A DNA stretch of 64,000 bases from Falsiroseomonas stagni DSM 19981 (GTDB lineage Bacteria > Pseudomonadota > Alphaproteobacteria > Acetobacterales > Acetobacteraceae): the NCBI RefSeq assembly GCF_900114315.1, contig NZ_FOSQ01000001.1, forward strand, positions 908,202 through 972,201, written 5' to 3'. The notes beneath the pieces are model-generated. The model did no database searches and was not told where the DNA came from. It was given only the letters and a program-made list of their open reading frames with translations. Numbering within the stretch: position 1 is the stretch's first letter; every line of letters starts with the position of its first letter. A program made the translations under genes and the position numbers. Positions 1 through 64,000 of the stretch are shown here, piece by piece.

Positions 1-889
1 GGTGCTGCTGATCGTCATCCTGCTGATGGGCTATTCGCCCTTCCGCGCCGCCGCCATCGGCATCGCCGCCACCATCGTCATCATGCTGGGCACCGCGCTG
101 GTGCACCGCATGGCGCTGCGTGGCGAAGGGATCGGCGGCGCCATCGGCGGCGCGGCGTGGGAGACGCTGAAGGCCATCGAGGCCGCGCTGAGCGGTTCGG
201 CGAAGGAGACGATGCAGCTGATTGCTGTCTGCGCCGCGGCGGGCATCGTCGCCGGCGTCATCGGCCTGACCGGCGTGGGCGGCCGCTTCGCCACCATGCT
301 GCTCGACATCGCCGGCGCCTCCGTCTTCCTCGCCATGCTCTTCGCCATGGTGGTGGCGATCATCCTCGGCATGGGGGTGCCGACCACGGCGGCCTATGCC
401 ATCGCCGCCGCCGTGGTGGCGCCGGGGCTGATCCGGATCGGCGTCGATCCGCTCGTCGCCCACATGTTCATCTTCTACTTCGCCATCCTGTCGGCCATCA
501 CGCCGCCGGTGGCGCTTGCCAGCTTCGCCGCCGCCTCCATGGCGGGCGCCGACATGTGGCGTACCAGCGTCATCGCGGTGAAACTCGGGCTCGCCACCTT
601 CATCGTGCCCTTCATGTTCTGGCTGTCCCCTGCGCTGCTGGCGCAGGGGGATCTGCTGCCCATCCTGCAATCCTTCGTCACCGCCGGCCTCGGCGTCTGG
701 CTGCTGGCGTGCTCGACCGAGGGCTGGATGATGAACGGCCACCTGCCGCTGCCGCTCCGCCTGGCCGCCGCCGCCGGGGGGCTCGCGCTGATGATCCCGG
801 AAGGCATCACGGATGTCGCGGGGCTTGCCATCTGCGCCGGCCTGGTCTTCTGGCAGCGCCGGACCTTCCCGGAGGAGCGGCTGGCTTGA
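1..889 (+). CDS. TRAP transporter fused permease, C-terminal part (5' end outside window)
   Basis: About 295 residues of a very hydrophobic protein run from the window edge to a TGA at 887-889. The motif GMGVPTTAAYAIAAA and the later stretch SAITPPVALASFAAASMAG are typical of the DctM-like large membrane subunit of TAXI-type TRAP transporters, where the 4TM and 12TM subunits are fused. Such permeases use the sodium gradient to import organic acids or other small anions delivered by a periplasmic binding protein. Several membrane segments are visible. The GTG at position 2 is probably internal, because the family is about twice this long. The stop overlaps the start of the mtnB-like gene, so the two are translationally coupled, which suggests the substrate feeds the methionine-salvage enzymes downstream. 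The substrate itself cannot be read from the sequence. Confidence 0.85.
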   Translation, partial: VLLIVILLMGYSPFRAAAIGIAATIVIMLGTALVHRMALRGEGIGGAIGGAAWETLKAIEAALSGSAKETMQLIAVCAAAGIVAGVIGLTGVGGRFATMLLDIAGASVFLAMLFAMVVAIILGMGVPTTAAYAIAAAVVAPGLIRIGVDPLVAHMFIFYFAILSAITPPVALASFAAASMAGADMWRTSVIAVKLGLATFIVPFMFWLSPALLAQGDLLPILQSFVTAGLGVWLLACSTEGWMMNGHLPLPLRLAAAAGGLALMIPEGITDVAGLAICAGLVFWQRRTFPEERLA

Positions 890-1497
890 TTCCTGACCAT
901 GTCGAGGTCGCCATCATCGAGGTCGGCCGCCGCCTGGACCGGCAGGGGCTGGTGCCGGCGACGGCGGGCAATTTCTCCATCCGGCTGGATGCGCGGACGC
1001 TCGCTGTCACCGTCTCCGGCCGCCACAAGGGGTTTCTGCGCCCCGGTGACGTCATGGTGGTGGACATCGACGGCCGCCCGCTGACGGCGGGCAAGCGCAG
1101 CTCCGCCGAGACCCTGCTCCATTGCGGCATCTACCGCCGTTTCCCGGAAGCGGGCGCCGTGCTGCACGGCCATTCCATCGCCAACACCGTCATGTCCCGC
1201 GCGGCGGAGGGTGAATCCATCACGCTGGCGGGATACGAGTTGCTGAAAGCCTTCCCCGGATTGCCGACGCATGAGGCGGAAATCGCTGTCCCGGTGGTGG
1301 AGAACGACCAGGATATTCCCCGCATGCAGCAGGGGCTGGACCTGCTGTGGGACGGCATGGCAGAGCCGCCCCCGGGCTACTTGATCCGCGGCCATGGCTC
1401 CTATGTCTGGGCCGCCGACATGCCGGGGGCGCTGGCGCGCCTCGAAGCCCTGGAATTCATGCTGGCCTGCGAGATGCAGGAAAGGAGGATGCGATGA
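886..1497 (+). CDS. mtnB: methylthioribulose-1-phosphate dehydratase (class II aldolase family)
   Basis: A 203-residue class II aldolase/adducin protein. MtnB dehydrates 5-methylthioribulose-1-phosphate to the 2,3-diketo compound in the methionine salvage pathway. The zinc ligands are visible in [13 protein letters not shown] and in the C-terminal IRGHGSYVW, a pattern typical of MtnB rather than fuculose aldolase. The start taken is TTG at 886, which overlaps the upstream TGA. A strong GGAGGAG lies at 871-877, eight bases before it, and no ATG or GTG is in frame nearby. The gene is followed by mtnD and mtnC with overlapping codons, which makes the MtnB assignment firm. No mtnA or mtnK is in the window. 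Confidence 0.9.
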
Positions 1498-2033
1498 GCC
1501 GCCTGACCATCTGGGACGCCTCGTCCAACAGCCAGGTCCTGGTGACGGAGGACCCCGCCGAGATCGCCGGCAACCTCAAGGCGATCGGCGTGCGGTTCGA
1601 GCAATGGCCGAGGGCCGACCTGCCGGCGGATGCGGATGCGGACGCCATCCTGGCCGCCTACCGCCCGCAGCTGGATGCCTTCCTGTCCAGCACCGGCGCC
1701 GGCACGGCCGATGTCATCAAGCTGACGCCGGACCACCCGATGAAGGATGCGATGCGCGCCAAGTTCCTGTCGGAACACACGCATACCGAGGACGAGGTCC
1801 GCTTCTTCCACGCCGGTACCGGCAATTTCGTGCTGCATGTGGATGGGAAGGTCTTCGACGCGCATTGCGGCCCAGGCGACCTCATCAGCGTCCCCGCCAA
1901 TTCCAGGCACTGGTTCGATGCGGGGACGGAGCCGAACTTCGCCGTCGTCCGCGTCTTCACCGACACCACCGGCTGGACGCCGCACTACACCGGCACCGAC
2001 ATGGCGGAGCGTTTCCCCGCGGCGACGGCGTGA
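1494..2033 (+). CDS. mtnD: acireductone dioxygenase
   Basis: A cupin of 179 residues. It oxidises 1,2-dihydroxy-3-keto-5-methylthiopentene with O2 to formate and 2-keto-4-methylthiobutyrate, the methionine precursor (with Fe; an off-pathway product forms with Ni). Metal ligands are visible as [12 protein letters not shown] (two His and a Glu) and the later His in ANSRHWFD. The ATG at 1494 overlaps the mtnB stop (ATGA), and the next gene overlaps in turn by GTGA, so mtnB-mtnD-mtnC form one coupled operon. The length matches the bacterial ARD family. Confidence 0.95.
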
Positions 2034-2710
2034 CCATCACCACCGTCCTGACGGATATCGAGGGCACGACCAGCGCCATCGCCTTCGTGAAGGAGACGCT
2101 GTTCCCCTTCGCGGAGCAGGCGCTGGACGGGTTTCTCGAAGCCCGGCGCGGGGATGCCGAGGTCGCGGCGATCCTGGCGGAGGTCCCGGGCGCCGACCCG
2201 GCAGCGACGCTGCGCGGCTGGATGGCGGATGACGTCAAGGCGACGCCGCTCAAGACCCTGCAGGGGATGATCTGGGAAGCGGGCTTCCGGGATGGGCGGC
2301 TGCGCGGGCATCTCTGGCCCGACGTCGCGCCCTGCCTGCGCGCCTGGCACGCGGCGGGGCTGCGGCTCGCGGTCTATTCCTCCGGCTCCGTCGCGGCGCA
2401 GAAGCTGCTGTTCGGGCATAGCGAGGCGGGGGATCTGCTGCCGCTGTTCTCCGGCTTCTTCGACACGAAGGTCGGGCACAAGCGCGAGGCGAGTTCCTAC
2501 GCCGCCATCGCCGCCGCGCTGGGCACGAACCCGGCCTCGATCCTGTTCCTGTCCGACGTGGCGGAGGAGCTGGATGCGGCGGCGGCGAGCGGCCTCGGCA
2601 CCTGCCAGCTGGTCCGGCCGGCCGATGCGGCGGTGCCTTCCGGCCGTCACCGGGAAGCGCCCGACTTTCCCGCCGTCGCGGCGCTTTGCGGCCTTCCTGC
2701 CACGCCCTGA
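2030..2710 (+). CDS. mtnC: enolase-phosphatase E1
   Basis: A 226-residue HAD-superfamily enzyme that enolises and dephosphorylates 2,3-diketo-5-methylthiopentyl-1-phosphate to acireductone, the step between MtnB and MtnD. The HAD nucleophile motif appears as [20 protein letters not shown] near the start (DxE form, typical of MtnC). The motif-II region is [14 protein letters not shown], the Lys is in [13 protein letters not shown], and the acidic motif is [14 protein letters not shown]. The start is GTG at 2030, overlapping the mtnD stop. The three enzymes leave only the mtnA/mtnK entry steps and the final transaminase to be encoded elsewhere. Confidence 0.95.
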
Positions 2711-2814
2711 CAGCCTCTGTCGCAATGCAGCATCCCGGCGGGTGACATCGGCCGCCAGGGCGCGCTAGATGCCGACGGCTCGAGACGGGTAGGCCCGGGG
2801 CGGGAGTACGCGAC

Positions 2815-3798
2815 ATGATGACGACCTACACCGTCGCGGATGGCCGCCTCGCGATGCGGGACGGCATCCTGCCCGTGGGGGATCTGGCGGGTGCTGTCTG
2901 GATCGACCTGCTGAACCCCACGCCGGAAGAAGGCCGCGCGGTCAAGGACGCGCTCAAGCTCGAAATCCCGACGCGGGAGGAGATGCAGGAGATCGAAAGC
3001 TCCTCGCGCCTCTACCGGGAGGATGACGCCCTCTTCCTCACCGCCAACTTCCTTTACGGCGTGGAGGGCGGCGAATACGGGTCGACGCCGATCACCTTCG
3101 TGCTGTCGAACAGCGCGTTGGTCACCGTGCGCTACGCGACGCCCAAGGCCTTCAGCAGCTTCGCGCTGCGCTGCCAGCGCAGCCCCGGCCTGCTGGCGAC
3201 GCCCGATGCGGTGATGCTGCATCTGTTCGAACAGATCGTGGATCGCCTGGCGGATATCCTGGAGCGTGTCGGCAGCGACATGGACCGCGCCTCCGCCGCC
3301 TCCTTCCGCTCCGCGCGCAGCAAGGTGAAGGCGACGACGCGCGACCATGATTTGCGGGAGGCGCTGATCACCCTGGGGCAGGTGGGTGAAGTGACCACGC
3401 GGGCGAATGAGACGCTGCTGGGCCTGACGCGCATCCTGTCCTTCGTGGGGGCTGAGAAGGCGACCGCGGTGCGGAAGGAGAACCAGAGCCTTCTGAAGAC
3501 CCTGGTGCGGGACGTGCGCAGCCTGGTGGACCACGCGGCCTTCCTGAACGGCAAGGCGAACTTCCTGCTCGATGCCGTGCTCGGCATCCTGAATGTCGAG
3601 CAGAACGCGATCATCAAGACCTTCACCGTTGCCTCCGTCGCGCTGATGCCGCCGACGCTGATCGCCAGCATCTACGGCATGAACTTCCGGCACATGCCCG
3701 AACTGGATTCGACCTTCGGCTACCCGGCGGCGCTGCTGCTGATGGTGTGTTCCGCGGCGCTGCCGATCCTCTATTTCAAGCGGAAGGGCTGGCTCTGA
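2815..3798 (+). CDS. corA: CorA family magnesium transporter
   Basis: A 327-residue protein of normal CorA length. It has a long cytoplasmic N-terminal domain followed by two C-terminal membrane segments. The diagnostic loop motif YGMNF lies between them, and the positively charged tail FKRKGWL ends the protein. CorA channels form pentamers and carry Mg2+ (also Co2+/Ni2+) into the cell. The ATG at 2815 follows a 104-base gap after mtnC, so it is probably a separate transcription unit. The next gene begins almost immediately after the stop. Confidence 0.93.
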   Translation: MMTTYTVADGRLAMRDGILPVGDLAGAVWIDLLNPTPEEGRAVKDALKLEIPTREEMQEIESSSRLYREDDALFLTANFLYGVEGGEYGSTPITFVLSNSALVTVRYATPKAFSSFALRCQRSPGLLATPDAVMLHLFEQIVDRLADILERVGSDMDRASAASFRSARSKVKATTRDHDLREALITLGQVGEVTTRANETLLGLTRILSFVGAEKATAVRKENQSLLKTLVRDVRSLVDHAAFLNGKANFLLDAVLGILNVEQNAIIKTFTVASVALMPPTLIASIYGMNFRHMPELDSTFGYPAALLLMVCSAALPILYFKRKGWL

Positions 3799-3803
3799 AC
3801 CTG

Positions 3804-4487
3804 GTGCTGGCCTTCCTCGCGGCGGTCCTGCTGCTCTCGGCCGGCGCGGCGCTGGCCCAGCCCGCCTGCCCGCCCCGCGGCACGCCGGCGTTGAATGTCA
3901 GCCTCTCCGACCCCGAGCCGCGGGTGCTGCCGCCCCTGCCGGCCTGGCAGTTGCGCCAGATCGCGGAGGGGGAGGAGGCGGAGATCGGCCCGCCGCTGCA
4001 TCACCTGGGCCTGACATTGTCCCGCGTGGAATGGCGGAGCGAGATCACGGTGCGCAGCGGCGCGGCCGCCGCGGGCGCGGTCTGCGCCGTGCCGTCGGAG
4101 GTGCGGGTGACGCTGCTGCATGCCGAGCACATCATCCGCCTGGCGCGGGAGATTCCCCGCGGCGGCTGCCTGGCCGGGGAGGTGCTGGCGCATGAGCGCC
4201 GCCATGCCGAGGTCAATCGCCGCACATTGCGGGAGGCCGCGGACGGGCTGCGCGCCGTTGCGCGGGCCTGGGCCGCGCGGGCGGAGGCTCGGGCGCCGGA
4301 TGTCGGCGCCGCCGCCCTGCTGCTGCAGGACCAGCTGGCGGCGGCGGTGGAGCCGGTGCTGGAACGGCTGCGCCAGGCCCGCGCCGCGCAGCACGCCCAG
4401 ATCGACTCGCCGGAGGAATACCGCCGCCTCGGCCGGGTCTGCCCGGGCGACCAGCGCCGCATCCGCTTCACCTTCGGGGCGCATTGA
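3804..4487 (+). CDS. exported DUF922-like protein, putative zinc protease
   Basis: About 227 residues. The start taken is GTG at 3804, six bases after the corA stop; an ATG at 3747 inside corA is the alternative. From 3804 the protein opens with a hydrophobic signal peptide ending in GAALAQP, so it should be periplasmic. The central motif VLAHERRHAEVNRRTL contains HExxH, the zinc-binding signature of DUF922, a predicted zinc-protease family. Four cysteines may form disulfides. No experimental role is known to me. Its tight linkage to corA suggests co-expression but says little about function. Confidence 0.7.
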   Translation: MLAFLAAVLLLSAGAALAQPACPPRGTPALNVSLSDPEPRVLPPLPAWQLRQIAEGEEAEIGPPLHHLGLTLSRVEWRSEITVRSGAAAAGAVCAVPSEVRVTLLHAEHIIRLAREIPRGGCLAGEVLAHERRHAEVNRRTLREAADGLRAVARAWAARAEARAPDVGAAALLLQDQLAAAVEPVLERLRQARAAQHAQIDSPEEYRRLGRVCPGDQRRIRFTFGAH

Positions 4488-4612
4488 CGGGGCCATATGC
4501 CTGCGGCTTGGGCAATGCCGCGGGGAGGGGCGCGAAAGCGCGACCGGCCCCGGATTGACCCGCGTGGCCTGACCGGGCTTGGTTGACGCCAGACACCGCC
4601 AGAGGTCCGTCC

Positions 4613-5578
4613 GTGCCCGACATCCATTGCATAGCCGCCACACCCGAATCCATCCGCTGGGGCGCCTTCGATGCCAGCTTCGCCCCGGTGGCGACGGTGC
4701 AGTCGGGCGACCTCGTCGTCCTGGAATGCGTCTCCGGCGCGCCGGAGGTGATGCCCCCGGCTTCCTCCGGCCTGGTGCCGCCGGCGGCGCTGGCCGCCAT
4801 CCATGCCAGCAAGCCGCCGCGCCTTGGCCCGCATATCCTCACGGGCCCGGTGGCGGTGGCGGGCGCCGAGCCCGGCGATGCGCTGCGCATCGACATCGAG
4901 CGCATCGACCTTGGCTGCGACTGGGGTTTTTGCGGGTTTCGCCCGCTGGGGGGGACGCTGCCGGAGGATTTTCCCTACCACCGCATGCTGCACATTCCCG
5001 TGGACAAGGAGACGATGACGGGGAAGGTGCCCGTGGGCCCCGGCGTGACGCTGCCCCTCAGCCCCTTCTTCGGCGTGATGGGCGTGGCGCCGCCCCGGGA
5101 ATGGGGGGCGATCAGCACGAAGGAGCCGCGCGCCCATGGCGGCAACCTCGACAACAAGGAACTGACGGCGGGCACCACGCTGTGGCTGCCCGTGCATGTC
5201 GCCGGCGCCAATTTCTCGGCCGGTGACGGCCATGGCGTGCAGGGCGATGGCGAGGTCTGCATCAACGCGCTGGAGATGTGCCTGACCGGCCATTTCCGCC
5301 TGACCCTGGAAAAGGGCGGCGGCGCCAAGGACCCTATCCTGAAGTTCCCCAAGGCGGAGACGAAGACCCACTACGTCTCCATGGGCATGAACGAGGATCT
5401 CGACCTCGCCATGAAGCAGGCGCTCAGGGAGATGATCGCCTTCATCGTGGCGCGGATGAACGTCTCCGCCGCCGATGCCTACCAGCTGTGTTCGCTGGCG
5501 GTGGATTTCCGGGTGACGCAAACCGTGAACGGGGAGAAGGGCGTTCATGGGTTGCTAAGAAAGGGTCTTCTGTTCTGA
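4613..5578 (+). CDS. acetamidase/formamidase family protein
   Basis: About 321 residues matching the FmdA/AmdA family, which hydrolyses formamide or acetamide to ammonia and the acid. Recognisable family stretches are PGDALRIDIERIDLG, GVMGVAPP, the HGGNLDNKEL region and GDGHGVQGDGEVC. Start choice: GTG at 4613 is preceded by AGAGGT with good spacing; a TTG at 4583 is the upstream alternative. It stands alone between the DUF922 gene and gcrA. The exact amide substrate cannot be told from sequence. Confidence 0.88.
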   Translation: MPDIHCIAATPESIRWGAFDASFAPVATVQSGDLVVLECVSGAPEVMPPASSGLVPPAALAAIHASKPPRLGPHILTGPVAVAGAEPGDALRIDIERIDLGCDWGFCGFRPLGGTLPEDFPYHRMLHIPVDKETMTGKVPVGPGVTLPLSPFFGVMGVAPPREWGAISTKEPRAHGGNLDNKELTAGTTLWLPVHVAGANFSAGDGHGVQGDGEVCINALEMCLTGHFRLTLEKGGGAKDPILKFPKAETKTHYVSMGMNEDLDLAMKQALREMIAFIVARMNVSAADAYQLCSLAVDFRVTQTVNGEKGVHGLLRKGLLF

Positions 5579-5636
5579 GATTCTGCCCAGGCTGATGGCA
5601 GGGCGGGAGATTCGTCCCGCTCTGTCCACAGGATTC
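5579..5636 (+). promoter_or_regulatory. cluster of three GAnTC (CcrM-type) sites upstream of gcrA
   Basis: GATTC occurs at 5579-5583, 5609-5613 and 5632-5636. These are all GAnTC, the methylation target of the alphaproteobacterial CcrM methylase. The middle site forms the loop of an inverted repeat, GCGGGA-gattcg-TCCCGC (5603-5620). In Caulobacter GcrA acts at methylated GAnTC promoters, so this could couple gcrA expression to replication. That role is inferred from motif and position only; the hairpin may also help end the acetamidase transcript. Confidence 0.4.
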
Positions 5637-5722
5637 ATGCGCCGTTGACCACTCCACAACTTGTGGCCCCCCCCTGCGTTGCACTACCCTATCTTGTGTC
5701 TGGGGCGCAGCGGGAGACTTCG

Positions 5723-6220
5723 ATGGATTGGTCTGCGGAAGCGATCGAGCGGCTTCGGGCGCTCTGGGCGGAAGGCCATTCGACGGCCGAGATCGGGCGC
5801 CGGATGGGTGTGTCCAAGAATGCCGTGGTCGGCAAGGCGCACCGCCTGAACCTGCCCGCGCGGCCGAGCCCGATCCGCCGCGAGGCGGTGGCCGAGAAGC
5901 CCGCCGCCGCGCCCGTGCGCGCCGCCCGCCCCGCCAGCCCGGCGCCGCGCAGCACCCTGTCGCCGAGCCCTGCCCCGGTAGCAGCTGTGCCTGCGCCCGC
6001 CCCGGTGGCCGCGATGACGGCCCCCGCCGCGCCGACGGCGGTGGTGCGCGCCTTCCCGCGCCTGGGCTCCGCCCGGACCTGCTGCTGGCCGATCGGGGAG
6101 CCCGGCACCCCCGATTTCCGCTTCTGCACGGCGGAGGCGACGTCCGGCAAACCCTACTGCACCCAGCATGCCGCCGTGGCCTATGTGAAGGCGCGAGACC
6201 GGCGCGAAGACGCCGCCTGA
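5723..6220 (+). CDS. gcrA: GcrA cell cycle regulator
   Basis: A 165-residue protein beginning MDWSAEAIERLRALWAEG, the conserved start of GcrA. A helix-turn-helix follows (STAEIGRRMGVSKNAVVGKA). The middle is a Pro/Ala-rich linker, and the C-terminus carries the conserved CCWPIGEPGTPDFRFC and GKPYCTQH cysteine/histidine elements. GcrA binds sigma-70 RNA polymerase and activates cell-cycle genes at methylated GAnTC promoters. The ATG at 5723 has GGGAGA upstream; an upstream in-frame start at 5645 would add residues not seen in the family. The gene ends just before a clear terminator. Confidence 0.96.
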   Translation: MDWSAEAIERLRALWAEGHSTAEIGRRMGVSKNAVVGKAHRLNLPARPSPIRREAVAEKPAAAPVRAARPASPAPRSTLSPSPAPVAAVPAPAPVAAMTAPAAPTAVVRAFPRLGSARTCCWPIGEPGTPDFRFCTAEATSGKPYCTQHAAVAYVKARDRREDAA

Positions 6221-6243
6221 ATTCTGCCGGACGGCGTGAACAG

Positions 6244-6273
6244 GGCCGGGTGCCTCAGGGCCCCGGCCTTTTT
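6244..6273 (+). terminator. rho-independent terminator after gcrA
   Basis: A GGCCGGG (6244-6250) / CCCGGCC (6262-6268) stem is followed directly by TTTTT at 6269-6273. It lies 24 bases past the gcrA stop on the same strand. The remaining bases to 6418 show no gene. Confidence 0.8.
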
Positions 6274-6418
6274 CATGACCAGCCGATGGGCGGGCGGATG
6301 GCGGCCTTCCTGCCGCCGTCCGCCGGCCTTCGCGAGGAGGCTCCGTTGCGGCTGCCTCGCGGCGCTCATGCCAGGCCCTCAGGCGCCGGCCGCAGGTCAT
6401 TGATCGATCAGGTTGGGA

Positions 6419-8098
6419 TCAGGCCGCCGGCAGCGTCACGATGAAGCGGGCACCGGTGATCGTGCCGGCCGCATCGCGCTTGTTCTCCGCGCTGATGCGA
6501 CCGCGCAGCCCTTCCACGATCTGGCGGGAGATGGACAGGCCGAGGCCGGAATGCTGGCCGAAGCGCTCGCCGCTCGGCCGTTCCGAATAGAAGCGGTCGA
6601 AGATGCTCTCCAGCTTCGCATCGGGGATGCCGGGGCCCTCATCCTCCACGATGAATTCCACCATGTGGCCGGTGGGGCGTGCGCGGACCATCACATGCCC
6701 GCCCTCCGGGCTGAAGGAGATGGCGTTGCCGATGAGGTTGCGGAAGACCTGGACGATGCGGCCTTCGACGCCGCGGACGATCAGGCCCTCCGACGGGGCC
6801 TCGATCTCGACGGCGGGGTCCTCCTCATCCCGCGTGGCGGCGTGGAGTTCGCCGAGTGCCGCCAGGATCGGCGCGCAATCCACGGGCTGGGCGATGGTGC
6901 GGGACAGTTCGGCATCGACGCGGGAGCTGTCGGCGATGTCGTTGATCAGCCGGTCCATGCGCACGGCATCGTCGGAGATGATGGCCAGCAGCCGGCGCTG
7001 CTTCACCGGATCCTCGATCCGGCGCAGCGTCTCGATCGCGCTGCGCACGCTGGTCAGGGGGTTGCGGAGTTCGTGGGCGACATCGGCGGCGAAGCGCTCA
7101 TTGGCGTCGATCCGTGCCCAGAGCGCGCGCGCCGCCGTCTGCAGGTCCCGCGCCAGCACGCCGATCTCGTCCGGGCGTTCCAGCAGGGGCTTCGGCACGC
7201 TGCCGCCACGGCCCTCGCCTTCGCGCATCGCGGCCGCCGCGCGGGCAAGCTGCAGGATCGGCGTGGCGAGGGTGCGGTTGAGGTAGGTGGAGAGCAGGAC
7301 CGTGAGCACCAGCGCGGTGGAGAACAGCGCGAGGACGGAGACGCGGATGTCGAGCAGCCGGGCATCGACCTCCCGCGCCTCCCGCGTCAGCAGCACGATG
7401 CCGACGGAAGCGGCGCCGCGGCGGGCGGGTTCCGCGACGGAGACCAGCAGGCGGCCATCGGCGGTGCGGCGGATATAGGGGCGCACGCCGCCTTCGAGGG
7501 CCAGGCGCAACTCCTCCCGCCGATCACTCCCGGCCTGGCCGCCGCCGAATTCGGGCTGCCAGTCGAAGGAAGGGGCGTCGGGGTTCACATCCACCACCAC
7601 CTCGTCCCGCGCCTGGCGGGGCAGGATGGTCAGCAGCCGGTCATAGAGGCCGGCGACGGTGCCCGCGAAGGCACCGCGGGGTTCCGGCGGGGGCAGGGGT
7701 TCGGTCACGATGGCGCCGCCCGGGCCTTCCCGCACGCGGCTGTCGGCCACCATCAGGCCGGTATTGTCGAAGAGCCTGGCCTGGGTGTTGGGCGATGGTT
7801 CCACCAGGCGGCGCAGCAGGGGGCGGGCGGCTTCCGGCACCAGGATGGTGCGGTCGTCCCGCGGGCGCGTCGCGGCTTCCCCGATGGCGGCGGCATAGAT
7901 GCGGGCCTGGGTGCGCAGCGCCTCCACTTCCGCCGCCAGCAACCCGTTCTGGTACTGGTCGAGGTAGAGGAGCGAGGCCGCCAGCAGCGCCGGCGGCAGC
8001 GCGTTGAGCAGCAGGATGCGGCGCAGCAGGGGCGAGAGCCAGCGCCGCGGCTTGCGTTCCGTCGTGGGCAGGGCGGGGGCGCCGCCGGCATCCGGCAT
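6419..8098 (-). CDS. ChvG-like sensor histidine kinase (orphan)
   Basis: 559 residues. An N-terminal membrane segment (about 27-47) is followed by a periplasmic sensor region of roughly 220 residues resembling the stimulus-sensing domain of ChvG/ExoS. A second membrane segment (VSVLALFSTALVLTVLL) then leads to a HAMP domain. The HisKA motif has the phospho-accepting His near residue 341 (FAADVAHELRNPLTSVRS). The ATPase boxes are NLIGNAISFSPEGG, DEGPGIPDA and GLGLSIS. In other alphaproteobacteria ChvG works with ChvI to control envelope, acid-stress and exopolysaccharide genes. No response regulator lies beside it here. ATG 8098 has GGAGAG upstream; ATG 8158 has no ribosome binding site. Confidence 0.85.
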   Translation of the reverse strand: MPDAGGAPALPTTERKPRRWLSPLLRRILLLNALPPALLAASLLYLDQYQNGLLAAEVEALRTQARIYAAAIGEAATRPRDDRTILVPEAARPLLRRLVEPSPNTQARLFDNTGLMVADSRVREGPGGAIVTEPLPPPEPRGAFAGTVAGLYDRLLTILPRQARDEVVVDVNPDAPSFDWQPEFGGGQAGSDRREELRLALEGGVRPYIRRTADGRLLVSVAEPARRGAASVGIVLLTREAREVDARLLDIRVSVLALFSTALVLTVLLSTYLNRTLATPILQLARAAAAMREGEGRGGSVPKPLLERPDEIGVLARDLQTAARALWARIDANERFAADVAHELRNPLTSVRSAIETLRRIEDPVKQRRLLAIISDDAVRMDRLINDIADSSRVDAELSRTIAQPVDCAPILAALGELHAATRDEEDPAVEIEAPSEGLIVRGVEGRIVQVFRNLIGNAISFSPEGGHVMVRARPTGHMVEFIVEDEGPGIPDAKLESIFDRFYSERPSGERFGQHSGLGLSISRQIVEGLRGRISAENKRDAAGTITGARFIVTLPAA

Positions 8099-8227
8099 CT
8101 TTCGCCAATCTCTCCGTCGCGTCAGCCAGAGTAGCGCCGATCTCCGTGGCGGCGCCATGGCGAGAGGTTGCGCAGGGCGCGGCTTCGTCCAAGACTCCCG
8201 CCAACCAAGGCGAAGGGGAGGATGCGG

Positions 8228-9847
8228 ATGCTCGGGCTGATGCAGGACTGGCCGCTCAGGATCCACCGGCTGATCGACCATGCCGCGCGCCACCATGGCG
8301 GCCAGGCGGTGGTGAGCCGGAGCGTGGAGGGGCCCTTCCACCGTACGGATTACCGGACGATCCGCGCGCGGTCGCTCCGTCTGGCGCAGCGCCTGGTGCG
8401 GGAGGGGGTGGTGCCGGGGGACCGGGTGGCGACGCTGGCCTGGAACACCTGGCGGCATATCGAGGCCTGGTACGGCATCACCGGCGCGGGCGGCGTCTAC
8501 CACACGCTGAACCCCCGCCTGTTCCCGGACCAGATCGCCTGGATCCTGAACCACGCCGAAAGCCGTCTGATGTTTCTCGATCTCACCTTCGTGGGGTTGG
8601 CCGAGAAGCTTTTCCCGAGCCTGCCGCATGTGAAGCGCTTCATCCTGCTGACCGATGCCGCGCATATGCCCGCAACCGCGCTGCCCGGGGCGGTGGATTA
8701 CGAGAGCTGGCTTGACGAGGCGGATGGGGATTTCGACTGGGTCGCAGGCGAGGAGAATGACGCGGCCGGGCTCTGCTACACCTCCGGCACCACCGGGGAA
8801 CCGAAGGGGGTGCTCTACTCCCACCGCTCCAACGTGCTGCATGCCATGGCGAGCACGGCGGCGGACATGTTCGGGTTGCGGTCGGTGGATAAGGTCATGC
8901 CGGTGGTGCCGATGTTCCACGCCAATGGCTGGTGCCTGCCCTTCAGCGCGGCGCTGACGGGGGCGGGGCTGGTGATGCCGGGGCCGAAGCTGGACGGCGC
9001 CTCCATCCATGAGGTCATCACCCAGGAAGGCGTGACCTTCACCGCCGCCGTGCCGACGGTGTGGCTTTCCCTGTTGCAGCACCTGGAGGCGACGGGCGCG
9101 GGGCTCGGTGCGTTGCAGCGCGTCATCATCGGCGGCAGCGCCTGCCCGCGCGCGATCACGAAAGCCTTCGCGGATCGCGGCGTGAAGGTGATGCACGCCT
9201 GGGGCATGACGGAGACCTCCCCCATCGGGACCATCTGCGGGATCAAGCCGGCGGTGGCGGACCGGGACGCGGAAGGGATGCTCGATCTGCAGGAGACGCA
9301 GGGCTTTCCGCCCTTCACCGTGGACATGCGGATCGTCGGCGATGATGGACTCGAGAAACCCTGGGATGGGGAGACCTTCGGCAACCTCCAGGTGAAGGGG
9401 GCGACGGTGACGAAGGGCTACTTCAAGGCGCCGCGCGATTCACTGACGGATGATGGGTGGTTCGAGACGGGCGACGTCGCCACCATCGATGCCAATGGCT
9501 ACATGCGCATCACCGACCGCACCAAGGATGTCATCAAGTCCGGCGGCGAATGGATTTCCTCCATCGAGCTGGAGAATCTGGCGGTGGGGCACCCGGATGT
9601 GGCGGAGGCCGCCGTGGTGGCGGCGCGGCACCCGAAATGGGATGAGCGGCCGCTGCTGATCCTGGTGCCGAAGGCGGGGAGGGTGATCGAGAAGCAGTCG
9701 GTGCTGGACCACATCGCGCCGCATGTGGCGAAATGGTGGATGCCCGACGATGTCGTGGTGGTGGCGGAGATTCCCCATACCGCGACAGGGAAGATCCTGA
9801 AGACGAAACTCAGGGAGCAGTTCGCGGGGCATTTCGGGGTGGGTTGA
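8228..9847 (+). CDS. long/medium-chain fatty acid--CoA ligase (AlkK-like)
   Basis: A 539-residue member of the AMP-dependent synthetase family, which activates a fatty acid with ATP and joins it to CoA. The AMP-binding P-loop is [19 protein letters not shown] near residue 184. The later motifs are [22 protein letters not shown] and [16 protein letters not shown], with a C-terminal catalytic Lys in [12 protein letters not shown]. The layout is that of the AlkK/medium-chain subfamily. ATG 8228 is chosen because AGGGGAG sits seven bases upstream; ATG 8222 is too close to it. It is divergent from the kinase gene and convergent with the SDR gene. Confidence 0.9.
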
Positions 9848-9850
9848 GAC

Positions 9851-9907
9851 GGGGAAGGCGCTGCCTTCCCCGGACCCCATCCGCCAGGGGCGTGCCGCCC
9901 CTGGACC
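9851..9907. repeat. double-hairpin intergenic repeat, copy A (also bidirectional terminator candidate)
   Basis: Two perfect 9-bp stems lie side by side. GGGGAAGGC/GCCTTCCCC (9851-9871) has a 3-base loop, and CCAGGGGCG/CGCCCCTGG (9884-9904) has a 3-base loop. They are joined by GGACCCCATCCG and followed by ACC. The same architecture and linker words recur at 55496-55561 and, inverted, at 55655-55719. It sits between the convergent acyl-CoA ligase and SDR genes, so it may end both transcripts, although no U-tract follows. Confidence 0.65.
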
Positions 9908-9911
9908 GTCT

Positions 9912-10667
9912 TCAGATTTTTCCGCCATCCACGACGAAATACTGCGACGTCACCATCGCGCTGTCGTCGGCGGCCAGCCACAGCACCATGCGCGCGATAT
10001 CCGGCGGCATGACCTTCCGCTTCAGGCACTGGCCCTCCAGGTGCTTCGCCACGGCTTCCGGCGTCGCCCAGAGTTGCTCCTGGCGTTCCGTGAAAACCCA
10101 GCCGGGCACCACCTCGTTGACGCGGATGCCATCCACGCCGAGGTCCCGCGCCAGGCCGCGCGTCAGGCCGCGGACCGCGGATTTGGCGGTGGTATAGGCG
10201 GGCATGCCGCCCTGGCCGCCCATCCAGCTGACGCTGCCCATGTTGATGATGGACCCCGCCTTGGCGGCGCGCATCGCCGGCGCCACGGCCTGCGCGCAGA
10301 AGAACATGTGGCGGAGGTTGGTCGCCATCCGCTCGTCCCAATAGTCGGGCTCCACCGTCTCCAGCCCATGCCGGTCGTCCCGCGCGGCGTTGTTCACCAG
10401 CACCTGCACGGGGCCGAGCGCCCCCGCGACGGTCGCGATGGCGGCGCGCAGCGCCGCGATGTCGCGCAGGTCGCAAGGGACGAACATCGCGCCCGTCTCC
10501 GCCGCCACCGCACGGCCACCGGCATCGTCGAAATCGAGGAAGGCCGGCTTCGCGCCCTGCCCGGCGAAGGCGCGCACCATCTCCGCCCCGATGCCGGAGG
10601 CGCCGCCGGTGATGAGCACGACCTTGCCGGAGAGGCTGGGGTAGCGGGCGTAGGGGGTGTCGGCCAT
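9912..10667 (-). CDS. SDR family oxidoreductase
   Basis: A 251-residue classical short-chain dehydrogenase/reductase. The nucleotide-binding motif is VLITGGASGIGAEM. The NNA element is in VLVNNAARDD, and the catalytic Ser and Tyr-x-x-x-Lys are in MGSVSWMGG and PAYTTAKSAVRG. The C-terminal DGGKI end is typical. The substrate is unknown; the acyl-CoA ligase gene is convergent and not co-transcribed. The ATG at 10667 has GAGG upstream (CGAGGAACCGCCC); the longer open frame to 10808 would run into the M23 peptidase gene. Confidence 0.88.
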   Translation of the reverse strand: MADTPYARYPSLSGKVVLITGGASGIGAEMVRAFAGQGAKPAFLDFDDAGGRAVAAETGAMFVPCDLRDIAALRAAIATVAGALGPVQVLVNNAARDDRHGLETVEPDYWDERMATNLRHMFFCAQAVAPAMRAAKAGSIINMGSVSWMGGQGGMPAYTTAKSAVRGLTRGLARDLGVDGIRVNEVVPGWVFTERQEQLWATPEAVAKHLEGQCLKRKVMPPDIARMVLWLAADDSAMVTSQYFVVDGGKI

Positions 10668-10707
10668 GGGCGGTTCCTCGATGCGGTGAGCCAACGCGGC
10701 GGCGCGC

Positions 10708-11517
10708 CTATTGTTGCTGCGCGGGCAGCACCGGCTGCGGGTCCAGCCAGGTCTGGTACCAGGACAGGCTGAAATGGAGATGCGGGCCGGTGACGCGGCC
10801 CGTGGCACCCATCTCCGCGATGCGTTCGCCCCGCGTGACGGTGGCGCCGACCTCCACCAGGCGGCGGGAGAGATGGGCGTAGAGGGTGTTCACCCCATGC
10901 CCGTGATCCACCACCAGCAAATTGCCGAAGAAGAAATGCTCGTCGGAGAGCGTCACGCGGCCGCCCAGCATGGCGTGGATCGGCGTGCCGACGGGGCCCG
11001 CGACATCCAGCCCGTAATGCGGCTGGCGCGGCTGGCCGTTGAGGACCCGCTGGCTGCCGAAGATGCCGCTGATGCGGCCGCGCGCGGGCCAGGCCGGGCT
11101 GTCGGCGAAATCGGTGAGCGTGCTGTCCGTGGCGCGGGCGGCGGCCAGCTTCTCTCGCTCCGCCAGGATGCGGCGCAGCGCCGCCTCGTCCGGTGTGACC
11201 TGGGCGGGGGGCAGGCCGGTGATGGATTGCACATCCCATTGCCGGCGCTCCACCGCGATGGCGCGGGTTTCGGCGCGGCCGCCGGGATGGGTGATGAGCA
11301 GCGTGGAGGTCGCGGCATGGTCCCGCCCGAAGCCGAAGGCGAATTTTCCCGAGGTCGAGACGCGGACGGGCCGGCCATCGAGGGCGAGGCGCGTGCCGGG
11401 GGCGGCATCGCCCACGATCAGCGCGCCCTGCCGCGCCGGCATGGTCCAGGTGACGGCCTGGGCGGCCCGGGCCAGCAGCAAGGCGGGCGCGGCCAGCAGC
11501 AGGCGACGGGTGATCAC
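10708..11517 (-). CDS. M23 family metallopeptidase (LytM-type, exported)
   Basis: 269 residues with an N-terminal signal peptide (RRLLLAAPALLLARAAQA). A middle region of unknown fold is followed by a C-terminal M23 domain. Zinc and catalytic residues are visible in HYGLDVAGPVGTPIHA, GHGVNTLYAHLSRR and GPHLHFSLSWY. These enzymes cleave peptidoglycan cross-bridges or activate amidases in the periplasm. The GTG at 11517 overlaps the stop of xseA, so it is translated from the xseA message. All ligands expected for an active enzyme appear present. Confidence 0.9.
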   Translation of the reverse strand: MITRRLLLAAPALLLARAAQAVTWTMPARQGALIVGDAAPGTRLALDGRPVRVSTSGKFAFGFGRDHAATSTLLITHPGGRAETRAIAVERRQWDVQSITGLPPAQVTPDEAALRRILAEREKLAAARATDSTLTDFADSPAWPARGRISGIFGSQRVLNGQPRQPHYGLDVAGPVGTPIHAMLGGRVTLSDEHFFFGNLLVVDHGHGVNTLYAHLSRRLVEVGATVTRGERIAEMGATGRVTGPHLHFSLSWYQTWLDPQPVLPAQQQ

Positions 11518-12977
11518 AGCAGGCTCTCCTGCGCGGGCGGCCTGGGCTTCGCGCGCGGGGCCTTGGCGGCGGGGCCATCGGCGGTGGCGCCGACCGCGCC
11601 ATCGGCGAAGGCGATGGAGAGCTTCGCGCCGGCACCGATATCGGCCGCGCGCGTCAGGGTCTGCCCCTCGGCATCCCGCACCAGGGCGAAGCCGCGGGCG
11701 AGGACCGACTGGTAGGACCCGGCCTCCAGCCGCGCGGCCAGCCCCTCCAGCCGTTCCCGCTTCTGGCGCAGCAGGGCCTCCACCGGCGCGGCGGAGAAGG
11801 CCTGGAGGGGGCGGGCGCCGCGGCTGCGCTGGACGATGCGCGCGAAGGCGGCGGCTTTCCGCCCCTCCAGCAGCGCGATGGCGTGGCGGCGGGCTTCGAT
11901 CCCCGCGCGGGGGTGGGGGACGACCAGCGGCGCCAGGGCGGCGCGGCGGTTGGCGATGAAGCCGGTCAGGGCGCCGGGCAGGCTCTCCCCAGCCTCGTCC
12001 AGGCGCCGGCGGAGGTCCAGCACGCGGGCGGGCACGTCGGGCAGGCGGCGTTCCAGGCGGAGCAGCAGCGTCTCCGCCGCGCGCAACTGCCGCACCACGG
12101 CGCCGCGCAGCCGCGCCTCCCGCTGTGCCAGGTCGGCCAACAGGTCGGCGCGGGCTGGCACCGCAAGCTCTGCAGCGGCGGTGGGGGTGGGGGCGCGGCG
12201 ATCTGAAGCAAAATCGATCAGCGTGGTGTCGGTCTCATGCCCGACGGCGGAGATGAGCGGGATGGGGGAGAGGGCGGCGGCGCGGACCACCACCTCCTCG
12301 TTGAAGGCCATGAGGTCTTCGAGGCTGCCGCCACCGCGGGCCACGATCAGCACATCCGGGCGCGGGATCGGGCCGCCGATGGGCAGGCGGCCGAAACCCT
12401 CGATGGCGGCGGCGATCTTCTCCGCCGCGCCCTGGCCCTGGACGGGCACGGGCCAGAGGATGAGCCGGCGGGGGAAGCGGCGGAGGATGGTCGTGCGGAT
12501 GTCCTGGATCACCGCGCCGGCCTCGCTGGTCACGACGCCGACGACCAGGGGCAGGCGTGGCAGGGGGCGCTTCCGCCCCTCCTCGAACAGCCCTTCCGCC
12601 AGCAGCTTCTTGCGCAGCATCTCGATGCGCGCGAGCAGCGCGCCCTCGCCGGCGAATTCCAGCCGGTCGATGACCAGCTGGTACTTCGAACGATCGGCAT
12701 AGGTGGTCAGCTTGCCGGTGGCGATGACTTCCACCCCGTTCTCCGGCTGGACCGACAGGCGGCTGACGCTGGTACGCCAGATCACGGATTCCAGCTTCGC
12801 ATTCTCATCCTTGAGGGAGAGATAGATGTGGCCGGAGGGGTAGCGCTTGCATTCCGTGATCTCGCCCCGGACGCGGACCCGGCCGAAGGCCCCTTCCAGG
12901 GTGCGGCGTATGGCGCCGGCGATCTCGCTGACGGCGTATTCGGGAACATTGGTCGAAGCGGGTGGCGGCGTGTCCAT
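11514..12977 (-). CDS. xseA: exodeoxyribonuclease VII large subunit
   Basis: A 487-residue protein. The N-terminal OB-fold (EYAVSEIAGAIRRTLEG through GHIYLSLKDENAKLES) binds single-stranded DNA. The central catalytic domain carries VTSEAGAVIQDIRTTI, VARGGGSLEDL and SAVGHETDTTLIDFASD. A coiled-coil C-terminal region follows. With XseB it degrades single-stranded DNA to oligonucleotides in repair. XseB is not in the window. Its start region is divergent from purD across about 77 bases, so the promoters are close together. Confidence 0.96.
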   Translation of the reverse strand: MDTPPPASTNVPEYAVSEIAGAIRRTLEGAFGRVRVRGEITECKRYPSGHIYLSLKDENAKLESVIWRTSVSRLSVQPENGVEVIATGKLTTYADRSKYQLVIDRLEFAGEGALLARIEMLRKKLLAEGLFEEGRKRPLPRLPLVVGVVTSEAGAVIQDIRTTILRRFPRRLILWPVPVQGQGAAEKIAAAIEGFGRLPIGGPIPRPDVLIVARGGGSLEDLMAFNEEVVVRAAALSPIPLISAVGHETDTTLIDFASDRRAPTPTAAAELAVPARADLLADLAQREARLRGAVVRQLRAAETLLLRLERRLPDVPARVLDLRRRLDEAGESLPGALTGFIANRRAALAPLVVPHPRAGIEARRHAIALLEGRKAAAFARIVQRSRGARPLQAFSAAPVEALLRQKRERLEGLAARLEAGSYQSVLARGFALVRDAEGQTLTRAADIGAGAKLSIAFADGAVGATADGPAAKAPRAKPRPPAQESLL

Positions 12978-13054
12978 GGCGCGACCCTATGCTATCCGCC
13001 GCCATGCGCGGAACCGGCCGTGCGGTCTTTTCTGTGTATGCGGGAGTTTGCGCG

Positions 13055-14323
13055 ATGCAGGTGCTGGTGGTGGGCGGCGGCGGGCGGGAACACGCGCTGT
13101 GCTGGGCGATCGCGGCATCGCCGCTGCTGGGCAAGCTGTTCTGCGCCCCGGGCAACCCCGGGATCGCCGAGGTCGCGGAATGCGTGGCGATCGGGGCGGA
13201 GGATATCCCCGCCATCGTGGCCTTCGCGGTGGAGCGGAAGATCGACCTGGTGGTGGCGGGGCCGGAGGCGCCGCTGACGCTGGGCCTGGCCGATGCCTGC
13301 GCCGCCGCGGGGATCAAATGCTTCGGGCCGGTGAAGGACGCGGCGCGGCTGGAAGGCAGCAAGGTTTTTACCCGGGAAGTGGCGGAAGCGGCCGGGGTGC
13401 CGGGGGCGCGGTGGCGGCGCTTCGATGATCCGGCGGCGGCCAGGGCCTATGTCCGGGCGGAGGGCGCGCCCATCGTCGTGAAGGCCGATGGCCTGGCCGC
13501 CGGCAAGGGCGTGGTGGTGGCGTCCAGCGTCGAGGAGGCGGAGGCCGCCATCGCCGACATCATGGAAAGCCGCATCCATGGCGCGGCGGGCGCCACCGTG
13601 CTGATCGAGGAATGCCTGATCGGGGAGGAGATCAGCTTCTTCGCGCTCTGCGACGGGGAGACGGCGCTGCCGCTCGGCGCCGCGCAGGACCACAAGCGGG
13701 TCGGCGATGGCGACACGGGCCCCAATACCGGTGGCATGGGCGCCTATTCCCCGCCCCCCGCCTTCACCCCCGCGCTCCAGGCGCAGGTGATGGCGGAGAT
13801 CGTGCAGCCGACGCTCGACGAAATGTCGAAGCGGGGGACGCCGTTCAAGGGCGTGCTCTTCGCCGGCCTGATGCTGACGGCGGCCGGGCCGAAGCTGATC
13901 GAGTTCAACGTCCGCTTCGGCGATCCCGAATGCCAGGCGCTGATGCTGCGGCTGCGATCGGACCTGCTGCCGGCACTCTTCGCGTCCTGCGACGGCGATC
14001 TCGGGCTGTTCGACCTGAACTGGGACGCGACCCACAGCCTGGTGGTGGTGATGGCGGCGGAGGGCTACCCGGGCAGCCCGCGCAAGGGCACGGAGATCCG
14101 GGGGCTGGAGGCGGCGGCGAAGGTCCCTGGCGTCCAGGTGTTCCACGCCGGCACGGCGCGGCGGGCGGATGGCGCGCTGGTGGCCAATGGTGGCCGCGTG
14201 CTGGCCGTGGCGGGGACGGGTGCGACGCTGCAGGAGGCGCGGGACGCGGCCTATGCGGCGGTGGACGCCATCGACTGGCCGGGCGGCTTCTGCCGGCGGG
14301 ACATCGGCTGGCGGGCGCTGTAG
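13055..14323 (+). CDS. purD: phosphoribosylamine--glycine ligase
   Basis: A 422-residue ATP-grasp enzyme of purine biosynthesis that joins glycine to 5-phosphoribosylamine. The N-terminal MQVLVVGGGGREHALCWAI is diagnostic. The ATP-grasp region includes APIVVKADGLAAGKGVVVA and the family signature RFGDPECQALMLRL. The start at ATG 13055 has GGGAG upstream; the open frame extends back to 12962 but only with sequence foreign to PurD. Length is normal. Confidence 0.97.
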   Translation: MQVLVVGGGGREHALCWAIAASPLLGKLFCAPGNPGIAEVAECVAIGAEDIPAIVAFAVERKIDLVVAGPEAPLTLGLADACAAAGIKCFGPVKDAARLEGSKVFTREVAEAAGVPGARWRRFDDPAAARAYVRAEGAPIVVKADGLAAGKGVVVASSVEEAEAAIADIMESRIHGAAGATVLIEECLIGEEISFFALCDGETALPLGAAQDHKRVGDGDTGPNTGGMGAYSPPPAFTPALQAQVMAEIVQPTLDEMSKRGTPFKGVLFAGLMLTAAGPKLIEFNVRFGDPECQALMLRLRSDLLPALFASCDGDLGLFDLNWDATHSLVVVMAAEGYPGSPRKGTEIRGLEAAAKVPGVQVFHAGTARRADGALVANGGRVLAVAGTGATLQEARDAAYAAVDAIDWPGGFCRRDIGWRAL

Positions 14324-14462
14324 CGCTTCAGGCCGCGAGGAGACGGCGCGGCGGCGATCCTGGCCGCCTGGGCGGCGATGACGCGGTCCGGCAGGCGATG
14401 CGGCTGCGCGACGAGCCGCGGCGCCGGGCCGCGGCGCCGGGCCGCGTCGGAGGTGCCGTGAG
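14324..14462. other. intergenic spacer with short GC-rich tandem repeat
   Basis: A 139-base gap between the convergent purD and TPR-glycosyltransferase genes. Around 14416-14446 a 13-base unit (CCGCGGCGCCGGG) is repeated about two and a half times. No T-run terminator is visible. The repeat can fold but no function is evident. Confidence 0.4.
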
Positions 14463-16706
14463 CTACGCCTCGACCTCCGGCCAGGTGAAGCGCTGGTGTT
14501 CCAGGTAGTCGAGCCGCGCGAGCAGGTCATCCGCCCGGCAGGCCATGAGGGAGACGAGCCCGACGCCGACCTCCCGCCCCGGCGGCGCATCCCCGGGGCC
14601 GTCATCGGGCGGCAGGACCTCCGGCGCGGCATGGGCTTCCAGGACCAGGTCGATCACTCCGCCGCTCGCCGGCAGTTCGAGGGCGGCGATCGCTTCCTCC
14701 CCCGGGGCGAGGGTCATGGCCAGGGGATCGGCGCCGCGCGGGAGCAGGCGGATGGCCTGCGCCGTGGCCGGGGCGCGGAGCAGCAGGTGAAGGCGGATGC
14801 GGCCGGTCATGTCCGGGGGCAGGGCCAGGCGCAGCGCCGCCCGGCTGCCTGATTCCAGCGGGCGGGTCCAGCAGCCCCAGGGTTCGGGGGCGTGCCAGCC
14901 TTCCCCGTCGCGCAGCGCCTCCGCCAGCAGCGCCGCCAGGCTGGGCGCGGCCTGCCCGCCGATGCCGAAGCGGATGATGGTGCCGAGCGGGATCGGGGGC
15001 GGGCCCTGGTGACGGGGGGTGGCGTTCTCCCGCAGCAGCCGGCCCAGCACCGCATCGCCGATCGCCTGCCAGCTGCGCAGGGGCGTGGCGGCGGCGCGGG
15101 CCTCGGCGGCGGCGCGGAAGGCGGGGTCGAAGGCCAGTTGTTCGACCCTGGCGATGAAGTCGGGCTCGCTATGCGGGCGGAACAGGATGGCGGCGCCGCG
15201 CCCGGCCTCCGGCAGGGCGGAATGGTCGGGGGCGAGGACCGCCTTGCCCTGGGCGATCGCCTCCGTGACCGGCAGGCCCCAGCCTTCATGGTCGGAGTTG
15301 TAGAGGACGAAGAGCGCGCGGCGATACAGCAGCGGCAGCGCGGCATCCGGCACGTCCGGCAGCAGCAGTACGGCGTCCCGCAGCGCCGGCGCGCTGCGCA
15401 GCAGGGCCAGCACGGGTTCCCCCATGAAGCCGGTGCGGCCGGCCAGCACCAGCAGCGGCAGCCTGGCCGCGCCATGCTTGCGGATCAGCGACAGCCAGGC
15501 GTTCAGGACGAAGAGGTGGTTCTTCCGCGATTCCAGCGTGCCGAGGAACAGCGCATAGGGCCGGCCCGCCAGCGCATTCACGCCGGCATGGGGCGTGGCG
15601 CCGGTGCCCTGGTCGCGCGCTGCTGGATCGCGCGGCGCGCCATCCAGCCCCACCACCATCATCGGCGGCAGCGGGATGGCAGGCAGGTGCTGCGCCTGCA
15701 GGCGGCGGATATCCTCCGCCGTCGCGGCGGAGACCGGCAGCAGCAGGTCCGCATGGGCGGCGAGGCCGGCGAACCAGCGGGCGAATTGGGCGACCGTCGC
15801 CGGCGGCGAGTGCTCCGGCACCACCAGCGGGCCGCAATCATGCACCAGCGGGGCGTAGCGCAGGCCGAAGCGCGCCTTCGCCAGCCGCAGCGCGAGGTGG
15901 TAGTTGGCCAGCCACCAGGAGGACCCGGGCACGACCAGCCAGGCGCCTTCGGGGAAGGCGAGTTCCGGCGCGGCGTCCAGCGCCTGGCGAGCGACGGCGA
16001 CGGCCTGTTCCCAGGCGGGCTCCCGCGGATCGGCGCCGCTGCGGGACAGGCTGGCCAGGCGGTTGAAGGCTTCCCGTGGCAGGGCGCGCCAGCCGAGCGT
16101 CGCCGGATCATAGGCCGCGAGGATGACGCGCGCCGCCGGCCCGCCGCCGCGCAGCGCCGGCCCGACCAGTTCCAGCTGCACCCGCTGGATGCCCGAGGGC
16201 GTGCGGTTGGTGCCGAACCAGGACAGCAGGTCGCTCAGGTCGAAGACGACGCAGAGATCGCCGACGAGGGAGAACTGCGCCTCCGGCGCCCCCGCCGCGG
16301 CGACGTCGGGCTGGCCGAGCAGATGCGCGACCTCCCGCCAGGCGGCATCATTCGTCGGCTCGATCTCCAGCGCGCGGGAATAGGCAAGCCGCGCTTCGGG
16401 CAGGTTGCCGAGCAGCTTGAGGGCGTGGCCGACCTGCATCTGCAGGTCGGCATCCCCGGGCCTGCCCTGTTCCGCGCGGCGATAGGCGCCGAGGGCAGCT
16501 TCCGGGTCCCCGGCTTCCTTCAGCGCATGGCCGTATTGGATCCAGGTGGGCCAGTCATGCGGCCGGCCGGCGAGCCAGGCGGCATAGGCGGCGGCGGCGC
16601 CCGGCCAGTCCCGTGCATCGCGCAGGCGATCGGCTTCCCGCAGGGTGGCGCGGGGGTCGCGGTGGGCGTTGTCCGGGCGCGGCGCCGGCGGCTGGTCCTG
16701 CCCCAT
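14463..16706 (-). CDS. TPR-repeat glycosyltransferase (GT4-type)
   Basis: 747 residues. The first 130 or so hold tetratricopeptide-like repeats (AAAYAAWLAGRPHDWPTWIQ and DAEAALGAYRRA-type units). The middle is a glycosyltransferase with GTLESRKNHLFVLNAW, the loop FVLYNSDHEGWGLPVTEAIA and APDHSALPEAG, all typical of GT4 retaining enzymes. A C-terminal region of about 170 residues rich in beta-strand-like segments is unassigned. A related C-terminal tail appears in the sulfotransferase at 61194-62300. It probably adds a sugar to a surface polysaccharide. It is followed on the same strand, upstream, by the GDP-mannose gene. Confidence 0.82.
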   Translation of the reverse strand: MGQDQPPAPRPDNAHRDPRATLREADRLRDARDWPGAAAAYAAWLAGRPHDWPTWIQYGHALKEAGDPEAALGAYRRAEQGRPGDADLQMQVGHALKLLGNLPEARLAYSRALEIEPTNDAAWREVAHLLGQPDVAAAGAPEAQFSLVGDLCVVFDLSDLLSWFGTNRTPSGIQRVQLELVGPALRGGGPAARVILAAYDPATLGWRALPREAFNRLASLSRSGADPREPAWEQAVAVARQALDAAPELAFPEGAWLVVPGSSWWLANYHLALRLAKARFGLRYAPLVHDCGPLVVPEHSPPATVAQFARWFAGLAAHADLLLPVSAATAEDIRRLQAQHLPAIPLPPMMVVGLDGAPRDPAARDQGTGATPHAGVNALAGRPYALFLGTLESRKNHLFVLNAWLSLIRKHGAARLPLLVLAGRTGFMGEPVLALLRSAPALRDAVLLLPDVPDAALPLLYRRALFVLYNSDHEGWGLPVTEAIAQGKAVLAPDHSALPEAGRGAAILFRPHSEPDFIARVEQLAFDPAFRAAAEARAAATPLRSWQAIGDAVLGRLLRENATPRHQGPPPIPLGTIIRFGIGGQAAPSLAALLAEALRDGEGWHAPEPWGCWTRPLESGSRAALRLALPPDMTGRIRLHLLLRAPATAQAIRLLPRGADPLAMTLAPGEEAIAALELPASGGVIDLVLEAHAAPEVLPPDDGPGDAPPGREVGVGLVSLMACRADDLLARLDYLEHQRFTWPEVEA

Positions 16707-16722
16707 GCGCGCGCCTTCCGGC

Positions 16723-18192
16723 TCAGGCCCGGCCGTAATTATCCTCGAGCCGGACGATGTCGTCCTCGCCGAGGTAGGGGCCGGACTGCACCTCGATCAG
16801 CGTCAGCGGGATCATGCCGGGGTTTTCCAGGCGGTGGACGCAGCCGAGGGGGAGGTACACGGACTCGTTCTCCCGCAGCAGGATGCGTTCGCCGTCGCGT
16901 TCCACCACGGCGGTGCCGGCGACGACGACCCAGTGTTCCGCGCGGTGGTAGTGCTTCTGCAGCGACAGCTTGCGGCCCGGGCGGACGGTGATGCGCTTGA
17001 CCTGGAAGCGGCTGCCATGGGCCACGCCCTCATAGGCACCCCAGGGGCGATAGACGCGCCGATGTTCCGTCGCTTCCTTGTGGCCGCTGGCCTTCAGCTG
17101 CTCCACCATCTTCTTCACGTCCTGCGCGCGGTCGCGATGGACGGCGAGGACGGCGTCGTCGGTGACAACCAGCACCACATCCTCCAGCCCCACCACGGCG
17201 GTGAGGATGCCTTCGGAGCGGACATAGCAGCGCTTCGATCCGAGGACCGCGGCATTGCCCATGGCGGCGTTGCCGTCCTTGTCCTTCGGTGCGATCTCCC
17301 ACAGCGAGGCCCAGGAGCCGACATCGGACCAGCCGGGATCGCAGGGCACCACGGCCGCGAGTGCGGTGCGTTCCATCACCGCATGGTCGATGGAGATGGA
17401 GGGCGCTTCGGCAAAGCTGGCGCCCAGGCGGACGAAGCCCAGGTCCCGCGCCCCGCCGGCCACCGCTTCGCGCGCGGCGGCGAGAACGCCGGGCGCATGG
17501 GCGGCGAGTTCGGCGACCAGGGTGCTGGCCGTGGCGACGAACATGCCACTGTTCCAGAGATGGCGGCCGCCGGCCAGGAAGGCTTGCGCCGTCGCGGCGT
17601 CCGGCTTCTCGACGAAGCGGGCGACCTGCATCGCGCCCTCGATCCCCGCCAGGGGCGCGCCGGATTCGATGTAGCCGTAGCCGGTCTCGGGCGCGGTGGG
17701 GCGGATGCCGAAGGTGCAGATGCGGCCTTCGCGGGCGGCGAGCGCCGCGGCGGTCAGGGCATGGCGCAGCGCGGGCACGTCCTGTACCGCGGCATCGGCG
17801 GCCATGATCCAGAGGATGGCGTCGGGCGCATCCTCCCCGATCAGGATGGCGGCGGCGGCGATGGCGGCGGCGCTGTTGCGGGCGCTGGGTTCCAGGATGA
17901 TGCGGCTGTCTTCCGCGCCGGCTTCGCGCAGCTGTTCGGCGACCAGGAAGCGATGCGCCTCCCCGCACACCACGACGGGGGCGGCGAAGCCCGGGGCGCG
18001 GGCGCGGGCCGCGGTTTCCTGGAGCATCGTGCCCTGGGACACCAGCGGCCAGAACTGCTTCGGATAGGCTTCTCGGGACAGCGGCCAGAGGCGGCTTCCC
18101 GTGCCGCCCGACAGGATCACGGGCACGATCTGGTCAACGGCGCCCCGGGAGGAGCCGGGGGAAGAGCCAGTCGGCACGGCATCGGTCGGCAT
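16723..18192 (-). CDS. cpsB: bifunctional mannose-1-phosphate guanylyltransferase / mannose-6-phosphate isomerase
   Basis: 489 residues in the type II arrangement. An N-terminal nucleotidyltransferase carries the signature ILSGGTGSRLWPLSREAYP. A C-terminal cupin isomerase domain has RPWGAYEGVAHGSRFQVKRI, LQKHYHRAEHWVVVAG and GCVHRLENPG, with the metal-binding histidines visible. It makes mannose-6-P and GDP-mannose, the precursor for mannose- or fucose-containing exopolysaccharide (also called manC, algA or xanB). The ATG at 18192 is taken; the longer frame to 18279 adds unrelated sequence. Its neighbours are two glycosyltransferases. Confidence 0.93.
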   Translation of the reverse strand: MPTDAVPTGSSPGSSRGAVDQIVPVILSGGTGSRLWPLSREAYPKQFWPLVSQGTMLQETAARARAPGFAAPVVVCGEAHRFLVAEQLREAGAEDSRIILEPSARNSAAAIAAAAILIGEDAPDAILWIMAADAAVQDVPALRHALTAAALAAREGRICTFGIRPTAPETGYGYIESGAPLAGIEGAMQVARFVEKPDAATAQAFLAGGRHLWNSGMFVATASTLVAELAAHAPGVLAAAREAVAGGARDLGFVRLGASFAEAPSISIDHAVMERTALAAVVPCDPGWSDVGSWASLWEIAPKDKDGNAAMGNAAVLGSKRCYVRSEGILTAVVGLEDVVLVVTDDAVLAVHRDRAQDVKKMVEQLKASGHKEATEHRRVYRPWGAYEGVAHGSRFQVKRITVRPGRKLSLQKHYHRAEHWVVVAGTAVVERDGERILLRENESVYLPLGCVHRLENPGMIPLTLIEVQSGPYLGEDDIVRLEDNYGRA

Positions 18193-18306
18193 GGGTCGTG
18201 GAACCTCGGTGCTGCGGCGGTGTCCGCCGGTATGTCGCAGGGCTTTGGAAAAAGAAAGGCAATGACGCGGCAGGAGCATGGTGCGCGGCTTCGACGGGTG
18301 GGGTCC

Positions 18307-18471
18307 TCAGCGGACCAGCAGCACCAACCCGATGACGATGGGCGCGGCCAGGATGGCGATCGCGATGGCGCGCAGCAGGAGTGCTGCGGCATGCGCCACC
18401 ACGATTCCGGCGCCCGAGCCGCCCCGCGCCGGGGCTGCCTCCGCCTGTTCGATGCGATCCGTCGGTTGCAT
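18307..18471 (-). CDS. small single-pass membrane protein, unknown
   Basis: A 54-residue ORF starting at ATG 18471 (or 66 residues from ATG 18507). It has a short charged N-terminal half rich in Ala and Glu and then one strongly hydrophobic segment (LLLRAIAIAILAAPIVIGLV) ending two residues before the stop. Ribosome binding sites are weak for both starts. It is upstream of and on the same strand as the GDP-mannose gene. I do not recognise the family, and it may be spurious. Confidence 0.4.
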   Translation of the reverse strand: MQPTDRIEQAEAAPARGGSGAGIVVAHAAALLLRAIAIAILAAPIVIGLVLLVR

Positions 18472-18652
18472 GGTGGTCCCGCCCTTGCGCGCCACCGGAT
18501 CAAGCATCAACCGATGGGCTGCGTCCAGCGTAAGCTGGGGCCGCGCAGGTTGCGCGCGACGGCGTGATGGATGTTGACGGTGGGTTGAGGGCGGCGGGTT
18601 GACGGCGGCGGGGCCCGCCGGGCTTAACCATGCCGGTCGCGACAGGAGATGG

Positions 18653-20023
18653 ATGACGGTGCTGAAGCCTCGGATCGCGATCGACGGCTACAACCTTTCC
18701 CTGGACCAGGGGACGGGGGTCGCGACCTATTGCCGCAACCTGACCCAGCGCCTGCATGCGCTGGGGGCGGAGGTGGGGGTGCTCTACGGCCAGAAATCCT
18801 CCAGCGGGCGGGACGACCTGCTGCGGGAGGTCGGGCTTTATGACGCGACGCCGCGGCCCCTGCCGCCCCGCCAGCAGGCCTATGAGGATTTCCGCGCACG
18901 GCTGAAACTGGCGATGGGGCCCATGGCGCGGGCGGTGCCGCGGACCGATCGCGTCGTGCTGCGGGGGCTGGAGGCGCGGCTGCCCCAGGCCGACCGGCTG
19001 TGGAACGTGCCCGGCCTGTTCCGCGCCGCGGTGCAGCGGGCGGCGCCGGGGCGGAAGTTCGGCCGCGTGAGGCTGCCGGACCGGCAGGATGTGATGCACT
19101 GGACCTTCCCGCTGCCGCTGCGGGTGGAGGGCGCCCGCAACATCTACACCATCCATGACCTGGTGCCGCTGCGGATGCCCTATGCGACGCTCGATTCCAA
19201 GCGCCGCTACCTCGGCACCATCCGGCGCATCGCGGCGGAGGCGGACCACATCGCCACCGTTTCCGAGGCATCGAAGCGCGACATCATGAACCTGCTGGGC
19301 GTGCCGGAGGAGCGGATCTCCGTCACCTACCAATGCGTGGAGATCCCGGCGGCGCTGGCGGAGAAGCCGGAGGCGCTGGCGCGGGCGGAGGTGAAGGGCG
19401 CCTTCGGCCTGGAATGGGGGGGGTACTGGCTGTTCTTCGGCGCGATCGAGCCGAAGAAGAATATCGGCCGGATCATCGAGGCCTACCTGGCCTCCGGCAG
19501 CCCCTGGCCGCTGGTGATCTGCGGCAAGCATGGCTGGCAGGTGCGCCAGGAACTGGCGCTGCTGTTCGAGGATGACCACCGGCAATTCCCGGAGGATACC
19601 CGCTACGACGGCCCCCAGGGCATGACCCGCAAGCTGCGGGACCGGGTGATCCTGCTGGACTACGCGCCCTTCCGCCTGCTGGTCAGCCTGATCCGCGGCG
19701 CGCGGTCCCTGCTGTTTCCCTCTCTGTATGAGGGTTTCGGCCTGCCGGCGCTGGAGGCGATGCTGCTGGGCACGCCGGTGCTGACCAGCAACGTGGCCTC
19801 GCTGCCGGAGGTGGTGGGCGATGCGGCGCTGATGGTCGATCCCTACGATACCAGGGCGATGGCGGAAGCGATCCAGGCGCTGGATGCGAATGACGATCTG
19901 CGGGCGGAGCTGTCCTGGCGGGGGCCGCGCCAGGCCGCGCTGTTCGATGCCGCGCATTACGATGCCAGGCTGGTCGAGATGTACGCGAAGCTCGGCATCG
20001 CGCTGGGCCGCGCCGGGGAATAG
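18653..20023 (+). CDS. glycosyltransferase family 4 protein
   Basis: 456 residues. The N-terminal half opens with [20 protein letters not shown], a typical GT4 acceptor-side start. The donor half shows [18 protein letters not shown], the pair [15 protein letters not shown], and [16 protein letters not shown], which hold the nucleotide-sugar binding E-x7-E element. It likely transfers mannose or another sugar in exopolysaccharide assembly, given the cpsB neighbour. ATG 18653 has ACAGGAGA five bases upstream. It is transcribed divergently from the cpsB group. Confidence 0.88.
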
Positions 20024-20029
20024 CCGCGG

Positions 20030-20392
20030 TCAGGCCGGGATCTCGTACCAGTCCCCCTTCGACTCCACCCAGACGTTGCGGATCGTCTTCATCCCCGTGG
20101 GCGGGTCGATGGTGCCGGCGGAGACCAGGATGCGGTCGCCCTGCCGGGGCCGCTTGAACAGGCGGCCGCCGCAGCGCGAACAGAAGCCGCGTTCCGCCGT
20201 GGCGCTCGATTCATACCAGGTGAGCGTCGCCGAGGCTTCGAGCGCCACTGAATCCTTCGGCGCCGCCAGCATCGCATTGGCGTTGCCGTGCATCTGCTGG
20301 CAGTCCCGGCAGTGGCAGGTGATGACGCCGACGGCATCGCCATCGATGCGGTAGCGCACGCCGCCGCAATGGCATTGTCCGGTGAAGGGCAT
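20030..20392 (-). CDS. GFA family (glutathione-dependent formaldehyde-activating-like) protein
   Basis: A 120-residue zinc protein of the CENP-V/GFA family. Metal-binding cysteines are in GQCHCGGVRYRI, ITCHCRDCQQMHG and GFCSRCGGRLF. Founding members bind glutathione or S-hydroxymethyl-glutathione, but most small homologues have no proven activity. It lies 13 bases after the hydrolase gene on the same strand and is probably co-transcribed with it. Confidence 0.88.
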   Translation of the reverse strand: MPFTGQCHCGGVRYRIDGDAVGVITCHCRDCQQMHGNANAMLAAPKDSVALEASATLTWYESSATAERGFCSRCGGRLFKRPRQGDRILVSAGTIDPPTGMKTIRNVWVESKGDWYEIPA

Positions 20393-20405
20393 GGCGATCG
20401 GCTCC

Positions 20406-21200
20406 TCAGGGCTGGGCGAGCGTCGCTATCGCGGTGGCCAGGGCGGCCGGCGCGGCGAGCATCGGGGTGTGGGAGGTCGGCAACTCCGCCACGCGGGTGA
20501 CGCCGGCGGCGGCCAGCATGGCACGCTGGAAGTCGGGGGTCAGCGTCCGGTCCTGCGTGGTCACCACATAGGCCCTGGGCACGGCGCCGAAGCGTGCACC
20601 CGTCAGCGTGACGGGGGTGGCGAGCGGCGGCACCGGTTCGGCGCGGTGCCGCGCCACCAGCCAGGCGGCATCCTCCGGCGTGCAATCCGCGCAGAAGGTC
20701 TCGACGATCCCCTCCCGCGCGAGGGAGGCGGGGGAGTAGCGGGCGGGGTCGTCCTGCCGCCAGTGGCGGCCGACCAGGCTGGCGGGATCGCGCTGGGAGA
20801 GGCTGTAGGCGCTGTCGCCGGAGGCCGGCAGATAGGCCGCCAGGAAGATGAGGCGGCGCAGGCGATCAGGCGCTGCCTCTGCCACGGCGGCCGCGACGAT
20901 GCCGCCGAAGCTGTGGCCGACCAGCACAACGTCGCGGCGATCCCCGATCGCGGTCAGCACGACGCGGACATAGAGGTCGAGGGTGGCCGCTTCGGGCGGC
21001 GTCGGGTCCGCGCCATGGGCGGGGAGTTCGGGGGCCAGCACCTCGAACCCTTCGGCGCGGAGTGCCGCCGCCGTGCGGTCCCAGATGGCGGCGCCCATCC
21101 AGGCGCCATGCACGAGGACGATGACCGGCCGCGGCTGGGCGCGGGCGGGGGTGGCCAGCAGCAGCGGCATGGCAAGGACGGCGCGGCGGGGCAGCGTCAT
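20406..21200 (-). CDS. exported alpha/beta hydrolase
   Basis: 264 residues with an N-terminal signal peptide (PRRAVLAMPLLLATPARA). An alpha/beta-hydrolase fold follows, with oxyanion motif VLVHGAWMGAAIWD, the nucleophile elbow VGHSFGGIVAA and a likely catalytic His in SHTPMLAAP. The sequence resembles small esterases such as plant methyl-ketone or salicylate esterases. The substrate is unknown. The stop of the upstream PfpI-like gene is four bases away, so the group 20030-22574 looks like one operon. Confidence 0.85.
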   Translation of the reverse strand: MTLPRRAVLAMPLLLATPARAQPRPVIVLVHGAWMGAAIWDRTAAALRAEGFEVLAPELPAHGADPTPPEAATLDLYVRVVLTAIGDRRDVVLVGHSFGGIVAAAVAEAAPDRLRRLIFLAAYLPASGDSAYSLSQRDPASLVGRHWRQDDPARYSPASLAREGIVETFCADCTPEDAAWLVARHRAEPVPPLATPVTLTGARFGAVPRAYVVTTQDRTLTPDFQRAMLAAAGVTRVAELPTSHTPMLAAPAALATAIATLAQP

Positions 21201-21204
21201 GCGG

Positions 21205-21966
21205 TCAGGCTCCGAGGGCGGCGATGATGGCGGCGGCGGTCTCCCCGCCGGAGAAGTTCTGCTGGCCGGTGACGAGGTTGCCGTCCCGCACCGCGAAGCT
21301 GCGCCAGGGGCCCGCCTGGATGGAGTTGGCGCCCTGGGCGCGCAGCCGATCCTCGATCCGCCAGGGCATCACGTGGCGGTCGCGCGGCAGGGCGCCCATG
21401 GCCCAGGCGGCCTCGTCCGCCGCATCCTCCTCGACATTGGCGAAGCCGGTCACGGTGCGTCCCCTGGCCACCGGCGTGCCGTCGGACCGCCTGGCGTGGC
21501 AGAGGATGGCGGTGCCGTGGCAGAGCGCGGCGGCCACCTTCCCGGACTCCAGGAAGGCGGAGAAGCGGTCCTGCAGGGTGGTGGCGGCTTCGAAGGTGAA
21601 CATCGGTGCCTGGCCGCCGGCCACCAGGATGGCGTCGAAATCACCGAGGGCGATGGCCGCCACGGGCTTCGTCGCCGCCACCAGCGCGGCCAAATGCGGG
21701 GTCTCGATGAAGCCGCGGCTGACGATGTCGTCGGCGGAATAGCCGGAAGCGTGGCGCGGATCGCTGAAGGCATCGCCCTCGCAGGCGCCGCCCGCGGGGC
21801 TGAAGATCTCCATGGCGAAGCCGGCCTCATGGAAGGCGAGCCAGGGATGGGCGAGTTCGCTCCACCAGAAGCCCACGGGCCAGCCGGTGGTGGTGGAAAT
21901 CGCGGGGTTGGCGATGACGATGGCGATGCGCTTCGGGCGCAGCGCGTTGGGGTTGCGCAGGCTCAT
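21205..21966 (-). CDS. DJ-1/PfpI family (type 1 glutamine amidotransferase-like) protein
   Basis: 253 residues. The DJ-1/PfpI fold is marked by the nucleophile elbow ALCHGTAIL (Cys in the CHG triad) and by FDAILVAGGQAPMFTF before it. The family includes glyoxalase III/Hsp31-like chaperones and deglycases. The opening AIVIANPAISTTTGWPVGFW is like the Hsp31 group that acts on methylglyoxal. ATG 21966 overlaps the stop of the F420-reductase-like gene by ATGA, so the two are coupled. Confidence 0.85.
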   Translation of the reverse strand: MSLRNPNALRPKRIAIVIANPAISTTTGWPVGFWWSELAHPWLAFHEAGFAMEIFSPAGGACEGDAFSDPRHASGYSADDIVSRGFIETPHLAALVAATKPVAAIALGDFDAILVAGGQAPMFTFEAATTLQDRFSAFLESGKVAAALCHGTAILCHARRSDGTPVARGRTVTGFANVEEDAADEAAWAMGALPRDRHVMPWRIEDRLRAQGANSIQAGPWRSFAVRDGNLVTGQQNFSGGETAAAIIAALGA

Positions 21967-22574
21967 GGCGTGCCCGCCCGGCGCAGCGCGAAGGCGAAGT
22001 CGCGGCCAAGGCCGCGGCGCATGGCGAGGTCGATCCACAGCATCGCATGCGCCTCCAGCAGCCGCGCGGCGCGGAGCGGGCCGGCATCCACCGCCTCGAA
22101 CCCGATATCGGTGGCGAGTTGAATGGCGATGGTCCTGGCGTAGCCATCGTCGCCGGCGGCGAACATCACCGGCCGCGGCGTGAAGCGGGCGGCATCGGCC
22201 ATGACATCGGCGCCGGTGGTGTTGAACACCTTCGCCAGCCGCAGGCCCGGCAGGGCGCGGGCGATGCGCTCCGCCCCGCTGTCATCGAAGCCGAAGGCGA
22301 GGTCGAGACCGTCAGGGCCCATGGCCAGCGGGTTGGTGGCGTCCAGCACCGGCACCGTGCCGGGTTCGACGGCCGCGAGCGCTTCTTCCGCCGCTTCGTG
22401 CGGCGTGGCGAGGATATAGGCCTCCGCCCCCGGCAGCGGGGCGAGGGGCGCGACGGCATCGCCGCCGCCGCGCGCCAGGTCACGCAGCAGCAGGGTGGGG
22501 TGATGGCCGGCGCGGCGAAGCGCCAGGGCCAGTGCCTGGCCGACATGGCCGCCGCCGATGATGCCGATGTGCAT
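21963..22574 (-). CDS. NADP-dependent F420 reductase-like protein
   Basis: 203 residues with a Rossmann fold starting at the first residues (MHIGIIGGGHVGQALALALR). The region LDATNPL and LAKVFNTTGADVM are characteristic of the F420:NADPH oxidoreductase family, whose bacterial members often act without F420. The start has an excellent GGGAGG five bases upstream of ATG 22574. It is the first gene of the operon that continues with the PfpI, hydrolase and GFA genes, and it faces the LysR gene. Confidence 0.85.
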   Translation of the reverse strand: MHIGIIGGGHVGQALALALRRAGHHPTLLLRDLARGGGDAVAPLAPLPGAEAYILATPHEAAEEALAAVEPGTVPVLDATNPLAMGPDGLDLAFGFDDSGAERIARALPGLRLAKVFNTTGADVMADAARFTPRPVMFAAGDDGYARTIAIQLATDIGFEAVDAGPLRAARLLEAHAMLWIDLAMRRGLGRDFAFALRRAGTP

Positions 22575-22649
22575 GTCGCCTCCCGTTCCCACCGCGGCAA
22601 GGATGGGTGGTGCTGGCACTTTCCTCCATTGAATGTTCTGAATGACGAC
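22575..22649. promoter_or_regulatory. divergent promoter region with probable LysR operator
   Basis: 75 bases separate the divergent starts. They contain the lowest-GC sequence nearby, with the direct repeat GAATG-ttct-GAATG at 22631-22644. CATTGAATG at the start of the repeat is itself a perfect palindrome. LysR proteins commonly bind such a site between their own gene and the operon they control. Operator assignment is by position and symmetry only. Confidence 0.4.
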
Positions 22650-23576
22650 ATGAGCGAGATGAAACTCCGCCGCCTCGACCTGACCCTGCTGCTGGTGCTG
22701 GACGAGGCGCTGCGCCACCGGAAGCTGGCGGAGGTCGCGAACCGCCTCGGCCTCAGCGCACCCGCCGTCAGCCACGCCCTGGCGCGGCTGCGGGACATCT
22801 TCGACGATCCGCTCTTCATCCGCCGGCCCGGCGGCGTGGAGCCGACGCCGCGCTGCCTGGAACTGGCGCCGCTGGTGGCCTCCCTGCTCGGCTTGGCGCG
22901 GGAAGCGGTGGCGCCGCCCCAGCCCTTCGACCCCGCCACCAGCGACCGCATCTTCCGGCTGACGGGGCTGGATTACGAGGCGTCCCGCTTCGGGCCGCCG
23001 CTGCTGGCGCGCTTCGCGGCGGCAGGGCACGGGCTCAGGCTCTCCTTCCGCCCCCATGCCCGGGATGCCGCGATGACGGCGCTGGCGGAGGGGGAGGCGG
23101 ATGTCGCGCTGGGCTTCTTCCCGCGCCGGCCGGCCGGGATCGCGACGCGGCGGCTGTATGAGGAAACCTACCTGGTGGCCGGGTCCCCCGACCATCCGCG
23201 GCTGCGCCGGCGGCGGTCGATCGACCTGGCGCTCTATTGCGCGCTGGACCATGTGCTGGTGTCGGTCAGCGGCGGGCTGGAGGGCACGGTGGATGCGGCG
23301 CTGGCGCGGCAGGGGCTGAAGCGGCGGGTGGTGGCGGCGATGCCGTCCTTCCTGCCGGCTCTGGCGGCCGTCGCGGCATCACCGACCATCGTCACGATGC
23401 CGCGGCGGGTGGTGGAGAACTACGCGCCCCGCTTCGGGCTGAGGGCCTTCGCGCCGCCGCTGCCGATCCGGCCCTTCGTGCTCTCGGCCGCCTGGCATGA
23501 ACGCCAGGCGGGGGATCCGGGGCTGCGCTGGCTGCTGGCGCAGGTGGAAGCGGCGGCGGAGGAGGTGGCGCGGTAG
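22650..23576 (+). CDS. LysR family transcriptional regulator
   Basis: 308 residues. The N-terminal winged helix-turn-helix (KLRRLDLTLLLVLDEALRH, then LGLSAPAVSHALARLRDIFDD) is clear, including the LFIRRPGGVEPT wing. The C-terminal half is a LysR substrate-binding domain of the NodD/SyrM-like group. It is divergent from the F420-reductase-like operon and very probably controls it. The ATG at 22650 gives the usual short leader before the first helix. Confidence 0.93.
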   Translation: MSEMKLRRLDLTLLLVLDEALRHRKLAEVANRLGLSAPAVSHALARLRDIFDDPLFIRRPGGVEPTPRCLELAPLVASLLGLAREAVAPPQPFDPATSDRIFRLTGLDYEASRFGPPLLARFAAAGHGLRLSFRPHARDAAMTALAEGEADVALGFFPRRPAGIATRRLYEETYLVAGSPDHPRLRRRRSIDLALYCALDHVLVSVSGGLEGTVDAALARQGLKRRVVAAMPSFLPALAAVAASPTIVTMPRRVVENYAPRFGLRAFAPPLPIRPFVLSAAWHERQAGDPGLRWLLAQVEAAAEEVAR

Positions 23577-23579
23577 GCG

Positions 23580-24137
23580 CTATCCCGCGCGGAGGAACAC
23601 CACCCGCGCGGCGCCGTGTTCGCGCATGGCCACTTCCTCGAAGCCTGGCGCCTCCAGCGCTTCTTCCCGCCCCAGCTCCGCCACCACCAGCGCGCCGGGG
23701 GCGATCCAGCCGGCCGCGGTCAGGGCAGCCAGGGCGCGGGGGACGAAATCCTGGCCATAGGGCGGATCCAGCATCACCAGCGTGCAGGGCTGGGCCGCGG
23801 CGGGCGGCTTCAGGGCGTCGCCGGCGATGATGCGGGACCGTGTATCGGCGCGGCAGGCCGCGACATTCGCGTGAAGCGCGGCCAGCGCAGCGCGGTCGCG
23901 CTCGATGAAGGTGGCGTGGGTGGCGCCCCGGCTCAGCGCTTCCAGGCCGAGGGCGCCGGTGCCGGAGAAGGCGTCCAGCACGCGCGCCTCCTCCACCACC
24001 GCCCGGCCCGCCCAGGGGGCGTGCCAGAGCATGTCGAAGACGGCCTGGCGGACCCGCTCCGCCGTCGGGCGCGTGGTCTCCCCGGGCGGTGCGGTGAGCC
24101 TACGGCCCCGATGGCTTCCGGCGACGATTCGCAACAT
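23580..24137 (-). CDS. rsmD: 16S rRNA (guanine(966)-N2)-methyltransferase
   Basis: 185 residues. The opening MLRIVAGSHRGRRLTAPPG is diagnostic for RsmD. The SAM motif is VLDAFSGTGALGLEALSRG, and the catalytic DPPY is in LVMLDPPYGQDF. It methylates G966 in helix 31 of 16S rRNA. ATG 24137 overlaps the end of the pseudouridine-synthase gene by 38 bases, so the two RNA-modification genes are co-transcribed. Confidence 0.95.
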   Translation of the reverse strand: MLRIVAGSHRGRRLTAPPGETTRPTAERVRQAVFDMLWHAPWAGRAVVEEARVLDAFSGTGALGLEALSRGATHATFIERDRAALAALHANVAACRADTRSRIIAGDALKPPAAAQPCTLVMLDPPYGQDFVPRALAALTAAGWIAPGALVVAELGREEALEAPGFEEVAMREHGAARVVFLRAG

Positions 24138-25038
24138 GCTTCGGCCTCGGCGGCTCCGCATTGCGGGCGCGGGGAATGTTCTCGGGACGCACGCGCTTGG
24201 GCTTGGGCGGTGCCACGGGGGGCGGCGCCGCGGCGGCGGCGGCGGCCGCTTCCTCCTGCTCCCGCCGACGCTTCTTCTGCGGCGCCTCCCCGATGCCGAG
24301 CTGTTCGCGCATCACCTTGGGGTGCACTTCCTCCACCGCGCCCTTGGGCAGGGTGCCGAGCTGGAAGGGGCCATAGGCCGTGCGGATCAGCCGCGTCACA
24401 TGCAGGCCGAGGTGCTGCATGACGCGCCGAATCTCCCGGTTCTTGCCTTCCTTCAGGCTCACCGTCAGCCAGGCGATGGCGCCGCGGCGGCTGTCGAGCC
24501 CGGCCTCGATCGGGCCATAGGCGACGCCATCCACGGTGATGCCGCGGGCGAGGGCCGCCAGCGACTTCTCATCCACCACGCCATAGACGCGGACGCGGTA
24601 GCGGCGGAGCCAGCCATTGCTCGGCAGTTCCAGCTTGCGGGCCAGCTCCCCGTCATTGGTCAGCAGCAGCAGCCCCTCGCTGGTCAGGTCGAGGCGCCCG
24701 ATGGAGACGACGCGGCCGATGGCGGGCGGCAGGCGTTCGAAGACCGTGGGGCGGCCCTGCGGGTCCTTGTGCGTCGTCACCACGCCATCGGGCTTGTGGT
24801 GGCGGAACAGGCGGGTGCGTTCCGCGGGCTGGACCGGCTTGCCGTCCACGCTGATGCGGGCGCCTTCGGTGACGAAGGTGGCGGGCGTCGCCACCACCTT
24901 GCCGTTCATCTTCACCTTGCCCTCGGCGATCAGCTTCTCCGCATCGCGGCGGGAGGCGATGCCGGCGCGGGCGAGGTATTTCGCCAGGCGCTCGCCGCGC
25001 TCGGCCTCGGGGGCGGTGTCTTCGGCGTCGTCGGTCAC
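24100..25038 (-). CDS. RluB/RsuA-family pseudouridine synthase
   Basis: 312 residues. An N-terminal S4 RNA-binding domain (GERLAKYLARAGIASRRDAE) precedes the catalytic domain, whose motif SIGRLDLTSEGLLLLTNDG holds the catalytic Asp. GKNREIRRVMQHLGLHVTRL is the second family motif. A Lys/Arg/Ala/Pro-rich tail follows from about residue 250, typical of the RluB-like (23S U2605) group in alphaproteobacteria. The start is GTG 25038, overlapping the upstream stop (GTGA). Confidence 0.9.
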   Translation of the reverse strand: MTDDAEDTAPEAERGERLAKYLARAGIASRRDAEKLIAEGKVKMNGKVVATPATFVTEGARISVDGKPVQPAERTRLFRHHKPDGVVTTHKDPQGRPTVFERLPPAIGRVVSIGRLDLTSEGLLLLTNDGELARKLELPSNGWLRRYRVRVYGVVDEKSLAALARGITVDGVAYGPIEAGLDSRRGAIAWLTVSLKEGKNREIRRVMQHLGLHVTRLIRTAYGPFQLGTLPKGAVEEVHPKVMREQLGIGEAPQKKRRREQEEAAAAAAAAPPPVAPPKPKRVRPENIPRARNAEPPRPKHVANRRRKPSGP

Positions 25039-25748
25039 CGGCAGGCCTCCACAAAGGCGGCGAGGATCACGGGGTCCCGCGGGTCCACCGCATATTCGGG
25101 GTGCCACTGGACGCCAAGCGCGAAGCGGTGGCCGGGATGCTCGATGCCCTCCACCACGCCATCGGGGGCGCGGGCATTCACCAGCGCACCGGCGCCGGGG
25201 GTGGCGACGGCCTGGTGATGGGCGGAGTTCACGGCCAGGCGGTCGATGCCGACGATGCGCGCCAGCAGCGTGCCGGGCGCGACCGCGACCTCATGACCCG
25301 GCTCGTTCCGCGGGTTCGGCTGTTCATGCGCCAGCGCGCCCGGCACCTCGTCCGGGATGTGTTGGATGAGTGTGCCGCCGAAGGCGACCGCCAGGAGTTG
25401 CTGGCCGCCGCAGATGCCGAGGACCGGCATGTCGCGCCGCAGCGCTTCCCGCGTCGCGGCCAGTTCGAAATCGGTGCGGCCGGGCTTCAGCGTGACCTTG
25501 GGATGCGGCGCGCCGCCGCCCCAGAGCGCGGGGTCCACATCGAAGGCGCCGCCCGTCACCAGGAGCCCGTCGATGGCATCGAGGTAGTCGGCCGCGAGGT
25601 CCGGGTGATGCGGCAGCGCCACGGGAAGGCCACCCGCTTCGATGACGGCGGAGAGGTAGTTCTGGCGGAGCGCATACCAGGGCAGCTTCGACCAGCCGCC
25701 GGCGGGTTCCGCATCCAGGGTGACACCGATGACCGGTCGCTTTTTCAT
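25035..25748 (-). CDS. gamma-glutamyl-gamma-aminobutyrate hydrolase-like class I glutamine amidotransferase (peptidase C26)
   Basis: 237 residues. The catalytic Cys is in PVLGICGGQQLLAVAFGG, and the His-x-Glu pair is in GVQWHPEYAVD. The N-terminal RPVIGVTLDAEP and DGLLVTGGAFDVDP are typical of the PuuD-like peptidase C26 family, which cleaves gamma-glutamyl amides such as gamma-glutamyl-GABA. No other putrescine genes are near, so the true substrate is open. It is first in the three-gene run leading to rsmD and is divergent from tadA. Confidence 0.85.
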   Translation of the reverse strand: MKKRPVIGVTLDAEPAGGWSKLPWYALRQNYLSAVIEAGGLPVALPHHPDLAADYLDAIDGLLVTGGAFDVDPALWGGGAPHPKVTLKPGRTDFELAATREALRRDMPVLGICGGQQLLAVAFGGTLIQHIPDEVPGALAHEQPNPRNEPGHEVAVAPGTLLARIVGIDRLAVNSAHHQAVATPGAGALVNARAPDGVVEGIEHPGHRFALGVQWHPEYAVDPRDPVILAAFVEACR

Positions 25749-25795
25749 GCGCTGTTGCTAGACCTGCAAGGCGCGCCGGGGCAAGCATCGCGGCC

Positions 25796-26248
25796 ATGCC
25801 AACCGGCCCCAGCCCCATGGAAATCGCCCTCGACGCCGCCCGCGCCGCCGCCGGGCGGGGGGAAGTGCCGGTGGGCGCCGTGGTGACGGATGGCGCGGGG
25901 CGCGTGCTGGCGGTGGCGGGGAACGAGGTGGAGGCACGACGCGACCCCTCCGCGCACGCGGAAATGCTGGCGCTGCGGGAGGCCGCGCGCGTCACCGGCG
26001 ACAAGCTGCTGCCGCAGGCGACGCTGACCGTGACGCTGGAGCCCTGTGCCATGTGCGCCCAGGCCATCGCCTTCTTCCGGATCAGGCGGGTGGTCTTCGG
26101 CGCCTATGACCCGAAGGGCGGCGCGGTGGAACACGGGCCCCGCCTGTTCGGCCAGCCCACCTGCCACCACGCGCCGGAGGTGGTCGGCGGCGTGCGGGAG
26201 AGCGAGGCGGCGGCGCTGCTGAAGGATTTCTTCGCGGCGCTACGGTAG
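25796..26248 (+). CDS. tadA: tRNA adenosine(34) deaminase
   Basis: 150 residues of the cytidine/deoxycytidylate deaminase fold. Zinc and catalytic residues are in SAHAEMLAL (His and Glu) and LEPCAMCAQAI (PCxxC). The later FGAYDPKGGAVEHG matches TadA, which converts A34 to inosine in tRNA-Arg(ACG). Length and motif spacing fit TadA better than a guanine deaminase. Its last 9 bases overlap the end of the convergent DUF1835 gene. Confidence 0.92.
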   Translation: MPTGPSPMEIALDAARAAAGRGEVPVGAVVTDGAGRVLAVAGNEVEARRDPSAHAEMLALREAARVTGDKLLPQATLTVTLEPCAMCAQAIAFFRIRRVVFGAYDPKGGAVEHGPRLFGQPTCHHAPEVVGGVRESEAAALLKDFFAALR

Positions 26249-27169
26249 CGCGCGATGCACGCCCGTCGCGCGCGGGTCCCATTGCCAGGGGGGATCGGGC
26301 CGCACCGCGACGGCGCCCTGGAAGCGGGGCGGGGGGCGGTGCTTCTCCTCCCCCGCCAGCACGGCCTGGCCCCGATCCGTCAGCGCCCAGCCCTCCCCGG
26401 GCCGGAGCAGGCGCAGCGGCCCGGCCGAGAGGCGCCGGTGCAACTCCAGCAGCATCAGGTCCGTCTGCGGGAAGGTCGGATCCATCGCGTGCTGGGCCTG
26501 CATGACGGCGGCCAGCGTCGTGGCACCATCGGCCACCGCGCTCAGCACCTGGCGTTCCGTCCGCGCCAGGCGGTCCGCGCGCCAGGGCAGGTCCTGCAGG
26601 TGGCGGCGGAGCGCCGGGGCGAGGTGGGGAAGCGGGCTGGCGCGGCGCCAGAGGCGGTCGAGCGCCTCCGGGTCCGGGTCCGCGAAGGCGGCCCAGGCCT
26701 CGGCGCCGGCCTCGATCTGCAGCGCCGTGAGCGGCTGGGGCTCGAGCACGGCGAGTTCGGCGTCGGACAGCGCCATGAAGGGGCGCTTCCCGTCCGCCGG
26801 CATCAGGAACAACCGGCCCTCCAGCCCGCGCCGGTCCGCCAGCAGGGACAGGACGCGGATCAGCACGGCCTGGTCCCAGAGGTCATGCTCGAACCACAGC
26901 AGCACGCGGTCGAAGCGGTCCAGCGTGTTGAGCGCCATGTATTCGCGGCCGAGGCGCAGCCGCGCCTCCTGCAGATCAACCCCCGCATGCAGCGCGATGA
27001 CGCGGGCGCGGAGGCCGAGATAGGCCATCGGCGCGTCGTCATTCACCGCGCCGACGCAGACGGGATCGCTGATCGGCAGATACTCCCCCGCCCAGCCCGC
27101 CGCGGGCAGGCGGGGGCGGAGGTCATCGCCGCAGCGGATATGCGCCCGTGTCGGCGCCGCCGTGGTCAG
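26240..27169 (-). CDS. DUF1835 domain protein, probable CTG start
   Basis: About 309 residues if translated from CTG 27169. The region just upstream of the first canonical start (GTG 27046) encodes AHIRCGDDLRPRLPAAGW and then EYLPISDPVCVGAV, which is the conserved N-terminus of DUF1835 proteins. The GTG therefore cuts into the domain. CTG 27169 overlaps the stop of the Bug gene as CTGA, mirroring the ATGA/GTGA overlaps used throughout the window, but no good ribosome binding site is visible. The C-terminal half is a DUF3658-like helical region with winged-helix character (ALTDRGQAVLAG). Function is unknown. Confidence 0.65.
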   Translation of the reverse strand: MTTAAPTRAHIRCGDDLRPRLPAAGWAGEYLPISDPVCVGAVNDDAPMAYLGLRARVIALHAGVDLQEARLRLGREYMALNTLDRFDRVLLWFEHDLWDQAVLIRVLSLLADRRGLEGRLFLMPADGKRPFMALSDAELAVLEPQPLTALQIEAGAEAWAAFADPDPEALDRLWRRASPLPHLAPALRRHLQDLPWRADRLARTERQVLSAVADGATTLAAVMQAQHAMDPTFPQTDLMLLELHRRLSAGPLRLLRPGEGWALTDRGQAVLAGEEKHRPPPRFQGAVAVRPDPPWQWDPRATGVHRALP

Positions 27170-28134
27170 AGGCGGAGGCCGAGCTTGCGGATCATCTCCC
27201 CTTCCGTCGCGAAGGTGCGGCGCGCATCGGTCGCGTAGTCATCGGGGCCGAGATACATCGGCGCCATGTCGAAGCGGTCGAGGATCGCCATGTGGGCGGG
27301 ATCGTAGAGCGCTTCCTTGAAGGCGTCGTGCAGGGCACGCACCACATCGGGGTTCATGCCCTTCGGGCCGGCCAGGCCATAGGGGCTGGCGCTGACGATA
27401 TCGATGCCGGTCTCCCGCAGCGTCGGCACGTTGGGGAAGCGCTTGGCGCGATCGGCGGACCAGGTGACGAGCAGCTTGAGGCGCCCGGCCTGCACCATCT
27501 CCGACCAACCGGAACTGTCGGCCAGCGCGGTGGTCTGCCCGGCGAGGAGGGAGGTCACATTCTCCGCGAAGCCGCGGAAGGGCACATGCACCCAGTCGAT
27601 GCCGCGCGCGCCCGCGATCTGTTCCATGGTGATGTGCAGCGAAGTGCCGACGCCGGGCGTGCCGTAGGTGACGCGGCCCGGATTCGCCTTCGCGTGGTCC
27701 AGGAATTCCTGGAAGGTGTTCCAGGGCGCATCCGGCTTCACCACCACGCCGAACAGATAGCCGGTGAGGTGGATGATGTAGGTGAAATCCTCCAGCGGAT
27801 TGAACAGCGGGCGGCTTGCCATCTGCGGATGGCGGAAGACGCTGATCGGCATCTGCGTGATCACGTAGCCGTCATTGCGTTCGTTCAGCATCTGCTGAGC
27901 GCCCAGGACGCCGCCGGCGCCGCCCCTGTTCTCCACGATCACGGGCTGGCCGAGGCGCCGCGCCGCCTGTTCGGCCAGCACGCGCATCTGGATGTCGGTG
28001 GTGCCGCCCGCCGCCCAGGGGACGATCAGGCGGATGGGCCGGTCGGGGAACCGGCCCTGCGCGCGCAGCGCGGGGGTGGCGAGCAGCGTGGCGCCGAGGC
28101 CGAGTGCGGTGCGGCGGCCGATTTGGTGGATCAT
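27166..28134 (-). CDS. Bug-family tripartite tricarboxylate transporter substrate-binding protein
   Basis: 322 residues with a Tat-like signal peptide (IGRRTALGLGATLLATPALR). A periplasmic Bug fold follows: PDRPIRLIVPWAAGGTTDIQ, VENRGGAGGVLGAQ and YGTPGVGTSLHITME are all hallmarks. Such proteins deliver carboxylates to the TctAB permease or serve in sensing. No tctA or tctB gene is nearby, as is common for orphan Bug proteins. ATG 28134 has GGGAGG upstream; the longer frame to 28218 is not needed. Confidence 0.92.
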   Translation of the reverse strand: MIHQIGRRTALGLGATLLATPALRAQGRFPDRPIRLIVPWAAGGTTDIQMRVLAEQAARRLGQPVIVENRGGAGGVLGAQQMLNERNDGYVITQMPISVFRHPQMASRPLFNPLEDFTYIIHLTGYLFGVVVKPDAPWNTFQEFLDHAKANPGRVTYGTPGVGTSLHITMEQIAGARGIDWVHVPFRGFAENVTSLLAGQTTALADSSGWSEMVQAGRLKLLVTWSADRAKRFPNVPTLRETGIDIVSASPYGLAGPKGMNPDVVRALHDAFKEALYDPAHMAILDRFDMAPMYLGPDDYATDARRTFATEGEMIRKLGLRL

Positions 28135-28217
28135 GGTCGCGGAGCCTCCCTGGATGGTGCCGGCCTCTCGGGGCCGGTTATCGGCATCCTGCCTATCGCG
28201 GGCGGCGCGGATCGGCA

Positions 28218-28250
28218 ACAGAAAGGGCGCTGACCTTCCGGCCAGCGCCC
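28218..28250 (-). terminator. terminator of the kps export operon
   Basis: An inverted repeat, GGGCGCTGACC / GGCCAGCGCCC (28225-28250, one wobble pair, loop TTCC), lies 27 bases past the kpsD stop. On the minus strand it is followed by TTTCTGTTG. It separates the capsule operon from the Bug gene. Confidence 0.7.
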
Positions 28251-28276
28251 CGTTCCACCCGGCGGTGCCCGGTGGA

Positions 28277-30100
28277 TCAGTTCGCGAAGACGCGGGCGGA
28301 GAGCGCGGTCTGGAAGATCATGTTCAGCAGGTCGCGCGTCAGCTGGAAGTTCTTGGGGTCGAGGCGCGGCAGGGCGATGAGTTCATCGCCCGGCTGCGGC
28401 GGCTCCGTCGGTTCCAGGATCAGCTCGCCGCTCGCGCGCCGGATCATCAACTGGTTGTCGCCGCCGCGCTCGGCCAGGCCGCCAGCCGCGCGGATGAAGT
28501 CCTGCGCTGACATGTTCGGCCGCCAGAGCACGGCCTGCGGCGCCATCACCTCGCCGGAGACGAGTACGGTCTGGACACGCTCGGGGATGACGATGACGTC
28601 GCCATCCTCCAGCCGCACATCGGCGCAGCGCCCGCCCCGGTCCATGACGACGAGGCGCCCTTCCGGCCGCGTCCGCCGCGCGCGGCTGATGTAGCTCGAC
28701 ACCAGCTGCGCCTCGGAGGCCCTGACCTCGGCCACGCCGGTGGTGGGGGAGACGGTGAGGAACAGCTGGCGCTCCAGCCGGTCCATCGCCTCGTTGATCA
28801 CGCGGGCCTGCTGCGCGGCGACCGAGGGACGCAGCAGGAAGATGCCGCGCGTATTGGCGAGGTTCGGATCGACCGCGATGTAGTCGAGCACGGTGCAGAG
28901 CGTGACGTCCCGGTCGGTGATGAGGACGGAGGGGCCGATGCGGCTGCCCTCGACCGAGACGCGGACGGTGGGCGGTGGCGAATCCGTGATGAAGGTCACC
29001 ACGTCCTGGTCCATCAGCTGGACACCGGCCAGTTCACGCACCGTCGTGTAGCGGGAAAAGGGCTGGTTGTTGCGCGTGCCGCGGATGACGGCGTTGGTGG
29101 CGGAGGGCAGCGGCGCGGCGAGGCGGATCAGCTCCGACCCCTGCATGGTGCGGCCGGTCACCTCGAACAGGAAGTTGTTGCGCACGGCGCCATCGGCCCC
29201 GACCATCGCACCCTGGGCGGGCACCAGGATGGTGTCGCCCTGCTGGAGCGACAGAGGCGGCAATTCGCCGGAGAGCAGGAAGCGGTAGAGGTCGATGCGC
29301 GCGACGGTCCGGCCGCCGCGGTTCACCGTGATGTCGCGGTAGGAGCCGCGGCCCGGATCGACCCCGCCCGCGCGGGCGAGGTAGTCGAGCACGCTTTCCG
29401 AGGCGGAGCCGAGGTGGCGGCCCGGCGTGCGGACCTGGCCGGTGACGAAGACGCCGACCTGGCCGGCGGAGAGCAGCACGGCATAGACCTGGACCTGCTG
29501 CGAATAGACGCGGCGGACCTCGGTCTCCACAACCCGCTGGACATCGCCCGCGCGGGCGCCGGCCAAGCGGACGGGGCCGACCTGCGGGATGAAGACGTTG
29601 CCGTCGGTATCGATGGTCGTGACGATGGACGCCTCGACGAAGCCCCAGACGGTGATGGAGATGCGATCGCCAGGCAGGACGGTGTAGTTCGGGTTTGGCG
29701 TGTCGGAGGCTGCCGGCCCGCCGCGGGTGAAGAGGGCGGAGCCGAACACCACGGTGGCCGGGCCCGGGGAGCGTCCCGGTTCGCCGATCGGCCCGACCGC
29801 GATCGGCCCGCCTTCCGCCGCCGTGGCCGAACCGGCGCGGGAGGTGGAGATCATGTCGCCGGCGCTGAGCGCGGGCAGGCTGAGCCCCTGCCCCGCCGCC
29901 GGGGCGGATGTCTGCTGGCCCGTGGCGGGGGCCGTCGTGGCGCCGGACGTACTGCGCGTCGAAGGCAGCGACGGCGCCGAAACCTGCGCCTGCGGCGCCG
30001 TGGGCAGCAGCAGCGCCGCGGCCAGCAGCCAGCGCGCCAGTGCGGGCACCTTCGTCGCCGCGCGGCGTGCCGTGGTCATGGGGTAGATGGTATCCGTCAT
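28277..30100 (-). CDS. kpsD: polysaccharide export outer-membrane protein (KpsD/Wza-like, SLBB domains)
   Basis: About 607 residues. A signal peptide (ALARWLLAAALLLPTAPQAQ) is followed by a low-complexity Ser/Thr/Pro/Ala stretch. The Poly_export domain comes next (YTVLPGDRISITVWGFVEAS), then several SLBB-like beta-grasp units (VFVTGQVRTPGRH, FEVTGRTMQGSELIRLA, VLVSGEVMAPQAVLWRP). This is the periplasm-spanning or outer-membrane conduit of group 2-type capsule export. ATG 30100 follows the kpsE stop; ATG 30112 (overlapping) and ATG 30079 are alternatives. It is the last gene of the export operon. Confidence 0.9.
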   Translation of the reverse strand: MTDTIYPMTTARRAATKVPALARWLLAAALLLPTAPQAQVSAPSLPSTRSTSGATTAPATGQQTSAPAAGQGLSLPALSAGDMISTSRAGSATAAEGGPIAVGPIGEPGRSPGPATVVFGSALFTRGGPAASDTPNPNYTVLPGDRISITVWGFVEASIVTTIDTDGNVFIPQVGPVRLAGARAGDVQRVVETEVRRVYSQQVQVYAVLLSAGQVGVFVTGQVRTPGRHLGSASESVLDYLARAGGVDPGRGSYRDITVNRGGRTVARIDLYRFLLSGELPPLSLQQGDTILVPAQGAMVGADGAVRNNFLFEVTGRTMQGSELIRLAAPLPSATNAVIRGTRNNQPFSRYTTVRELAGVQLMDQDVVTFITDSPPPTVRVSVEGSRIGPSVLITDRDVTLCTVLDYIAVDPNLANTRGIFLLRPSVAAQQARVINEAMDRLERQLFLTVSPTTGVAEVRASEAQLVSSYISRARRTRPEGRLVVMDRGGRCADVRLEDGDVIVIPERVQTVLVSGEVMAPQAVLWRPNMSAQDFIRAAGGLAERGGDNQLMIRRASGELILEPTEPPQPGDELIALPRLDPKNFQLTRDLLNMIFQTALSARVFAN

Positions 30101-30101
30101 G

Positions 30102-31301
30102 TCAGCTCGCATGTTCCCGCGCGCCAGCCACCATCAGCCAGCCGATCCCGAACAGGATCGTCAGCCCGGCGAAGATGGTGAGCGTGTTGAAGCGTCCCCT
30201 GGGGTGTGAAGCGCGCTCCGGCAGGTTCGGCTCCACCACCCGCATCAGGAACACCGCCTGCCGCTGCGCATCGGCCCGCGCATTTTCCAGCGAGCTGATG
30301 GCGGAGGTGAGCTGCTTTTCCGCGAATTCGCGTTCCAGCTGCAGGCGTTCATAGCCGGACAGCTGCTGGGTCAGCCCTTCCTCCCCGCGCGTGGAGCGCG
30401 CGCGCTCGGCCCCTACCTGGGCCACCAGCGCGGCGATGCGGTTGTTCAGCACCTGGATCTGCGGGTTGTCGGGCCGCATGAAGGCACGCTTCTCCTGCAA
30501 CTCCGCGCGGGTCTGTGCGAGCAGCGCTTCAAGCCGCGAGACGTTCTCCACCGCCGCGCCGGCACTGCGCGTGGGATCGAGTGCCTGTTCGCGTTCGCGG
30601 AAGTTGTTGAGGGCGTCGCGGGCAGCGGTGACGCGGCGTTCGGCGATCTCCACCTCCTCCCGCGCCACGCGGATGGTGTCCGCGGCCGTGCGGGCGGAGA
30701 AGCGGTTGACCAGGTTCTCCGACAGCACGATGAGCGCCTCGGCGATGTCCCTGGCGTCACCGGGCCGGTAGGCGAGGACGCGCAGCGTGGTGATGTTGGT
30801 CTCGATATCGTAGCTGACCGTCACGCGGCGGCGGTAGTAGCGCAGCAGCCGTTCCGCCGCCGGTTCCTCGGATGTCAGGCGGGAGACGAGGTCGGCCTCC
30901 GGCCGCCGCCAGATGGCGACGAGGTCGAGCGAGCGACGCAGGCCGGCCAGCGCATCGAGGCTGTCGATATAGGCTGCCACGGCGCGCGCTTCGTCCATGC
31001 CGCCGCGGCCACCCGTGACGGCGGCCACGATCCCGCCGGCGCCGCCGGCGGCGGGCGCACCGCGTCCGCGGACGAGGATGCGCGATTCGGATTCGTAGAG
31101 GTCCGCGGCGTAGGTCGCGTAGTAGGTGCCGACCAGCAGCGTCGGCAGCAGGACGAGCAGCATGTACCAGCCCTTGACGGTCTGGGGCAGCAGGCTTCGT
31201 CGCCAGCGCCGCTTCGGCGGAAGGCGGGGCGGCAGGCGCTGGTCCTCGACCCCGGAGGCAGGGAGGGTCTCAGAGGGCCTTATAGGTGGCGACAGCTTCA
31301 T
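30102..31301 (-). CDS. kpsE: capsule export inner-membrane protein (KpsE-like)
   Basis: 399 residues of the polysaccharide co-polymerase type. The N-terminal membrane segment is GWYMLLVLLPTLLVGTYY. A long periplasmic coiled-coil region follows (VAREEVEIAERRVTAARDAL and later). The C-terminal membrane segment is LTIFAGLTILFGIGWLMVAG, preceded by the Pro-rich VVEPNLPERASHPRGR. KpsE links the KpsMT ABC transporter to KpsD. It overlaps the end of kpsT by 32 bases. It carries no tyrosine-kinase domain, as expected for the ABC-dependent pathway. Confidence 0.9.
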   Translation of the reverse strand: MKLSPPIRPSETLPASGVEDQRLPPRLPPKRRWRRSLLPQTVKGWYMLLVLLPTLLVGTYYATYAADLYESESRILVRGRGAPAAGGAGGIVAAVTGGRGGMDEARAVAAYIDSLDALAGLRRSLDLVAIWRRPEADLVSRLTSEEPAAERLLRYYRRRVTVSYDIETNITTLRVLAYRPGDARDIAEALIVLSENLVNRFSARTAADTIRVAREEVEIAERRVTAARDALNNFREREQALDPTRSAGAAVENVSRLEALLAQTRAELQEKRAFMRPDNPQIQVLNNRIAALVAQVGAERARSTRGEEGLTQQLSGYERLQLEREFAEKQLTSAISSLENARADAQRQAVFLMRVVEPNLPERASHPRGRFNTLTIFAGLTILFGIGWLMVAGAREHAS

Positions 31302-31920
31302 CGATGTCCTCGAAGAAGGTCAGGCTGCCATGGTTCAGCACCGCTGCGGTCCGGCAGTAGATCTTCAGATGTTCAGGCACATGGCTGACCAGGATCAGTG
31401 TACGGCCCCGGGTCTTCTGTGCCAGCTTTTCCTGGGCGCGGGCGACAAATCGTGCATCGCCCGCCGCGGTGATTTCGTCGATCAGGTAACAGTCGAAGTC
31501 CACGGCGAAGGACAGGCCGAGCAGCAGGCGCCCCATCATGCCGGCCGAATAGGTGCGGACCGGCATGTGCATGTAGCTGCCGAGTTCGGCGAAATCCTCG
31601 ACCTGCCGGAGAACCTCCTTCACGTCGTGATCATAGATCCGGGCGATGAATCGCGCGTTGTCGGCGCCTGTCAGCGCCGCCTGCAGGCCGATCCCGTGCG
31701 CGAGGGGCCAGGAGACGGACATCCGCCGTTCGATGCGGCCGGAGGAGGGGTGTTCCACCCCGGCCAGCATCCGCACCAGGGTGGATTTGCCGGTGCCGTT
31801 GCGGCCGAGGATGCCGATCGCGTCGCCCGGGCGGATCACCGCGCTGACATTGCGCAGCACCGTCTTCCGGCTGCTCCCGCGCACCTCGTAGTGCTTGGAG
31901 ACGTTATCGAGGATGATCAC
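31270..31920 (-). CDS. kpsT: capsule ABC transporter ATP-binding protein
   Basis: 216 residues. Walker A is GILGRNGTGKSTLVRMLAG. The signature region YSAGMMGRLLLGLSFA is the KpsT-type variant of LSGGQ, and Walker B is CYLIDEITAAGD, again the KpsT form. The H-loop is in LILVSHVPEH. It powers export of the finished, lipid-linked capsule chain. GTG 31920 gives a start at IILDNVSKHYEVR; the long upstream open frame runs through kpsM and is not coding. Confidence 0.94.
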   Translation of the reverse strand: MIILDNVSKHYEVRGSSRKTVLRNVSAVIRPGDAIGILGRNGTGKSTLVRMLAGVEHPSSGRIERRMSVSWPLAHGIGLQAALTGADNARFIARIYDHDVKEVLRQVEDFAELGSYMHMPVRTYSAGMMGRLLLGLSFAVDFDCYLIDEITAAGDARFVARAQEKLAQKTRGRTLILVSHVPEHLKIYCRTAAVLNHGSLTFFEDIDEAVATYKAL

Positions 31921-31931
31921 CGGCCAGCCCG

Positions 31932-32759
31932 TCAGAATTCGAGCTTGGGCCGCACGGCCCGGATCGCGGCGAGACCGAGCATGTTGACGATGAGCACGCA
32001 GGCGATCGCGTAGTCGACGTGGAAGTAGCTCTTCGTCAGGTCGCCGAACATGCCTTCCCGCACCATCTCGTGCATGCTGACCTGCGGGTTCCAGAGGAAC
32101 ACCTCGCGCCAACTCGGCGGCAGGTTCTGCAGGGCGAAGAAGGCGCCCGAGATGGGCAGGGACAGGTAGGTGAGGGGGTGGACGATGCGGTCCACGACGT
32201 CCCAGCGGGCAGCGCCGGCGGCGGCCAGCATGGCCAGTCCGTTGGCGAGGAGGAAGATCAGCAGCAGCCCCAGGGCCATCAGCGGGAGGTCCGCCGGCGG
32301 CATGTCCACCAGCCAGGACGAGCCGCCGATGATGAGCGCCAGGACCCCCATCACCGCCGCGGCTTCAAGGAGGTTGCGCGCCAGGATCACATCGGTCAGG
32401 CGGACCTGCCGATGGTACATCAGCGTCATATTCGCTTCGAAGGCTGAGGGCGCGCGGTTGATGATGGCGCGGAAGGCGAAGTAGGGCGCGTAGCCGACGA
32501 CGTAGTAGAGGAAGACCGGGATGTTCCCCTTCCCCGCGGGATGCCAGACGAAGTGGATCAGGCCGATCGCCGAGGCGAGCATCAGCGGTTCCAGCACGAG
32601 CCAGAAGAACCCGACTTGGCTGTGACCGAAGCGCGTGGTCAGTTCCCGCAGCGCCAGGGCATGGATCACGCGGCCCTGGACCCGGAAGCCCTTCCTGATC
32701 AGGGCCAAGCCCTGCGGCCGCTCCGGCAGGCCAACCCCGTCGCTGGCCGTGCTGCTCAC
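31932..32759 (-). CDS. kpsM: capsule ABC transporter permease
   Basis: 275 residues with six predicted membrane segments. The cytoplasmic amphipathic start (VIHALALRELTTRFGHSQVGFFW) is typical of the ABC-2 polysaccharide permease family, and so is the end (SYFHVDYAIACVLIVNMLGL and then charged). The GTG at 32759 overlaps the stop of the upstream lipoprotein gene (GTGA). The gap to kpsT is 11 bases. Confidence 0.92.
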   Translation of the reverse strand: MSSTASDGVGLPERPQGLALIRKGFRVQGRVIHALALRELTTRFGHSQVGFFWLVLEPLMLASAIGLIHFVWHPAGKGNIPVFLYYVVGYAPYFAFRAIINRAPSAFEANMTLMYHRQVRLTDVILARNLLEAAAVMGVLALIIGGSSWLVDMPPADLPLMALGLLLIFLLANGLAMLAAAGAARWDVVDRIVHPLTYLSLPISGAFFALQNLPPSWREVFLWNPQVSMHEMVREGMFGDLTKSYFHVDYAIACVLIVNMLGLAAIRAVRPKLEF

Positions 32760-33196
32760 GGTCGCGGGATCCCGCCGCCGCGGAGCAGTATCCGCGTCTC
32801 CGCCCAGCTTCCCTCCGGCGTGGCGCAGATCACGCGGGCCCTTTCGCCCGCCGAGGTCACGACCGCCACTTCCCGGCATTCCCTGCCGCTGGCGGCGTTG
32901 TAGGCCCGGACGAGCCGCGCGGTCGCGGGTTGGCCATCCGCGAGCGTGATGCGGTCCTGCGCGCCCGGCTGCGATCTGGCCGCGAAGGCGAGCACCGGGT
33001 CGGCCGGCACGGCCGGGGCACTCTGGCTTGCAGCGGGCCCCGCAGCCTGGCGGCTGAAGGGCCAGCCGGCCGTCAGGCCGCCGGCGCCGCCACACCCCGA
33101 CAGCATCAGCGCGGCAGCCAGCATGCCCATGGGCAGGCCCCGCCTGCCCCGGCGCGGCGTCGCCCGGGAGCTTGCAATCACGATGGCTTGCTTCAT
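32756..33196 (-). CDS. lipoprotein with surface-antigen-like C-terminus
   Basis: 146 residues. The N-terminal signal ends in a lipobox (AAALMLSGCGG), so it should be a lipoprotein. The C-terminal part (ASGRECREVAVVTSAGERAR, then ATPEGSW) resembles the C-terminal domain of 16/17-kDa Rickettsia-type surface antigens, which share GRxCREY and a DGxW ending. It is the first gene of the export operon, overlapping kpsM. A role in capsule assembly or outer-membrane anchoring is inferred from position alone. Confidence 0.65.
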   Translation of the reverse strand: MKQAIVIASSRATPRRGRRGLPMGMLAAALMLSGCGGAGGLTAGWPFSRQAAGPAASQSAPAVPADPVLAFAARSQPGAQDRITLADGQPATARLVRAYNAASGRECREVAVVTSAGERARVICATPEGSWAETRILLRGGGIPRP

Positions 33197-33320
33197 GGCG
33201 CCTGAGTTTAGCGGAACTCCAGGCTGACGCAAAACGCAAACCGCCCCTGCCATGGCTGCCGCCGGGGCTGGTCCAGGCCAGGGGGCCGACGCCGGCGGCG
33301 CGCAGTGCTACGGTGCCGGC
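33197..33320. promoter_or_regulatory. divergent promoter region between export operon and kpsC
   Basis: 124 bases separate the divergent lipoprotein-kpsMTED and kpsC-SDR units. It should hold both promoters. I could not pick convincing -35/-10 boxes; TTTAG at 33207-33211 is the only AT-rich patch near the minus-strand start. Confidence 0.4.
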
Positions 33321-35177
33321 GTGCCGGACCGGACCCCAACCCCCCCGCCCGCGGGGCCTTCACCCGCCCCCACCCCCGCCCTGGGGTCCCTGCGCGTGCC
33401 GGCGGCAGCGCTGCAGTCGGTGCCGCATCTGCCGGCCTTCTGGCCTGGGCATCGCCTGGTTCCGGTCGCAGGCGAGCCCCAGGACGCGGCACCGGAGGGC
33501 ATGGACGCCCCCCTGCTGTGGACCCCCGGGCCCTTCCGCCCTGCCTGCCTCGGCATGCGGGAGCTGCCCGTCCTGCTGGTGGTGGCGCCAGGGCCGGACC
33601 CGGTCGGCACCGCCCTGGCCCGCCCGGCGCCGGCACTGTTCCTGGCGCTCGCCCCGCGGGTGATGGCGGCGGTGGCGGCAGGGCGGATCGGCGGGCCGCC
33701 GGGGCTGGATGATCCCGGCGCTGCGGCATTCGGCGTGCCGCGGCGAAGCGCGGCACTGCTGATCGGCGGCACACCACCCGCCGGGACGACCGTGCTGCGG
33801 GTGGCCGATCCCTTCGTCGATGGCGTGGCGGCACCGAACGGCATGCAGCCGCGCCTCTCGCCCTGGACCTTGCTGGACGCGGCCGCATCCCTGCATGGCG
33901 CATCCCGTCCCCTGGCGCTGCTGGCGCTGGCGGCGGGGGTGAGGGTGGCCGATGGGCCGCTGGCCGGGGCAGACCCGGTCGCGACCTGGGCCGCCCTCCT
34001 CGCCGCCACCCGGGCCGCCGACCCCTTCACGGGGCAGCCCTGCTCGATCGAGCATGCGCTGTCGATCCTGGCGCTGTGGCGGGAGCGTGAGGCGGAGTCG
34101 CGGGGCGTCGCCGCCTGCCTTGGCGTGCATCCCTACAAGCGGGACCGGGTGCGCGCGCTGCTGGCTTCCACCGCCCCTCCGCCTGGTTTCCACGGCCGCG
34201 CGGCCCATGCGGTGGCGGCCGCGCGGGCCCGCGGAGGCGCCCTGCTGGCCTGGGCGGCCGCCGCGCCGCCCGGACTGCGGGAACGCTGCCTGGCGGCGGG
34301 GGTGGAACTCCGCTGGCTGGAGGATGGCTTCATCCGTTCCGCCGGGCTTGGCGCCGCCTTCCGGCCCGGGGCCTCCTTCGCGCTCGATTCCGGCGGCGCC
34401 TATTTCGACCCGGCGGCACCGAGCGACCTGGCGCGCCTCATCGAGGCCGGGGATTTCGCGCCGGCGACGCTGGCGCGCGCGGCGGCGCTCCGCCAGGCGA
34501 TCGTGGCGCGGGGCATCACGAAGTACAATCTGGGCGGCGCCGCGCCTGTGATCGCGGCGGCCCCCGGGCGGCGCGTGGTGCTGGTGCCGGGGCAGGTGGA
34601 GGACGACGCCTCCGTGCGGCTCGGCGGCGGGGCCATCCGCCGCAACATCGACCTGCTGCGCGCGGTCAGGGCGGCGGAGCCGGACGCCTTCCTCCTCTAC
34701 AAGCCCCATCCGGACATCGAGGCCGGGTTCCGGCGGGGGCGCATCCCGAAGGCGGCGCTGGCGGGGCTGGCCGACCAGGTGGTGGAACAGGCGCCGATGG
34801 CGGCGCTGCTGGCCCGCGTGGATGCGGTGCATACCCTGACCTCCCTGACGGGGTTCGAGGCGCTGCTGCGCGGCCTGCCCGTGACCTGCTGGGGCATGCC
34901 CTTCTATGCGGGCTGGGGGCTCACGCAGGATCGCGGCGCCCTGCCGGCTGGCGCGCCCCCCCGAACGCGGTGCGCGACGCTCGATGAACTCGTGGCGGCG
35001 GCGCTGGTGCTCTATCCCCGCTGCATCGATCCGCTGACGCTGCTGCCCTGCCCGCCGGAGGTGCTGCTGGACCGGATGGCGCAGCCGGGGCTGTTCCCGC
35101 CCGGCCGCTTTTCCGCGATCCGCGCGGCGGAAGGCTGGCTGCGGCGTGGCATCGCGCGGATCAGGGGGTTGCGATGA
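33321..35177 (+). CDS. kpsC: capsule polysaccharide biosynthesis protein, KpsC/RkpJ-like (Kdo transferase family)
   Basis: 618 residues from GTG 33321 (the start is weakly supported). The C-terminal two-thirds is a full KpsC-type glycosyltransferase unit: VELRWLEDGFIRSAGLGA, FLLYKPHPDIEAGFRRG, VDAVHTLTSLTGFEALLRG and TCWGMPFYAGWGLTQDRG. Escherichia coli KpsC has two such units that build the beta-linked Kdo primer on the lipid. Here the first unit is reduced to a remnant that keeps the tail and linker (ADPFTGQPCSIEHALSIL) but not the histidine/proline core. The protein is cytoplasmic and acts with KpsS before export. The next gene overlaps by ATGA. Confidence 0.88.
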   Translation: MPDRTPTPPPAGPSPAPTPALGSLRVPAAALQSVPHLPAFWPGHRLVPVAGEPQDAAPEGMDAPLLWTPGPFRPACLGMRELPVLLVVAPGPDPVGTALARPAPALFLALAPRVMAAVAAGRIGGPPGLDDPGAAAFGVPRRSAALLIGGTPPAGTTVLRVADPFVDGVAAPNGMQPRLSPWTLLDAAASLHGASRPLALLALAAGVRVADGPLAGADPVATWAALLAATRAADPFTGQPCSIEHALSILALWREREAESRGVAACLGVHPYKRDRVRALLASTAPPPGFHGRAAHAVAAARARGGALLAWAAAAPPGLRERCLAAGVELRWLEDGFIRSAGLGAAFRPGASFALDSGGAYFDPAAPSDLARLIEAGDFAPATLARAAALRQAIVARGITKYNLGGAAPVIAAAPGRRVVLVPGQVEDDASVRLGGGAIRRNIDLLRAVRAAEPDAFLLYKPHPDIEAGFRRGRIPKAALAGLADQVVEQAPMAALLARVDAVHTLTSLTGFEALLRGLPVTCWGMPFYAGWGLTQDRGALPAGAPPRTRCATLDELVAAALVLYPRCIDPLTLLPCPPEVLLDRMAQPGLFPPGRFSAIRAAEGWLRRGIARIRGLR

Positions 35178-35983
35178 AGGAAGCGCGGTCCGTCGTCATC
35201 AGCGGGGCCTCCCGCGGCCTGGGCGCCGCGCTCGCCCGGCGCTTCGCGGCGCCGGGCATGCGGCTGCTGCTGCTGGCACGGTCGGCGGCGGCGCTGGAGG
35301 CGGTCGCGCAGGAATGCCGCGCGGCCGGGGCGGTGGCGGTGGCCGCCGTGGTGGATGTGACCGATGCGGCCGCCGTCACCGCGGCGCTGGCGGCCTTCGA
35401 AGCCGCGGGGCCGGTCGACCTGGTGATCGCCAATGCCGGCACCTCCGCCGGCCGCGCGCCGGATGGCACGCCGGAGGACGGGGCGGCGGCGGCGCGGCAG
35501 GTGATGGTGAACCTGGTCGGCGCCATCAACCTGGTGGCGCCGCTGCTGCCGGGGATGCGGGCGCGGCGATCCGGGCAGGTGGCGCTGGTGGCCAGCATCG
35601 CGGGCTTCCGGGGCCTGCCGGATTTCCCGGCCTATTGCGCCAGCAAGGCCGGGCTGATCGCCTGGGGGGAGGGGCTGCGCGCGGCGGAGCGGGGGCGGGG
35701 CATCCGCGTGACGGTCATCACCCCGGGTTTCTTCCGCAGCGCCATGGGGGATCGCTTCCACGGCGCGCGTCCCCTGCTGCTGGGGACGGAGGAGGCGGCG
35801 GGCAAGGTGCATCGTGCCCTGCTTGTCGGCGTGCCGCGCCTCGGCTTCCCCTGGCCCATGGCGCTGGGGATGCGGCTGCTGGGCCTGCTGCCGCCCTGGA
35901 TCGGCGACCGCGCGGTGGGGCTGATGCGCTTCCGGGTCAGCCCGGAGGCGACCCCGCCCCATGATCGGCCGCCGGATCCCTGA
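35174..35983 (+). CDS. rkpH: SDR family reductase, RkpH-like (possible 3-keto-lipid reductase)
   Basis: 269 residues. The cofactor motif is VVISGASRGLGAALARRF. NAG appears in VIANAGTSAGR, and the catalytic Ser and Tyr-x-x-x-Lys are in LVASIAGFRG and PAYCASKAGLIAWG. A hydrophobic C-terminal helix (PWPMALGMRLLGLLPPWIGD) suggests membrane association, as in 3-ketosphinganine reductases. In Sinorhizobium, RkpH (an SDR) works with RkpA and RkpG in capsule lipid formation, and the neighbours here are the same. ATG 35174 overlaps the kpsC stop. Its last 47 bases overlap the end of kpsS on the other strand. The substrate is inferred. Confidence 0.75.
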   Translation: MKEARSVVISGASRGLGAALARRFAAPGMRLLLLARSAAALEAVAQECRAAGAVAVAAVVDVTDAAAVTAALAAFEAAGPVDLVIANAGTSAGRAPDGTPEDGAAAARQVMVNLVGAINLVAPLLPGMRARRSGQVALVASIAGFRGLPDFPAYCASKAGLIAWGEGLRAAERGRGIRVTVITPGFFRSAMGDRFHGARPLLLGTEEAAGKVHRALLVGVPRLGFPWPMALGMRLLGLLPPWIGDRAVGLMRFRVSPEATPPHDRPPDP

Positions 35984-37301
35984 GGGGCGGCAGCAGCGCG
36001 CCGACACGGTCCTCGTGCAGCGCCTCCGTCACGGCGGCGACGGCCACGGCACGGCCCTGCGGGGCGTAGAAGACGCCACGCAACTGCGTCGTCGCCTGCA
36101 GGGCGGCGAGGAAATCGGCGCGGAAGGCCGGATCGGGCGTGGCCGCTTCCGTCCAGAAGCTGTCGAGCGGCCCCTGATGCGCCAGGCCGGGCAGGTTCCA
36201 CACGGCGCTGCCAAGCGCCTTCACCGGCTTGCCGCAGACGACGGCCTTCAGCCCGACGGTGCTATTGATGGTGATCAGGCCTCGCATGCCGCGGACCATG
36301 TCGTCCAGGCTGCCGTTGCGCGCCACATGGACGCGGCCCGCAAGCCCGGCATCCGCCGCCAGTTGCCTGATCCGCTTCTCCCACGGCTTCAGGCAGGGAT
36401 CGAGGGGATGGACCTTGATCAGCAACTGGCCCTCAGCCGGCGCATGGGTAGCGAAGGAGCGCAGCGTCTCCGCGATCGGGGTGTCGAGGTCGGGATAGGG
36501 CGAATAGGCGCGGACGGAGAAATCGGTCTCCGTCTGCATGGCGAAGAGCCAGAAGGGACGGTCGCCGATGGCGGCCAGCGCCCGGTCGCCTTCCGCCCTT
36601 TCGGCCCGCCGGCGCAGCAGGCGGCGGGCGACGCCCCAATAGGTGGCGATCGGGTGGTGCAGCTGGTGGGATCGGTAGTGGGGAAAGGGCCAGGGGGCGA
36701 GGCAGGCCAAATGGTAGATCACGTCCCAGACGGCCTGGCGGCCGAAATCATCCCGCAGTTTCTCCGTCAGATCCGCAGGCGGCAGGCACCGGGCCAGGGC
36801 GCGGATGCGGTCGGGGTCGCGCGGGAAGCGGCTGTCGCCGCCCATGCCATCACGCTCCAGCGTGATCCAGTCCGGGCGGAAATAGCCGAAATCGGTCACC
36901 ACCACGGCGATGTCCCGCGTCGCGGCGGCGCTGATCGCCGCGCGATGGTAGCCCCGCTGCTCGCCCAGCAGCAGGATGTCCGTGATGCCGTGCCGGTCGA
37001 GGTAGCCGGCGATGAAGGCGGGCCAGTCTTCCGGACGGCCCTGGTAGTGGACCGCCGGCGGCTGCCCCTCCACGCCCCCCCAGAACAGCCGATCCCCGAA
37101 GCTGAGGTTGATGCGGTGGGTTGCATGACCGCGCGCAGCCAGGGCGCGCGCCACTTCGGTGAAGAAGGGGCTGATCGGTCCCTGCAGGAAAAGGAAGCGG
37201 CGCGGGCCGGGGCGCGGTGGCGCCGCCACTATGGCAACGCCGTCGCGAATCCTGGCCGACGGCAGGGCATCGGTCCGTAGCATCGGGCCCATAGCCACCA
37301 T
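35937..37301 (-). CDS. kpsS: capsule polysaccharide biosynthesis protein, KpsS-like
   Basis: 454 residues from ATG 37301 (ATG 37292 and 37283 are alternatives). The N-terminal RRFLFLQGPISPFFTEVARA and INLSFGDRLFWGG are hallmarks of KpsS. The C-terminal unit has LLIKVHPLDPCLKPWEKR, GLITINSTVGLKAVVCGKPV and NLPGLAHQGPLDSFW. KpsS adds the first Kdo to lyso-phosphatidylglycerol in E. coli capsules; the acceptor here may differ. It is the last gene of the minus-strand operon that starts with the glycosyltransferase at 48.7 kb. Confidence 0.9.
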   Translation of the reverse strand: MVAMGPMLRTDALPSARIRDGVAIVAAPPRPGPRRFLFLQGPISPFFTEVARALAARGHATHRINLSFGDRLFWGGVEGQPPAVHYQGRPEDWPAFIAGYLDRHGITDILLLGEQRGYHRAAISAAATRDIAVVVTDFGYFRPDWITLERDGMGGDSRFPRDPDRIRALARCLPPADLTEKLRDDFGRQAVWDVIYHLACLAPWPFPHYRSHQLHHPIATYWGVARRLLRRRAERAEGDRALAAIGDRPFWLFAMQTETDFSVRAYSPYPDLDTPIAETLRSFATHAPAEGQLLIKVHPLDPCLKPWEKRIRQLAADAGLAGRVHVARNGSLDDMVRGMRGLITINSTVGLKAVVCGKPVKALGSAVWNLPGLAHQGPLDSFWTEAATPDPAFRADFLAALQATTQLRGVFYAPQGRAVAVAAVTEALHEDRVGALLPPLRDPAADHGAGSPPG

Positions 37302-37352
37302 CGGCAGGGCACCTGTCAATGGCAGGGGGCGCGGCGGCGGTTTCGCCGTGCT

Positions 37353-38492
37353 TCAACCCTGGGCGGGCGAAGCCGCGGGCATCGACCACAGCCGCCATCG
37401 CCCGGTGACCGGCGCGGGCAGGCGCGCCATGGCATTCCGCATCGGCGCGTTGTCCTCGAGGATCCAGGAAATCTCGATCCGTCGCCATCCGCGCCGCGCC
37501 GCCAGGCCGAAGCCGGCATCCAGCAGCGCCCCCATGGCGAGGGCGGAGGCGGGGTGCCGGCGGAAGGCGCGGGTGATGCCCAGCATCGGGATGCGGGCCT
37601 GGTCGGCACCCGCCGGGATGCGCCCTGCCAGGGCCGGCAGCAGCCTGGCCCAGCCGAATGGCAGCAGCCTGCCGTCCCGGGGCAGGGCGGCATCGATGTT
37701 CGGCACCAGCGACAGCAGCCCGACCGGCATCCCGTCCCAGGCCGCGATGAAGACCTCCCCCCGCCAGAGCAGCGGGCGGAGCAGGGTGGCCAGGGTTTCG
37801 ACCTCTGCCGGGCCGAGCGGCACGGCGCCCCAATTGTCGGCCCAGGCATCGTCGAACAGCGCGGCCACCAGCCGCACCTCCGCCGCATAGTCGGCCCGGC
37901 GGAGCCCGCGGATCGACAGCCGCGCCATGTCCGTGGCGCGGGCGGCGGCCAGGCGCGCGAAGCGGGCGCGGTGGTGTTCGGTGGCGAGGTCGACGGTACA
38001 GGCCAGCACGTCCTTCACGGCGTGAAGCCCGGCCGCATCCAGCGCGGCGGGGAGCCAGCGGGGCGTGCCCGGCATGCGCAGCATGGGCGGCCGGTCGAAG
38101 AAGCCGGCCTGGGCGCCGACCTCATGGTTGATGGTGAAGGACAGCGGGCCGATGAGCGCTTCCCGCCCTCCTGCGGCCGCGAAGCCCCGCGCGGCCGCGA
38201 GCAGCCCCCGCAGCACCGCCGGATCCTCCTCCAGCGCCAGGAAGCCGAAGGTGGCGGGGGCGGCGGGGTCGTGCGGGACGCAGGCGGCGATCCGCCCGAC
38301 CGCACCCCCATCCCGCCACGCCAGGAACCGCGCGACATCATGGGTGGCGAGGAAGCCGTTGGTGGCGGGGGCGAAGAGGCGCCGCTCCTCCCACCGCAGC
38401 CGGGGCGCCCAGCCGGCCCCCGACAGGCGGGCGGGCAGGGCGTGGAAGGCGAGATCCTCCGCGCGGCCGCGGACCGGCCGGGTCTCGATCAC
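37353..38492 (-). CDS. GNAT-like N-acyltransferase candidate (possible RkpI / ceramide-synthase-like role)
   Basis: 379 residues from a GTG that overlaps the stop of the oxoamine synthase gene (GTGA). The second half looks like a GNAT fold: RRADYAAEVRLVAALFDDAW, FIAAWDGMPVGLLSLVPNID, a middle element GADQARIPMLGITRAFRR and RRIEISWILEDNAPMRNAM. The first half may be a degenerate second GNAT unit. Bacterial ceramide synthase of Caulobacter is also a GNAT-type protein encoded near serine palmitoyltransferase, so N-acylation of the oxoamine product is an attractive role. I recognise the fold type only from pattern, and the function is inference. Confidence 0.6.
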   Translation of the reverse strand: MIETRPVRGRAEDLAFHALPARLSGAGWAPRLRWEERRLFAPATNGFLATHDVARFLAWRDGGAVGRIAACVPHDPAAPATFGFLALEEDPAVLRGLLAAARGFAAAGGREALIGPLSFTINHEVGAQAGFFDRPPMLRMPGTPRWLPAALDAAGLHAVKDVLACTVDLATEHHRARFARLAAARATDMARLSIRGLRRADYAAEVRLVAALFDDAWADNWGAVPLGPAEVETLATLLRPLLWRGEVFIAAWDGMPVGLLSLVPNIDAALPRDGRLLPFGWARLLPALAGRIPAGADQARIPMLGITRAFRRHPASALAMGALLDAGFGLAARRGWRRIEISWILEDNAPMRNAMARLPAPVTGRWRLWSMPAASPAQG

Positions 38493-39811
38493 CCCGCGAG
38501 ATCGGCCGGCGAGATGCCGTCATTCGCCGCCGCCAGCGCGGCGACGGCATCGCGGATGTCCTTCTCCTCATGCTCGGCGGAGATGAAGAAGCGCAGCCGC
38601 GCCGCCTTCTCCGGCACCGCGGGGAAGATGATCGGCAGGGCGTTCACGCCGCGCTCCAGCAGGGCGGCGGAGACGCGGACGGCGCGTACGGAACTGCCGA
38701 GCACGACGGGCACGATGCCGAGGCCGGCCGATGCCCCCGTATCGAAGCCCCTGGCGCGGCAGAGGTCGCGGAACAGCGCGGCATTCGCCTGCAGCTTCGC
38801 CACCCGCCAGGGCTCCGCGCGCATCACCTCCAGCGCCGTGAGGGCGGAGGCGGCGAGTGGCGGCGCGAGGCCGACCGAATAGACGAAGCCCGGTACCGTA
38901 TGGCGCATCCAGTCGATCAGGTCGGCCCGGCCCGTGATGTAGCCGCCGCAGGCGCAGAGCGTCTTCGACAGCGTGCCCATCCAGATGTCGACCTCCGCCG
39001 GATCGACGCCGGCGGCTTCGAAGGCGCCAAGGCCGGTGGCGCCGACCACGCCCAGCCCATGCGCATCATCCACCATCAGCCAGGCATCATGCTTCCGGGC
39101 CATGGCGACGAACGCGGCGAGGTCCGGGACATCCCCGTCCATGGAATAGTGGCCTTCGACGACCAGCAGCGCGCGGGCGGCGCCGCGGCGCGCGGCGGCG
39201 AGTTCGCGTTCCGCCGCGCGGGCATCGTTGTGGGGGAAGGTGACCCGGCGCGCGCCGGACAGCTTGGCGCCCTCCGCCGCCGAATTGTGGATCGCGGCAT
39301 CATGCACGATGACATCGCGCGGGCCCATCAGGTGGCCGATGACGGTGACATTGGTGGCGTGCCCGCTGACGAAGGCCAGCGCCGCCTCCGCCCCGTAGTG
39401 GCGTGCCAGCGCCGCTTCCAGCGCCCCATGCACCGGCCTTTCGCCGGAGACGACGCGGGAGGCGGAGGCGGAGATGCCGTAGCGCGCCATGGCCGCCGCC
39501 GCCGCCTGGTGCAGGCGCGGGTCGCCGTTGAGGCCCAGGTAATCGTAGGAGCCGAAATTGATGACGTCCCGGTTGCCGATCAGGCTGTGCGCGCCGGCGC
39601 GGCCTTCATGGGCGCGGAAGAAGGGGCTCTCGATGCCGAGCGCCACCATCCCTTCCTGCACGAGGCCCCAGTCGCGCAGGTTCTGGATGCTGCTGAAGCC
39701 GCGCCCATCCGCCGCGCGCTGCGCGTCCTGTCCCTCCCGTCGCCGGGCGAGGCGCTGCACCAGCGCCAGGCGCGCGGTGGCTGAGAGGCCGAAGCCATGT
39801 CCCCGGACCAT
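38489..39811 (-). CDS. rkpG: alpha-oxoamine synthase, RkpG / serine palmitoyltransferase-like
   Basis: 440 residues of the PLP-dependent AONS/KBL/SPT/ALAS family. These condense an acyl thioester with an amino acid and release CO2. Visible features are FGSYDYLGLNGDPRLHQA, the substrate-side VVSGERPVHGALEAALARHY, LMVDDAHGLGVVG and the PLP lysine in GTLSKTLCACGGY. A roughly 60-residue N-terminal extension precedes the core, longer than in BioF. There are no biotin genes nearby, and it sits between a type I synthase and a GNAT protein, as rkpG does after rkpA in Sinorhizobium. The likely product is a sphingoid-like 3-keto amine. Confidence 0.85.
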   Translation of the reverse strand: MVRGHGFGLSATARLALVQRLARRREGQDAQRAADGRGFSSIQNLRDWGLVQEGMVALGIESPFFRAHEGRAGAHSLIGNRDVINFGSYDYLGLNGDPRLHQAAAAAMARYGISASASRVVSGERPVHGALEAALARHYGAEAALAFVSGHATNVTVIGHLMGPRDVIVHDAAIHNSAAEGAKLSGARRVTFPHNDARAAERELAAARRGAARALLVVEGHYSMDGDVPDLAAFVAMARKHDAWLMVDDAHGLGVVGATGLGAFEAAGVDPAEVDIWMGTLSKTLCACGGYITGRADLIDWMRHTVPGFVYSVGLAPPLAASALTALEVMRAEPWRVAKLQANAALFRDLCRARGFDTGASAGLGIVPVVLGSSVRAVRVSAALLERGVNALPIIFPAVPEKAARLRFFISAEHEEKDIRDAVAALAAANDGISPADLAG

Positions 39812-39932
39812 GCGTCAGGCCCCATGCCGGGACAGCGGGCGCGGCCTGCCGCGGGTGTGTGGCGTCACTGCCATGGTCGCGTGCCGAACCTCCGATGCTG
39901 CGCGGCCGGGCCCAGGCCGGCGGTGGCGCCCC

Positions 39933-42900
39933 TCATTCCGCGGCGCGGATATCGCCCTGCTGGGGTTCGAAGGCCTCCATCAGGGTGGAGATGGTGGCTT
40001 CCGTATCCGGCTGCGCGATGGCCGCCGCGGCGATCTGCCGTGCCAGGGTCCCGACCGTCAACTCCTCGCTGAGGGCGGAGAGCGCGACCTGGACGCCGAG
40101 GCGCTGTTCGAGGCCGCCGCGCAATTCCATGGCGCCGAGGCTGTCGAGGCCGAGCGCCGTTACCCCCGCATCGGCGCCGATGCCGTCCGGCGGCAGGCGC
40201 AGGATGCGGGCGATCTCCTCCGTCACCAGGCGCAGCACCAGCGCCTCCGCCTCCGGCCGCGGCAGGGTGGCGAGGTGGGCGCGCAGATTCTCCTGCGCCG
40301 GCGCAGCGGCGGGGCCGGCGAGGGCGGCCAGCATCGGCTCCTGCATGATCGGCAGCGCCAGGCGGCCGTCCGAGGCGCCGAGGCGCACCAGCACCGGCGT
40401 GGCTTCCCCGGCGGCGAGCAGCGCCGGCAGCATGGCGAGCGATTCCGCCGCCGTCATCGCGGTGACGCCGAGGCGGCGATTGAGCTTCGCGGCCTTGTCG
40501 CCATCCGCGGCCAGCATGCCGACATCGGTGATGGGCCCCCAGGCCACGGCCAGCGCCGGGCGGCCCGCGGCGCGGCGGCGGCGGGCCAGTGCCTCCAGCG
40601 CCGCATTGGCGGCGACGTAGTTGGACTGGCCGGGATTGCCGAAGGCGGTGGTGGCGCTGCTGAACAGCAGGAACAGCGTCAGCGGGTCCGCCGCCGTCAG
40701 CCGGTCCAGGTTCTCCGCCGCCGCCAGCTTCGGCGCCAGCACGCGCTGGAAGCGGGCGGCATCCATGGCCGTGGCGGCGCCGTCATCCAGCACGGCGGCG
40801 GCATGCACCACGCCGCCGATCGGCCGGCCCGCCCGGATTTTTGCCAAGGTCGCGGCGAGGGCCTCGGCGTCGGTGGCGTCGCAGGCGTGGATGGCGGCGC
40901 GGGCGCCGAGTGCGGCGAGATCGCGCAGCGCGGTCGCTTCCTCACCGGGTTCATCGGCTGCCACCGCGCCGCGGCGGCTGATGAGGGCGAGGTGCCGCGC
41001 GCCCTGGGCGGCCAGCCACTTCGCGGTGGCCAGGCCGAAGCCCCGCGTGCCGCCGACGACGACGATCGTCGCCTCCGCGGGCGGTGCCCAGGGCGCGGTG
41101 GCGGCGGGCAGGGGCGCGGGCGGGCGGATCACCAGCTTGCCGATATGGGCGGAGGCCTGGAGGGTGCGGAAGGCGGCCTCCACCTCCTCAGGCCCGAAGG
41201 CGGCATGGGGCAGGGGCAGGAAGCTGCCATCCTGAAGGCGGTCGCGGACCTGGCCGAGCAGCCGCGCCGCGACGCCGGGGCGGGCGCGCGGCAATTCGTC
41301 CACATCCACGGCGAAATAGCTGGCGTTGCGGCGCAGCGGGCGGATCGGCGCGCGGCGGTTCTCCACATAGTCCCGCTTGCCGAGTTCCACGAAGCGACCG
41401 AAGGGCTTCACGAGGGACAGGCTGCGTTCCATGGCATCGCCGGCCAGGGAGTTCAGCACCACGTCGACACCGTCCGGCCACTGGGCGCGCAGCGCGTCGG
41501 CGAAGCCGGGGTCGCGGCTGTCCAGCACCAGCTCCGCCCCGGCGGCGCGCAGGAAGGCGCGCTTGGCGGGGCTGCCCGCCGTCATGGCCACGCGGGCACC
41601 GATCTGCTGCGCGACCTGCAGCGCCGCCAGGCCCACGCCCCCGGCGCCGCCATGGATCAGCACGCTCTCCCCCGCCTGCAGCGCGGCGCAGGATTCCAGG
41701 GCATGCAGCGCGGTCAGGAAGGCGACGGGAATGGTCGCCGCTTCCTCGGCGCTCAGCCCATCCGGCAGGGGCGTGATCGCTTCCACCCGGGTGATGGCGC
41801 GGGCGGCCAGCGCCGCGGGGGCGAAGCCGAAGACGCGCGTGCCGGGCCGGATCGCCACGCCCGGGCCGGCGGCGATGACGGTGCCGGCGCATTCCATGCC
41901 AAGGGTGGGGCCGGCGAAGCCTGCTTCCAGCACCTCCTCCGGCAGCAGGCCCTGCGCCCACATCAGGTCGCGGAAATTGAGGCCCGCGGCCTCCACCGCG
42001 ATCGCGACCTCCCCCGGGCCCGGTGCGCGCTGGGTCGCGGCTTCCCAGCGCAGCGTGCCCAGCCGGCCGGGCTGGCCCAGGCCGAGCATGAGGGGGCCGG
42101 TCGGCGGCGTGGCCGGCGCCGGCTGCAGGCGCGGCACCAGGCGCTGGTCGGGGCCGAGCGTGACCTCCGCCTCCGGTACCGGTGAATCGAGTTCGGCGGC
42201 CAGGCGCCGCGCGGCGGCGGCGGGTGCCATGCCCGGGGCGATGTCGATCCGGCGCGGGCGAAGCGCCGGCATCTCATTCGCCAGGACGCGCATCAGGCCG
42301 AGCAGCGCGGCGGCTTCCGGCACATGCCGGCCCTCGGCGGGCTGCTGGCCGCCCATGGTGGCCAGTACGAAGCCGCTGGCCTGGCCATGCGCCGCTTCCG
42401 CCAGGCGCGTGATCGCGGCCAGGGTACCGGGCAGGCTGGCGGCATCGGGGCTGGCGCAGCACAGCAGCCGCACGCCGCTGAGCGCGGTCGCCTCGATCGT
42501 CGCGCCCAGCACGCCGCGCGCCACGCTGCCGCCCCGGCGCAGCAGCCGCGCGGCCAGGGCATCGGCCAGCGGCAGGGATGCGGGGTCCGCCAGCAGCAGC
42601 GTCCGCGGCGGCGCGGGCGGGGCGGCGGCCGGCGGGGGCGGCGCTTCCCCCACCAGCAGAAGCGCGGGCCAGGGCGCGCAGCCCAGCGGTTCCGCCGCCA
42701 CGGCGCGGAAGCCGGCATCGGCCAGCCGGCCCGTCCACAGGGCGGCGTCCGGCAGCGCTCCGCCGGCCGAGCCCGCGGGATCGGGGCCGAGGCCACTCCA
42801 CCAGGCCGGGTCCTGGCCACAGACGAAGGTCCAGACGCGGCCGGGCAGGGGTTCGGCCAGCAGCAGCGCACCCCCTTCCGCCAGGGCCCGGCGCAGCGCC

Positions 42901-45900
42901 GCCGCCATCGCGACCCCGGCCCGGGCGCGCGCCGCCGGGGCCAGCCCGATGACGAGGTCCGCCACCAGAGGCGGGGGCGCGTCGGAAAGCGGGTCCCAGA
43001 CCGCGCCGGTCAGGGCGCTGCCCGCGGGCAGGCCCGGCGGCAGGGCGGGCAGGGCGACGCGGCCATCGCCCGCGGCCACATAGACCAGGGCGCGGCCCAG
43101 CGGCGCGATCCGCGCCAGCACGCGGCGCGCCAGCACGCCCCCGGCGGTGCCGACTTCCAGGATGCGGATCGGGCGGGTTTCCGGCCATGCGGCGGCCAGG
43201 GCGCCCACGGCAGCGGCGACGGCCTCCGCCAGCTGGGCCATGGCCAGGCCCTCGGCGGGCGGCGGCGCAGGATCACGCGTCTGGCCGCGCAGGGCCTCCG
43301 GCAGGCGTTCCGCCGATTCGGCGATCCAGGCGAGGTCGAGGGCGAGGCCCGGCTGTTCGGCCAGGACGGAGCGCCAGATCGCCTCCGCCGGCGGCAGGGC
43401 TGAATCGGGCAGCAGCCGGATGCCGCCGCGTGCGAGCGGCTCCGCCGCGCCATCCTCGATCAGCGCCCGGCGAAGGAAGGCGTGGTAGGGGGATGCCTCC
43501 GGCGGTGCATCGGCATGGGCGGGATCGCCGGCGTAGAGCGCCTGCGCGGCCGCGGCGACATGCGCTTCGAGCAGCAGGGCGGCTTCGGTCAGGTCCATCC
43601 CCGCGGCGGCGGCCCGCGCGGCGTCCAGCGCGGGGGCGAGGGCCGGCGCCGGCGGCGGGCCTTCCGCGGCGGGGGCGAGCGCGATGCGCCAGGCGGCATC
43701 GGCCGCCGGGACGGCCCCGGCCTGGGTGAACATCTGGAACACCGCGCCTTCGACCCGCGCCACCGCCTGGCCGGCGGCATCGCGCAGCACCGCGCGCGCG
43801 GTCACGGATCGCGCACCGCGGCGGACCAGCGATACCTCCGCCAGCACCGGCGGCACGGCGCCGGGGCGTGCGACCAGCCGGGCGAAGCGCACGGGGGCGA
43901 GCCCGATGCCCGGTGGCAGCCCCGCCTCCCCCAGCAGGCCGAACAGGCCCTGCAAGGCGCCATCGAGACGCGAGGGATGCAGCAGGAAGCCGGCGTCGGA
44001 AGGGGCTGCATCCGGCAGCGCCAGGCGCACCAGGGCGCGGCCCAGGCCATCGGCGGGGCCGCGGCTTGCCTCCACCCGTTCCACCGCCCCGAAGGCCGGG
44101 CCGTAGGTCAGGCCGAGGCTGGCGGCCAGGCTGCGGATCGCGGCCCCGTCGATCGTCACCGCGTCGGGCAGGGTTTCGCGCGGCGGGAGGGAGAGGGCGG
44201 CGGCCGTCACCGCATGGGCCTCGCCTTCCGCATGCAGCGCCCAGGCGTCGCCGGACAGGCGGCGCCGGCTTTCCAGGCGGAAGGCCCCCGCGGCATCCAG
44301 CGTGCACCGCACTTCCCGCGTCCGCCCGGGCTCCAGCGCCAGGGGGCGGAGGATGCGCAACTCCGCCACTTCCAGTGCCGCGGCCTCGGGATGCCGGATG
44401 CGGGCGGCGGCCAGCGCCATGTCGAGCATGGCAGCAGCCGGCAGCACCGCATCGGGGCCGAGGCGATGGTCGGCCAGCCAGGGTTCAAGGTCGGTATCGA
44501 GCGCGCGGGACCAGATGCCGGGCTCGCTGCCCCGCCGGAAGCCGAGCAGCCTGTGGTCCTGGTCCGGGTCCAGCAGCCGCACGCTTTCCGGCGTGGCGGC
44601 ATGCCAGGCGGGCTTGCGGTCGAAGGGCGTCAGCGGCAGGCGGCGCGTGGCCGGGCCTCGGAAGGCCGGGGCGGCGCGCGGGTCGGTGCCGCCGGCGACC
44701 AGCCTGTCCGCGATGCCGGGGAAGGGGTCCTGCCCCGGCACGTCGCGCCGGCTGAGCGTGGCGAAGGGTGCGGCTTCCACCGCGGCGGCGCGGAACGTCT
44801 CCCGCATATAGGATTGCAGGACCGGGTGCGGGCCGATTTCCACGAACAGTCGGGCGCCGCGATCCAGCGCGGCACGCAGCGCGGCCTCGAACAGCACGGG
44901 TTGCCGGAGGTTGCCCCACCAGTAGGGAGCCCCTGCCGCGTCGCCGTCCAGCGCCTGCCCGGTGACGGTGGAGATCATGGGCAGGCGCCCGGGCGCTGCC
45001 GCCAGGTCGGCCAGATCCGCCAGCAGCCCGTCGCGCACCGGGTCCATGGCGCTGCTGTGGAAGGCGAAGTCGAGGTCGAGCGGGATGAAGGAATGGCGCC
45101 GCGCTTCCGCCAGGGGGCGCAGCGCCTCCAGCGCCGCGGCGGGACCGGCCAGGGTGACGGAGGCCGGCGCGTTCAGCGCCGCGACTTCCAGCCCCGCCGT
45201 GGCCGGACCGAGTTCCGCGATCATCGCGGCCGCTTCGGCGGCGGCGGCGCCAAGCGCGGCCATCCGCCCCACGCCCTGCATCCGTTGCTGATGCCGGCTG
45301 CGCGCCACCACGAGTTGCGCGGCGGCCGGCAGGTCCAGCATCCCCACGGCATGGGCGGCGGCGACCTCCCCCACCGAATGGCCGAGGACCATGTCCGGAC
45401 GGATGCCCTGCGCGGCCAGCGCGCCCAGGCTCGCGACCTGGATGGCGAAGAGGAGGGGCTGCGCGACGTCGGTGGCCGTCAGGTCGGCGGCGGAGACGCC
45501 GGCGCGCAGCATCGCGAGCGGCGACCAGCCGAGCAGCGGCGCCAGCGCGGCATCGACCGGGCGGAAGGCCCGGCGGAAGGCGGCGGAATGCGCCAGCGCG
45601 GCGCGGGCCATCCCGGCATGCTGGGCGCCATTGCCGCTGAAGACGAAGCAGATGCCGCCGGCCGAGGACGGCACGGCGGTGGCGATGCCCGGGGTCGCCG
45701 TGCCGGCCGTTGGCTCCGTCTTCGCAAAGGCATCCGGCAGGCCGGCGGGGCGCAGCCACTCGGCGATGGCCGAGGCCAGCGCATCGCCATCCCGGCCGCG
45801 CAGGACCAGCCGGTGGGGTTGAAGGTCCCGGTACCGCGCCGCGCCGCGCGCCAGGTCCGCGACCGTGGCGGCATCCTGGCCCCGCAGCCGCCCCTCCCAC

Positions 45901-47276
45901 CGCCGGGCCAGGCCCGTCAGCGCCGCGGCGGAGCGGGCGGAGAGCAGCAGCGGCGGCATGGCAGCCGGCCTGGCGGCCGACGGCGCCAGGGCGCCGGCCG
46001 GTGCCGGGCCGAGCAGCACGGTGGCGTTCGTGCCGCCGAAGCCGAAGGAGTTCACCCCGGCGACGCCGGCCGGCAGCAGGCTGTCCGGTTCATCGCCACG
46101 GCTGATGACGCGCAGGTTCAGGGCGGCGAAATCGATCTGCGGGTTCGGGTTGACCTGGTGCAGCGTGGGCGGGACCCGCCCCTGTTCCAGCACCAGCATC
46201 GCCTTCAGCAGGCCCGCCAGGCCCGACGCAGGCTCCAGGTGGCCGATATTCGTCTTGATGGAGCCGATCGGCAGCGGCCGAGCCCGCCCGATGGCGGCCT
46301 GGCCGATGGCCCAGGCCTCCGTCGGGTCGCCTACCTGGGTCCCGGTGCCATGCGCCTCGAAATAGGCGAGGTCGTCCGGCACGACGCCGGCTTCCGCCAT
46401 GACGCGCCGGATCAGCGCTGCCTGCGCCTCCCGGTTCGGCAGCGACAGGCCGATGGTGCGCCCCGCGCTGTTCACGCCGCTGCCGAGGATCACGCCGCGC
46501 ACCGCGTCGCCGGCGGCGATCGCGGAATCGAGCGGCTTCAGCAGCAGCGCCACCGCGCCTTCCGCCCGCACATAGCCATCCGCCGCCGCATCGAAGGCGC
46601 GGCACCGCCCGGTGGGGGACAGCATGCCGGCGCGGGAGAAGCCCACGAAGGGGAAGGGGGACAGCAGCATCTGCACGCCCCCCACCACCGCCGCATCCAG
46701 CCGGCCCCCCGCCAGCGCCGCGCAGGCTGCGTGCAGGGCGACGAGGGAGGAGGAGCAGGCGGTGTCGATCGTCTCCGCGGGGCCGCGCAGGTCGAAGACG
46801 TTGGTCAGGCGGTTCGACAGGATGGAGAGGGCATTGCCCGTCATGAAGTAGCGGTCGCCACCGGACTGGTCGGGCAGGCGTACATCCGCGTAGTCCGTCG
46901 CCGACCCGCCGACGAAGACACCGATGGCGCGGCCGGCGATGGATGAGGCGGGCCAGCCGGCATCCTCCAGCGCTTCCGCCGTCACTTCCAGCAGCACGCG
47001 CTGCTGGGGATCCATCTCCGCCGCTTCGCGCGGGGAAATGCCGAAGGCGCCGGCATCGAAGCCGCGCGCGTCGCCGATGGTGCCGGCCGCGAAGGTGTAG
47101 GACCGGCCGGGCTCGCCGCGTCGCGGGTGGAAGAAGGCATCGACCGTGAAGCGGTCGGCCGGCACCGACGTCACGGCATCGGTGCCCGCGGCCAGCATCG
47201 GCCACAGCGCATCGAGGCTCGGCGCGCCCGGCAGGCGGCAGCCCGCGCCCACGATGGCGATTGGCATGGATGGCAT
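39933..47276 (-). CDS. rkpA: highly reducing type I polyketide/fatty-acid synthase, RkpA-like
   Basis: 2447 residues from ATG 47276 (ATG 47267 and 47366 are alternatives). Domains in order follow. KS (about 4-415) has Cys 173 in DTACSSSL and the His motifs EAHGTGT and NIGHLEP. AT (540-825) has Ser 633 in GHSVGEVAAAH. DH (900-1180) has HRLGPDAVLP near 936 and Asp near 1105. A weak methyltransferase-like region (about 1200-1540) has ILEVGTAGG. A pseudo-KR segment precedes ER (1740-2050), which has HGGAGGVGLAA. KR (2065-2300) has GGTRGFGLATAKW, FSSATTAFG and QSNYVAANAA. ACP (2340-2420) has LGLDSLGAMELR. All reductive domains look intact, so it should make a saturated chain iteratively. There is no thioesterase, so the chain must leave by transfer, probably to the adjacent oxoamine synthase. 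Confidence 0.95.
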   Translation of the reverse strand: MPSMPIAIVGAGCRLPGAPSLDALWPMLAAGTDAVTSVPADRFTVDAFFHPRRGEPGRSYTFAAGTIGDARGFDAGAFGISPREAAEMDPQQRVLLEVTAEALEDAGWPASSIAGRAIGVFVGGSATDYADVRLPDQSGGDRYFMTGNALSILSNRLTNVFDLRGPAETIDTACSSSLVALHAACAALAGGRLDAAVVGGVQMLLSPFPFVGFSRAGMLSPTGRCRAFDAAADGYVRAEGAVALLLKPLDSAIAAGDAVRGVILGSGVNSAGRTIGLSLPNREAQAALIRRVMAEAGVVPDDLAYFEAHGTGTQVGDPTEAWAIGQAAIGRARPLPIGSIKTNIGHLEPASGLAGLLKAMLVLEQGRVPPTLHQVNPNPQIDFAALNLRVISRGDEPDSLLPAGVAGVNSFGFGGTNATVLLGPAPAGALAPSAARPAAMPPLLLSARSAAALTGLARRWEGRLRGQDAATVADLARGAARYRDLQPHRLVLRGRDGDALASAIAEWLRPAGLPDAFAKTEPTAGTATPGIATAVPSSAGGICFVFSGNGAQHAGMARAALAHSAAFRRAFRPVDAALAPLLGWSPLAMLRAGVSAADLTATDVAQPLLFAIQVASLGALAAQGIRPDMVLGHSVGEVAAAHAVGMLDLPAAAQLVVARSRHQQRMQGVGRMAALGAAAAEAAAMIAELGPATAGLEVAALNAPASVTLAGPAAALEALRPLAEARRHSFIPLDLDFAFHSSAMDPVRDGLLADLADLAAAPGRLPMISTVTGQALDGDAAGAPYWWGNLRQPVLFEAALRAALDRGARLFVEIGPHPVLQSYMRETFRAAAVEAAPFATLSRRDVPGQDPFPGIADRLVAGGTDPRAAPAFRGPATRRLPLTPFDRKPAWHAATPESVRLLDPDQDHRLLGFRRGSEPGIWSRALDTDLEPWLADHRLGPDAVLPAAAMLDMALAAARIRHPEAAALEVAELRILRPLALEPGRTREVRCTLDAAGAFRLESRRRLSGDAWALHAEGEAHAVTAAALSLPPRETLPDAVTIDGAAIRSLAASLGLTYGPAFGAVERVEASRGPADGLGRALVRLALPDAAPSDAGFLLHPSRLDGALQGLFGLLGEAGLPPGIGLAPVRFARLVARPGAVPPVLAEVSLVRRGARSVTARAVLRDAAGQAVARVEGAVFQMFTQAGAVPAADAAWRIALAPAAEGPPPAPALAPALDAARAAAAGMDLTEAALLLEAHVAAAAQALYAGDPAHADAPPEASPYHAFLRRALIEDGAAEPLARGGIRLLPDSALPPAEAIWRSVLAEQPGLALDLAWIAESAERLPEALRGQTRDPAPPPAEGLAMAQLAEAVAAAVGALAAAWPETRPIRILEVGTAGGVLARRVLARIAPLGRALVYVAAGDGRVALPALPPGLPAGSALTGAVWDPLSDAPPPLVADLVIGLAPAARARAGVAMAAALRRALAEGGALLLAEPLPGRVWTFVCGQDPAWWSGLGPDPAGSAGGALPDAALWTGRLADAGFRAVAAEPLGCAPWPALLLVGEAPPPPAAAPPAPPRTLLLADPASLPLADALAARLLRRGGSVARGVLGATIEATALSGVRLLCCASPDAASLPGTLAAITRLAEAAHGQASGFVLATMGGQQPAEGRHVPEAAALLGLMRVLANEMPALRPRRIDIAPGMAPAAAARRLAAELDSPVPEAEVTLGPDQRLVPRLQPAPATPPTGPLMLGLGQPGRLGTLRWEAATQRAPGPGEVAIAVEAAGLNFRDLMWAQGLLPEEVLEAGFAGPTLGMECAGTVIAAGPGVAIRPGTRVFGFAPAALAARAITRVEAITPLPDGLSAEEAATIPVAFLTALHALESCAALQAGESVLIHGGAGGVGLAALQVAQQIGARVAMTAGSPAKRAFLRAAGAELVLDSRDPGFADALRAQWPDGVDVVLNSLAGDAMERSLSLVKPFGRFVELGKRDYVENRRAPIRPLRRNASYFAVDVDELPRARPGVAARLLGQVRDRLQDGSFLPLPHAAFGPEEVEAAFRTLQASAHIGKLVIRPPAPLPAATAPWAPPAEATIVVVGGTRGFGLATAKWLAAQGARHLALISRRGAVAADEPGEEATALRDLAALGARAAIHACDATDAEALAATLAKIRAGRPIGGVVHAAAVLDDGAATAMDAARFQRVLAPKLAAAENLDRLTAADPLTLFLLFSSATTAFGNPGQSNYVAANAALEALARRRRAAGRPALAVAWGPITDVGMLAADGDKAAKLNRRLGVTAMTAAESLAMLPALLAAGEATPVLVRLGASDGRLALPIMQEPMLAALAGPAAAPAQENLRAHLATLPRPEAEALVLRLVTEEIARILRLPPDGIGADAGVTALGLDSLGAMELRGGLEQRLGVQVALSALSEELTVGTLARQIAAAAIAQPDTEATISTLMEAFEPQQGDIRAAE

Positions 47277-47453
47277 GCCCTTGCCCGTGCTGGTGCCCCT
47301 GCCGCGCAGGCCATGCCTCACCGCGCCAGGCCGCGTCGTCCGTTGTGGACGATCGGCGATCTTCATCGTGCCGTTCCCGCCCTTGTCAGACGGCTGTCTT
47401 CGGCAGGCGAGGCTGGCGGGGCGGGGCGGAACCCGGAGGAACGGCGGCCAACG

Positions 47454-48728
47454 TCAAGGATGGCCTTCATCGCGCCGCCCGACGCCCGGTTCCGGCCGTG
47501 CCAGCGCCGGCAGGGCAGGTTGCAGGGATGGCTGGCCGATCGGCCGCTGCGCGAGGCGCACCATCAGTCGATCGACCTCGATGAAATGCCGCTCCCAGCT
47601 CGGCGGCTTCCAGGCGGCCAGCCGGCCCATCTGCGCGCGGCGGCCGACGCTGTCCGACCGCGCGTAATCCAGCACGGCACTGCGCCAGGCGGAGCCGTCC
47701 AGCGGGTCGAGGTAGTCCGGCGCCGCGCCGCCCACTTCGCGCAGCGCGGGCAGGTCTGACGCGATCGCGGGAACGCCAAGCGCGAGGGCTTCGGCCAGCG
47801 GCAGGCCGAAGCCTTCGGCGAAGGAGGGAAACAGAAGCCCGCGGGCGCCGCGCAGCAGCGATGCGACCTCCCGGTCCGGCAGCGGCCCGGCTTCCCGCAC
47901 CAGGCCATCCAGCGCGCTGCAGCGCTCCAGCATGTCCAGCACGTTCTCGTTCTCCCACCCGCGGCGGCCGACCACGACCAGGCGGGGCGCAGCCGCGCCA
48001 TGGGTGCTGGCGAGCTGCCGCCAGAGGTTCAGCAGCAGGAGGTGGTTCTTGCGCGGCTCGATCGTGCCGAGCACGACGAAATAGGGGCGGAGCGCGACGG
48101 GCGGCGCTTCCACCATCGGCGGCGTGACGCCGAGCGGCGCGACCGCGACCTGGGGTGGAGAGGGACGGGCGCTGAGCCAGGGCATCAGCTCCGCCGCCGT
48201 CGCCGCGGAGTTCACGATGATCGCATCCGCCAGCGCGGCGGTGGTGACGATGCGGCGGCGGTGCTTCTCCGCATGGCCGGCGCGGGCGAATTCGGGGTGA
48301 TGGAGCGGGATCAGGTCATGGATCAGGGGCACGAAGTGGCAGCCCTGGCGACGCAGCGCCGCGATGCGCGCGGGGCGTTCCAGCGCCCGGTGCGACACCA
48401 GCAGGAAGCACTTCGGACCCGGCCGCCGCAGCGCTTCGACCAGCGCGCCGCGACCGAAGGGCAGGGACAGGCGGGCGCGGCGTGCGGAGCCGGTGGCGAT
48501 CCGCGATCCGTTCTCCCACGCCTCCTCCAGCGCCGTCACCAGTTCACGGACAAGGGAGGCGGGCAGCGCGGCGAAGCCCAGCAAGGGAACTTCGGCGACG
48601 AAGGTGCATTCAGAGGGGGCCAGGTTCGCCCAGTGGCGCGCATAGGCCAGTTCGACCCGGTCGATGCCGGACGGGGCCGTCCGATGAGCGACACTCAGCA
48701 ACCGGGAGATGTCGAGGAAGACGTGCAT
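47454..48728 (-). CDS. glycosyltransferase family 4 protein of the capsule lipid operon
   Basis: 424 residues from ATG 48728 (ATG 48764 is possible). The N-terminal HVFLDISRLLSVAHRTAPSG is followed by HDLIPLHHPEFA. The donor half has VLGTIEPRKNHLLLLNLW, VGRRGWENENV, FPSFAEGFGLPLAEALALG and ASDLPALREVGG. It resembles the TPR-glycosyltransferase and the GT4 at 18.6 kb. It is the first gene of the operon reading into the PKS (177-base gap). It may add a sugar to the capsule repeat or to the lipid. Confidence 0.85.
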   Translation of the reverse strand: MHVFLDISRLLSVAHRTAPSGIDRVELAYARHWANLAPSECTFVAEVPLLGFAALPASLVRELVTALEEAWENGSRIATGSARRARLSLPFGRGALVEALRRPGPKCFLLVSHRALERPARIAALRRQGCHFVPLIHDLIPLHHPEFARAGHAEKHRRRIVTTAALADAIIVNSAATAAELMPWLSARPSPPQVAVAPLGVTPPMVEAPPVALRPYFVVLGTIEPRKNHLLLLNLWRQLASTHGAAAPRLVVVGRRGWENENVLDMLERCSALDGLVREAGPLPDREVASLLRGARGLLFPSFAEGFGLPLAEALALGVPAIASDLPALREVGGAAPDYLDPLDGSAWRSAVLDYARSDSVGRRAQMGRLAAWKPPSWERHFIEVDRLMVRLAQRPIGQPSLQPALPALARPEPGVGRRDEGHP

Positions 48729-49042
48729 GCCTACCGCTTCCCTCGCCAGGGAGATGCCCGCCACCCGAAGATATTCGCCTGCTGGCGGGCCAAACCGCTG
48801 ATCTCCTTGGCAAGGAAGTCAATCCTGTAGCGGATGACGCTTCCCTGCTGCGCACATTAGTGTGTGAGTGTGTGCAGCGCGTCAATCTCTTTTTTTCAAC
48901 GAAATCGAAACTTTCGCGTCTTGCGTGTGCGGGATCGCGGCCAAGTTGCTGGCGGCGGTCCCTGTCCAGGCCAGCGGGTCACCCGGGCCTGTGCGTCGCG
49001 ACATGATGCCGCGCATACGTTACAGCAGCGTGCGGAGCCGTT
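48729..49042. other. 314-base regulatory gap, unusually AT-rich core
   Basis: No gene. Between 48850 and 48925 the GC content drops sharply, with an alternating GT tract (TAGTGTGTGAGTGTGTG) and a seven-T run (48890-48896). CGAAATCGAAACTTTCG-type symmetry follows at about 48900-48916. This is the only clearly AT-rich region of the window and lies upstream of the capsule lipid operon, so it is probably that operon's control region. Confidence 0.6.
48857..48885 (-). promoter_or_regulatory. candidate sigma-70 promoter of the GT-PKS operon
   Basis: On the minus strand TTGACG (48880-48885) and ACTAAT (48857-48862) are separated by 17 bases, a good housekeeping promoter match (5/6 and 4/6). The spacer is the GT/AC tract. 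The first gene starts about 125 bases downstream, leaving a leader of around 120 nt. Confidence 0.5.
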
Positions 49043-50062
49043 TCAATCCTGATCCGGGCGGATCACGTTCGTATCAAGGCCGAGCACGAGGACGTCGCGC
49101 ATCGTCTCCGCGCTTTTCCGCCGGATGTCATCCCAGGCATGGGGCGTGTGAAAGGCGCTGTGCGGCGTGATGACGACGCGCCCCTTCAGCCATTCCTCCT
49201 TCGCGCGATAGGCGGCCAGCAGGCCCGGCACCGGGTCCACCGGCGGCTCCACCGGAATGACATCGAGCCCCGCGCCAGCCAGGTGGTTCGACCGCAGCGC
49301 CGCTTCCAGCGCATTGATGTCGAGGCTGGTGCCGCGCGCGGTGTTCACTACCACGGCACCCTGCGGCAGCCAGGCGAGTTCCTTCGCGCCGATCAGGCCC
49401 CGCGTGGTGCGGGTGTCCGGCACATGGATGGACAGGATGTCGGAGCCGCGCATCAGCTCCTCCAACGTCCGGGCGCGCTGGATGCCGAGCGCGCGATCCA
49501 CGCCGTTCGGCAGGTAGGGGTCGAAGAAGCGGACCTTGAAGCCGAAGGCCTTGGCGCGCAGCGCGACGGCGGTGCCGATGCGGCCCAGGCCGACGATGCC
49601 GAAGCCCTGTTCCTGCGCGCGCTTGATCAGCGGGCTGTCCACGTAGCGCCAGGCCGCGGGCGGCGATTCGCGCTGCAGGTCATGGTGCAGGATCACGCCG
49701 CGGGTCAGCGACAGGACCAGCGACATGGCGTGGTCCGCCACCTCCATCGTGCCGTAGTCCGGCACGTTGCAGACGGTGATGCCCCGCGCCGCGCAGGCCG
49801 CGCGATCCAGCCGGTCATAGCCCACGCCCATGCGCACCACGACCTTCAGCTTCGGGAAGCGGGCGATGTGCTGCGGGCGGAGCCAGTGGCGGAAGACCAG
49901 CAGGCCGTCGACCCGGGCGCAGAGGTCGTCCGGCAGCATGTCGAGCGATTCGGTATGCGGCGCGCCGCCATGCAGCACGTCCACCGCCGGGCCGAGCACC
50001 TCCTGCTCCAGGATCGTGTCGGGATACATGCCCTCGGGTTCGAGGACGGTCAGCTGCGCCAC
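49043..50062 (-). CDS. D-isomer-specific 2-hydroxyacid dehydrogenase (C-terminal-binding-protein-like)
   Basis: 339 residues from GTG 50062, which has AGGGGGA at the right distance; GTG 50071 is too close to it. The NAD-binding motif is GFGIVGLGRIGTAVALRAKA. The signature Arg is in VVNTARGTSLD, and the catalytic Glu/His region ends at VVITPHSAFHTPHAW. The family includes phosphoglycerate, glyoxylate and formate dehydrogenases. This sequence is nearer the CtBP-like branch, whose substrates are unclear. It is followed by the AT-rich gap and lies downstream of rne. Confidence 0.88.
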   Translation of the reverse strand: MAQLTVLEPEGMYPDTILEQEVLGPAVDVLHGGAPHTESLDMLPDDLCARVDGLLVFRHWLRPQHIARFPKLKVVVRMGVGYDRLDRAACAARGITVCNVPDYGTMEVADHAMSLVLSLTRGVILHHDLQRESPPAAWRYVDSPLIKRAQEQGFGIVGLGRIGTAVALRAKAFGFKVRFFDPYLPNGVDRALGIQRARTLEELMRGSDILSIHVPDTRTTRGLIGAKELAWLPQGAVVVNTARGTSLDINALEAALRSNHLAGAGLDVIPVEPPVDPVPGLLAAYRAKEEWLKGRVVITPHSAFHTPHAWDDIRRKSAETMRDVLVLGLDTNVIRPDQD

Positions 50063-50191
50063 GCGATGCACTCCCCCTGCGCCGGTTCTTCCGGCTGGTC
50101 GGGCGCACCATCACCGGTTGGCCGCCGCATCGCAACCGGGGGGGTGGGGAGGCAGCCATGCGGCCGGCGGTGCTGCCGGCTGCCGGAACGA

Positions 50192-50254
50192 CGAAGCCGC
50201 CGGGACGGTTGTCCCGGCGGCTTCGATCAGGCGATCCCCGGGTGTTTCCCGGGG
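50192..50254 (-). terminator. paired hairpins after rne
   Basis: A perfect 15-bp stem with a 4-base loop spans 50192-50225 (GAAGCCGCCGGGAC / GTCCCGGCGGCTTC core). A perfect 7-bp stem, CCCCGGG / CCCGGGG, lies at 50236-50254. Both sit within 70 bases past the rne stop. There is no U-tract, so they may end transcription with Rho or protect the 3' end. Confidence 0.65.
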
Positions 50255-50261
50255 CGATGGA

Positions 50262-53200
50262 TCAGCGGCGCCACCAGCCCCGCTTGCGCGGAAGGTCCAC
50301 CTCTGTCCCCTCGCCCAGGACGATGGGGGCGATGGGTGGCGCGGCCACGACCTCGGGCGCCGCCGGCGCGACGGGCTCCGGCGCGGCCGGCGCAGGCGGC
50401 TCGGCCGGGGTGAAGCTCGCCTCGGCCTTGGCGCTGACGCTGGCCTCCACCGCCACCGCGGGGGCTTCCGCAACCGGGGCTTCAGCCACCAGTGCTTCGG
50501 CGACCGGGGCTTCGGCGACCGGGGCTTCGGCGACCGGGGCTTCGGCGACCGGTGCTTCGGCGACCGGTGCTTCGGCGACCGGGGCTTCGGCGACTGGTGG
50601 AACTTCGACGACGGCGGCCTGGGCAGGCGGCGCTTCAGCGACCGCCGTGACCGGGGCCTCCGGCGGGACCTCCACCGCCGCCTCCACCGGTGCCGGCGCC
50701 ACGATGGGCTGGCGGCGGGTGGTCACGGCGCGGGCGGCCGCTTCCTCCGCCGCTTCCATGGCGGAGAAGATGTCGTCCATGTGCCCGGCGAAGGGGTCGG
50801 CCGGGGTCGGCGCACGGCGCGGCGGCGGCGCGGCGGCCAGCGGGGCTTCCTCGCCCACGGCTTCCTCGCCCTCGCGCCGGCGGCGACCGCCGCGGCGGCC
50901 ACGGCGGCGACGCGCGGCGCCCTCATCCTCCACCGTCTCGGCGGCAGGCTCGGCGTCGGGCGCCGGGGCGTCCGCGACGGCGGGTTCGGCCTCCGCCACC
51001 ACCGCCGCAGTCACCTCGGCGGAGTCGTCGTCCTCGCCCTCATCCTCGGCATTGGCGCCACCGGCACCGCCCTCGACCGAGCCCTCCGGACGGCCTTCCA
51101 GGCCCTCACGACGGCCGCCACGCCGGCGACGGCGGCGGCGGCGGCGCTGGCCCTCGGCGGTGGATTCGCCCTCGGCCTCCGGCGCGCCCTCACGCGGCGC
51201 GCGGGGCTCGGCTGGCTCGCCACGGTTTTCCCCACGGGGCTCGCGCGGCTCCCGCGCTTCGCGGGGCTGCCGGGGTTCGCGCTGTTCGCGGGGTTCGCGC
51301 TGGCGGGGCGGGGGCGGGGCCTCCTCCTCCATCTCCTCCAGCGTATCGACCTCGGCTTCCTCCGGCTCCGGCGCATAGTCCATGCGCAGCGCGCTGGGGC
51401 GTTCGGCGATGGCGTCGGGGTTCTGGGCGCGGGTGCGCTCGATCCGCAGTGCCGGCGGGATCAGCGTGTCATCCGGCTGGATCAGCACGGACATCGCGTA
51501 TTTCTGCTCGATCTGGCCAAGCCGTTCGCGCTTGCGGTTCAGCAGCCACAGCATCACCGGCATGGCGACATGCACCACGATCTCGGCGGCGCGGCGCTTG
51601 GCGCCTTCCTCCTCGATCGCGCGCAGCACCTGCAGGCCGCTGCTTTCCACGCCGCGGACCAGGCCACGGCCCTGGCAATGCGGGCAGGCAACATAGGCGT
51701 GTTCGACGACGCTGGGGCGCAGCCGCTGGCGCGACATCTCCAGCAGGCCGAAATGGCTGATGCGGCCGACCTGGATGCGGGCGCGGTCCTGCTTCAGCGC
51801 CTCCTTCAGGCGGCGCTCGACCATCCCGTCATGCTTGTTCGACTCCATGTCGATGAAGTCGATGACGATGAGGCCCGCCAGGTCCCGCAGCCGCAGCTGG
51901 CGCGCGACCTCGTCGGCCGCCTCCAGGTTGGTGCGCAGCGCCGTGTCCTCGATGTGCCGGTCGCGGGTGGCGCGGCCGGAGTTCACGTCGATGGCGACCA
52001 GCGCCTCGGTCTGGTTGATGACGATGTAGCCGCCGGACTTCAGCTGCACGGTCGGGCTGTGCATGGCGTCCAGCTGCGCGTCCACGCCATGGCGGGCGAA
52101 GAGCGGCACGCCGTCCCGCACCGGGCGGACCTTGCTGGCATGGGCCGGCATCAGCATGCGCATGAATTCGCGGGCGTCGTTGTAGGCGCCCTCGCCATCC
52201 ACCAGCACTTCCTCGACGTCCTTGCCGTAGACGTCGCGGATGGACCGCTTGATGAGGTCCGCCTCCTCATAGATCAGCGCGGGGGCGGAGGAGGCGAAGG
52301 TGCGCTCCCGGATGCCGTCCCAGAGCCGCAGCAGGTATTCGCAGTCCCGCTTGATCTCGGGCTTCGGCCGCGCCGCGCCGGCGGTGCGGACGATCAGCGA
52401 CATGCCCTGCGGCAGGCCCTGTTCGTCGATGATCTCCCGCAGCCGCTTGCGGTCCGCGGCCGAGGTGATCTTGCGGGAGACGCCGCCGCCACGCGGCGAG
52501 TTCGGCATCAGGACGGAAAAGCGGCCCGCGAGCGAGATGTAGGTGGTCAGCGCCGCGCCCTTCGAGCCGCGCTCCTCCTTCACCACCTGCACCAGCATGA
52601 TCTGGCGGCGCTTGATGACTTCCTGGATCTTGTAGTGGCGCAGGAAGCGCGGCGGGATGCGGCGTTCGCGCGCGTCATCCTCCGTCGTGCCGCCCACCGT
52701 CTCCGGCGGGGGGGCATCGGCGTTGCCGACGCTCTCGTACTCGTCCTCGCGCCGATCGTCCCGGCCGCGGTCGTCCTGGCCCGGGTCGTCCTGGCCCCGA
52801 TCATCATCGGCGCGCGCCGCATCCTCCGCCGCATCGGCGGCGGCCTCGGCGGCGTCGCGTTCGGCCGCGGCGGCATAGGCGTCGTCGGCGGCGGCCTCGG
52901 CCGCCTCCGCGCTCTGCCCGGCGTCGGGCGCGGCGCTTTCCGCGGCAGGGCTCTCATCGGCCTGGCGGGGGGCGGGCGCTTCGGGGGCGGCTTCCGCCGA
53001 CACCTCCTCGAGCGTGACCTCGCCGGGGGCCTCGGCCTCGGCCTCCAGCTCCGCGGAAGCGGCGGCTTCGAGGGCGCCGTTCAGCGCCGCATCGATGTCG
53101 CGCGCCGCATCCTCGGCATCCTCGCGCTCCTGCTCCTCAAGCGCCTCGGCCTGCTGCATCTCGATGAGGCGCTGCCGGTCGGCGACGGGAAGCTGGTAGT

Positions 53201-53432
53201 AGTCGGGGTGGATTTCGCCGAAGGCGAGGAAGCCGTGCCGGTTGCCGCCGTATTCGACGAAGGCGGCCTGGAGGCTGGGTTCGACCCGCACGACGCGGGC
53301 GAGGTAGATGTTGCCCTTGAGGGGCATCCTGTTGGCCGACTCGATGTCGAAGGCTTCGAGCCGGTTGCCGTCCAGCACCACCACCCGGGTCTCTTCCGGG
53401 TGTGATGCGTCGATCAGCATGCGCTTGGTCAT
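50262..53432 (-). CDS. rne: ribonuclease E
   Basis: 1056 residues. The start TKRMLIDASHPEETRVVV is conserved in RNase E/G. The S1 domain begins at KGNIYLARVVRVEPSLQAAF. It is interrupted by an acidic, low-complexity insert of about 180 residues (roughly 85-265) containing QDDRG-like repeats, then resumes at KIQEVIKRRQIMLVQVVKEE. Catalytic Asp residues are in VAIDVNSG (near 480) and VIDFIDM (near 524). The Zn-link is CPHCQGRG (near 584). The C-terminal scaffold is disordered, with Arg-rich RRRRRRRRGG-type patches and nine VAEAP-like repeats (about 946-990). It is the mRNA-decay and rRNA-processing endonuclease and degradosome core. Confidence 0.96.
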   Translation of the reverse strand: MTKRMLIDASHPEETRVVVLDGNRLEAFDIESANRMPLKGNIYLARVVRVEPSLQAAFVEYGGNRHGFLAFGEIHPDYYQLPVADRQRLIEMQQAEALEEQEREDAEDAARDIDAALNGALEAAASAELEAEAEAPGEVTLEEVSAEAAPEAPAPRQADESPAAESAAPDAGQSAEAAEAAADDAYAAAAERDAAEAAADAAEDAARADDDRGQDDPGQDDRGRDDRREDEYESVGNADAPPPETVGGTTEDDARERRIPPRFLRHYKIQEVIKRRQIMLVQVVKEERGSKGAALTTYISLAGRFSVLMPNSPRGGGVSRKITSAADRKRLREIIDEQGLPQGMSLIVRTAGAARPKPEIKRDCEYLLRLWDGIRERTFASSAPALIYEEADLIKRSIRDVYGKDVEEVLVDGEGAYNDAREFMRMLMPAHASKVRPVRDGVPLFARHGVDAQLDAMHSPTVQLKSGGYIVINQTEALVAIDVNSGRATRDRHIEDTALRTNLEAADEVARQLRLRDLAGLIVIDFIDMESNKHDGMVERRLKEALKQDRARIQVGRISHFGLLEMSRQRLRPSVVEHAYVACPHCQGRGLVRGVESSGLQVLRAIEEEGAKRRAAEIVVHVAMPVMLWLLNRKRERLGQIEQKYAMSVLIQPDDTLIPPALRIERTRAQNPDAIAERPSALRMDYAPEPEEAEVDTLEEMEEEAPPPPRQREPREQREPRQPREAREPREPRGENRGEPAEPRAPREGAPEAEGESTAEGQRRRRRRRRRGGRREGLEGRPEGSVEGGAGGANAEDEGEDDDSAEVTAAVVAEAEPAVADAPAPDAEPAAETVEDEGAARRRRGRRGGRRRREGEEAVGEEAPLAAAPPPRRAPTPADPFAGHMDDIFSAMEAAEEAAARAVTTRRQPIVAPAPVEAAVEVPPEAPVTAVAEAPPAQAAVVEVPPVAEAPVAEAPVAEAPVAEAPVAEAPVAEAPVAEALVAEAPVAEAPAVAVEASVSAKAEASFTPAEPPAPAAPEPVAPAAPEVVAAPPIAPIVLGEGTEVDLPRKRGWWRR
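50461..50595 (-). repeat. nine 15-bp tandem repeats inside rne
   Basis: Nine in-frame units of 15 bases (consensus on the plus strand GGGGCTTCGGCGACC) encode the pentapeptide (P/L)VAEA. The middle units are nearly identical and the outer ones are diverged. Such perfect repeats expand and contract easily, so copy number should vary between strains. Confidence 0.9.
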
Positions 53433-54289
53433 GGGTGAGGGGACTCCGCACCGCGCTGGCCTGGGTTTCCGCCCAGGGGCCGGCAGCGGCGGCAGGTGGT
53501 GGCGGGGCCCGGGAAGCGACGGAATCGCGGCAGGAGGGTTTCCATGCGGCGGCGATCCGGTCCTCTTCTCGGCGGGTCGGCCTGGCGGCACGACCCTGTT
53601 GGGTTCATTGGGAGCGATAAGCCCGGGAGTGACCCCTGGCAGACCGTTCCCGGCGGGCGCGCCTCGCGCTGCCCCGGAAACCCTTCAATCGGCAGCCCCC
53701 TTGAGCTGGTCTCCCGGACATGAGGTCCAGGCGGGGGCGCCGGTTGCAGGCGCAATCGGGCGGGCGGCGTGGGCATGGAACGCATCCCCGCCGAACCGAG
53801 TCCCATGGAGCAATCCAGGGGCCAGCCAACGGGAAGGATGCGCCGCATGCGCCGCGCCGGCGGGATCGGGGGCCGCGGCACCTGGCGAAACGCGGTGATG
53901 GGCGGCGCCCGATCACCATGCCAGGACTAAGGCCGCCACTGGCGCATCACCGGCCACGATCTCGGGGCGGGATACGGGCCGGGCGGCCGCGCGAACACAA
54001 GGACCCCACCAGCGGCTGACGCCACCGGGGCGTCCCACCATAGGCGGTGCAACCGGGGGCCACAAGGCGCCGCGGCCACACGCCCTGCTTTGGTGTCGAA
54101 TCACCACCCAATCGCCGATTTGTGCGCAGGGTGCAAACCGGTGCGTGGCCGGAGCCCGTCATGGACAGGCACCGCTTGTTGAAGCGCGCTCTCAACGGAT
54201 GCTGGCAAGTGCCCGCCCTGCCATGGCATCATGATCGCGTTCCGGCGCCGGGGGGCGGTGCCGGCACCTGCGGGGGACTACCCGACACC
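53433..54289. other. 857-base gap between rne and the amidase; candidate rne 5' leader
   Basis: No convincing gene on either strand; the open frames here are short, overlap each other and lack family features. It must hold the divergent promoters of rne and the amidase. The AT-richer patch with the inverted repeat GGTG-tcgaat-CACC at 54092-54105 and GAATC (a GAnTC site) is a likely promoter area. If so, rne would have a leader of several hundred nt, as in bacteria where RNase E autoregulates through its 5' UTR. Confidence 0.5.
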
Positions 54290-55474
54290 ATGCTGGGTCG
54301 CCGTGCCTTGGCGAGCCTCGCGCTCGCCTTCGCCGCCCTGCCGCCACCACGGCCGGCCGATGCCGCCGTGACGGATGCCGCGCTGGAACAGGCGGGTGAC
54401 GGCGCGCGCCTCACCCTCACCCTGCCCGCGGGCACGCGCTGGCGGCTTGCCGCCGCCACGGGCCCGAATCGCCTGGTGCTGACCACGCCCGGCAGCCCCT
54501 GGCGCGGCCCGGCCAGCCTGGGCAGCGCCGGGCCCGTGCGACGGGCGGTCGCGGAACGCGGCGGCCTGCGGCTGGACCTGCTGCGCCCCGCCACCCTGAA
54601 GCGCGTGGAGGAGAACCGCGGGCGCCTCATCCTCGACCTGGAACCGACCACGGCCGCCAGCTTCGCCCGCCTCGTCGCCGCCGGCAGGCCGCTGGCCGAA
54701 AGCGGCACCGCGACGGCGTCCAACCTCGGCCGGTCCCAGCCCGGGACCACCGCGCCGCGCAACCCGGCCCGCGCCGGGCCGCTGCCCCTGGTCGTGCTCG
54801 ATCCCGGCCATGGCGGACGCGACCCCGGCACCATCGGCACCCAGGGCACGCAGGAAAAGCGCATCGTCCTGGCGGCGGCGGAGGAACTGCGGAAGGTGCT
54901 GGAGGCCGGCGGCCGCTGCCGCGTGGCCATGACCCGCAGCAGCGACCGCTTCGTGCCGCTGGGCGACCGGGTGGAATTCGCCCGCCGCCGCCAGGCCGCC
55001 CTCTTCGTCTCGCTTCACGCGGACAGCGCCCCCGGCGCCCGTGGCGCCTCCGTCTACACCCTCGGCGACAGTTCGGACGCCCTGGCCGGGGCGCTGGCAC
55101 GGCGGGAGAACCTGGCCGACCGCGCCGGCGGGCTGCGCCTGCCCTCCGTATCGCCGGAAGTGCAGGCCATCCTCCTCTCCCTCATGCGGGCGGAAACCCG
55201 GGCCGGCAGCGCCCGCATGGCCGGCCTGGTGGTGGACGAACTCGGTGGCGACGTGCCGCTGCTGCCCAATACCCACCGGCAGGCGGGCTTCGTGGTGCTG
55301 AAGGCACCCGAAATCCCCTCCGTCCTGGTCGAGATGGGCTTCCTCAGCCACCCTGCCGACGAAGCCGCCCTGCGCCGCCCCGACCACCGCGCGAAAGTCG
55401 CCCGCGCGCTGGGCCGCGCCATCCATGGCTGGCTGGCCCGCGCGGGAACGGCGGAGGCGCTGGCGGCGGGGTAG
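54290..55474 (+). CDS. N-acetylmuramoyl-L-alanine amidase (AmiC-like, AMIN + Amidase_3)
   Basis: 394 residues from ATG 54290 (GGGGA upstream). A signal peptide (RRALASLALAFAALPPPRPA) leads to an AMIN-like beta domain (about 25-130) that targets the division site. A linker is followed by Amidase_3, with zinc ligands in VVLDPGHGGRDPGTIG, AALFVSLHADSAPGA and the final catalytic Glu in VLVEMGFLSHPADE. It cleaves the amide bond between MurNAc and L-Ala during cell separation. The longer open frame back to 54047 lacks a signal peptide and is unlikely. Confidence 0.93.
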   Translation: MLGRRALASLALAFAALPPPRPADAAVTDAALEQAGDGARLTLTLPAGTRWRLAAATGPNRLVLTTPGSPWRGPASLGSAGPVRRAVAERGGLRLDLLRPATLKRVEENRGRLILDLEPTTAASFARLVAAGRPLAESGTATASNLGRSQPGTTAPRNPARAGPLPLVVLDPGHGGRDPGTIGTQGTQEKRIVLAAAEELRKVLEAGGRCRVAMTRSSDRFVPLGDRVEFARRRQAALFVSLHADSAPGARGASVYTLGDSSDALAGALARRENLADRAGGLRLPSVSPEVQAILLSLMRAETRAGSARMAGLVVDELGGDVPLLPNTHRQAGFVVLKAPEIPSVLVEMGFLSHPADEAALRRPDHRAKVARALGRAIHGWLARAGTAEALAAG

Positions 55475-55495
55475 AGGCAGGGCGCGCTGGTGGCC

Positions 55496-55561
55496 CCGGA
55501 GAGGGGCTGCGCGCCCCTCTCCGGACCTCACCCGCGCCAGGGTCCAGCGGGACCCTGGACC
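55496..55561 (+). repeat. double-hairpin intergenic repeat, copy B
   Basis: A 12-bp perfect stem, CCGGAGAGGGGC / GCCCCTCTCCGG (55496-55524), is followed by a linker (ACCTCACCCGCG) and a 9-bp perfect stem, CCAGGGTCC / GGACCCTGG (55537-55558). It ends in ACC. Layout and linker words match copy A at 9851-9907. It lies 21 bases after the amidase stop and can serve as its terminator. Confidence 0.65.
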
Positions 55562-55573
55562 GCGGGGTTATTG

Positions 55574-55642
55574 GTCGATGGAGGGAGGGGCGTCGCGCGA
55601 CCGCTTGTCCGGAGCGCGCGCCGTGCCCCTCCCTCCATCGAC
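55574..55642. repeat. 18-bp perfect inverted repeat with GC-rich inner stem
   Basis: GTCGATGGAGGGAGGGGC (55574-55591) is perfectly repeated in inverse at 55625-55642. The 33-base interior includes CGCGCG (55594-55599) able to pair with CGCGCG (55615-55620). It sits exactly between copies B and C of the double-hairpin repeat. It resembles the terminal inverted repeats of a tiny non-autonomous element, or one very long hairpin. Confidence 0.7.
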
Positions 55643-55654
55643 AATCTCATGGGT

Positions 55655-55719
55655 TCCCAAGGGGCCGCTGCCCCTTGGTGGGGTTGGGGTATCGGGGAAG
55701 GGGCAGCGCCCTTTCCCCG
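55655..55719 (-). repeat. double-hairpin intergenic repeat, copy C (inverted)
   Basis: Read on the minus strand, a 12-bp stem with one wobble (55693-55719, loop of three) is followed by a linker rich in CCCCA. A 9-bp perfect stem, CCAAGGGGC / GCCCCTTGG (55657-55678), comes next. This is the same order and spacing as copies A and B but in the opposite direction to B. Confidence 0.6.
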
Positions 55720-55863
55720 GGCAACAAGAGCGTCCCCGCCTACACCCCTCGCCAACCACCCCGCCGTTATCTTGCGCTGCACAACTGGCCGTGACCGGGC
55801 TGCATGCCCATGTCGAGCGTTGCGCATGTGCCCCTGGGGCCGGGACAGTGTATGGAGCGCGCC

Positions 55864-58455
55864 ATGGATACCCCTGATCTCCGCGCCGAAGGCCCGATGG
55901 TGGGCGGAAGGCCTGCCGCCTCCCCAGCACCCGAGGCTTCCCCGCCGCCGCCGGCCAAGCCGCCGCGGCGCAAGCGGCGCTGGTTTGTCGGCACGATCGG
56001 TTTCCTGCTGAAGACCGTCATCGTGCTGGTCGTGGCGGTCGGCCTGGCGGGGGCGGGGGCGGCCTGGTCGCTCTACCGCAATGCGGTGGCGGAGTTGCCG
56101 GACTATCGCTGGCTCGCGGATTACCAGCCGCCGCAGATGTCGCGCATCTATGCCGCCGACAGCCGCCTGATGGCGGAGCTGGCGCAGGAAAGGCGCGTCT
56201 TCATCCCGATCGAGGCGATTCCCCAGCGCCTGCAGCAGGCCTTCGTCTCGGCGGAGGACCAGCGCTTCTGGACGCATCATGGTGTCGATCCCATCGGCAT
56301 CTTCCGGACGGTGATCACGAATGTGGAGGCGATCGGCAGCGGGCGGCGGATGGCGGGGGCCTCCACCATCACCCAGCAGGTCGCCAAGAACATGCTGGTG
56401 GGGGCGGAGCGGTCGCTGACGCGCAAGGTGCGGGAGGCGATCCTGGCGCTGCGCATCGAGCAGGCGATGCCGAAATCCCGCATCCTGGAGATCTACCTGA
56501 ACGAGATCTTCCTGGGCCAGCAGGCCTATGGCGTGGCGGCGGCGGCGCAGAACTACTTCAACAAGTCGCTGGACGAGCTGTCGCTGGCGGAGGTCGCCTT
56601 CCTGGCCGCCCTGCCCAAGGCGCCCAACAACTACAACCCGATCCGCTTCCCGGAAGCCGCCAAGGCGCGCCGCGACTGGGTGCTGGAACGGATGGCCGAG
56701 GACGGCGCCATCACGCGGGAGGAAGCGACGCGCGCGCGCGCCGAGCCGCTGGTGCCGCGGCCGCAGCGCCGCCCGGACATGGTGGCGGTCGGCCAGCACT
56801 TCACGGAGGAAGTGCGGCGGGAACTGATCACCCGCTTCGGCGTGGACCAGACGACGATGGGCGGCCTCGTGGTGCGCACCTCGCTGGATCCGAATTTGCA
56901 GGCGGAGGCGGAGAAGGCGCTGCGCACCGGGCTGCTGGACTATGACCGGCGTCGTGGCGGCTGGCGCGGGCCGGTGGCGCGCATCTCGGCCAGTCCGACG
57001 GAATGGCTGCCAGCGCTCCAGGCCGTGGCGCGGCCGCCCGGCATCCAGCCGGGCTGGCGCCTGGCGGTGGCGCTGGAGGTGCGGGACCGCGAGGCGCGCT
57101 TCGCCTGGCTGGAACGGCCGGATGCCCGCACGGCGCCGCAGCCGCGCACCGGCATGATGTATCTGGATGACATCGCGACCTGGGCGCGCCCGGTCCGCGA
57201 TGGCCGCATGGGGCCGGTGCTGCGGCGGATGCAGGAAGCACTGAGCCCTGGCGATGTGGTGATGGTGGAGACGCTGCCGGCTGTCGCCGCGCAGGGCCGC
57301 ACCCCCGCCCGGCCGGAACGCCTGATGCTGCGGCAGATGCCGGAGGTGGAGGGCGCGGTCGTGGCGCTCGACCCCAATACCGGCCGCGTGCTGGCGATGG
57401 TGGGCGGCTTCTCCTTCGAACGCTCCTGGTTCAACCGCGCCTCCCAGGCGATGCGCCAGCCCGGTTCGTCCTTCAAGCCATACGTGTACCTCGCGGGGCT
57501 GGAGGCGGGGATCCCGCCCAACCAGCTTCTGCTGGATGCGCCGGTGGAGATCATGACGCCGCAGGGCATGTGGCGGCCCGGCAATTACGGCGGCGGCGCG
57601 GCCCAGGGCTGGGTGACGATGCGCAGCGCGCTCGAACGCAGCCTCAACCTGGTGACGATCCGCCTGGCGCAGCAGGTGGGGATGCCGGCGGTGGCCGATG
57701 TGGCGAACCGCTTCGGCGTCATCCCCAACATGCCGCGCGTGCTGGCGATGTCGCTCGGCGCGGGGGAGACGACGGTGCTCCGCCAGGCCGCGGGCTATGC
57801 GAGCTTCGTCAATGGTGGCCGCCAGGTGATCCCGACGCTGATCGACAGCGTGCAGGACCGCCATGGCCGCCTGGTGTGGCGCACCGATGCGCGGGAATGC
57901 GCGGGCTGCAATGCGGACCCCACGGGGCAGCCGCCGCGCCTGTCCGATACGCGCCGGCAGATCGTGGACCCCGTCACGGCCTTCCAGATGACCAGCCTGC
58001 TGCAGGGCGTGGTGCAGCGCGGCACCGGCACCCGCGCCGGTGAGGGTCTGGGCCGCCCCGTGGCGGGCAAGACCGGCACGACCGACGACTACAAGGATGC
58101 CTGGTTCGTCGGCTTCACGCCGGACCTCGTCGTGGCCGTCTGGGTCGGCTTCGACGAACCCCGCACGCTACGGCTGCTCAGCGAGACCGGCGCCGATGTG
58201 ACGGGCGGGCGGCTGGCCACGCCGATCTTCCGGGACGTGGTGGCGGCCGCCACTCAGGGCTCCCCGCCCATCCCCTTCCGCGCGCCGCCGGGGGTCGCGC
58301 TGGTGCGGCTGCAGCTGGATAACGGCCAGACCATCCTGGAAGCCTTCCGCCCGGGCACGGAGAACAGCGCGCGGCCGCCGACCGATCCGCTGGCGGCTGG
58401 CGCGGGGGGAACCGCGGCGGCTGGCCTCGACAGCAATCTGGGCGGGCTCTACTGA
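55864..58455 (+). CDS. mrcA: penicillin-binding protein 1A
   Basis: 863 residues. A Pro-rich cytoplasmic start is followed by a membrane anchor ([20 protein letters not shown]). The glycosyltransferase (GT51) domain has [20 protein letters not shown] and the [17 protein letters not shown] motif. An OB-like insert comes next (about 380-460). The transpeptidase has the active Ser in [17 protein letters not shown] in [11 protein letters not shown] and KTG in [18 protein letters not shown]. It polymerises and cross-links peptidoglycan. ATG 55864 has TGGAG six bases upstream. It lies next to an amidase gene and eight bases before prfB. Confidence 0.96.
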
Positions 58456-58462
58456 GCGGGCC

Positions 58463-59593
58463 ATGCGCGCAGACGCCGAAAAGCTGAAGACCGAGATCGC
58501 GGACAGCCTTGCGCTGCTCCGCGCCCATCTGGACTGGGATGTCGCCGTCAGGCGGCTGGAGGAGCTGAACGCCCGCTCCGAGGACCCGGACCTCTGGAAC
58601 AAGGCCGATGTGGCCCAGGCGCTGATGCGCGAACGCAACCGCCTTGCCGCCCAGATCGAGGGTGTGCAGAAGCTGGAGCGCGACGTCGCCGACGCGCTTG
58701 AGCTGGTGGAGATGGCGGAGGCCGAGGGCGACGTCGCCATGGCCGATGCCGCGGTCGCCGACCTGAAGGGCTTCGCCGAGGAGGCGAAGCACCGCGAGAT
58801 CGAGAGCCTGCTATCCGGCGAGGCCGATCCCAACGACGCCTATCTGGAAGTGAATGCCGGCGCCGGCGGCACGGAGGCGCAGGACTGGGCCGAGATGCTG
58901 CTGCGCATGTACACGCGCTGGGCGGAACGGCGCGGCTACAAGGTGACGATGACGGAGCAGTCGGAAGGCGAGCAGGCCGGCATCAAGTCGGCCACCATCC
59001 AGGTGACGGGTTCCAACGCCTTCGGCTGGCTGAAGACGGAAACGGGCGTGCACCGCCTGGTGCGAATCAGCCCCTTCGATGCCGCGGCGCGTCGCCAGAC
59101 CAGCTTCGCCAGCATCTACGTCTACCCGGTGATCGACGACAAGATCGAGATCGAGATCAACCCGGCGGACATCAAGACCGACACCTTCCGCGCCTCCGGC
59201 GCCGGCGGGCAGCACGTCAACAAGACCGAATCGGGCGTGCGCTTCACCCATATCCCGACCGGCATCGTCGCGGCCTCCACCCAGGACCGCAGCCAGCACC
59301 GCAACCGCGTCATCGCCATGGATATGCTGAAGGCGCGGCTCTACGAGCTGGAACTGCGCAAGCGGGAAGCGATCACGGCGGGGATCGAGGCCGGCAAGAC
59401 CGATATCGGCTGGGGCCACCAGATCCGGTCCTATGTGCTGCAGCCCTACCAGATGGTGAAGGACCTGCGCACCGGCGTGGAGAAGGGCAACCCCGACGCG
59501 GTGCTGGATGGCGAGATCGACGAATTCATGGCGGCCGCCCTGGCGCAGCGCGTCGGCACCACGCGGTCGGACGCCAGCGCCAAGGCGGATTGA
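58463..59593 (+). CDS. prfB: peptide chain release factor 2
   Basis: 376 residues. The SPF anticodon-like tripeptide is present in [15 protein letters not shown], which separates RF2 from RF1. The catalytic GGQ is in [19 protein letters not shown]2 ends translation at UGA and UAA. The reading frame is continuous through the region where E. coli has an in-frame UGA with programmed frameshift, so that autoregulation is absent. It overlaps the next gene by TGATG. Confidence 0.97.
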
Positions 59594-60249
59594 TGCGCGC
59601 CGCCGCGCCGGCCGGGACCGAACTGGTCGAGGCCGCGCGCGCGCTGGATGCGGCGGGGTTCATGCCGCAGAAATCGGGAAACCTGTCGCTGCGGGATAGC
59701 GACGGCTTCCTGGTGACGCCATCGGGGCTGCCCTATGCCGCGATGACGGCGGAGGACCTCGTCCGCTGCGGGCTTGATGGCGCGGTGCGGGGCGGCGGGC
59801 GGCCTTCCTCCGAATGGCGGCTGCATGCGGCAATCTACCGGGCACGGCCGGAGGCGATGGCCGTGGTGCACACGCACAGCCCGATGGCGACCGCGCTGTC
59901 CTGCGCGCGGCATCCGATCCCGCCCATCCACTACATGATCACGCTGGCGGGCGAGGGCGGGCGGCGCGGCATTCCCTGCGCCAGCCACGCGACCTTCGGC
60001 ACGGAGGCCCTGGCGCAGGAAGCCGTGGCGGCGCTGGGGGATGGGCTGCGCGCCACGCTGCTGGCGAATCACGGCGTGGTCGCGCTGGGTGCGACCCTGG
60101 CCGGGGCGTTGGCGCTGGTGCGGGAGGTGGAGAATCTCGCCACCCAGTACCTCGCCTTGCGGGCGGCGGGGATCGCGCCGGTGCTGCTCTCCGACGCCGA
60201 ATTGGCGGAGGCGGCGGCGATGCTCGGCGATTACGGGCGGCCGGTGTGA
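59593..60249 (+). CDS. class II aldolase/adducin family protein
   Basis: 218 residues. Zinc ligands are visible in AVVHTHSPMATALS (His-x-His) and in LLANHGVVALG, and SGNLSLRDSDGFLVTPSG is the substrate-side motif of the fuculose-phosphate aldolase/ribulose-phosphate epimerase family. It is distinct from the mtnB paralogue at 886. The substrate is not known. ATG 59593 overlaps the prfB stop, and the phosphatase gene overlaps its own stop, so the three genes are coupled. Confidence 0.85.
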   Translation: MRAAAPAGTELVEAARALDAAGFMPQKSGNLSLRDSDGFLVTPSGLPYAAMTAEDLVRCGLDGAVRGGGRPSSEWRLHAAIYRARPEAMAVVHTHSPMATALSCARHPIPPIHYMITLAGEGGRRGIPCASHATFGTEALAQEAVAALGDGLRATLLANHGVVALGATLAGALALVREVENLATQYLALRAAGIAPVLLSDAELAEAAAMLGDYGRPV

Positions 60250-60962
60250 CGCGGGCCTGGCAGGCGGCACCGGCGCGGCTGGCGGATGGCGTGCGGGTCT
60301 ATGCCATCGGCGATGTGCACGGCATGGCGGATCGCCTGGCGGCGCTGCATGGACGGGTGGCGGCGGACCTGGCCGCGCGGCCCGTGGCGCGGGCGGTGGT
60401 GCTGCATCTCGGCGACTATGTGGACAAGGCGGGCAGCCCCGCCGCTGTGCTGGAGCGCATCGCGGGCTATGCGCCGCCGGGCGCCACGGTGGTGAACCTC
60501 CTCGGCAACCATGAGGCGATGATGCGCGACGCCCTGGCCGGCGACCGGGCCGCGGCGGATGACTGGCTGTGGTGCGGCGGGCGGGAAACCTTGGCGAGCT
60601 ATGGGGTGGAGGCCGGGGCCGGTGCCGAGGCCTGGCGCACCGCCATCCCCGCCGCGCACCAGGCGCTGCTGCGGGATGGCCTGGCGCTGTGCCATCGGGA
60701 GGGCCCCTATTTCTTCGCCCATGCCGGCATCCGCCCCGGCGTGGCGCTGGATGCGCAGTCGGCGGAGGATCTGCTGACCATCCGGGGATCCTTCCTCCAT
60801 TCGGAGGTATCCCACCCCGCCGTGGTGGTGCATGGCCATACCGCCCGCATGGCGGCGGAAATCCGGCACAACCGCATCAACCTGGATACCGCCGCCTTCT
60901 GCGGCGGGGTGCTGAGTTGCGGGGTGCTGGAGGCAGACCGGATCGGCCTGCTGGAAACCTAG
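60246..60962 (+). CDS. calcineurin-like serine/threonine phosphatase (PrpA/ApaH-like)
   Basis: 238 residues. The metallophosphoesterase motifs are in order: YAIGDVHGMADRL, LHLGDYVDKAGSP, VNLLGNHEAMMRDAL, FAHAGIRPGVAL and VVHGHTARM. The usual GDxxDRG has Lys in place of Arg. Substrates could be phosphoproteins or dinucleoside polyphosphates. The start is GTG 60246, overlapping the aldolase stop (GTGA). It ends eight bases before a bidirectional hairpin. Confidence 0.85.
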   Translation: MTRAWQAAPARLADGVRVYAIGDVHGMADRLAALHGRVAADLAARPVARAVVLHLGDYVDKAGSPAAVLERIAGYAPPGATVVNLLGNHEAMMRDALAGDRAAADDWLWCGGRETLASYGVEAGAGAEAWRTAIPAAHQALLRDGLALCHREGPYFFAHAGIRPGVALDAQSAEDLLTIRGSFLHSEVSHPAVVVHGHTARMAAEIRHNRINLDTAAFCGGVLSCGVLEADRIGLLET

Positions 60963-60969
60963 ACACAGC

Positions 60970-61001
60970 GAAGGCCCCGGGGGTTTCCCCCCGAGGCCTT
61001 C
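60970..61001. terminator. hairpin between convergent units
   Basis: GAAGGCCCCGGGGG / CCCCCCGAGGCCTTC (60970-61001) has one mismatch and a TTT loop. It lies eight bases past the phosphatase stop and also downstream of the minus-strand mini-ORF. There is no U-tract on either strand. Confidence 0.65.
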
Positions 61002-61043
61002 CATTGCTGCCGGCTGACCGGCTGCTGCGATGTGGTGACTCGC

Positions 61044-61109
61044 CTACGCGGTGGCGCCGGCGATGATCCAGCTTGCAGTCACGGTGGACGCCTTGGGGCA
61101 ATGAGACAC
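61044..61109 (-). CDS. candidate 21-codon mini-protein with perfect Shine-Dalgarno
   Basis: GTG 61109 opens a 21-codon frame ending at TAG (61044-61046). The predicted peptide begins MSHCPKAST and ends SWIIAGATA, with one Cys, one Trp and a short hydrophobic tail. Its strength is the leader: GAAAGGAGGTGATCCAG (61109-61125 on the minus strand) is fully complementary to the 16S 3' tail, with GGAGG seven bases before the GTG. It lies between the sulfotransferase gene (stop at 61194) and a terminator-like hairpin. It could be a true small protein or a leader; I do not recognise a family. Confidence 0.5.
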   Translation of the reverse strand: MSHCPKASTVTASWIIAGATA

Positions 61110-61193
61110 TGGATCACCTCCTTTCGTTTGTTGCGGGACAGCAGGGAGGATGGGGTGCCGGGGCGGGGGCTGCAAGGAAAGTTTCGCGGCCGC

Positions 61194-62300
61194 TCAGGCC
61201 GAAAGGCCGATGGCGCGCAGCCGGAGGCGCGGCGGCCGGCCCGGGCGCCGCGCGCCGGCCTGCAGGCGGAGGGCGATCTCCGTCGCCTCCGCCCGTGGCG
61301 GCAGCGGCACGGTGACGACCCCGCTTGCCGGCATCGGCGTTGCGGGCAGAAGCAGGGTTTCGTCCCATGACAGGCTGAGGGTGGGTCGGCGGATCGGGGC
61401 CGGCGTCTCCACCTCCAGCAGCAGGGTGCCAGCGGGTCCGGCTTCCAGCGGGATGTGCAGCACCGCCTTCCGTGCTGCCAGCCAGGCGCCTTCGGCGTCC
61501 GGCGCGGCGAAGCCGGTGCCGAGGCAGGCGATGCCGTGGCCCCAGCCCTCCAGCCGCCGTGTCTCGCCGGGGCGCAGCCTCGCGGGTGGTGGCATCGCGT
61601 AGCCGAAGGCCTCCGCGAAGCCGGCGCCGCGCCGGGCGATGTCGGCGGCCTGGCCTGCGGTCAGCACCGTCGCGAACTTGCCGGGCAGGCCATCGCCGAC
61701 ATGGCCGGGGTGCCAGTGGCTGGTGCCGTCATGCGAATGGGCGGTGGGATTAGGGCCGAGCGCACCGGCTTCCATCATGGCGGCGATGCGGGCGCGCACC
61801 GCATCCGGTGTCAGATCGTCAAAGACCCGGCGGCGGAGGCGGGCCGAGGGCTTCAGGCCGAGGAAGCGGGCGATGCGGGCCAGCGTCGCGGGGTCCTGGC
61901 TGAACCCGTCCTCATACCGCAGCACCAGGCAGGGCACGGCATCGGGCAGCAGCGGCAGCGCCTGGCAGGTCTGCTCGACACGATCGCGGCACAGCGCGTA
62001 GTCGAAGTGGAAGCGCGCCATCAGCGACGCCACGGCATCGCGCGGATCGCGGATGGAGAGGATGGCGCGGCCCCCTGCGCGCGCCGCCAGCCAGCGAAGC
62101 CCGCGGGTTGGCGCATGGGTCTTCAGCAGCAGCGGCGCGGCGGCTTCGACGGCCCGGGGAAGCTGGTCCGGACTGTCGGCGAATTGCCGGTGCACCGGGC
62201 CGAGTTCCGCTTCCATCAGCGCATGCACGGCGTTGTAGAGCCAGGTGGAGGCGCTTCCATACTGGCCGGCGCAGAGGATGATCGGCGCCGGCCCCGCCAT
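61194..62300 (-). CDS. sulfotransferase family protein
   Basis: 368 residues. The PAPS-binding 5' loop region is QYGSASTWLYNAVHAL. The 3'-phosphate motif is AILSIRDPRDAVASLMARFH, followed by VLRYEDGFSQDP, the usual order in the Sulfotransfer_1 family. A C-terminal beta-rich extension of about 110 residues (from MPPPARLRPGETRRLEGWG) resembles the tail of the TPR-glycosyltransferase at 14.5 kb, suggesting a shared carbohydrate-related module. It likely sulfates a glycan or lipid. The ATG at 62300 lies five bases past the stop of the acyl-CoA ligase gene. Confidence 0.78.
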   Translation of the reverse strand: MAGPAPIILCAGQYGSASTWLYNAVHALMEAELGPVHRQFADSPDQLPRAVEAAAPLLLKTHAPTRGLRWLAARAGGRAILSIRDPRDAVASLMARFHFDYALCRDRVEQTCQALPLLPDAVPCLVLRYEDGFSQDPATLARIARFLGLKPSARLRRRVFDDLTPDAVRARIAAMMEAGALGPNPTAHSHDGTSHWHPGHVGDGLPGKFATVLTAGQAADIARRGAGFAEAFGYAMPPPARLRPGETRRLEGWGHGIACLGTGFAAPDAEGAWLAARKAVLHIPLEAGPAGTLLLEVETPAPIRRPTLSLSWDETLLLPATPMPASGVVTVPLPPRAEATEIALRLQAGARRPGRPPRLRLRAIGLSA

Positions 62301-62305
62301 GGATG

Positions 62306-63940
62306 TCAGCCGCCCTTGGCCTGGGCGCGCAGCACATGCTTCTGGATCTTGCCCGTGCTGGTCTTGGGCAGTTCCGCGAAGACCACGTGGCGCGGCACCT
62401 TGTAGCCCGCGAGGATCGTCTTGCAGTGGGCGATCAGCTCCTCCGCCGTCGTGGCCGTGCCGGGCTTCAACTCGATGAAGGCGCAGGGCGTCTCGCCCCA
62501 TTTCTCATCCGGCCGCGCCACCACGGCGGCGACGGCCACGGCGGGGTGCTTGTAGAGCGCGTCCTCGACCTCGATGGAGGAGATGTTCTCGCCGCCCGAG
62601 ATGATGATGTCCTTCGACCGGTCCTTCAGCTGGATGTAGCCATCGGGATAGGTGACGGCGAGGTCGCCGGTGTGGAACCAGCCGCCGGCGAAGGCCTTCG
62701 CCGTGGCCTCCTGGTCCTTGAGGTAGCCCTTCATGACGACGTTGCCCTGCATCATCACCTCCCCCATCGATACGCCATCGGGGGTGATCGGCGCCATGGT
62801 TTCGGGGTCCATGACGCGCAGGCCTTCGAGGGCGATGTAGCGTACGCCCTGGCGGGACATCAGCGCGGCCTGGTCGGCGGCGGGCTGGACGTCCCAGTCG
62901 CTGTTCCACTCATTCACCACGGAGGGGCCGTAGCATTCGGTCAGGCCGTAGACGTGGCAGACGGCGAAGCCCGCTTCCTTCATCGCGGCCAGCACGGCGG
63001 CGGGCGGCGGGGCGCCGGCGACGACGAACTGCACCTGGTGGGGCAGGGGCTTCTTTTCCTCCGCCGCGGTGCCCAGCAGCGTCGCCATCACGATCGGCGC
63101 GCCGCACATATGGGTGACGCCTTCCCGCGACATCAGGTCCCACATGGCGTTGCCGCGCACGGCGCGCAGGCAGACATGCGTGCCTGCCTGCGCCGTGACC
63201 GTCCAGGGGAAGCACCAGCCATTGCAATGGAACATCGGCAGCGTCCAGAGATAGACGGGATGCTTGCCCATGCCGGCGGAGAGCACGTTGCCCACCGCCA
63301 GCAGCTGCGCGCCGCGGTGGTGATAGACCACGCCCTTCGGCCGGCCAGTGGTGCCGGAAGTGTAGTTGAGGCTGATGGCGTCCCATTCATCGCCCGGCAT
63401 CGGCCAGGCGAAACCCTCGTCGCCGCCGGCGATGAAATCCTCATAGGGGATGGCGCCGTCCAGGCGGTTGGCGCGGGCGGCGTCGCTGGCCTCCGGGTCA
63501 TCGACCTCGATCACCAGGGGCTTCGCCGCGCACTGCGTCAGGGCCATGCGCAGCAGCGGGACGAATTCGCGGTCCACCACGACCACCTTCGCCTCCCCAT
63601 GGTCGAGGCAATAGGCGATGGTCCCGGCATCGAGCCGCGTGTTCAGCGTGTTCAGCACGCCGCCCGTCATCGGCACGCCGTAATGGCATTCCAGCATTTC
63701 CGGGATGTTCGGCAGCAGGGCGGCTACCGTGTCCCCGCGCCCGATGCCGTGCTGGCGCAGCGCATCGGCGAGCTTCACGCAGCGCGCGCGAAGCTCCGCA
63801 TAGCTGCGCCGCACTGCGCCGTGGACGACCGCGGTGTGGCGCGGGAAGACGGCGGCGGCGCGCTCGAGGAACAGCAGCGGCGTGAGCGGCTGGTGGTTGG
63901 CGGGGACGCGGGGCAGGGCGTCGAAATCGGCAGCGGCCAT
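62306..63940 (-). CDS. acyl-CoA synthetase (AMP-dependent; DmdB-like)
   Basis: 544 residues. The P-loop is NYTSGTTGRPKGVVYHHRGA. The next motif is VYGLTECYGPSV, then GWFHTGDLAVTYPDGY, DRSKDIIISGGENISSIEVE and the catalytic Lys in TSTGKIQKHVLRAQ. The sequence is close to 3-methylmercaptopropionyl-CoA ligase and medium-chain acyl-CoA ligases; the substrate is open. It follows an enoyl-CoA hydratase-like end at the window edge, which fits a fatty-acid or side-chain degradation operon. ATG 63940 has no strong ribosome binding site. Confidence 0.88.
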   Translation of the reverse strand: MAAADFDALPRVPANHQPLTPLLFLERAAAVFPRHTAVVHGAVRRSYAELRARCVKLADALRQHGIGRGDTVAALLPNIPEMLECHYGVPMTGGVLNTLNTRLDAGTIAYCLDHGEAKVVVVDREFVPLLRMALTQCAAKPLVIEVDDPEASDAARANRLDGAIPYEDFIAGGDEGFAWPMPGDEWDAISLNYTSGTTGRPKGVVYHHRGAQLLAVGNVLSAGMGKHPVYLWTLPMFHCNGWCFPWTVTAQAGTHVCLRAVRGNAMWDLMSREGVTHMCGAPIVMATLLGTAAEEKKPLPHQVQFVVAGAPPPAAVLAAMKEAGFAVCHVYGLTECYGPSVVNEWNSDWDVQPAADQAALMSRQGVRYIALEGLRVMDPETMAPITPDGVSMGEVMMQGNVVMKGYLKDQEATAKAFAGGWFHTGDLAVTYPDGYIQLKDRSKDIIISGGENISSIEVEDALYKHPAVAVAAVVARPDEKWGETPCAFIELKPGTATTAEELIAHCKTILAGYKVPRHVVFAELPKTSTGKIQKHVLRAQAKGG

Positions 63941-63954
63941 GGGGTGTGTCGGTC

Positions 63955-64000
63955 CTAGCGATCGCGCCAGACGGGCTGGCGCTTGGAGAGGAAGGCGCCG
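63955..64000 (-). CDS. C-terminal end of probable enoyl-CoA hydratase (cut by window edge)
   Basis: The last 14 visible codons before TAG (63955-63957) read GAFLSKRQPVWRDR. This matches the usual C-terminal tail of enoyl-CoA hydratase/isomerase proteins (GxxAFLEKRxPxWxxR). The rest lies outside the window. The gap to the ligase start is 14 bases, so they are probably one operon. Confidence 0.5.
   Translation of the reverse strand, partial: GAFLSKRQPVWRDR

Follow-up and report, generated by a model that had tools for sequence, protein, structure and literature searches.

Gene content and organization of the locus

The window, a 64,000-nucleotide stretch of the Falsiroseomonas stagni DSM 19981 genome, contains the whole group 2 capsule gene set, KpsS, KpsC, KpsM, KpsT, KpsE and KpsD. 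Based on Pfam and NCBIfam profiles, these genes are interleaved with those of a type I synthase, an alpha-oxoamine synthase (AONS), an SDR reductase and a GNAT-like protein:

28277–30112, minus strand: KpsD-like outer-membrane polysaccharide export protein (Pfam Poly_export and SLBB)
30102–31301, minus strand: KpsE-like inner-membrane co-polymerase of the BexC/CtrB/KpsE family (NCBIfam TIGR01010, E 3.9e-72, below the curated cut-off)
31270–31935, minus strand, start approximate: KpsT-like ABC ATPase (PF00005, ABC_tran, in the ORF 31270–32112; ortholog alignment)
31932–32660, minus strand, start approximate: KpsM-like permease (PF01061, ABC2_membrane; NF050053 below cut-off)
33321–35177, plus strand: KpsC-like beta-Kdo transferase (PF05159, E 1.9e-34)
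35174–35983, plus strand: SDR reductase, RkpH-like (PF00106, E 1.6e-41)
35937–37319, minus strand: KpsS/RkpJ-like beta-Kdo transferase (PF05159, E 1.1e-70)
37353–38492, minus strand: putative N-acyltransferase of the ceramide-synthase family (YghO/CC_1154-like), the GNAT-like protein (homology to YghO)
38489–39811, minus strand: alpha-oxoamine synthase, RkpG/WcbT type (PF00155, E 2.7e-50)
39933–47366, minus strand: type I fatty-acid/polyketide synthase, RkpA/WcbR type (Pfam, motifs)
47454–48764, minus strand: GT4 glycosyltransferase, first gene of the synthase operon (Pfam)

The initial annotation placed a complete Kps set within 33321–48728. All six genes are present, but KpsM, KpsT, KpsE and KpsD lie outside that region, from 28277 to about 32660. 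The synthase, the AONS, the SDR coupled to kpsC and the GNAT-like protein that it named were each found by Pfam or by ORF and spacing analysis. On the minus strand, the GT4 gene is separated from the synthase by 87 bp and the synthase from the AONS by 121 bp; the AONS and GNAT-like genes overlap by 4 bp, and KpsS follows after 33 bp, a spacing that is compatible with a single operon. The kpsC and SDR genes, on the plus strand, also overlap by 4 bp. An ORF at 35961–37280 on the plus strand was rejected as a gene; it has no Pfam match and is the antisense shadow of KpsS. Locus comparison places the GT4 gene next to the synthase in relatives too, and since the gene order as a whole recurs in relatives, the arrangement does not appear to be a matter of chance.

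KpsC has one QXXXD and one KxHPD motif, and hence a single intact Kdo-transferase module at its C-terminal end; its N-terminal half is degenerate, with no Pfam match at E ≤ 1. The E. coli group 2 KpsC, in contrast, is a dual-module enzyme. Two K/RxHP motifs at the module spacing are found in seven of 35 other KpsC-like ORFs. KpsS is 41% identical to a KpsS-like protein of S. meliloti.

The synthase, the alpha-oxoamine synthase and the reductase

The domain order of the synthase is KS-AT-DH-ER-KR-ACP, with 540 residues without an assigned domain between DH and ER. The AT motif is of the malonyl type and the set of reducing domains is complete; two segments are 38% and 44% identical to the S. 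meliloti synthase. In the window's synthase, the chain ends about 67 residues after the ACP serine, with no thioesterase. Among 96 full-length synthases of the RkpA/WcbR type, the part beyond the last ACP-pattern match measures 64 to 103 residues in 95 and only four in the remaining one, which leaves no room for a thioesterase in any of them. The missing thioesterase of the initial annotation is thus confirmed by C-terminal length both in the window and in these relatives. Since the synthase lacks this domain, the acyl-ACP would be passed to the AONS, an offloading step that had also been proposed and that draws further support from natural fusions with the organizations KS-AT-ACP-AONS and ligase-ACP-AONS. 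A similar logic operates in fungal pathways of the fumonisin/AAL-toxin type, in which an AONS offloads a thioesterase-less polyketide synthase, although these belong to eukaryotic secondary metabolism and to unrelated loci.

The AONS is 50% identical to its S. meliloti counterpart and has the PLP lysine K283, a Tyr at the site of SulA Asn53 and an SVG motif. The catalytic PLP residues H175, D248, H251, K283 and R407 are invariant in a 12-row alignment, but they are not specific to serine palmitoyltransferase (SPT), since the BioF, KBL and ALAS rows share them. Against three curated SPT models the enzyme scores 274, 285 and 197 bits, with cut-offs of 500, 640 and 670, and a Val replaces the Ala of the SPT rows. 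In the AONS tree, which leaves out 13 of the 19 named loci because they failed the motif pattern, the RkpG-type clade (100/98) and the SPT clade (100/96) are separate, and the window's AONS lies outside the latter. Model cut-offs and tree placement rule out an assignment as SPT, and because of these features, including the Val, the term sphingoid is used here by analogy. A sulfonolipid synthase was rejected as well, since a by-eye mapping on the alignment puts Val at the site of Lys281, an active-site residue of SulA according to the passages on that enzyme in PMC9304779. The only other AONS matches in the genome are a second synthase-linked copy and the haem ALAS, so that no SPT-type partner is seen.

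When solved structures were searched with the AONS profile, BioF/KBL-type and SPT entries scored alike, and the search is therefore silent on the amino acid used. Structures of CAI-1 synthase are among the weaker matches. As signal synthases occur in the AONS family, the product could be conceived as a diffusible or transient lipid, comparable to those of AONS such as CqsA, or as an export cofactor, instead of a structural lipid. This is very improbable, since the autoinducer-synthase model, with a cut-off of 428 bits, scores the enzyme at 154, well below the BioF, KBL and SPT models, and since the AONS is linked to Kdo transferases and exporters. The SDR has the motifs GASRGLG and YCASK and is 33% identical to the S. 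meliloti SDR.

The ceramide-synthase family member and the slot beside the AONS

The GNAT-like protein matches no Pfam model at E ≤ 1 and no NCBIfam model. It does match E. coli YghO, with 29% identity both in tblastn (E 5e-26) and in BLASTP (over 381 columns), and a profile-profile comparison with the YghO-type family gives a probability of 100 and an E value of 1.4e-67 over 363 columns. By these alignments, it is a full-length homologue of the YghO-type N-acyltransferases. The literature lists YghO as an orthologue of the Caulobacter ceramide N-acyltransferase, and a figure legend of PMC9386255 gives yghO as the gene for the N-acyltransferase in sphingolipid clusters. The ceramide-synthase-family (CerS) profile has no significant match in a small set of seven true small GNATs. 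A structure model built from a two-row alignment has a mean pLDDT of 38.9; neither this poor model nor the profile comparison confirms a GNAT fold. A search of solved structures with the GNAT-like profile returned just two matches, with E values of 0.048 and 0.67, which are taken as chance. Because the protein belongs to the ceramide-synthase family, the N-acylation step is better supported than the initial annotation could know. One CerS match is found in the genome at E ≤ 1e-8 (five of 56 first-look candidates were scored). A separate sphingolipid pathway that would use this enzyme was rejected, as one CerS match at this threshold and no SPT-type AONS were seen in the genome.

In the CerS tree, the copies linked to capsule and synthase genes form a clade of their own (ten rows against 35 others, 100/96), with members from Roseomonas-type genomes, the genome G181 and Hansschlegelia. 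The window's copy groups apart from the sphingolipid-cluster members of the family. The trees omit the close kin L036, L037, L039 and L040 and the duplicate L063; the later one also omits the fragments L070 and L091 and the duplicate L064, and L187 is in neither.

The gene beside the AONS varies. Among 14 near-kin loci (L035–L048), it is a CerS gene in 11 and a formyltransferase gene (PF00551, with the N-x-H..D motif) in two, and in one it is neither. In 120 AONS loci besides the window, CerS is found in 16, the formyltransferase in eight and a small GNAT in seven, never two together, so that one AONS type appears to be accompanied by three candidate N-capping families. None of the three is present in the other 89 loci, within stretches that end at 10 kb or at the contig end. 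Of the 80 named loci, the best 80 of 569 relatives from a scan of genome contigs, CerS is absent from 78 within the stretch examined. Because of these two counts, N-acylation by CerS is not essential to loci of this kind.

The 89 loci without such a gene would also fit a scheme in which the anchor is an amino lipid with a free (or O-acylated) amine, a capsule amino sugar is the substrate of both the CerS-like protein and the formyltransferases, and the shared slot is coincidental. Amino sugars are common substrates of formyltransferases encoded in polysaccharide loci, and a formyltransferase of a capsule locus could act on one as well. However, CerS members adjoin AONS/SPT genes, or lie within a few kb of them, in unrelated clusters, and the formyltransferase immediately adjoins the AONS in seven of its eight loci, which come from Acetobacteraceae, Methylobacterium and gammaproteobacteria. 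In addition, no DegT-type aminotransferase occurs among the ten neighbour genes scanned in three formyltransferase loci. Modification of a sugar is accordingly an improbable explanation of the slot, and N-capping of the lipid is preferred.

A predicted capsule lipid and its relation to known systems

By gene content, the locus belongs to the capsule-lipid type represented by rkp-1 of Sinorhizobium and wcb of Burkholderia. The likeness to rkpA, rkpG, rkpH and rkpJ pointed out earlier holds, with S. meliloti counterparts that are 33–50% identical, the rkp names being assigned by gene order. The description of the set as little-described does not, since loci of this kind have been known since the 1990s and are widespread; a synthase is visible, within the stretch examined, in 73 of the best 80 of 569 relatives.

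S. meliloti rkp-1 (rkpA, G, H, I, J) shares the synthase, AONS, SDR and KpsS-type genes. It also carries an LtaS-like gene (an ORF at 17247–18806 of L055 that the gene table lacks), which was not found in the Falsiroseomonas genome, while its 31-kb stretch has no match to the CerS family present here. An RkpI/LTA-synthase-like gene is absent from the window; the two PF00884 matches of the genome lie elsewhere and are not matched by three LtaS-like queries, and an LtaS query gave no match to the genome in a search run without a positive control. A phosphoglycerol head group made by an LtaS-like protein was therefore rejected, as no such gene was found. An LtaS-like gene is not universal in any case, since it occurs in 22 of the same 80 named loci. 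Paraburkholderia dioscoreae, with a Burkholderia-type wcb locus, shares the synthase, AONS, SDR and KpsS-like genes and has a GNAT-annotated gene next to the AONS; unlike the window, it has an LpxC-like deacetylase (PF03331), a small true GNAT (PF00583) and an LTA-synthase-family protein (PF00884). The Burkholderia lata stretch has LtaS-like, synthase, LpxC-like, AONS and small GNAT genes. In Acidisoma sp. PAMC 29798, a plasmid capsule locus combines KpsC, KpsS, GT4, AONS, SDR and CerS as here, but has no synthase within its 25-kb stretch, a fatty acid hydroxylase and an LtaS-like gene are present, and its CerS falls among the 35 other rows of the tree.

The combination of an AONS, a reductase and a CerS-family N-acyltransferase is shared with the sphingolipid genes of Caulobacter (spt/acpR/aasR/cerR/cerS) and with E. 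coli carrying yghO. In the rhodobacterial sphingolipid pathway the acyl donor is acyl-ACP, according to passages of PMC9386255 and PMC11324152. It is supplied there by AcpR/AasR, whereas a dedicated type I synthase would supply it here; the reductase there is of the epimerase type and here a classical SDR, and only here are the genes in a capsule locus and the AONS outside the SPT clade. The E. coli group 2 capsule has the Kps set in common, but a lipid line of its own is found only in the Falsiroseomonas locus.

We propose, with a probability of about 0.5, that the capsule is made on a dedicated ceramide-like amino lipid that serves as its carrier or anchor. The iterative type I synthase would build a saturated chain on its own ACP, and a decarboxylative condensation on the AONS would join this acyl-ACP to a small amino acid, which may be serine, alanine or glycine. 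Reduction of the resulting ketone by the SDR would give a sphingoid-like amino alcohol, whose amine the ceramide-synthase-family protein would then acylate. A phosphate-containing head group would probably be added by an enzyme that was not found here, KpsS and the one-module KpsC would prime the lipid with Kdo, and the extended chain would be exported by KpsMTED. The lipid is probably phosphorylated because KpsM keeps Arg35, Trp45, Arg89 and Arg94 of the lipid canyon, as given in passages of PMC11041684 on the solved KpsM; the TM5 lipid contacts could not be aligned to that structure without gaps.

The same KpsM arginines, which hold the lipid phosphate (PMC11041684, same passages), would also suit a capsule built on (lyso)phosphatidylglycerol, the lipid primed by KpsS and KpsC in E. 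coli in the account seen in PMC10148158, with the ceramide-like product as a free membrane lipid co-regulated with the capsule. Class searches scored at most five, four and five candidates per genome, so that their counts are lower bounds; in these samples, KpsC/S is absent within 20 kb in eight of 15 synthase-AONS loci, and this AONS is not nearby in 16 of 23 PF05159 genomes. Because of the eight loci, the lipid would also have a role outside the capsule. The lipid and kps genes are, however, tightly interleaved, an arrangement that recurs in other families and other proteobacterial classes, and a review (PMC4881576) describes KPS deficiency in rkp-1 mutants of S. fredii. A free lipid beside a conventional anchor is thus unlikely, though less so than modification of a sugar, and the gene set suggests that the sugar coat is anchored by a ceramide-like lipid and not by an ordinary phospholipid.

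More tentatively, RkpG/WcbT-type loci may represent a third kind of capsule anchor in Gram-negative bacteria, distinct from lyso-PG and the Vi lipid, namely an N-capped, synthase-derived sphingoid phospholipid. One N-cap could be exchanged for another by replacing a gene, with the capsule-specific CerS clade supplying a fatty acyl group, a PF00551 enzyme a formyl group and the small GNAT a short acyl group, and the window would represent the ceramide version.

To our knowledge, accounts of the rkp/wcb fatty-acid synthase since the 1990s have said no more about its purpose than that it makes a lipid carrier or anchor. The present analysis adds a new reading of the GNAT-like protein, the fourth enzyme, as a member of the ceramide-synthase family. 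With a CerS-family gene following the AONS, and a formyltransferase gene in its place in close kin, the chemistry can be predicted concretely: the reducing end of the capsule would carry an N-capped amino lipid. If this is correct, proteobacteria would use sphingolipid-like chemistry to anchor capsules as well, and capsules with their own anchor and Kdo linker would form a separate type.

Gene order and kinship with the rkp and wcb clusters

The locus is a ceramide-synthase-bearing variant of the known capsule-lipid cluster, rkp-1 in Sinorhizobium and wcb in Burkholderia. All the genes named in the initial annotation are found in the window (C22:908202-972201 of a 6.38-Mb genome; GC about 72%). 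The capsule set assigned to 33321-48728 is present, except that KpsM, KpsT, KpsE and KpsD lie outside that interval.

Genes of the locus (window positions)
28277 to ~32660, KpsM, KpsT, KpsE and KpsD
33321-35177, plus strand, KpsC
35937-37319, minus strand, KpsS
37353-38492, minus strand, GNAT-like (ceramide-synthase-family, CerS) protein
38489-39811, minus strand, alpha-oxoamine synthase (AONS)
39933-47366, minus strand, type I synthase
47454-48764, minus strand, GT4 glycosyltransferase

The genes from GT4 to KpsS lie one after another on the minus strand, 87, 121, -4 and 33 bp apart, and on the plus strand KpsC (start ~33321) and the SDR gene overlap by 4 bp. Among 39 genomes searched, its own included, AONS orthologues of at least 67% identity occur in 12 of 14 other genomes of the genus and in two of eight other family genomes; a third family member has one at 54%. 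These relatives keep the order GT4-synthase-AONS-(GNAT-like)-KpsS, with SDR and KpsC opposite where the stretch covers them. The exception, locus L043, has GT4-synthase-AONS without an adjoining GNAT-like gene or KpsS.

The proposed likeness to the Sinorhizobium set holds. In S. meliloti Ak57 (L055) the counterparts are 33-50% identical: synthase 38% and 44% in two segments, AONS 50%, KpsS 41% and SDR 33%. This set is assigned to rkp-1 by gene order, rkp names being absent from the record's annotation. An RkpA/WcbR synthase and capsule genes are described as common to the rkp and wcb clusters (PMC3908369), the synthesis and modification of a lipid carrier or anchor is ascribed to the rkp-1 products (PMC4881576, PMC3557214), and wcbR is tied to capsule (PMC7858667). 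Between SDR and KpsS of Ak57, in the place expected for rkpI, sits an ORF missing from the gene table (L055:17247-18806), with 57-62% identity to an LtaS-like protein of Shinella.

A profile scan of genome contigs, run with an AONS alignment of 21 rows, yielded 80 named loci (the best 80 of 569), which are spread over alpha-, beta- and gammaproteobacteria, planctomycetes, cyanobacteria and other groups. Since the synthase lies within the examined stretch in 73 of these 80, this kind of locus is widespread and not new, contrary to its initial description as little known.

Elsewhere in the window, a TPR-glycosyltransferase (14463-16706, minus) and a mannose-1-phosphate guanylyltransferase (16723-18279, minus) are possibly capsule sugar genes, and a weak sulfotransferase-like protein (61194-62501, minus) overlaps an AMP-binding acyl ligase ORF (62306-63940, minus).

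The type I synthase and the oxoamine synthase

The synthase has the KS motifs DTACSSS, HGTGT and NIGHLE and the AT motifs GHSVGE and AFHS, AFH being given as malonyl-type (PMC3908369). ER, KR and ACP motifs are also present. Its DH motif, DHRLGPDAVLP, has the His and Pro of the textbook motif without the Gly in the middle; of 96 full-length synthases of the same type, 90 show a D/E-H...P pattern with this spacing. No Pfam family is matched (E<=1) by the ~540-residue segment that separates DH from ER. The last ACP-pattern match lies 64 to 103 residues from the C-terminal end in 95 of the 96 synthases and four residues from it in the other, which leaves no room for a thioesterase; the lack of one in the window enzyme had been noted.

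In a 43-row tree the AONS falls in an RkpG-type clade (33 rows, 100/98), separate from the serine palmitoyltransferase (SPT) clade (7 rows, 100/96); its nearest named row by path is Pararoseomonas indoligenes (L214), and on this basis the window is assigned to an Acetobacteraceae of Roseomonas type. Identification as an SPT is rejected, because it lies outside that clade and reaches none of the curated NCBIfam cut-offs, those of three SPT models among them. Among 120 RkpG-clade ORFs (profile score >440 bits, sister rows included; sites mapped by eye), all have Tyr at the SulA Asn53 site (one pattern finds 100, another the remaining 20), and an SVG motif is present in 119 (114 by pattern, five by eye), the other having SAG; the seven SPT-clade rows have SAS or TAS there. 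Since Tyr at the first site occurs in some SPTs, and SPT carries Ala but SulA Lys at the second (PMC9304779), the amino acid substrate is not readable from these residues.

Natural fusions support hand-over of the acyl chain from ACP to AONS: KS-AT-ACP-AONS in Streptomyces anthocyanicus (L122:8311-13134) and AMP-ligase-ACP-AONS in a planctomycete (L225:2872-6411). A Planktothrix AONS match falls within a gene annotated as type I polyketide synthase.

A second synthase-AONS pair occurs on contig C28 of the same genome (L004, 7883-16260; L142, 16442-19999), with an AONS 51% identical, an SDR-like gene and, ~8-11 kb away, KpsE/M/T-like genes, the KpsM match being weak.

The ceramide-synthase family and the slot behind the oxoamine synthase

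For the GNAT-like protein, neither Pfam (E<=1) nor NCBIfam (1e-3) yields a match. In a tblastn search against plasmids (29 records) it matches E. coli YghO over its full length (29%, E 5e-26), along with proteins of Sphingomonas, Pseudomonas, Diaphorobacter, Streptomyces, Acidisoma, Roseomonas gilardii and others; BLASTP reproduces the YghO match. Profile-profile comparison gives a probability of 100 (E 1.4e-67, 363 columns), and 28 columns are invariant in a 12-row alignment. A figure legend in PMC9386255 gives yghO as an acyl-CoA N-acyltransferase (aca) gene alongside Caulobacter CC_1154, which PMC11324152 names CerS. The gene neighbourhoods fit this assignment: genes for AONS, ACP, an epimerase and a fatty acyl-AMP ligase surround YghO in E. 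coli (L061) and its relative in Pseudomonas BYT-5. In Sphingomonas, AONS, ACP and an NAD(P)H-binding protein are encoded ~6 to 8 kb from the family member, and that of Streptomyces NBC_01001 has AONS before and an epimerase after it.

The family is matched in at least 51 of 385 genomes of the class (taken as Alphaproteobacteria); in the window's own genome the one match among the candidates scored (5 of 56; E<=1e-8) is that of the window. In a 45-row tree the ten capsule- or synthase-linked rows (eight Roseomonas-type, G181 and Hansschlegelia) form one clade with support 100/96. In G181, from another family (L124), synthase, AONS and CerS stand in line, with SDR and KpsS next on the opposite strand. 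The other 35 rows include the E. coli, Pseudomonas, Sphingomonas, Diaphorobacter and Streptomyces copies. Those of Acidisoma and genome G356 also fall among the 35, though their AONSs are sisters of synthase-linked ones; a putative second recruitment of CerS is favoured, grouping all 12 together having a p-AU of 0.09.

The place between AONS and KpsS holds different genes in close kin. In L046, from the genus of the window, and in L048, from its family, a formyltransferase (PF00551, E 8e-21 and 7e-19) stands there and CerS is absent; Pararoseomonas is arranged similarly.

Formyltransferases in the slot
L046:8558-9406, minus strand
L048:9736-10635, plus strand
L214:10519-12066, plus strand, Pararoseomonas

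A formyltransferase also lies directly behind AONS in gammaproteobacterial L155, L160 and L204, directly behind it on the opposite strand in L191, and 6.7 kb off in L125. The N-x-H and D of the catalytic triad (N-x-H...D) are kept in all eight. A chorismate-lyase-like gene (PF01947) directly follows it in two loci (L160:12191-12772, L204:12155-12724).

A small true GNAT adjoins AONS in Burkholderia-type loci and lies 3 to 5 kb off in two Pseudomonas loci. An LpxC-like deacetylase stands between synthase and AONS in the former (L056:11417-12331, L179, L207, L210, L216); could it and the GNAT form a deacylation/reacylation pair?

Among 120 AONS loci, a non-random sample excluding the window, CerS occurs in 16, formyltransferase in eight, small GNAT in seven and two together in none; 89 have none of the three within the examined stretch. 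The 14 close kin of the window in this sample have CerS (11), formyltransferase (two) or neither (one). Of the hints that this AONS type makes an amine which is then capped, the strongest is that three families able to cap an amine alternate beside it. The rival explanation, in which the formyltransferase modifies a sugar, stands, although no DegT aminotransferase is found among ten neighbour genes in three formyltransferase loci.

Capsule export, head group and the proposed lipid

In the 385-genome class sample, at least 15 AONS loci with an identity of 50% or higher occur in 13 genomes, with the synthase next door in 15/15, a PF05159 (KpsC/KpsS-type) protein within 20 kb in 7/15 and CerS in 2/15. 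Seven of the genomes with PF05159 (at least 23; E<=1e-15) have an RkpG-type AONS nearby. Thus most Kps capsules in the sample are without the lipid line, and about half of the lipid lines are without Kps.

At ungapped numbering, the window KpsM keeps Arg35, Trp45, Arg89 and Arg94 of the solved transporter, while the TM5 contacts Gln181, Ile185, Ile188, Tyr194 and Phe195 mismatch. Since such Arg/Trp residues hold phosphate and Kdo (PMC11041684), the exported lipid probably still bears a phosphate. LtaS-like proteins could supply phosphoglycerol at loci bearing such genes (22 of the best 80 of 569); none was found in the window's genome: its two PF00884 matches, both outside the window, are not hit by three LtaS-like queries, and a further LtaS query, run without a positive control, has no match there. 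Close to a synthase-AONS-SDR locus whose examined stretch contains no Kps genes lies a CDP-alcohol phosphatidyltransferase (PF01066; L127:12358-13059). Its ORF cluster spans four loci, and it hints that the amino lipid may receive a phospho head group.

KpsC has a single intact Kdo-transferase module, its N-terminal module being degenerate. QXXXD is given as the invariant motif (PMC10148158); KpsC with a single motif is common among the loci, and two K/RxHP motifs at module spacing occur in seven of 35 other ORFs. Because only one module is intact, a Kdo linker unlike the alternating one of E. coli is expected.

The reaction chain first proposed, from synthase through AONS and SDR to N-acylation, is plausible as putative chemistry, with a hypothetical covalent link to the capsule. 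Its N-acylation step is now better supported, since the GNAT-like protein matches the YghO/CC_1154 ceramide-synthase family.
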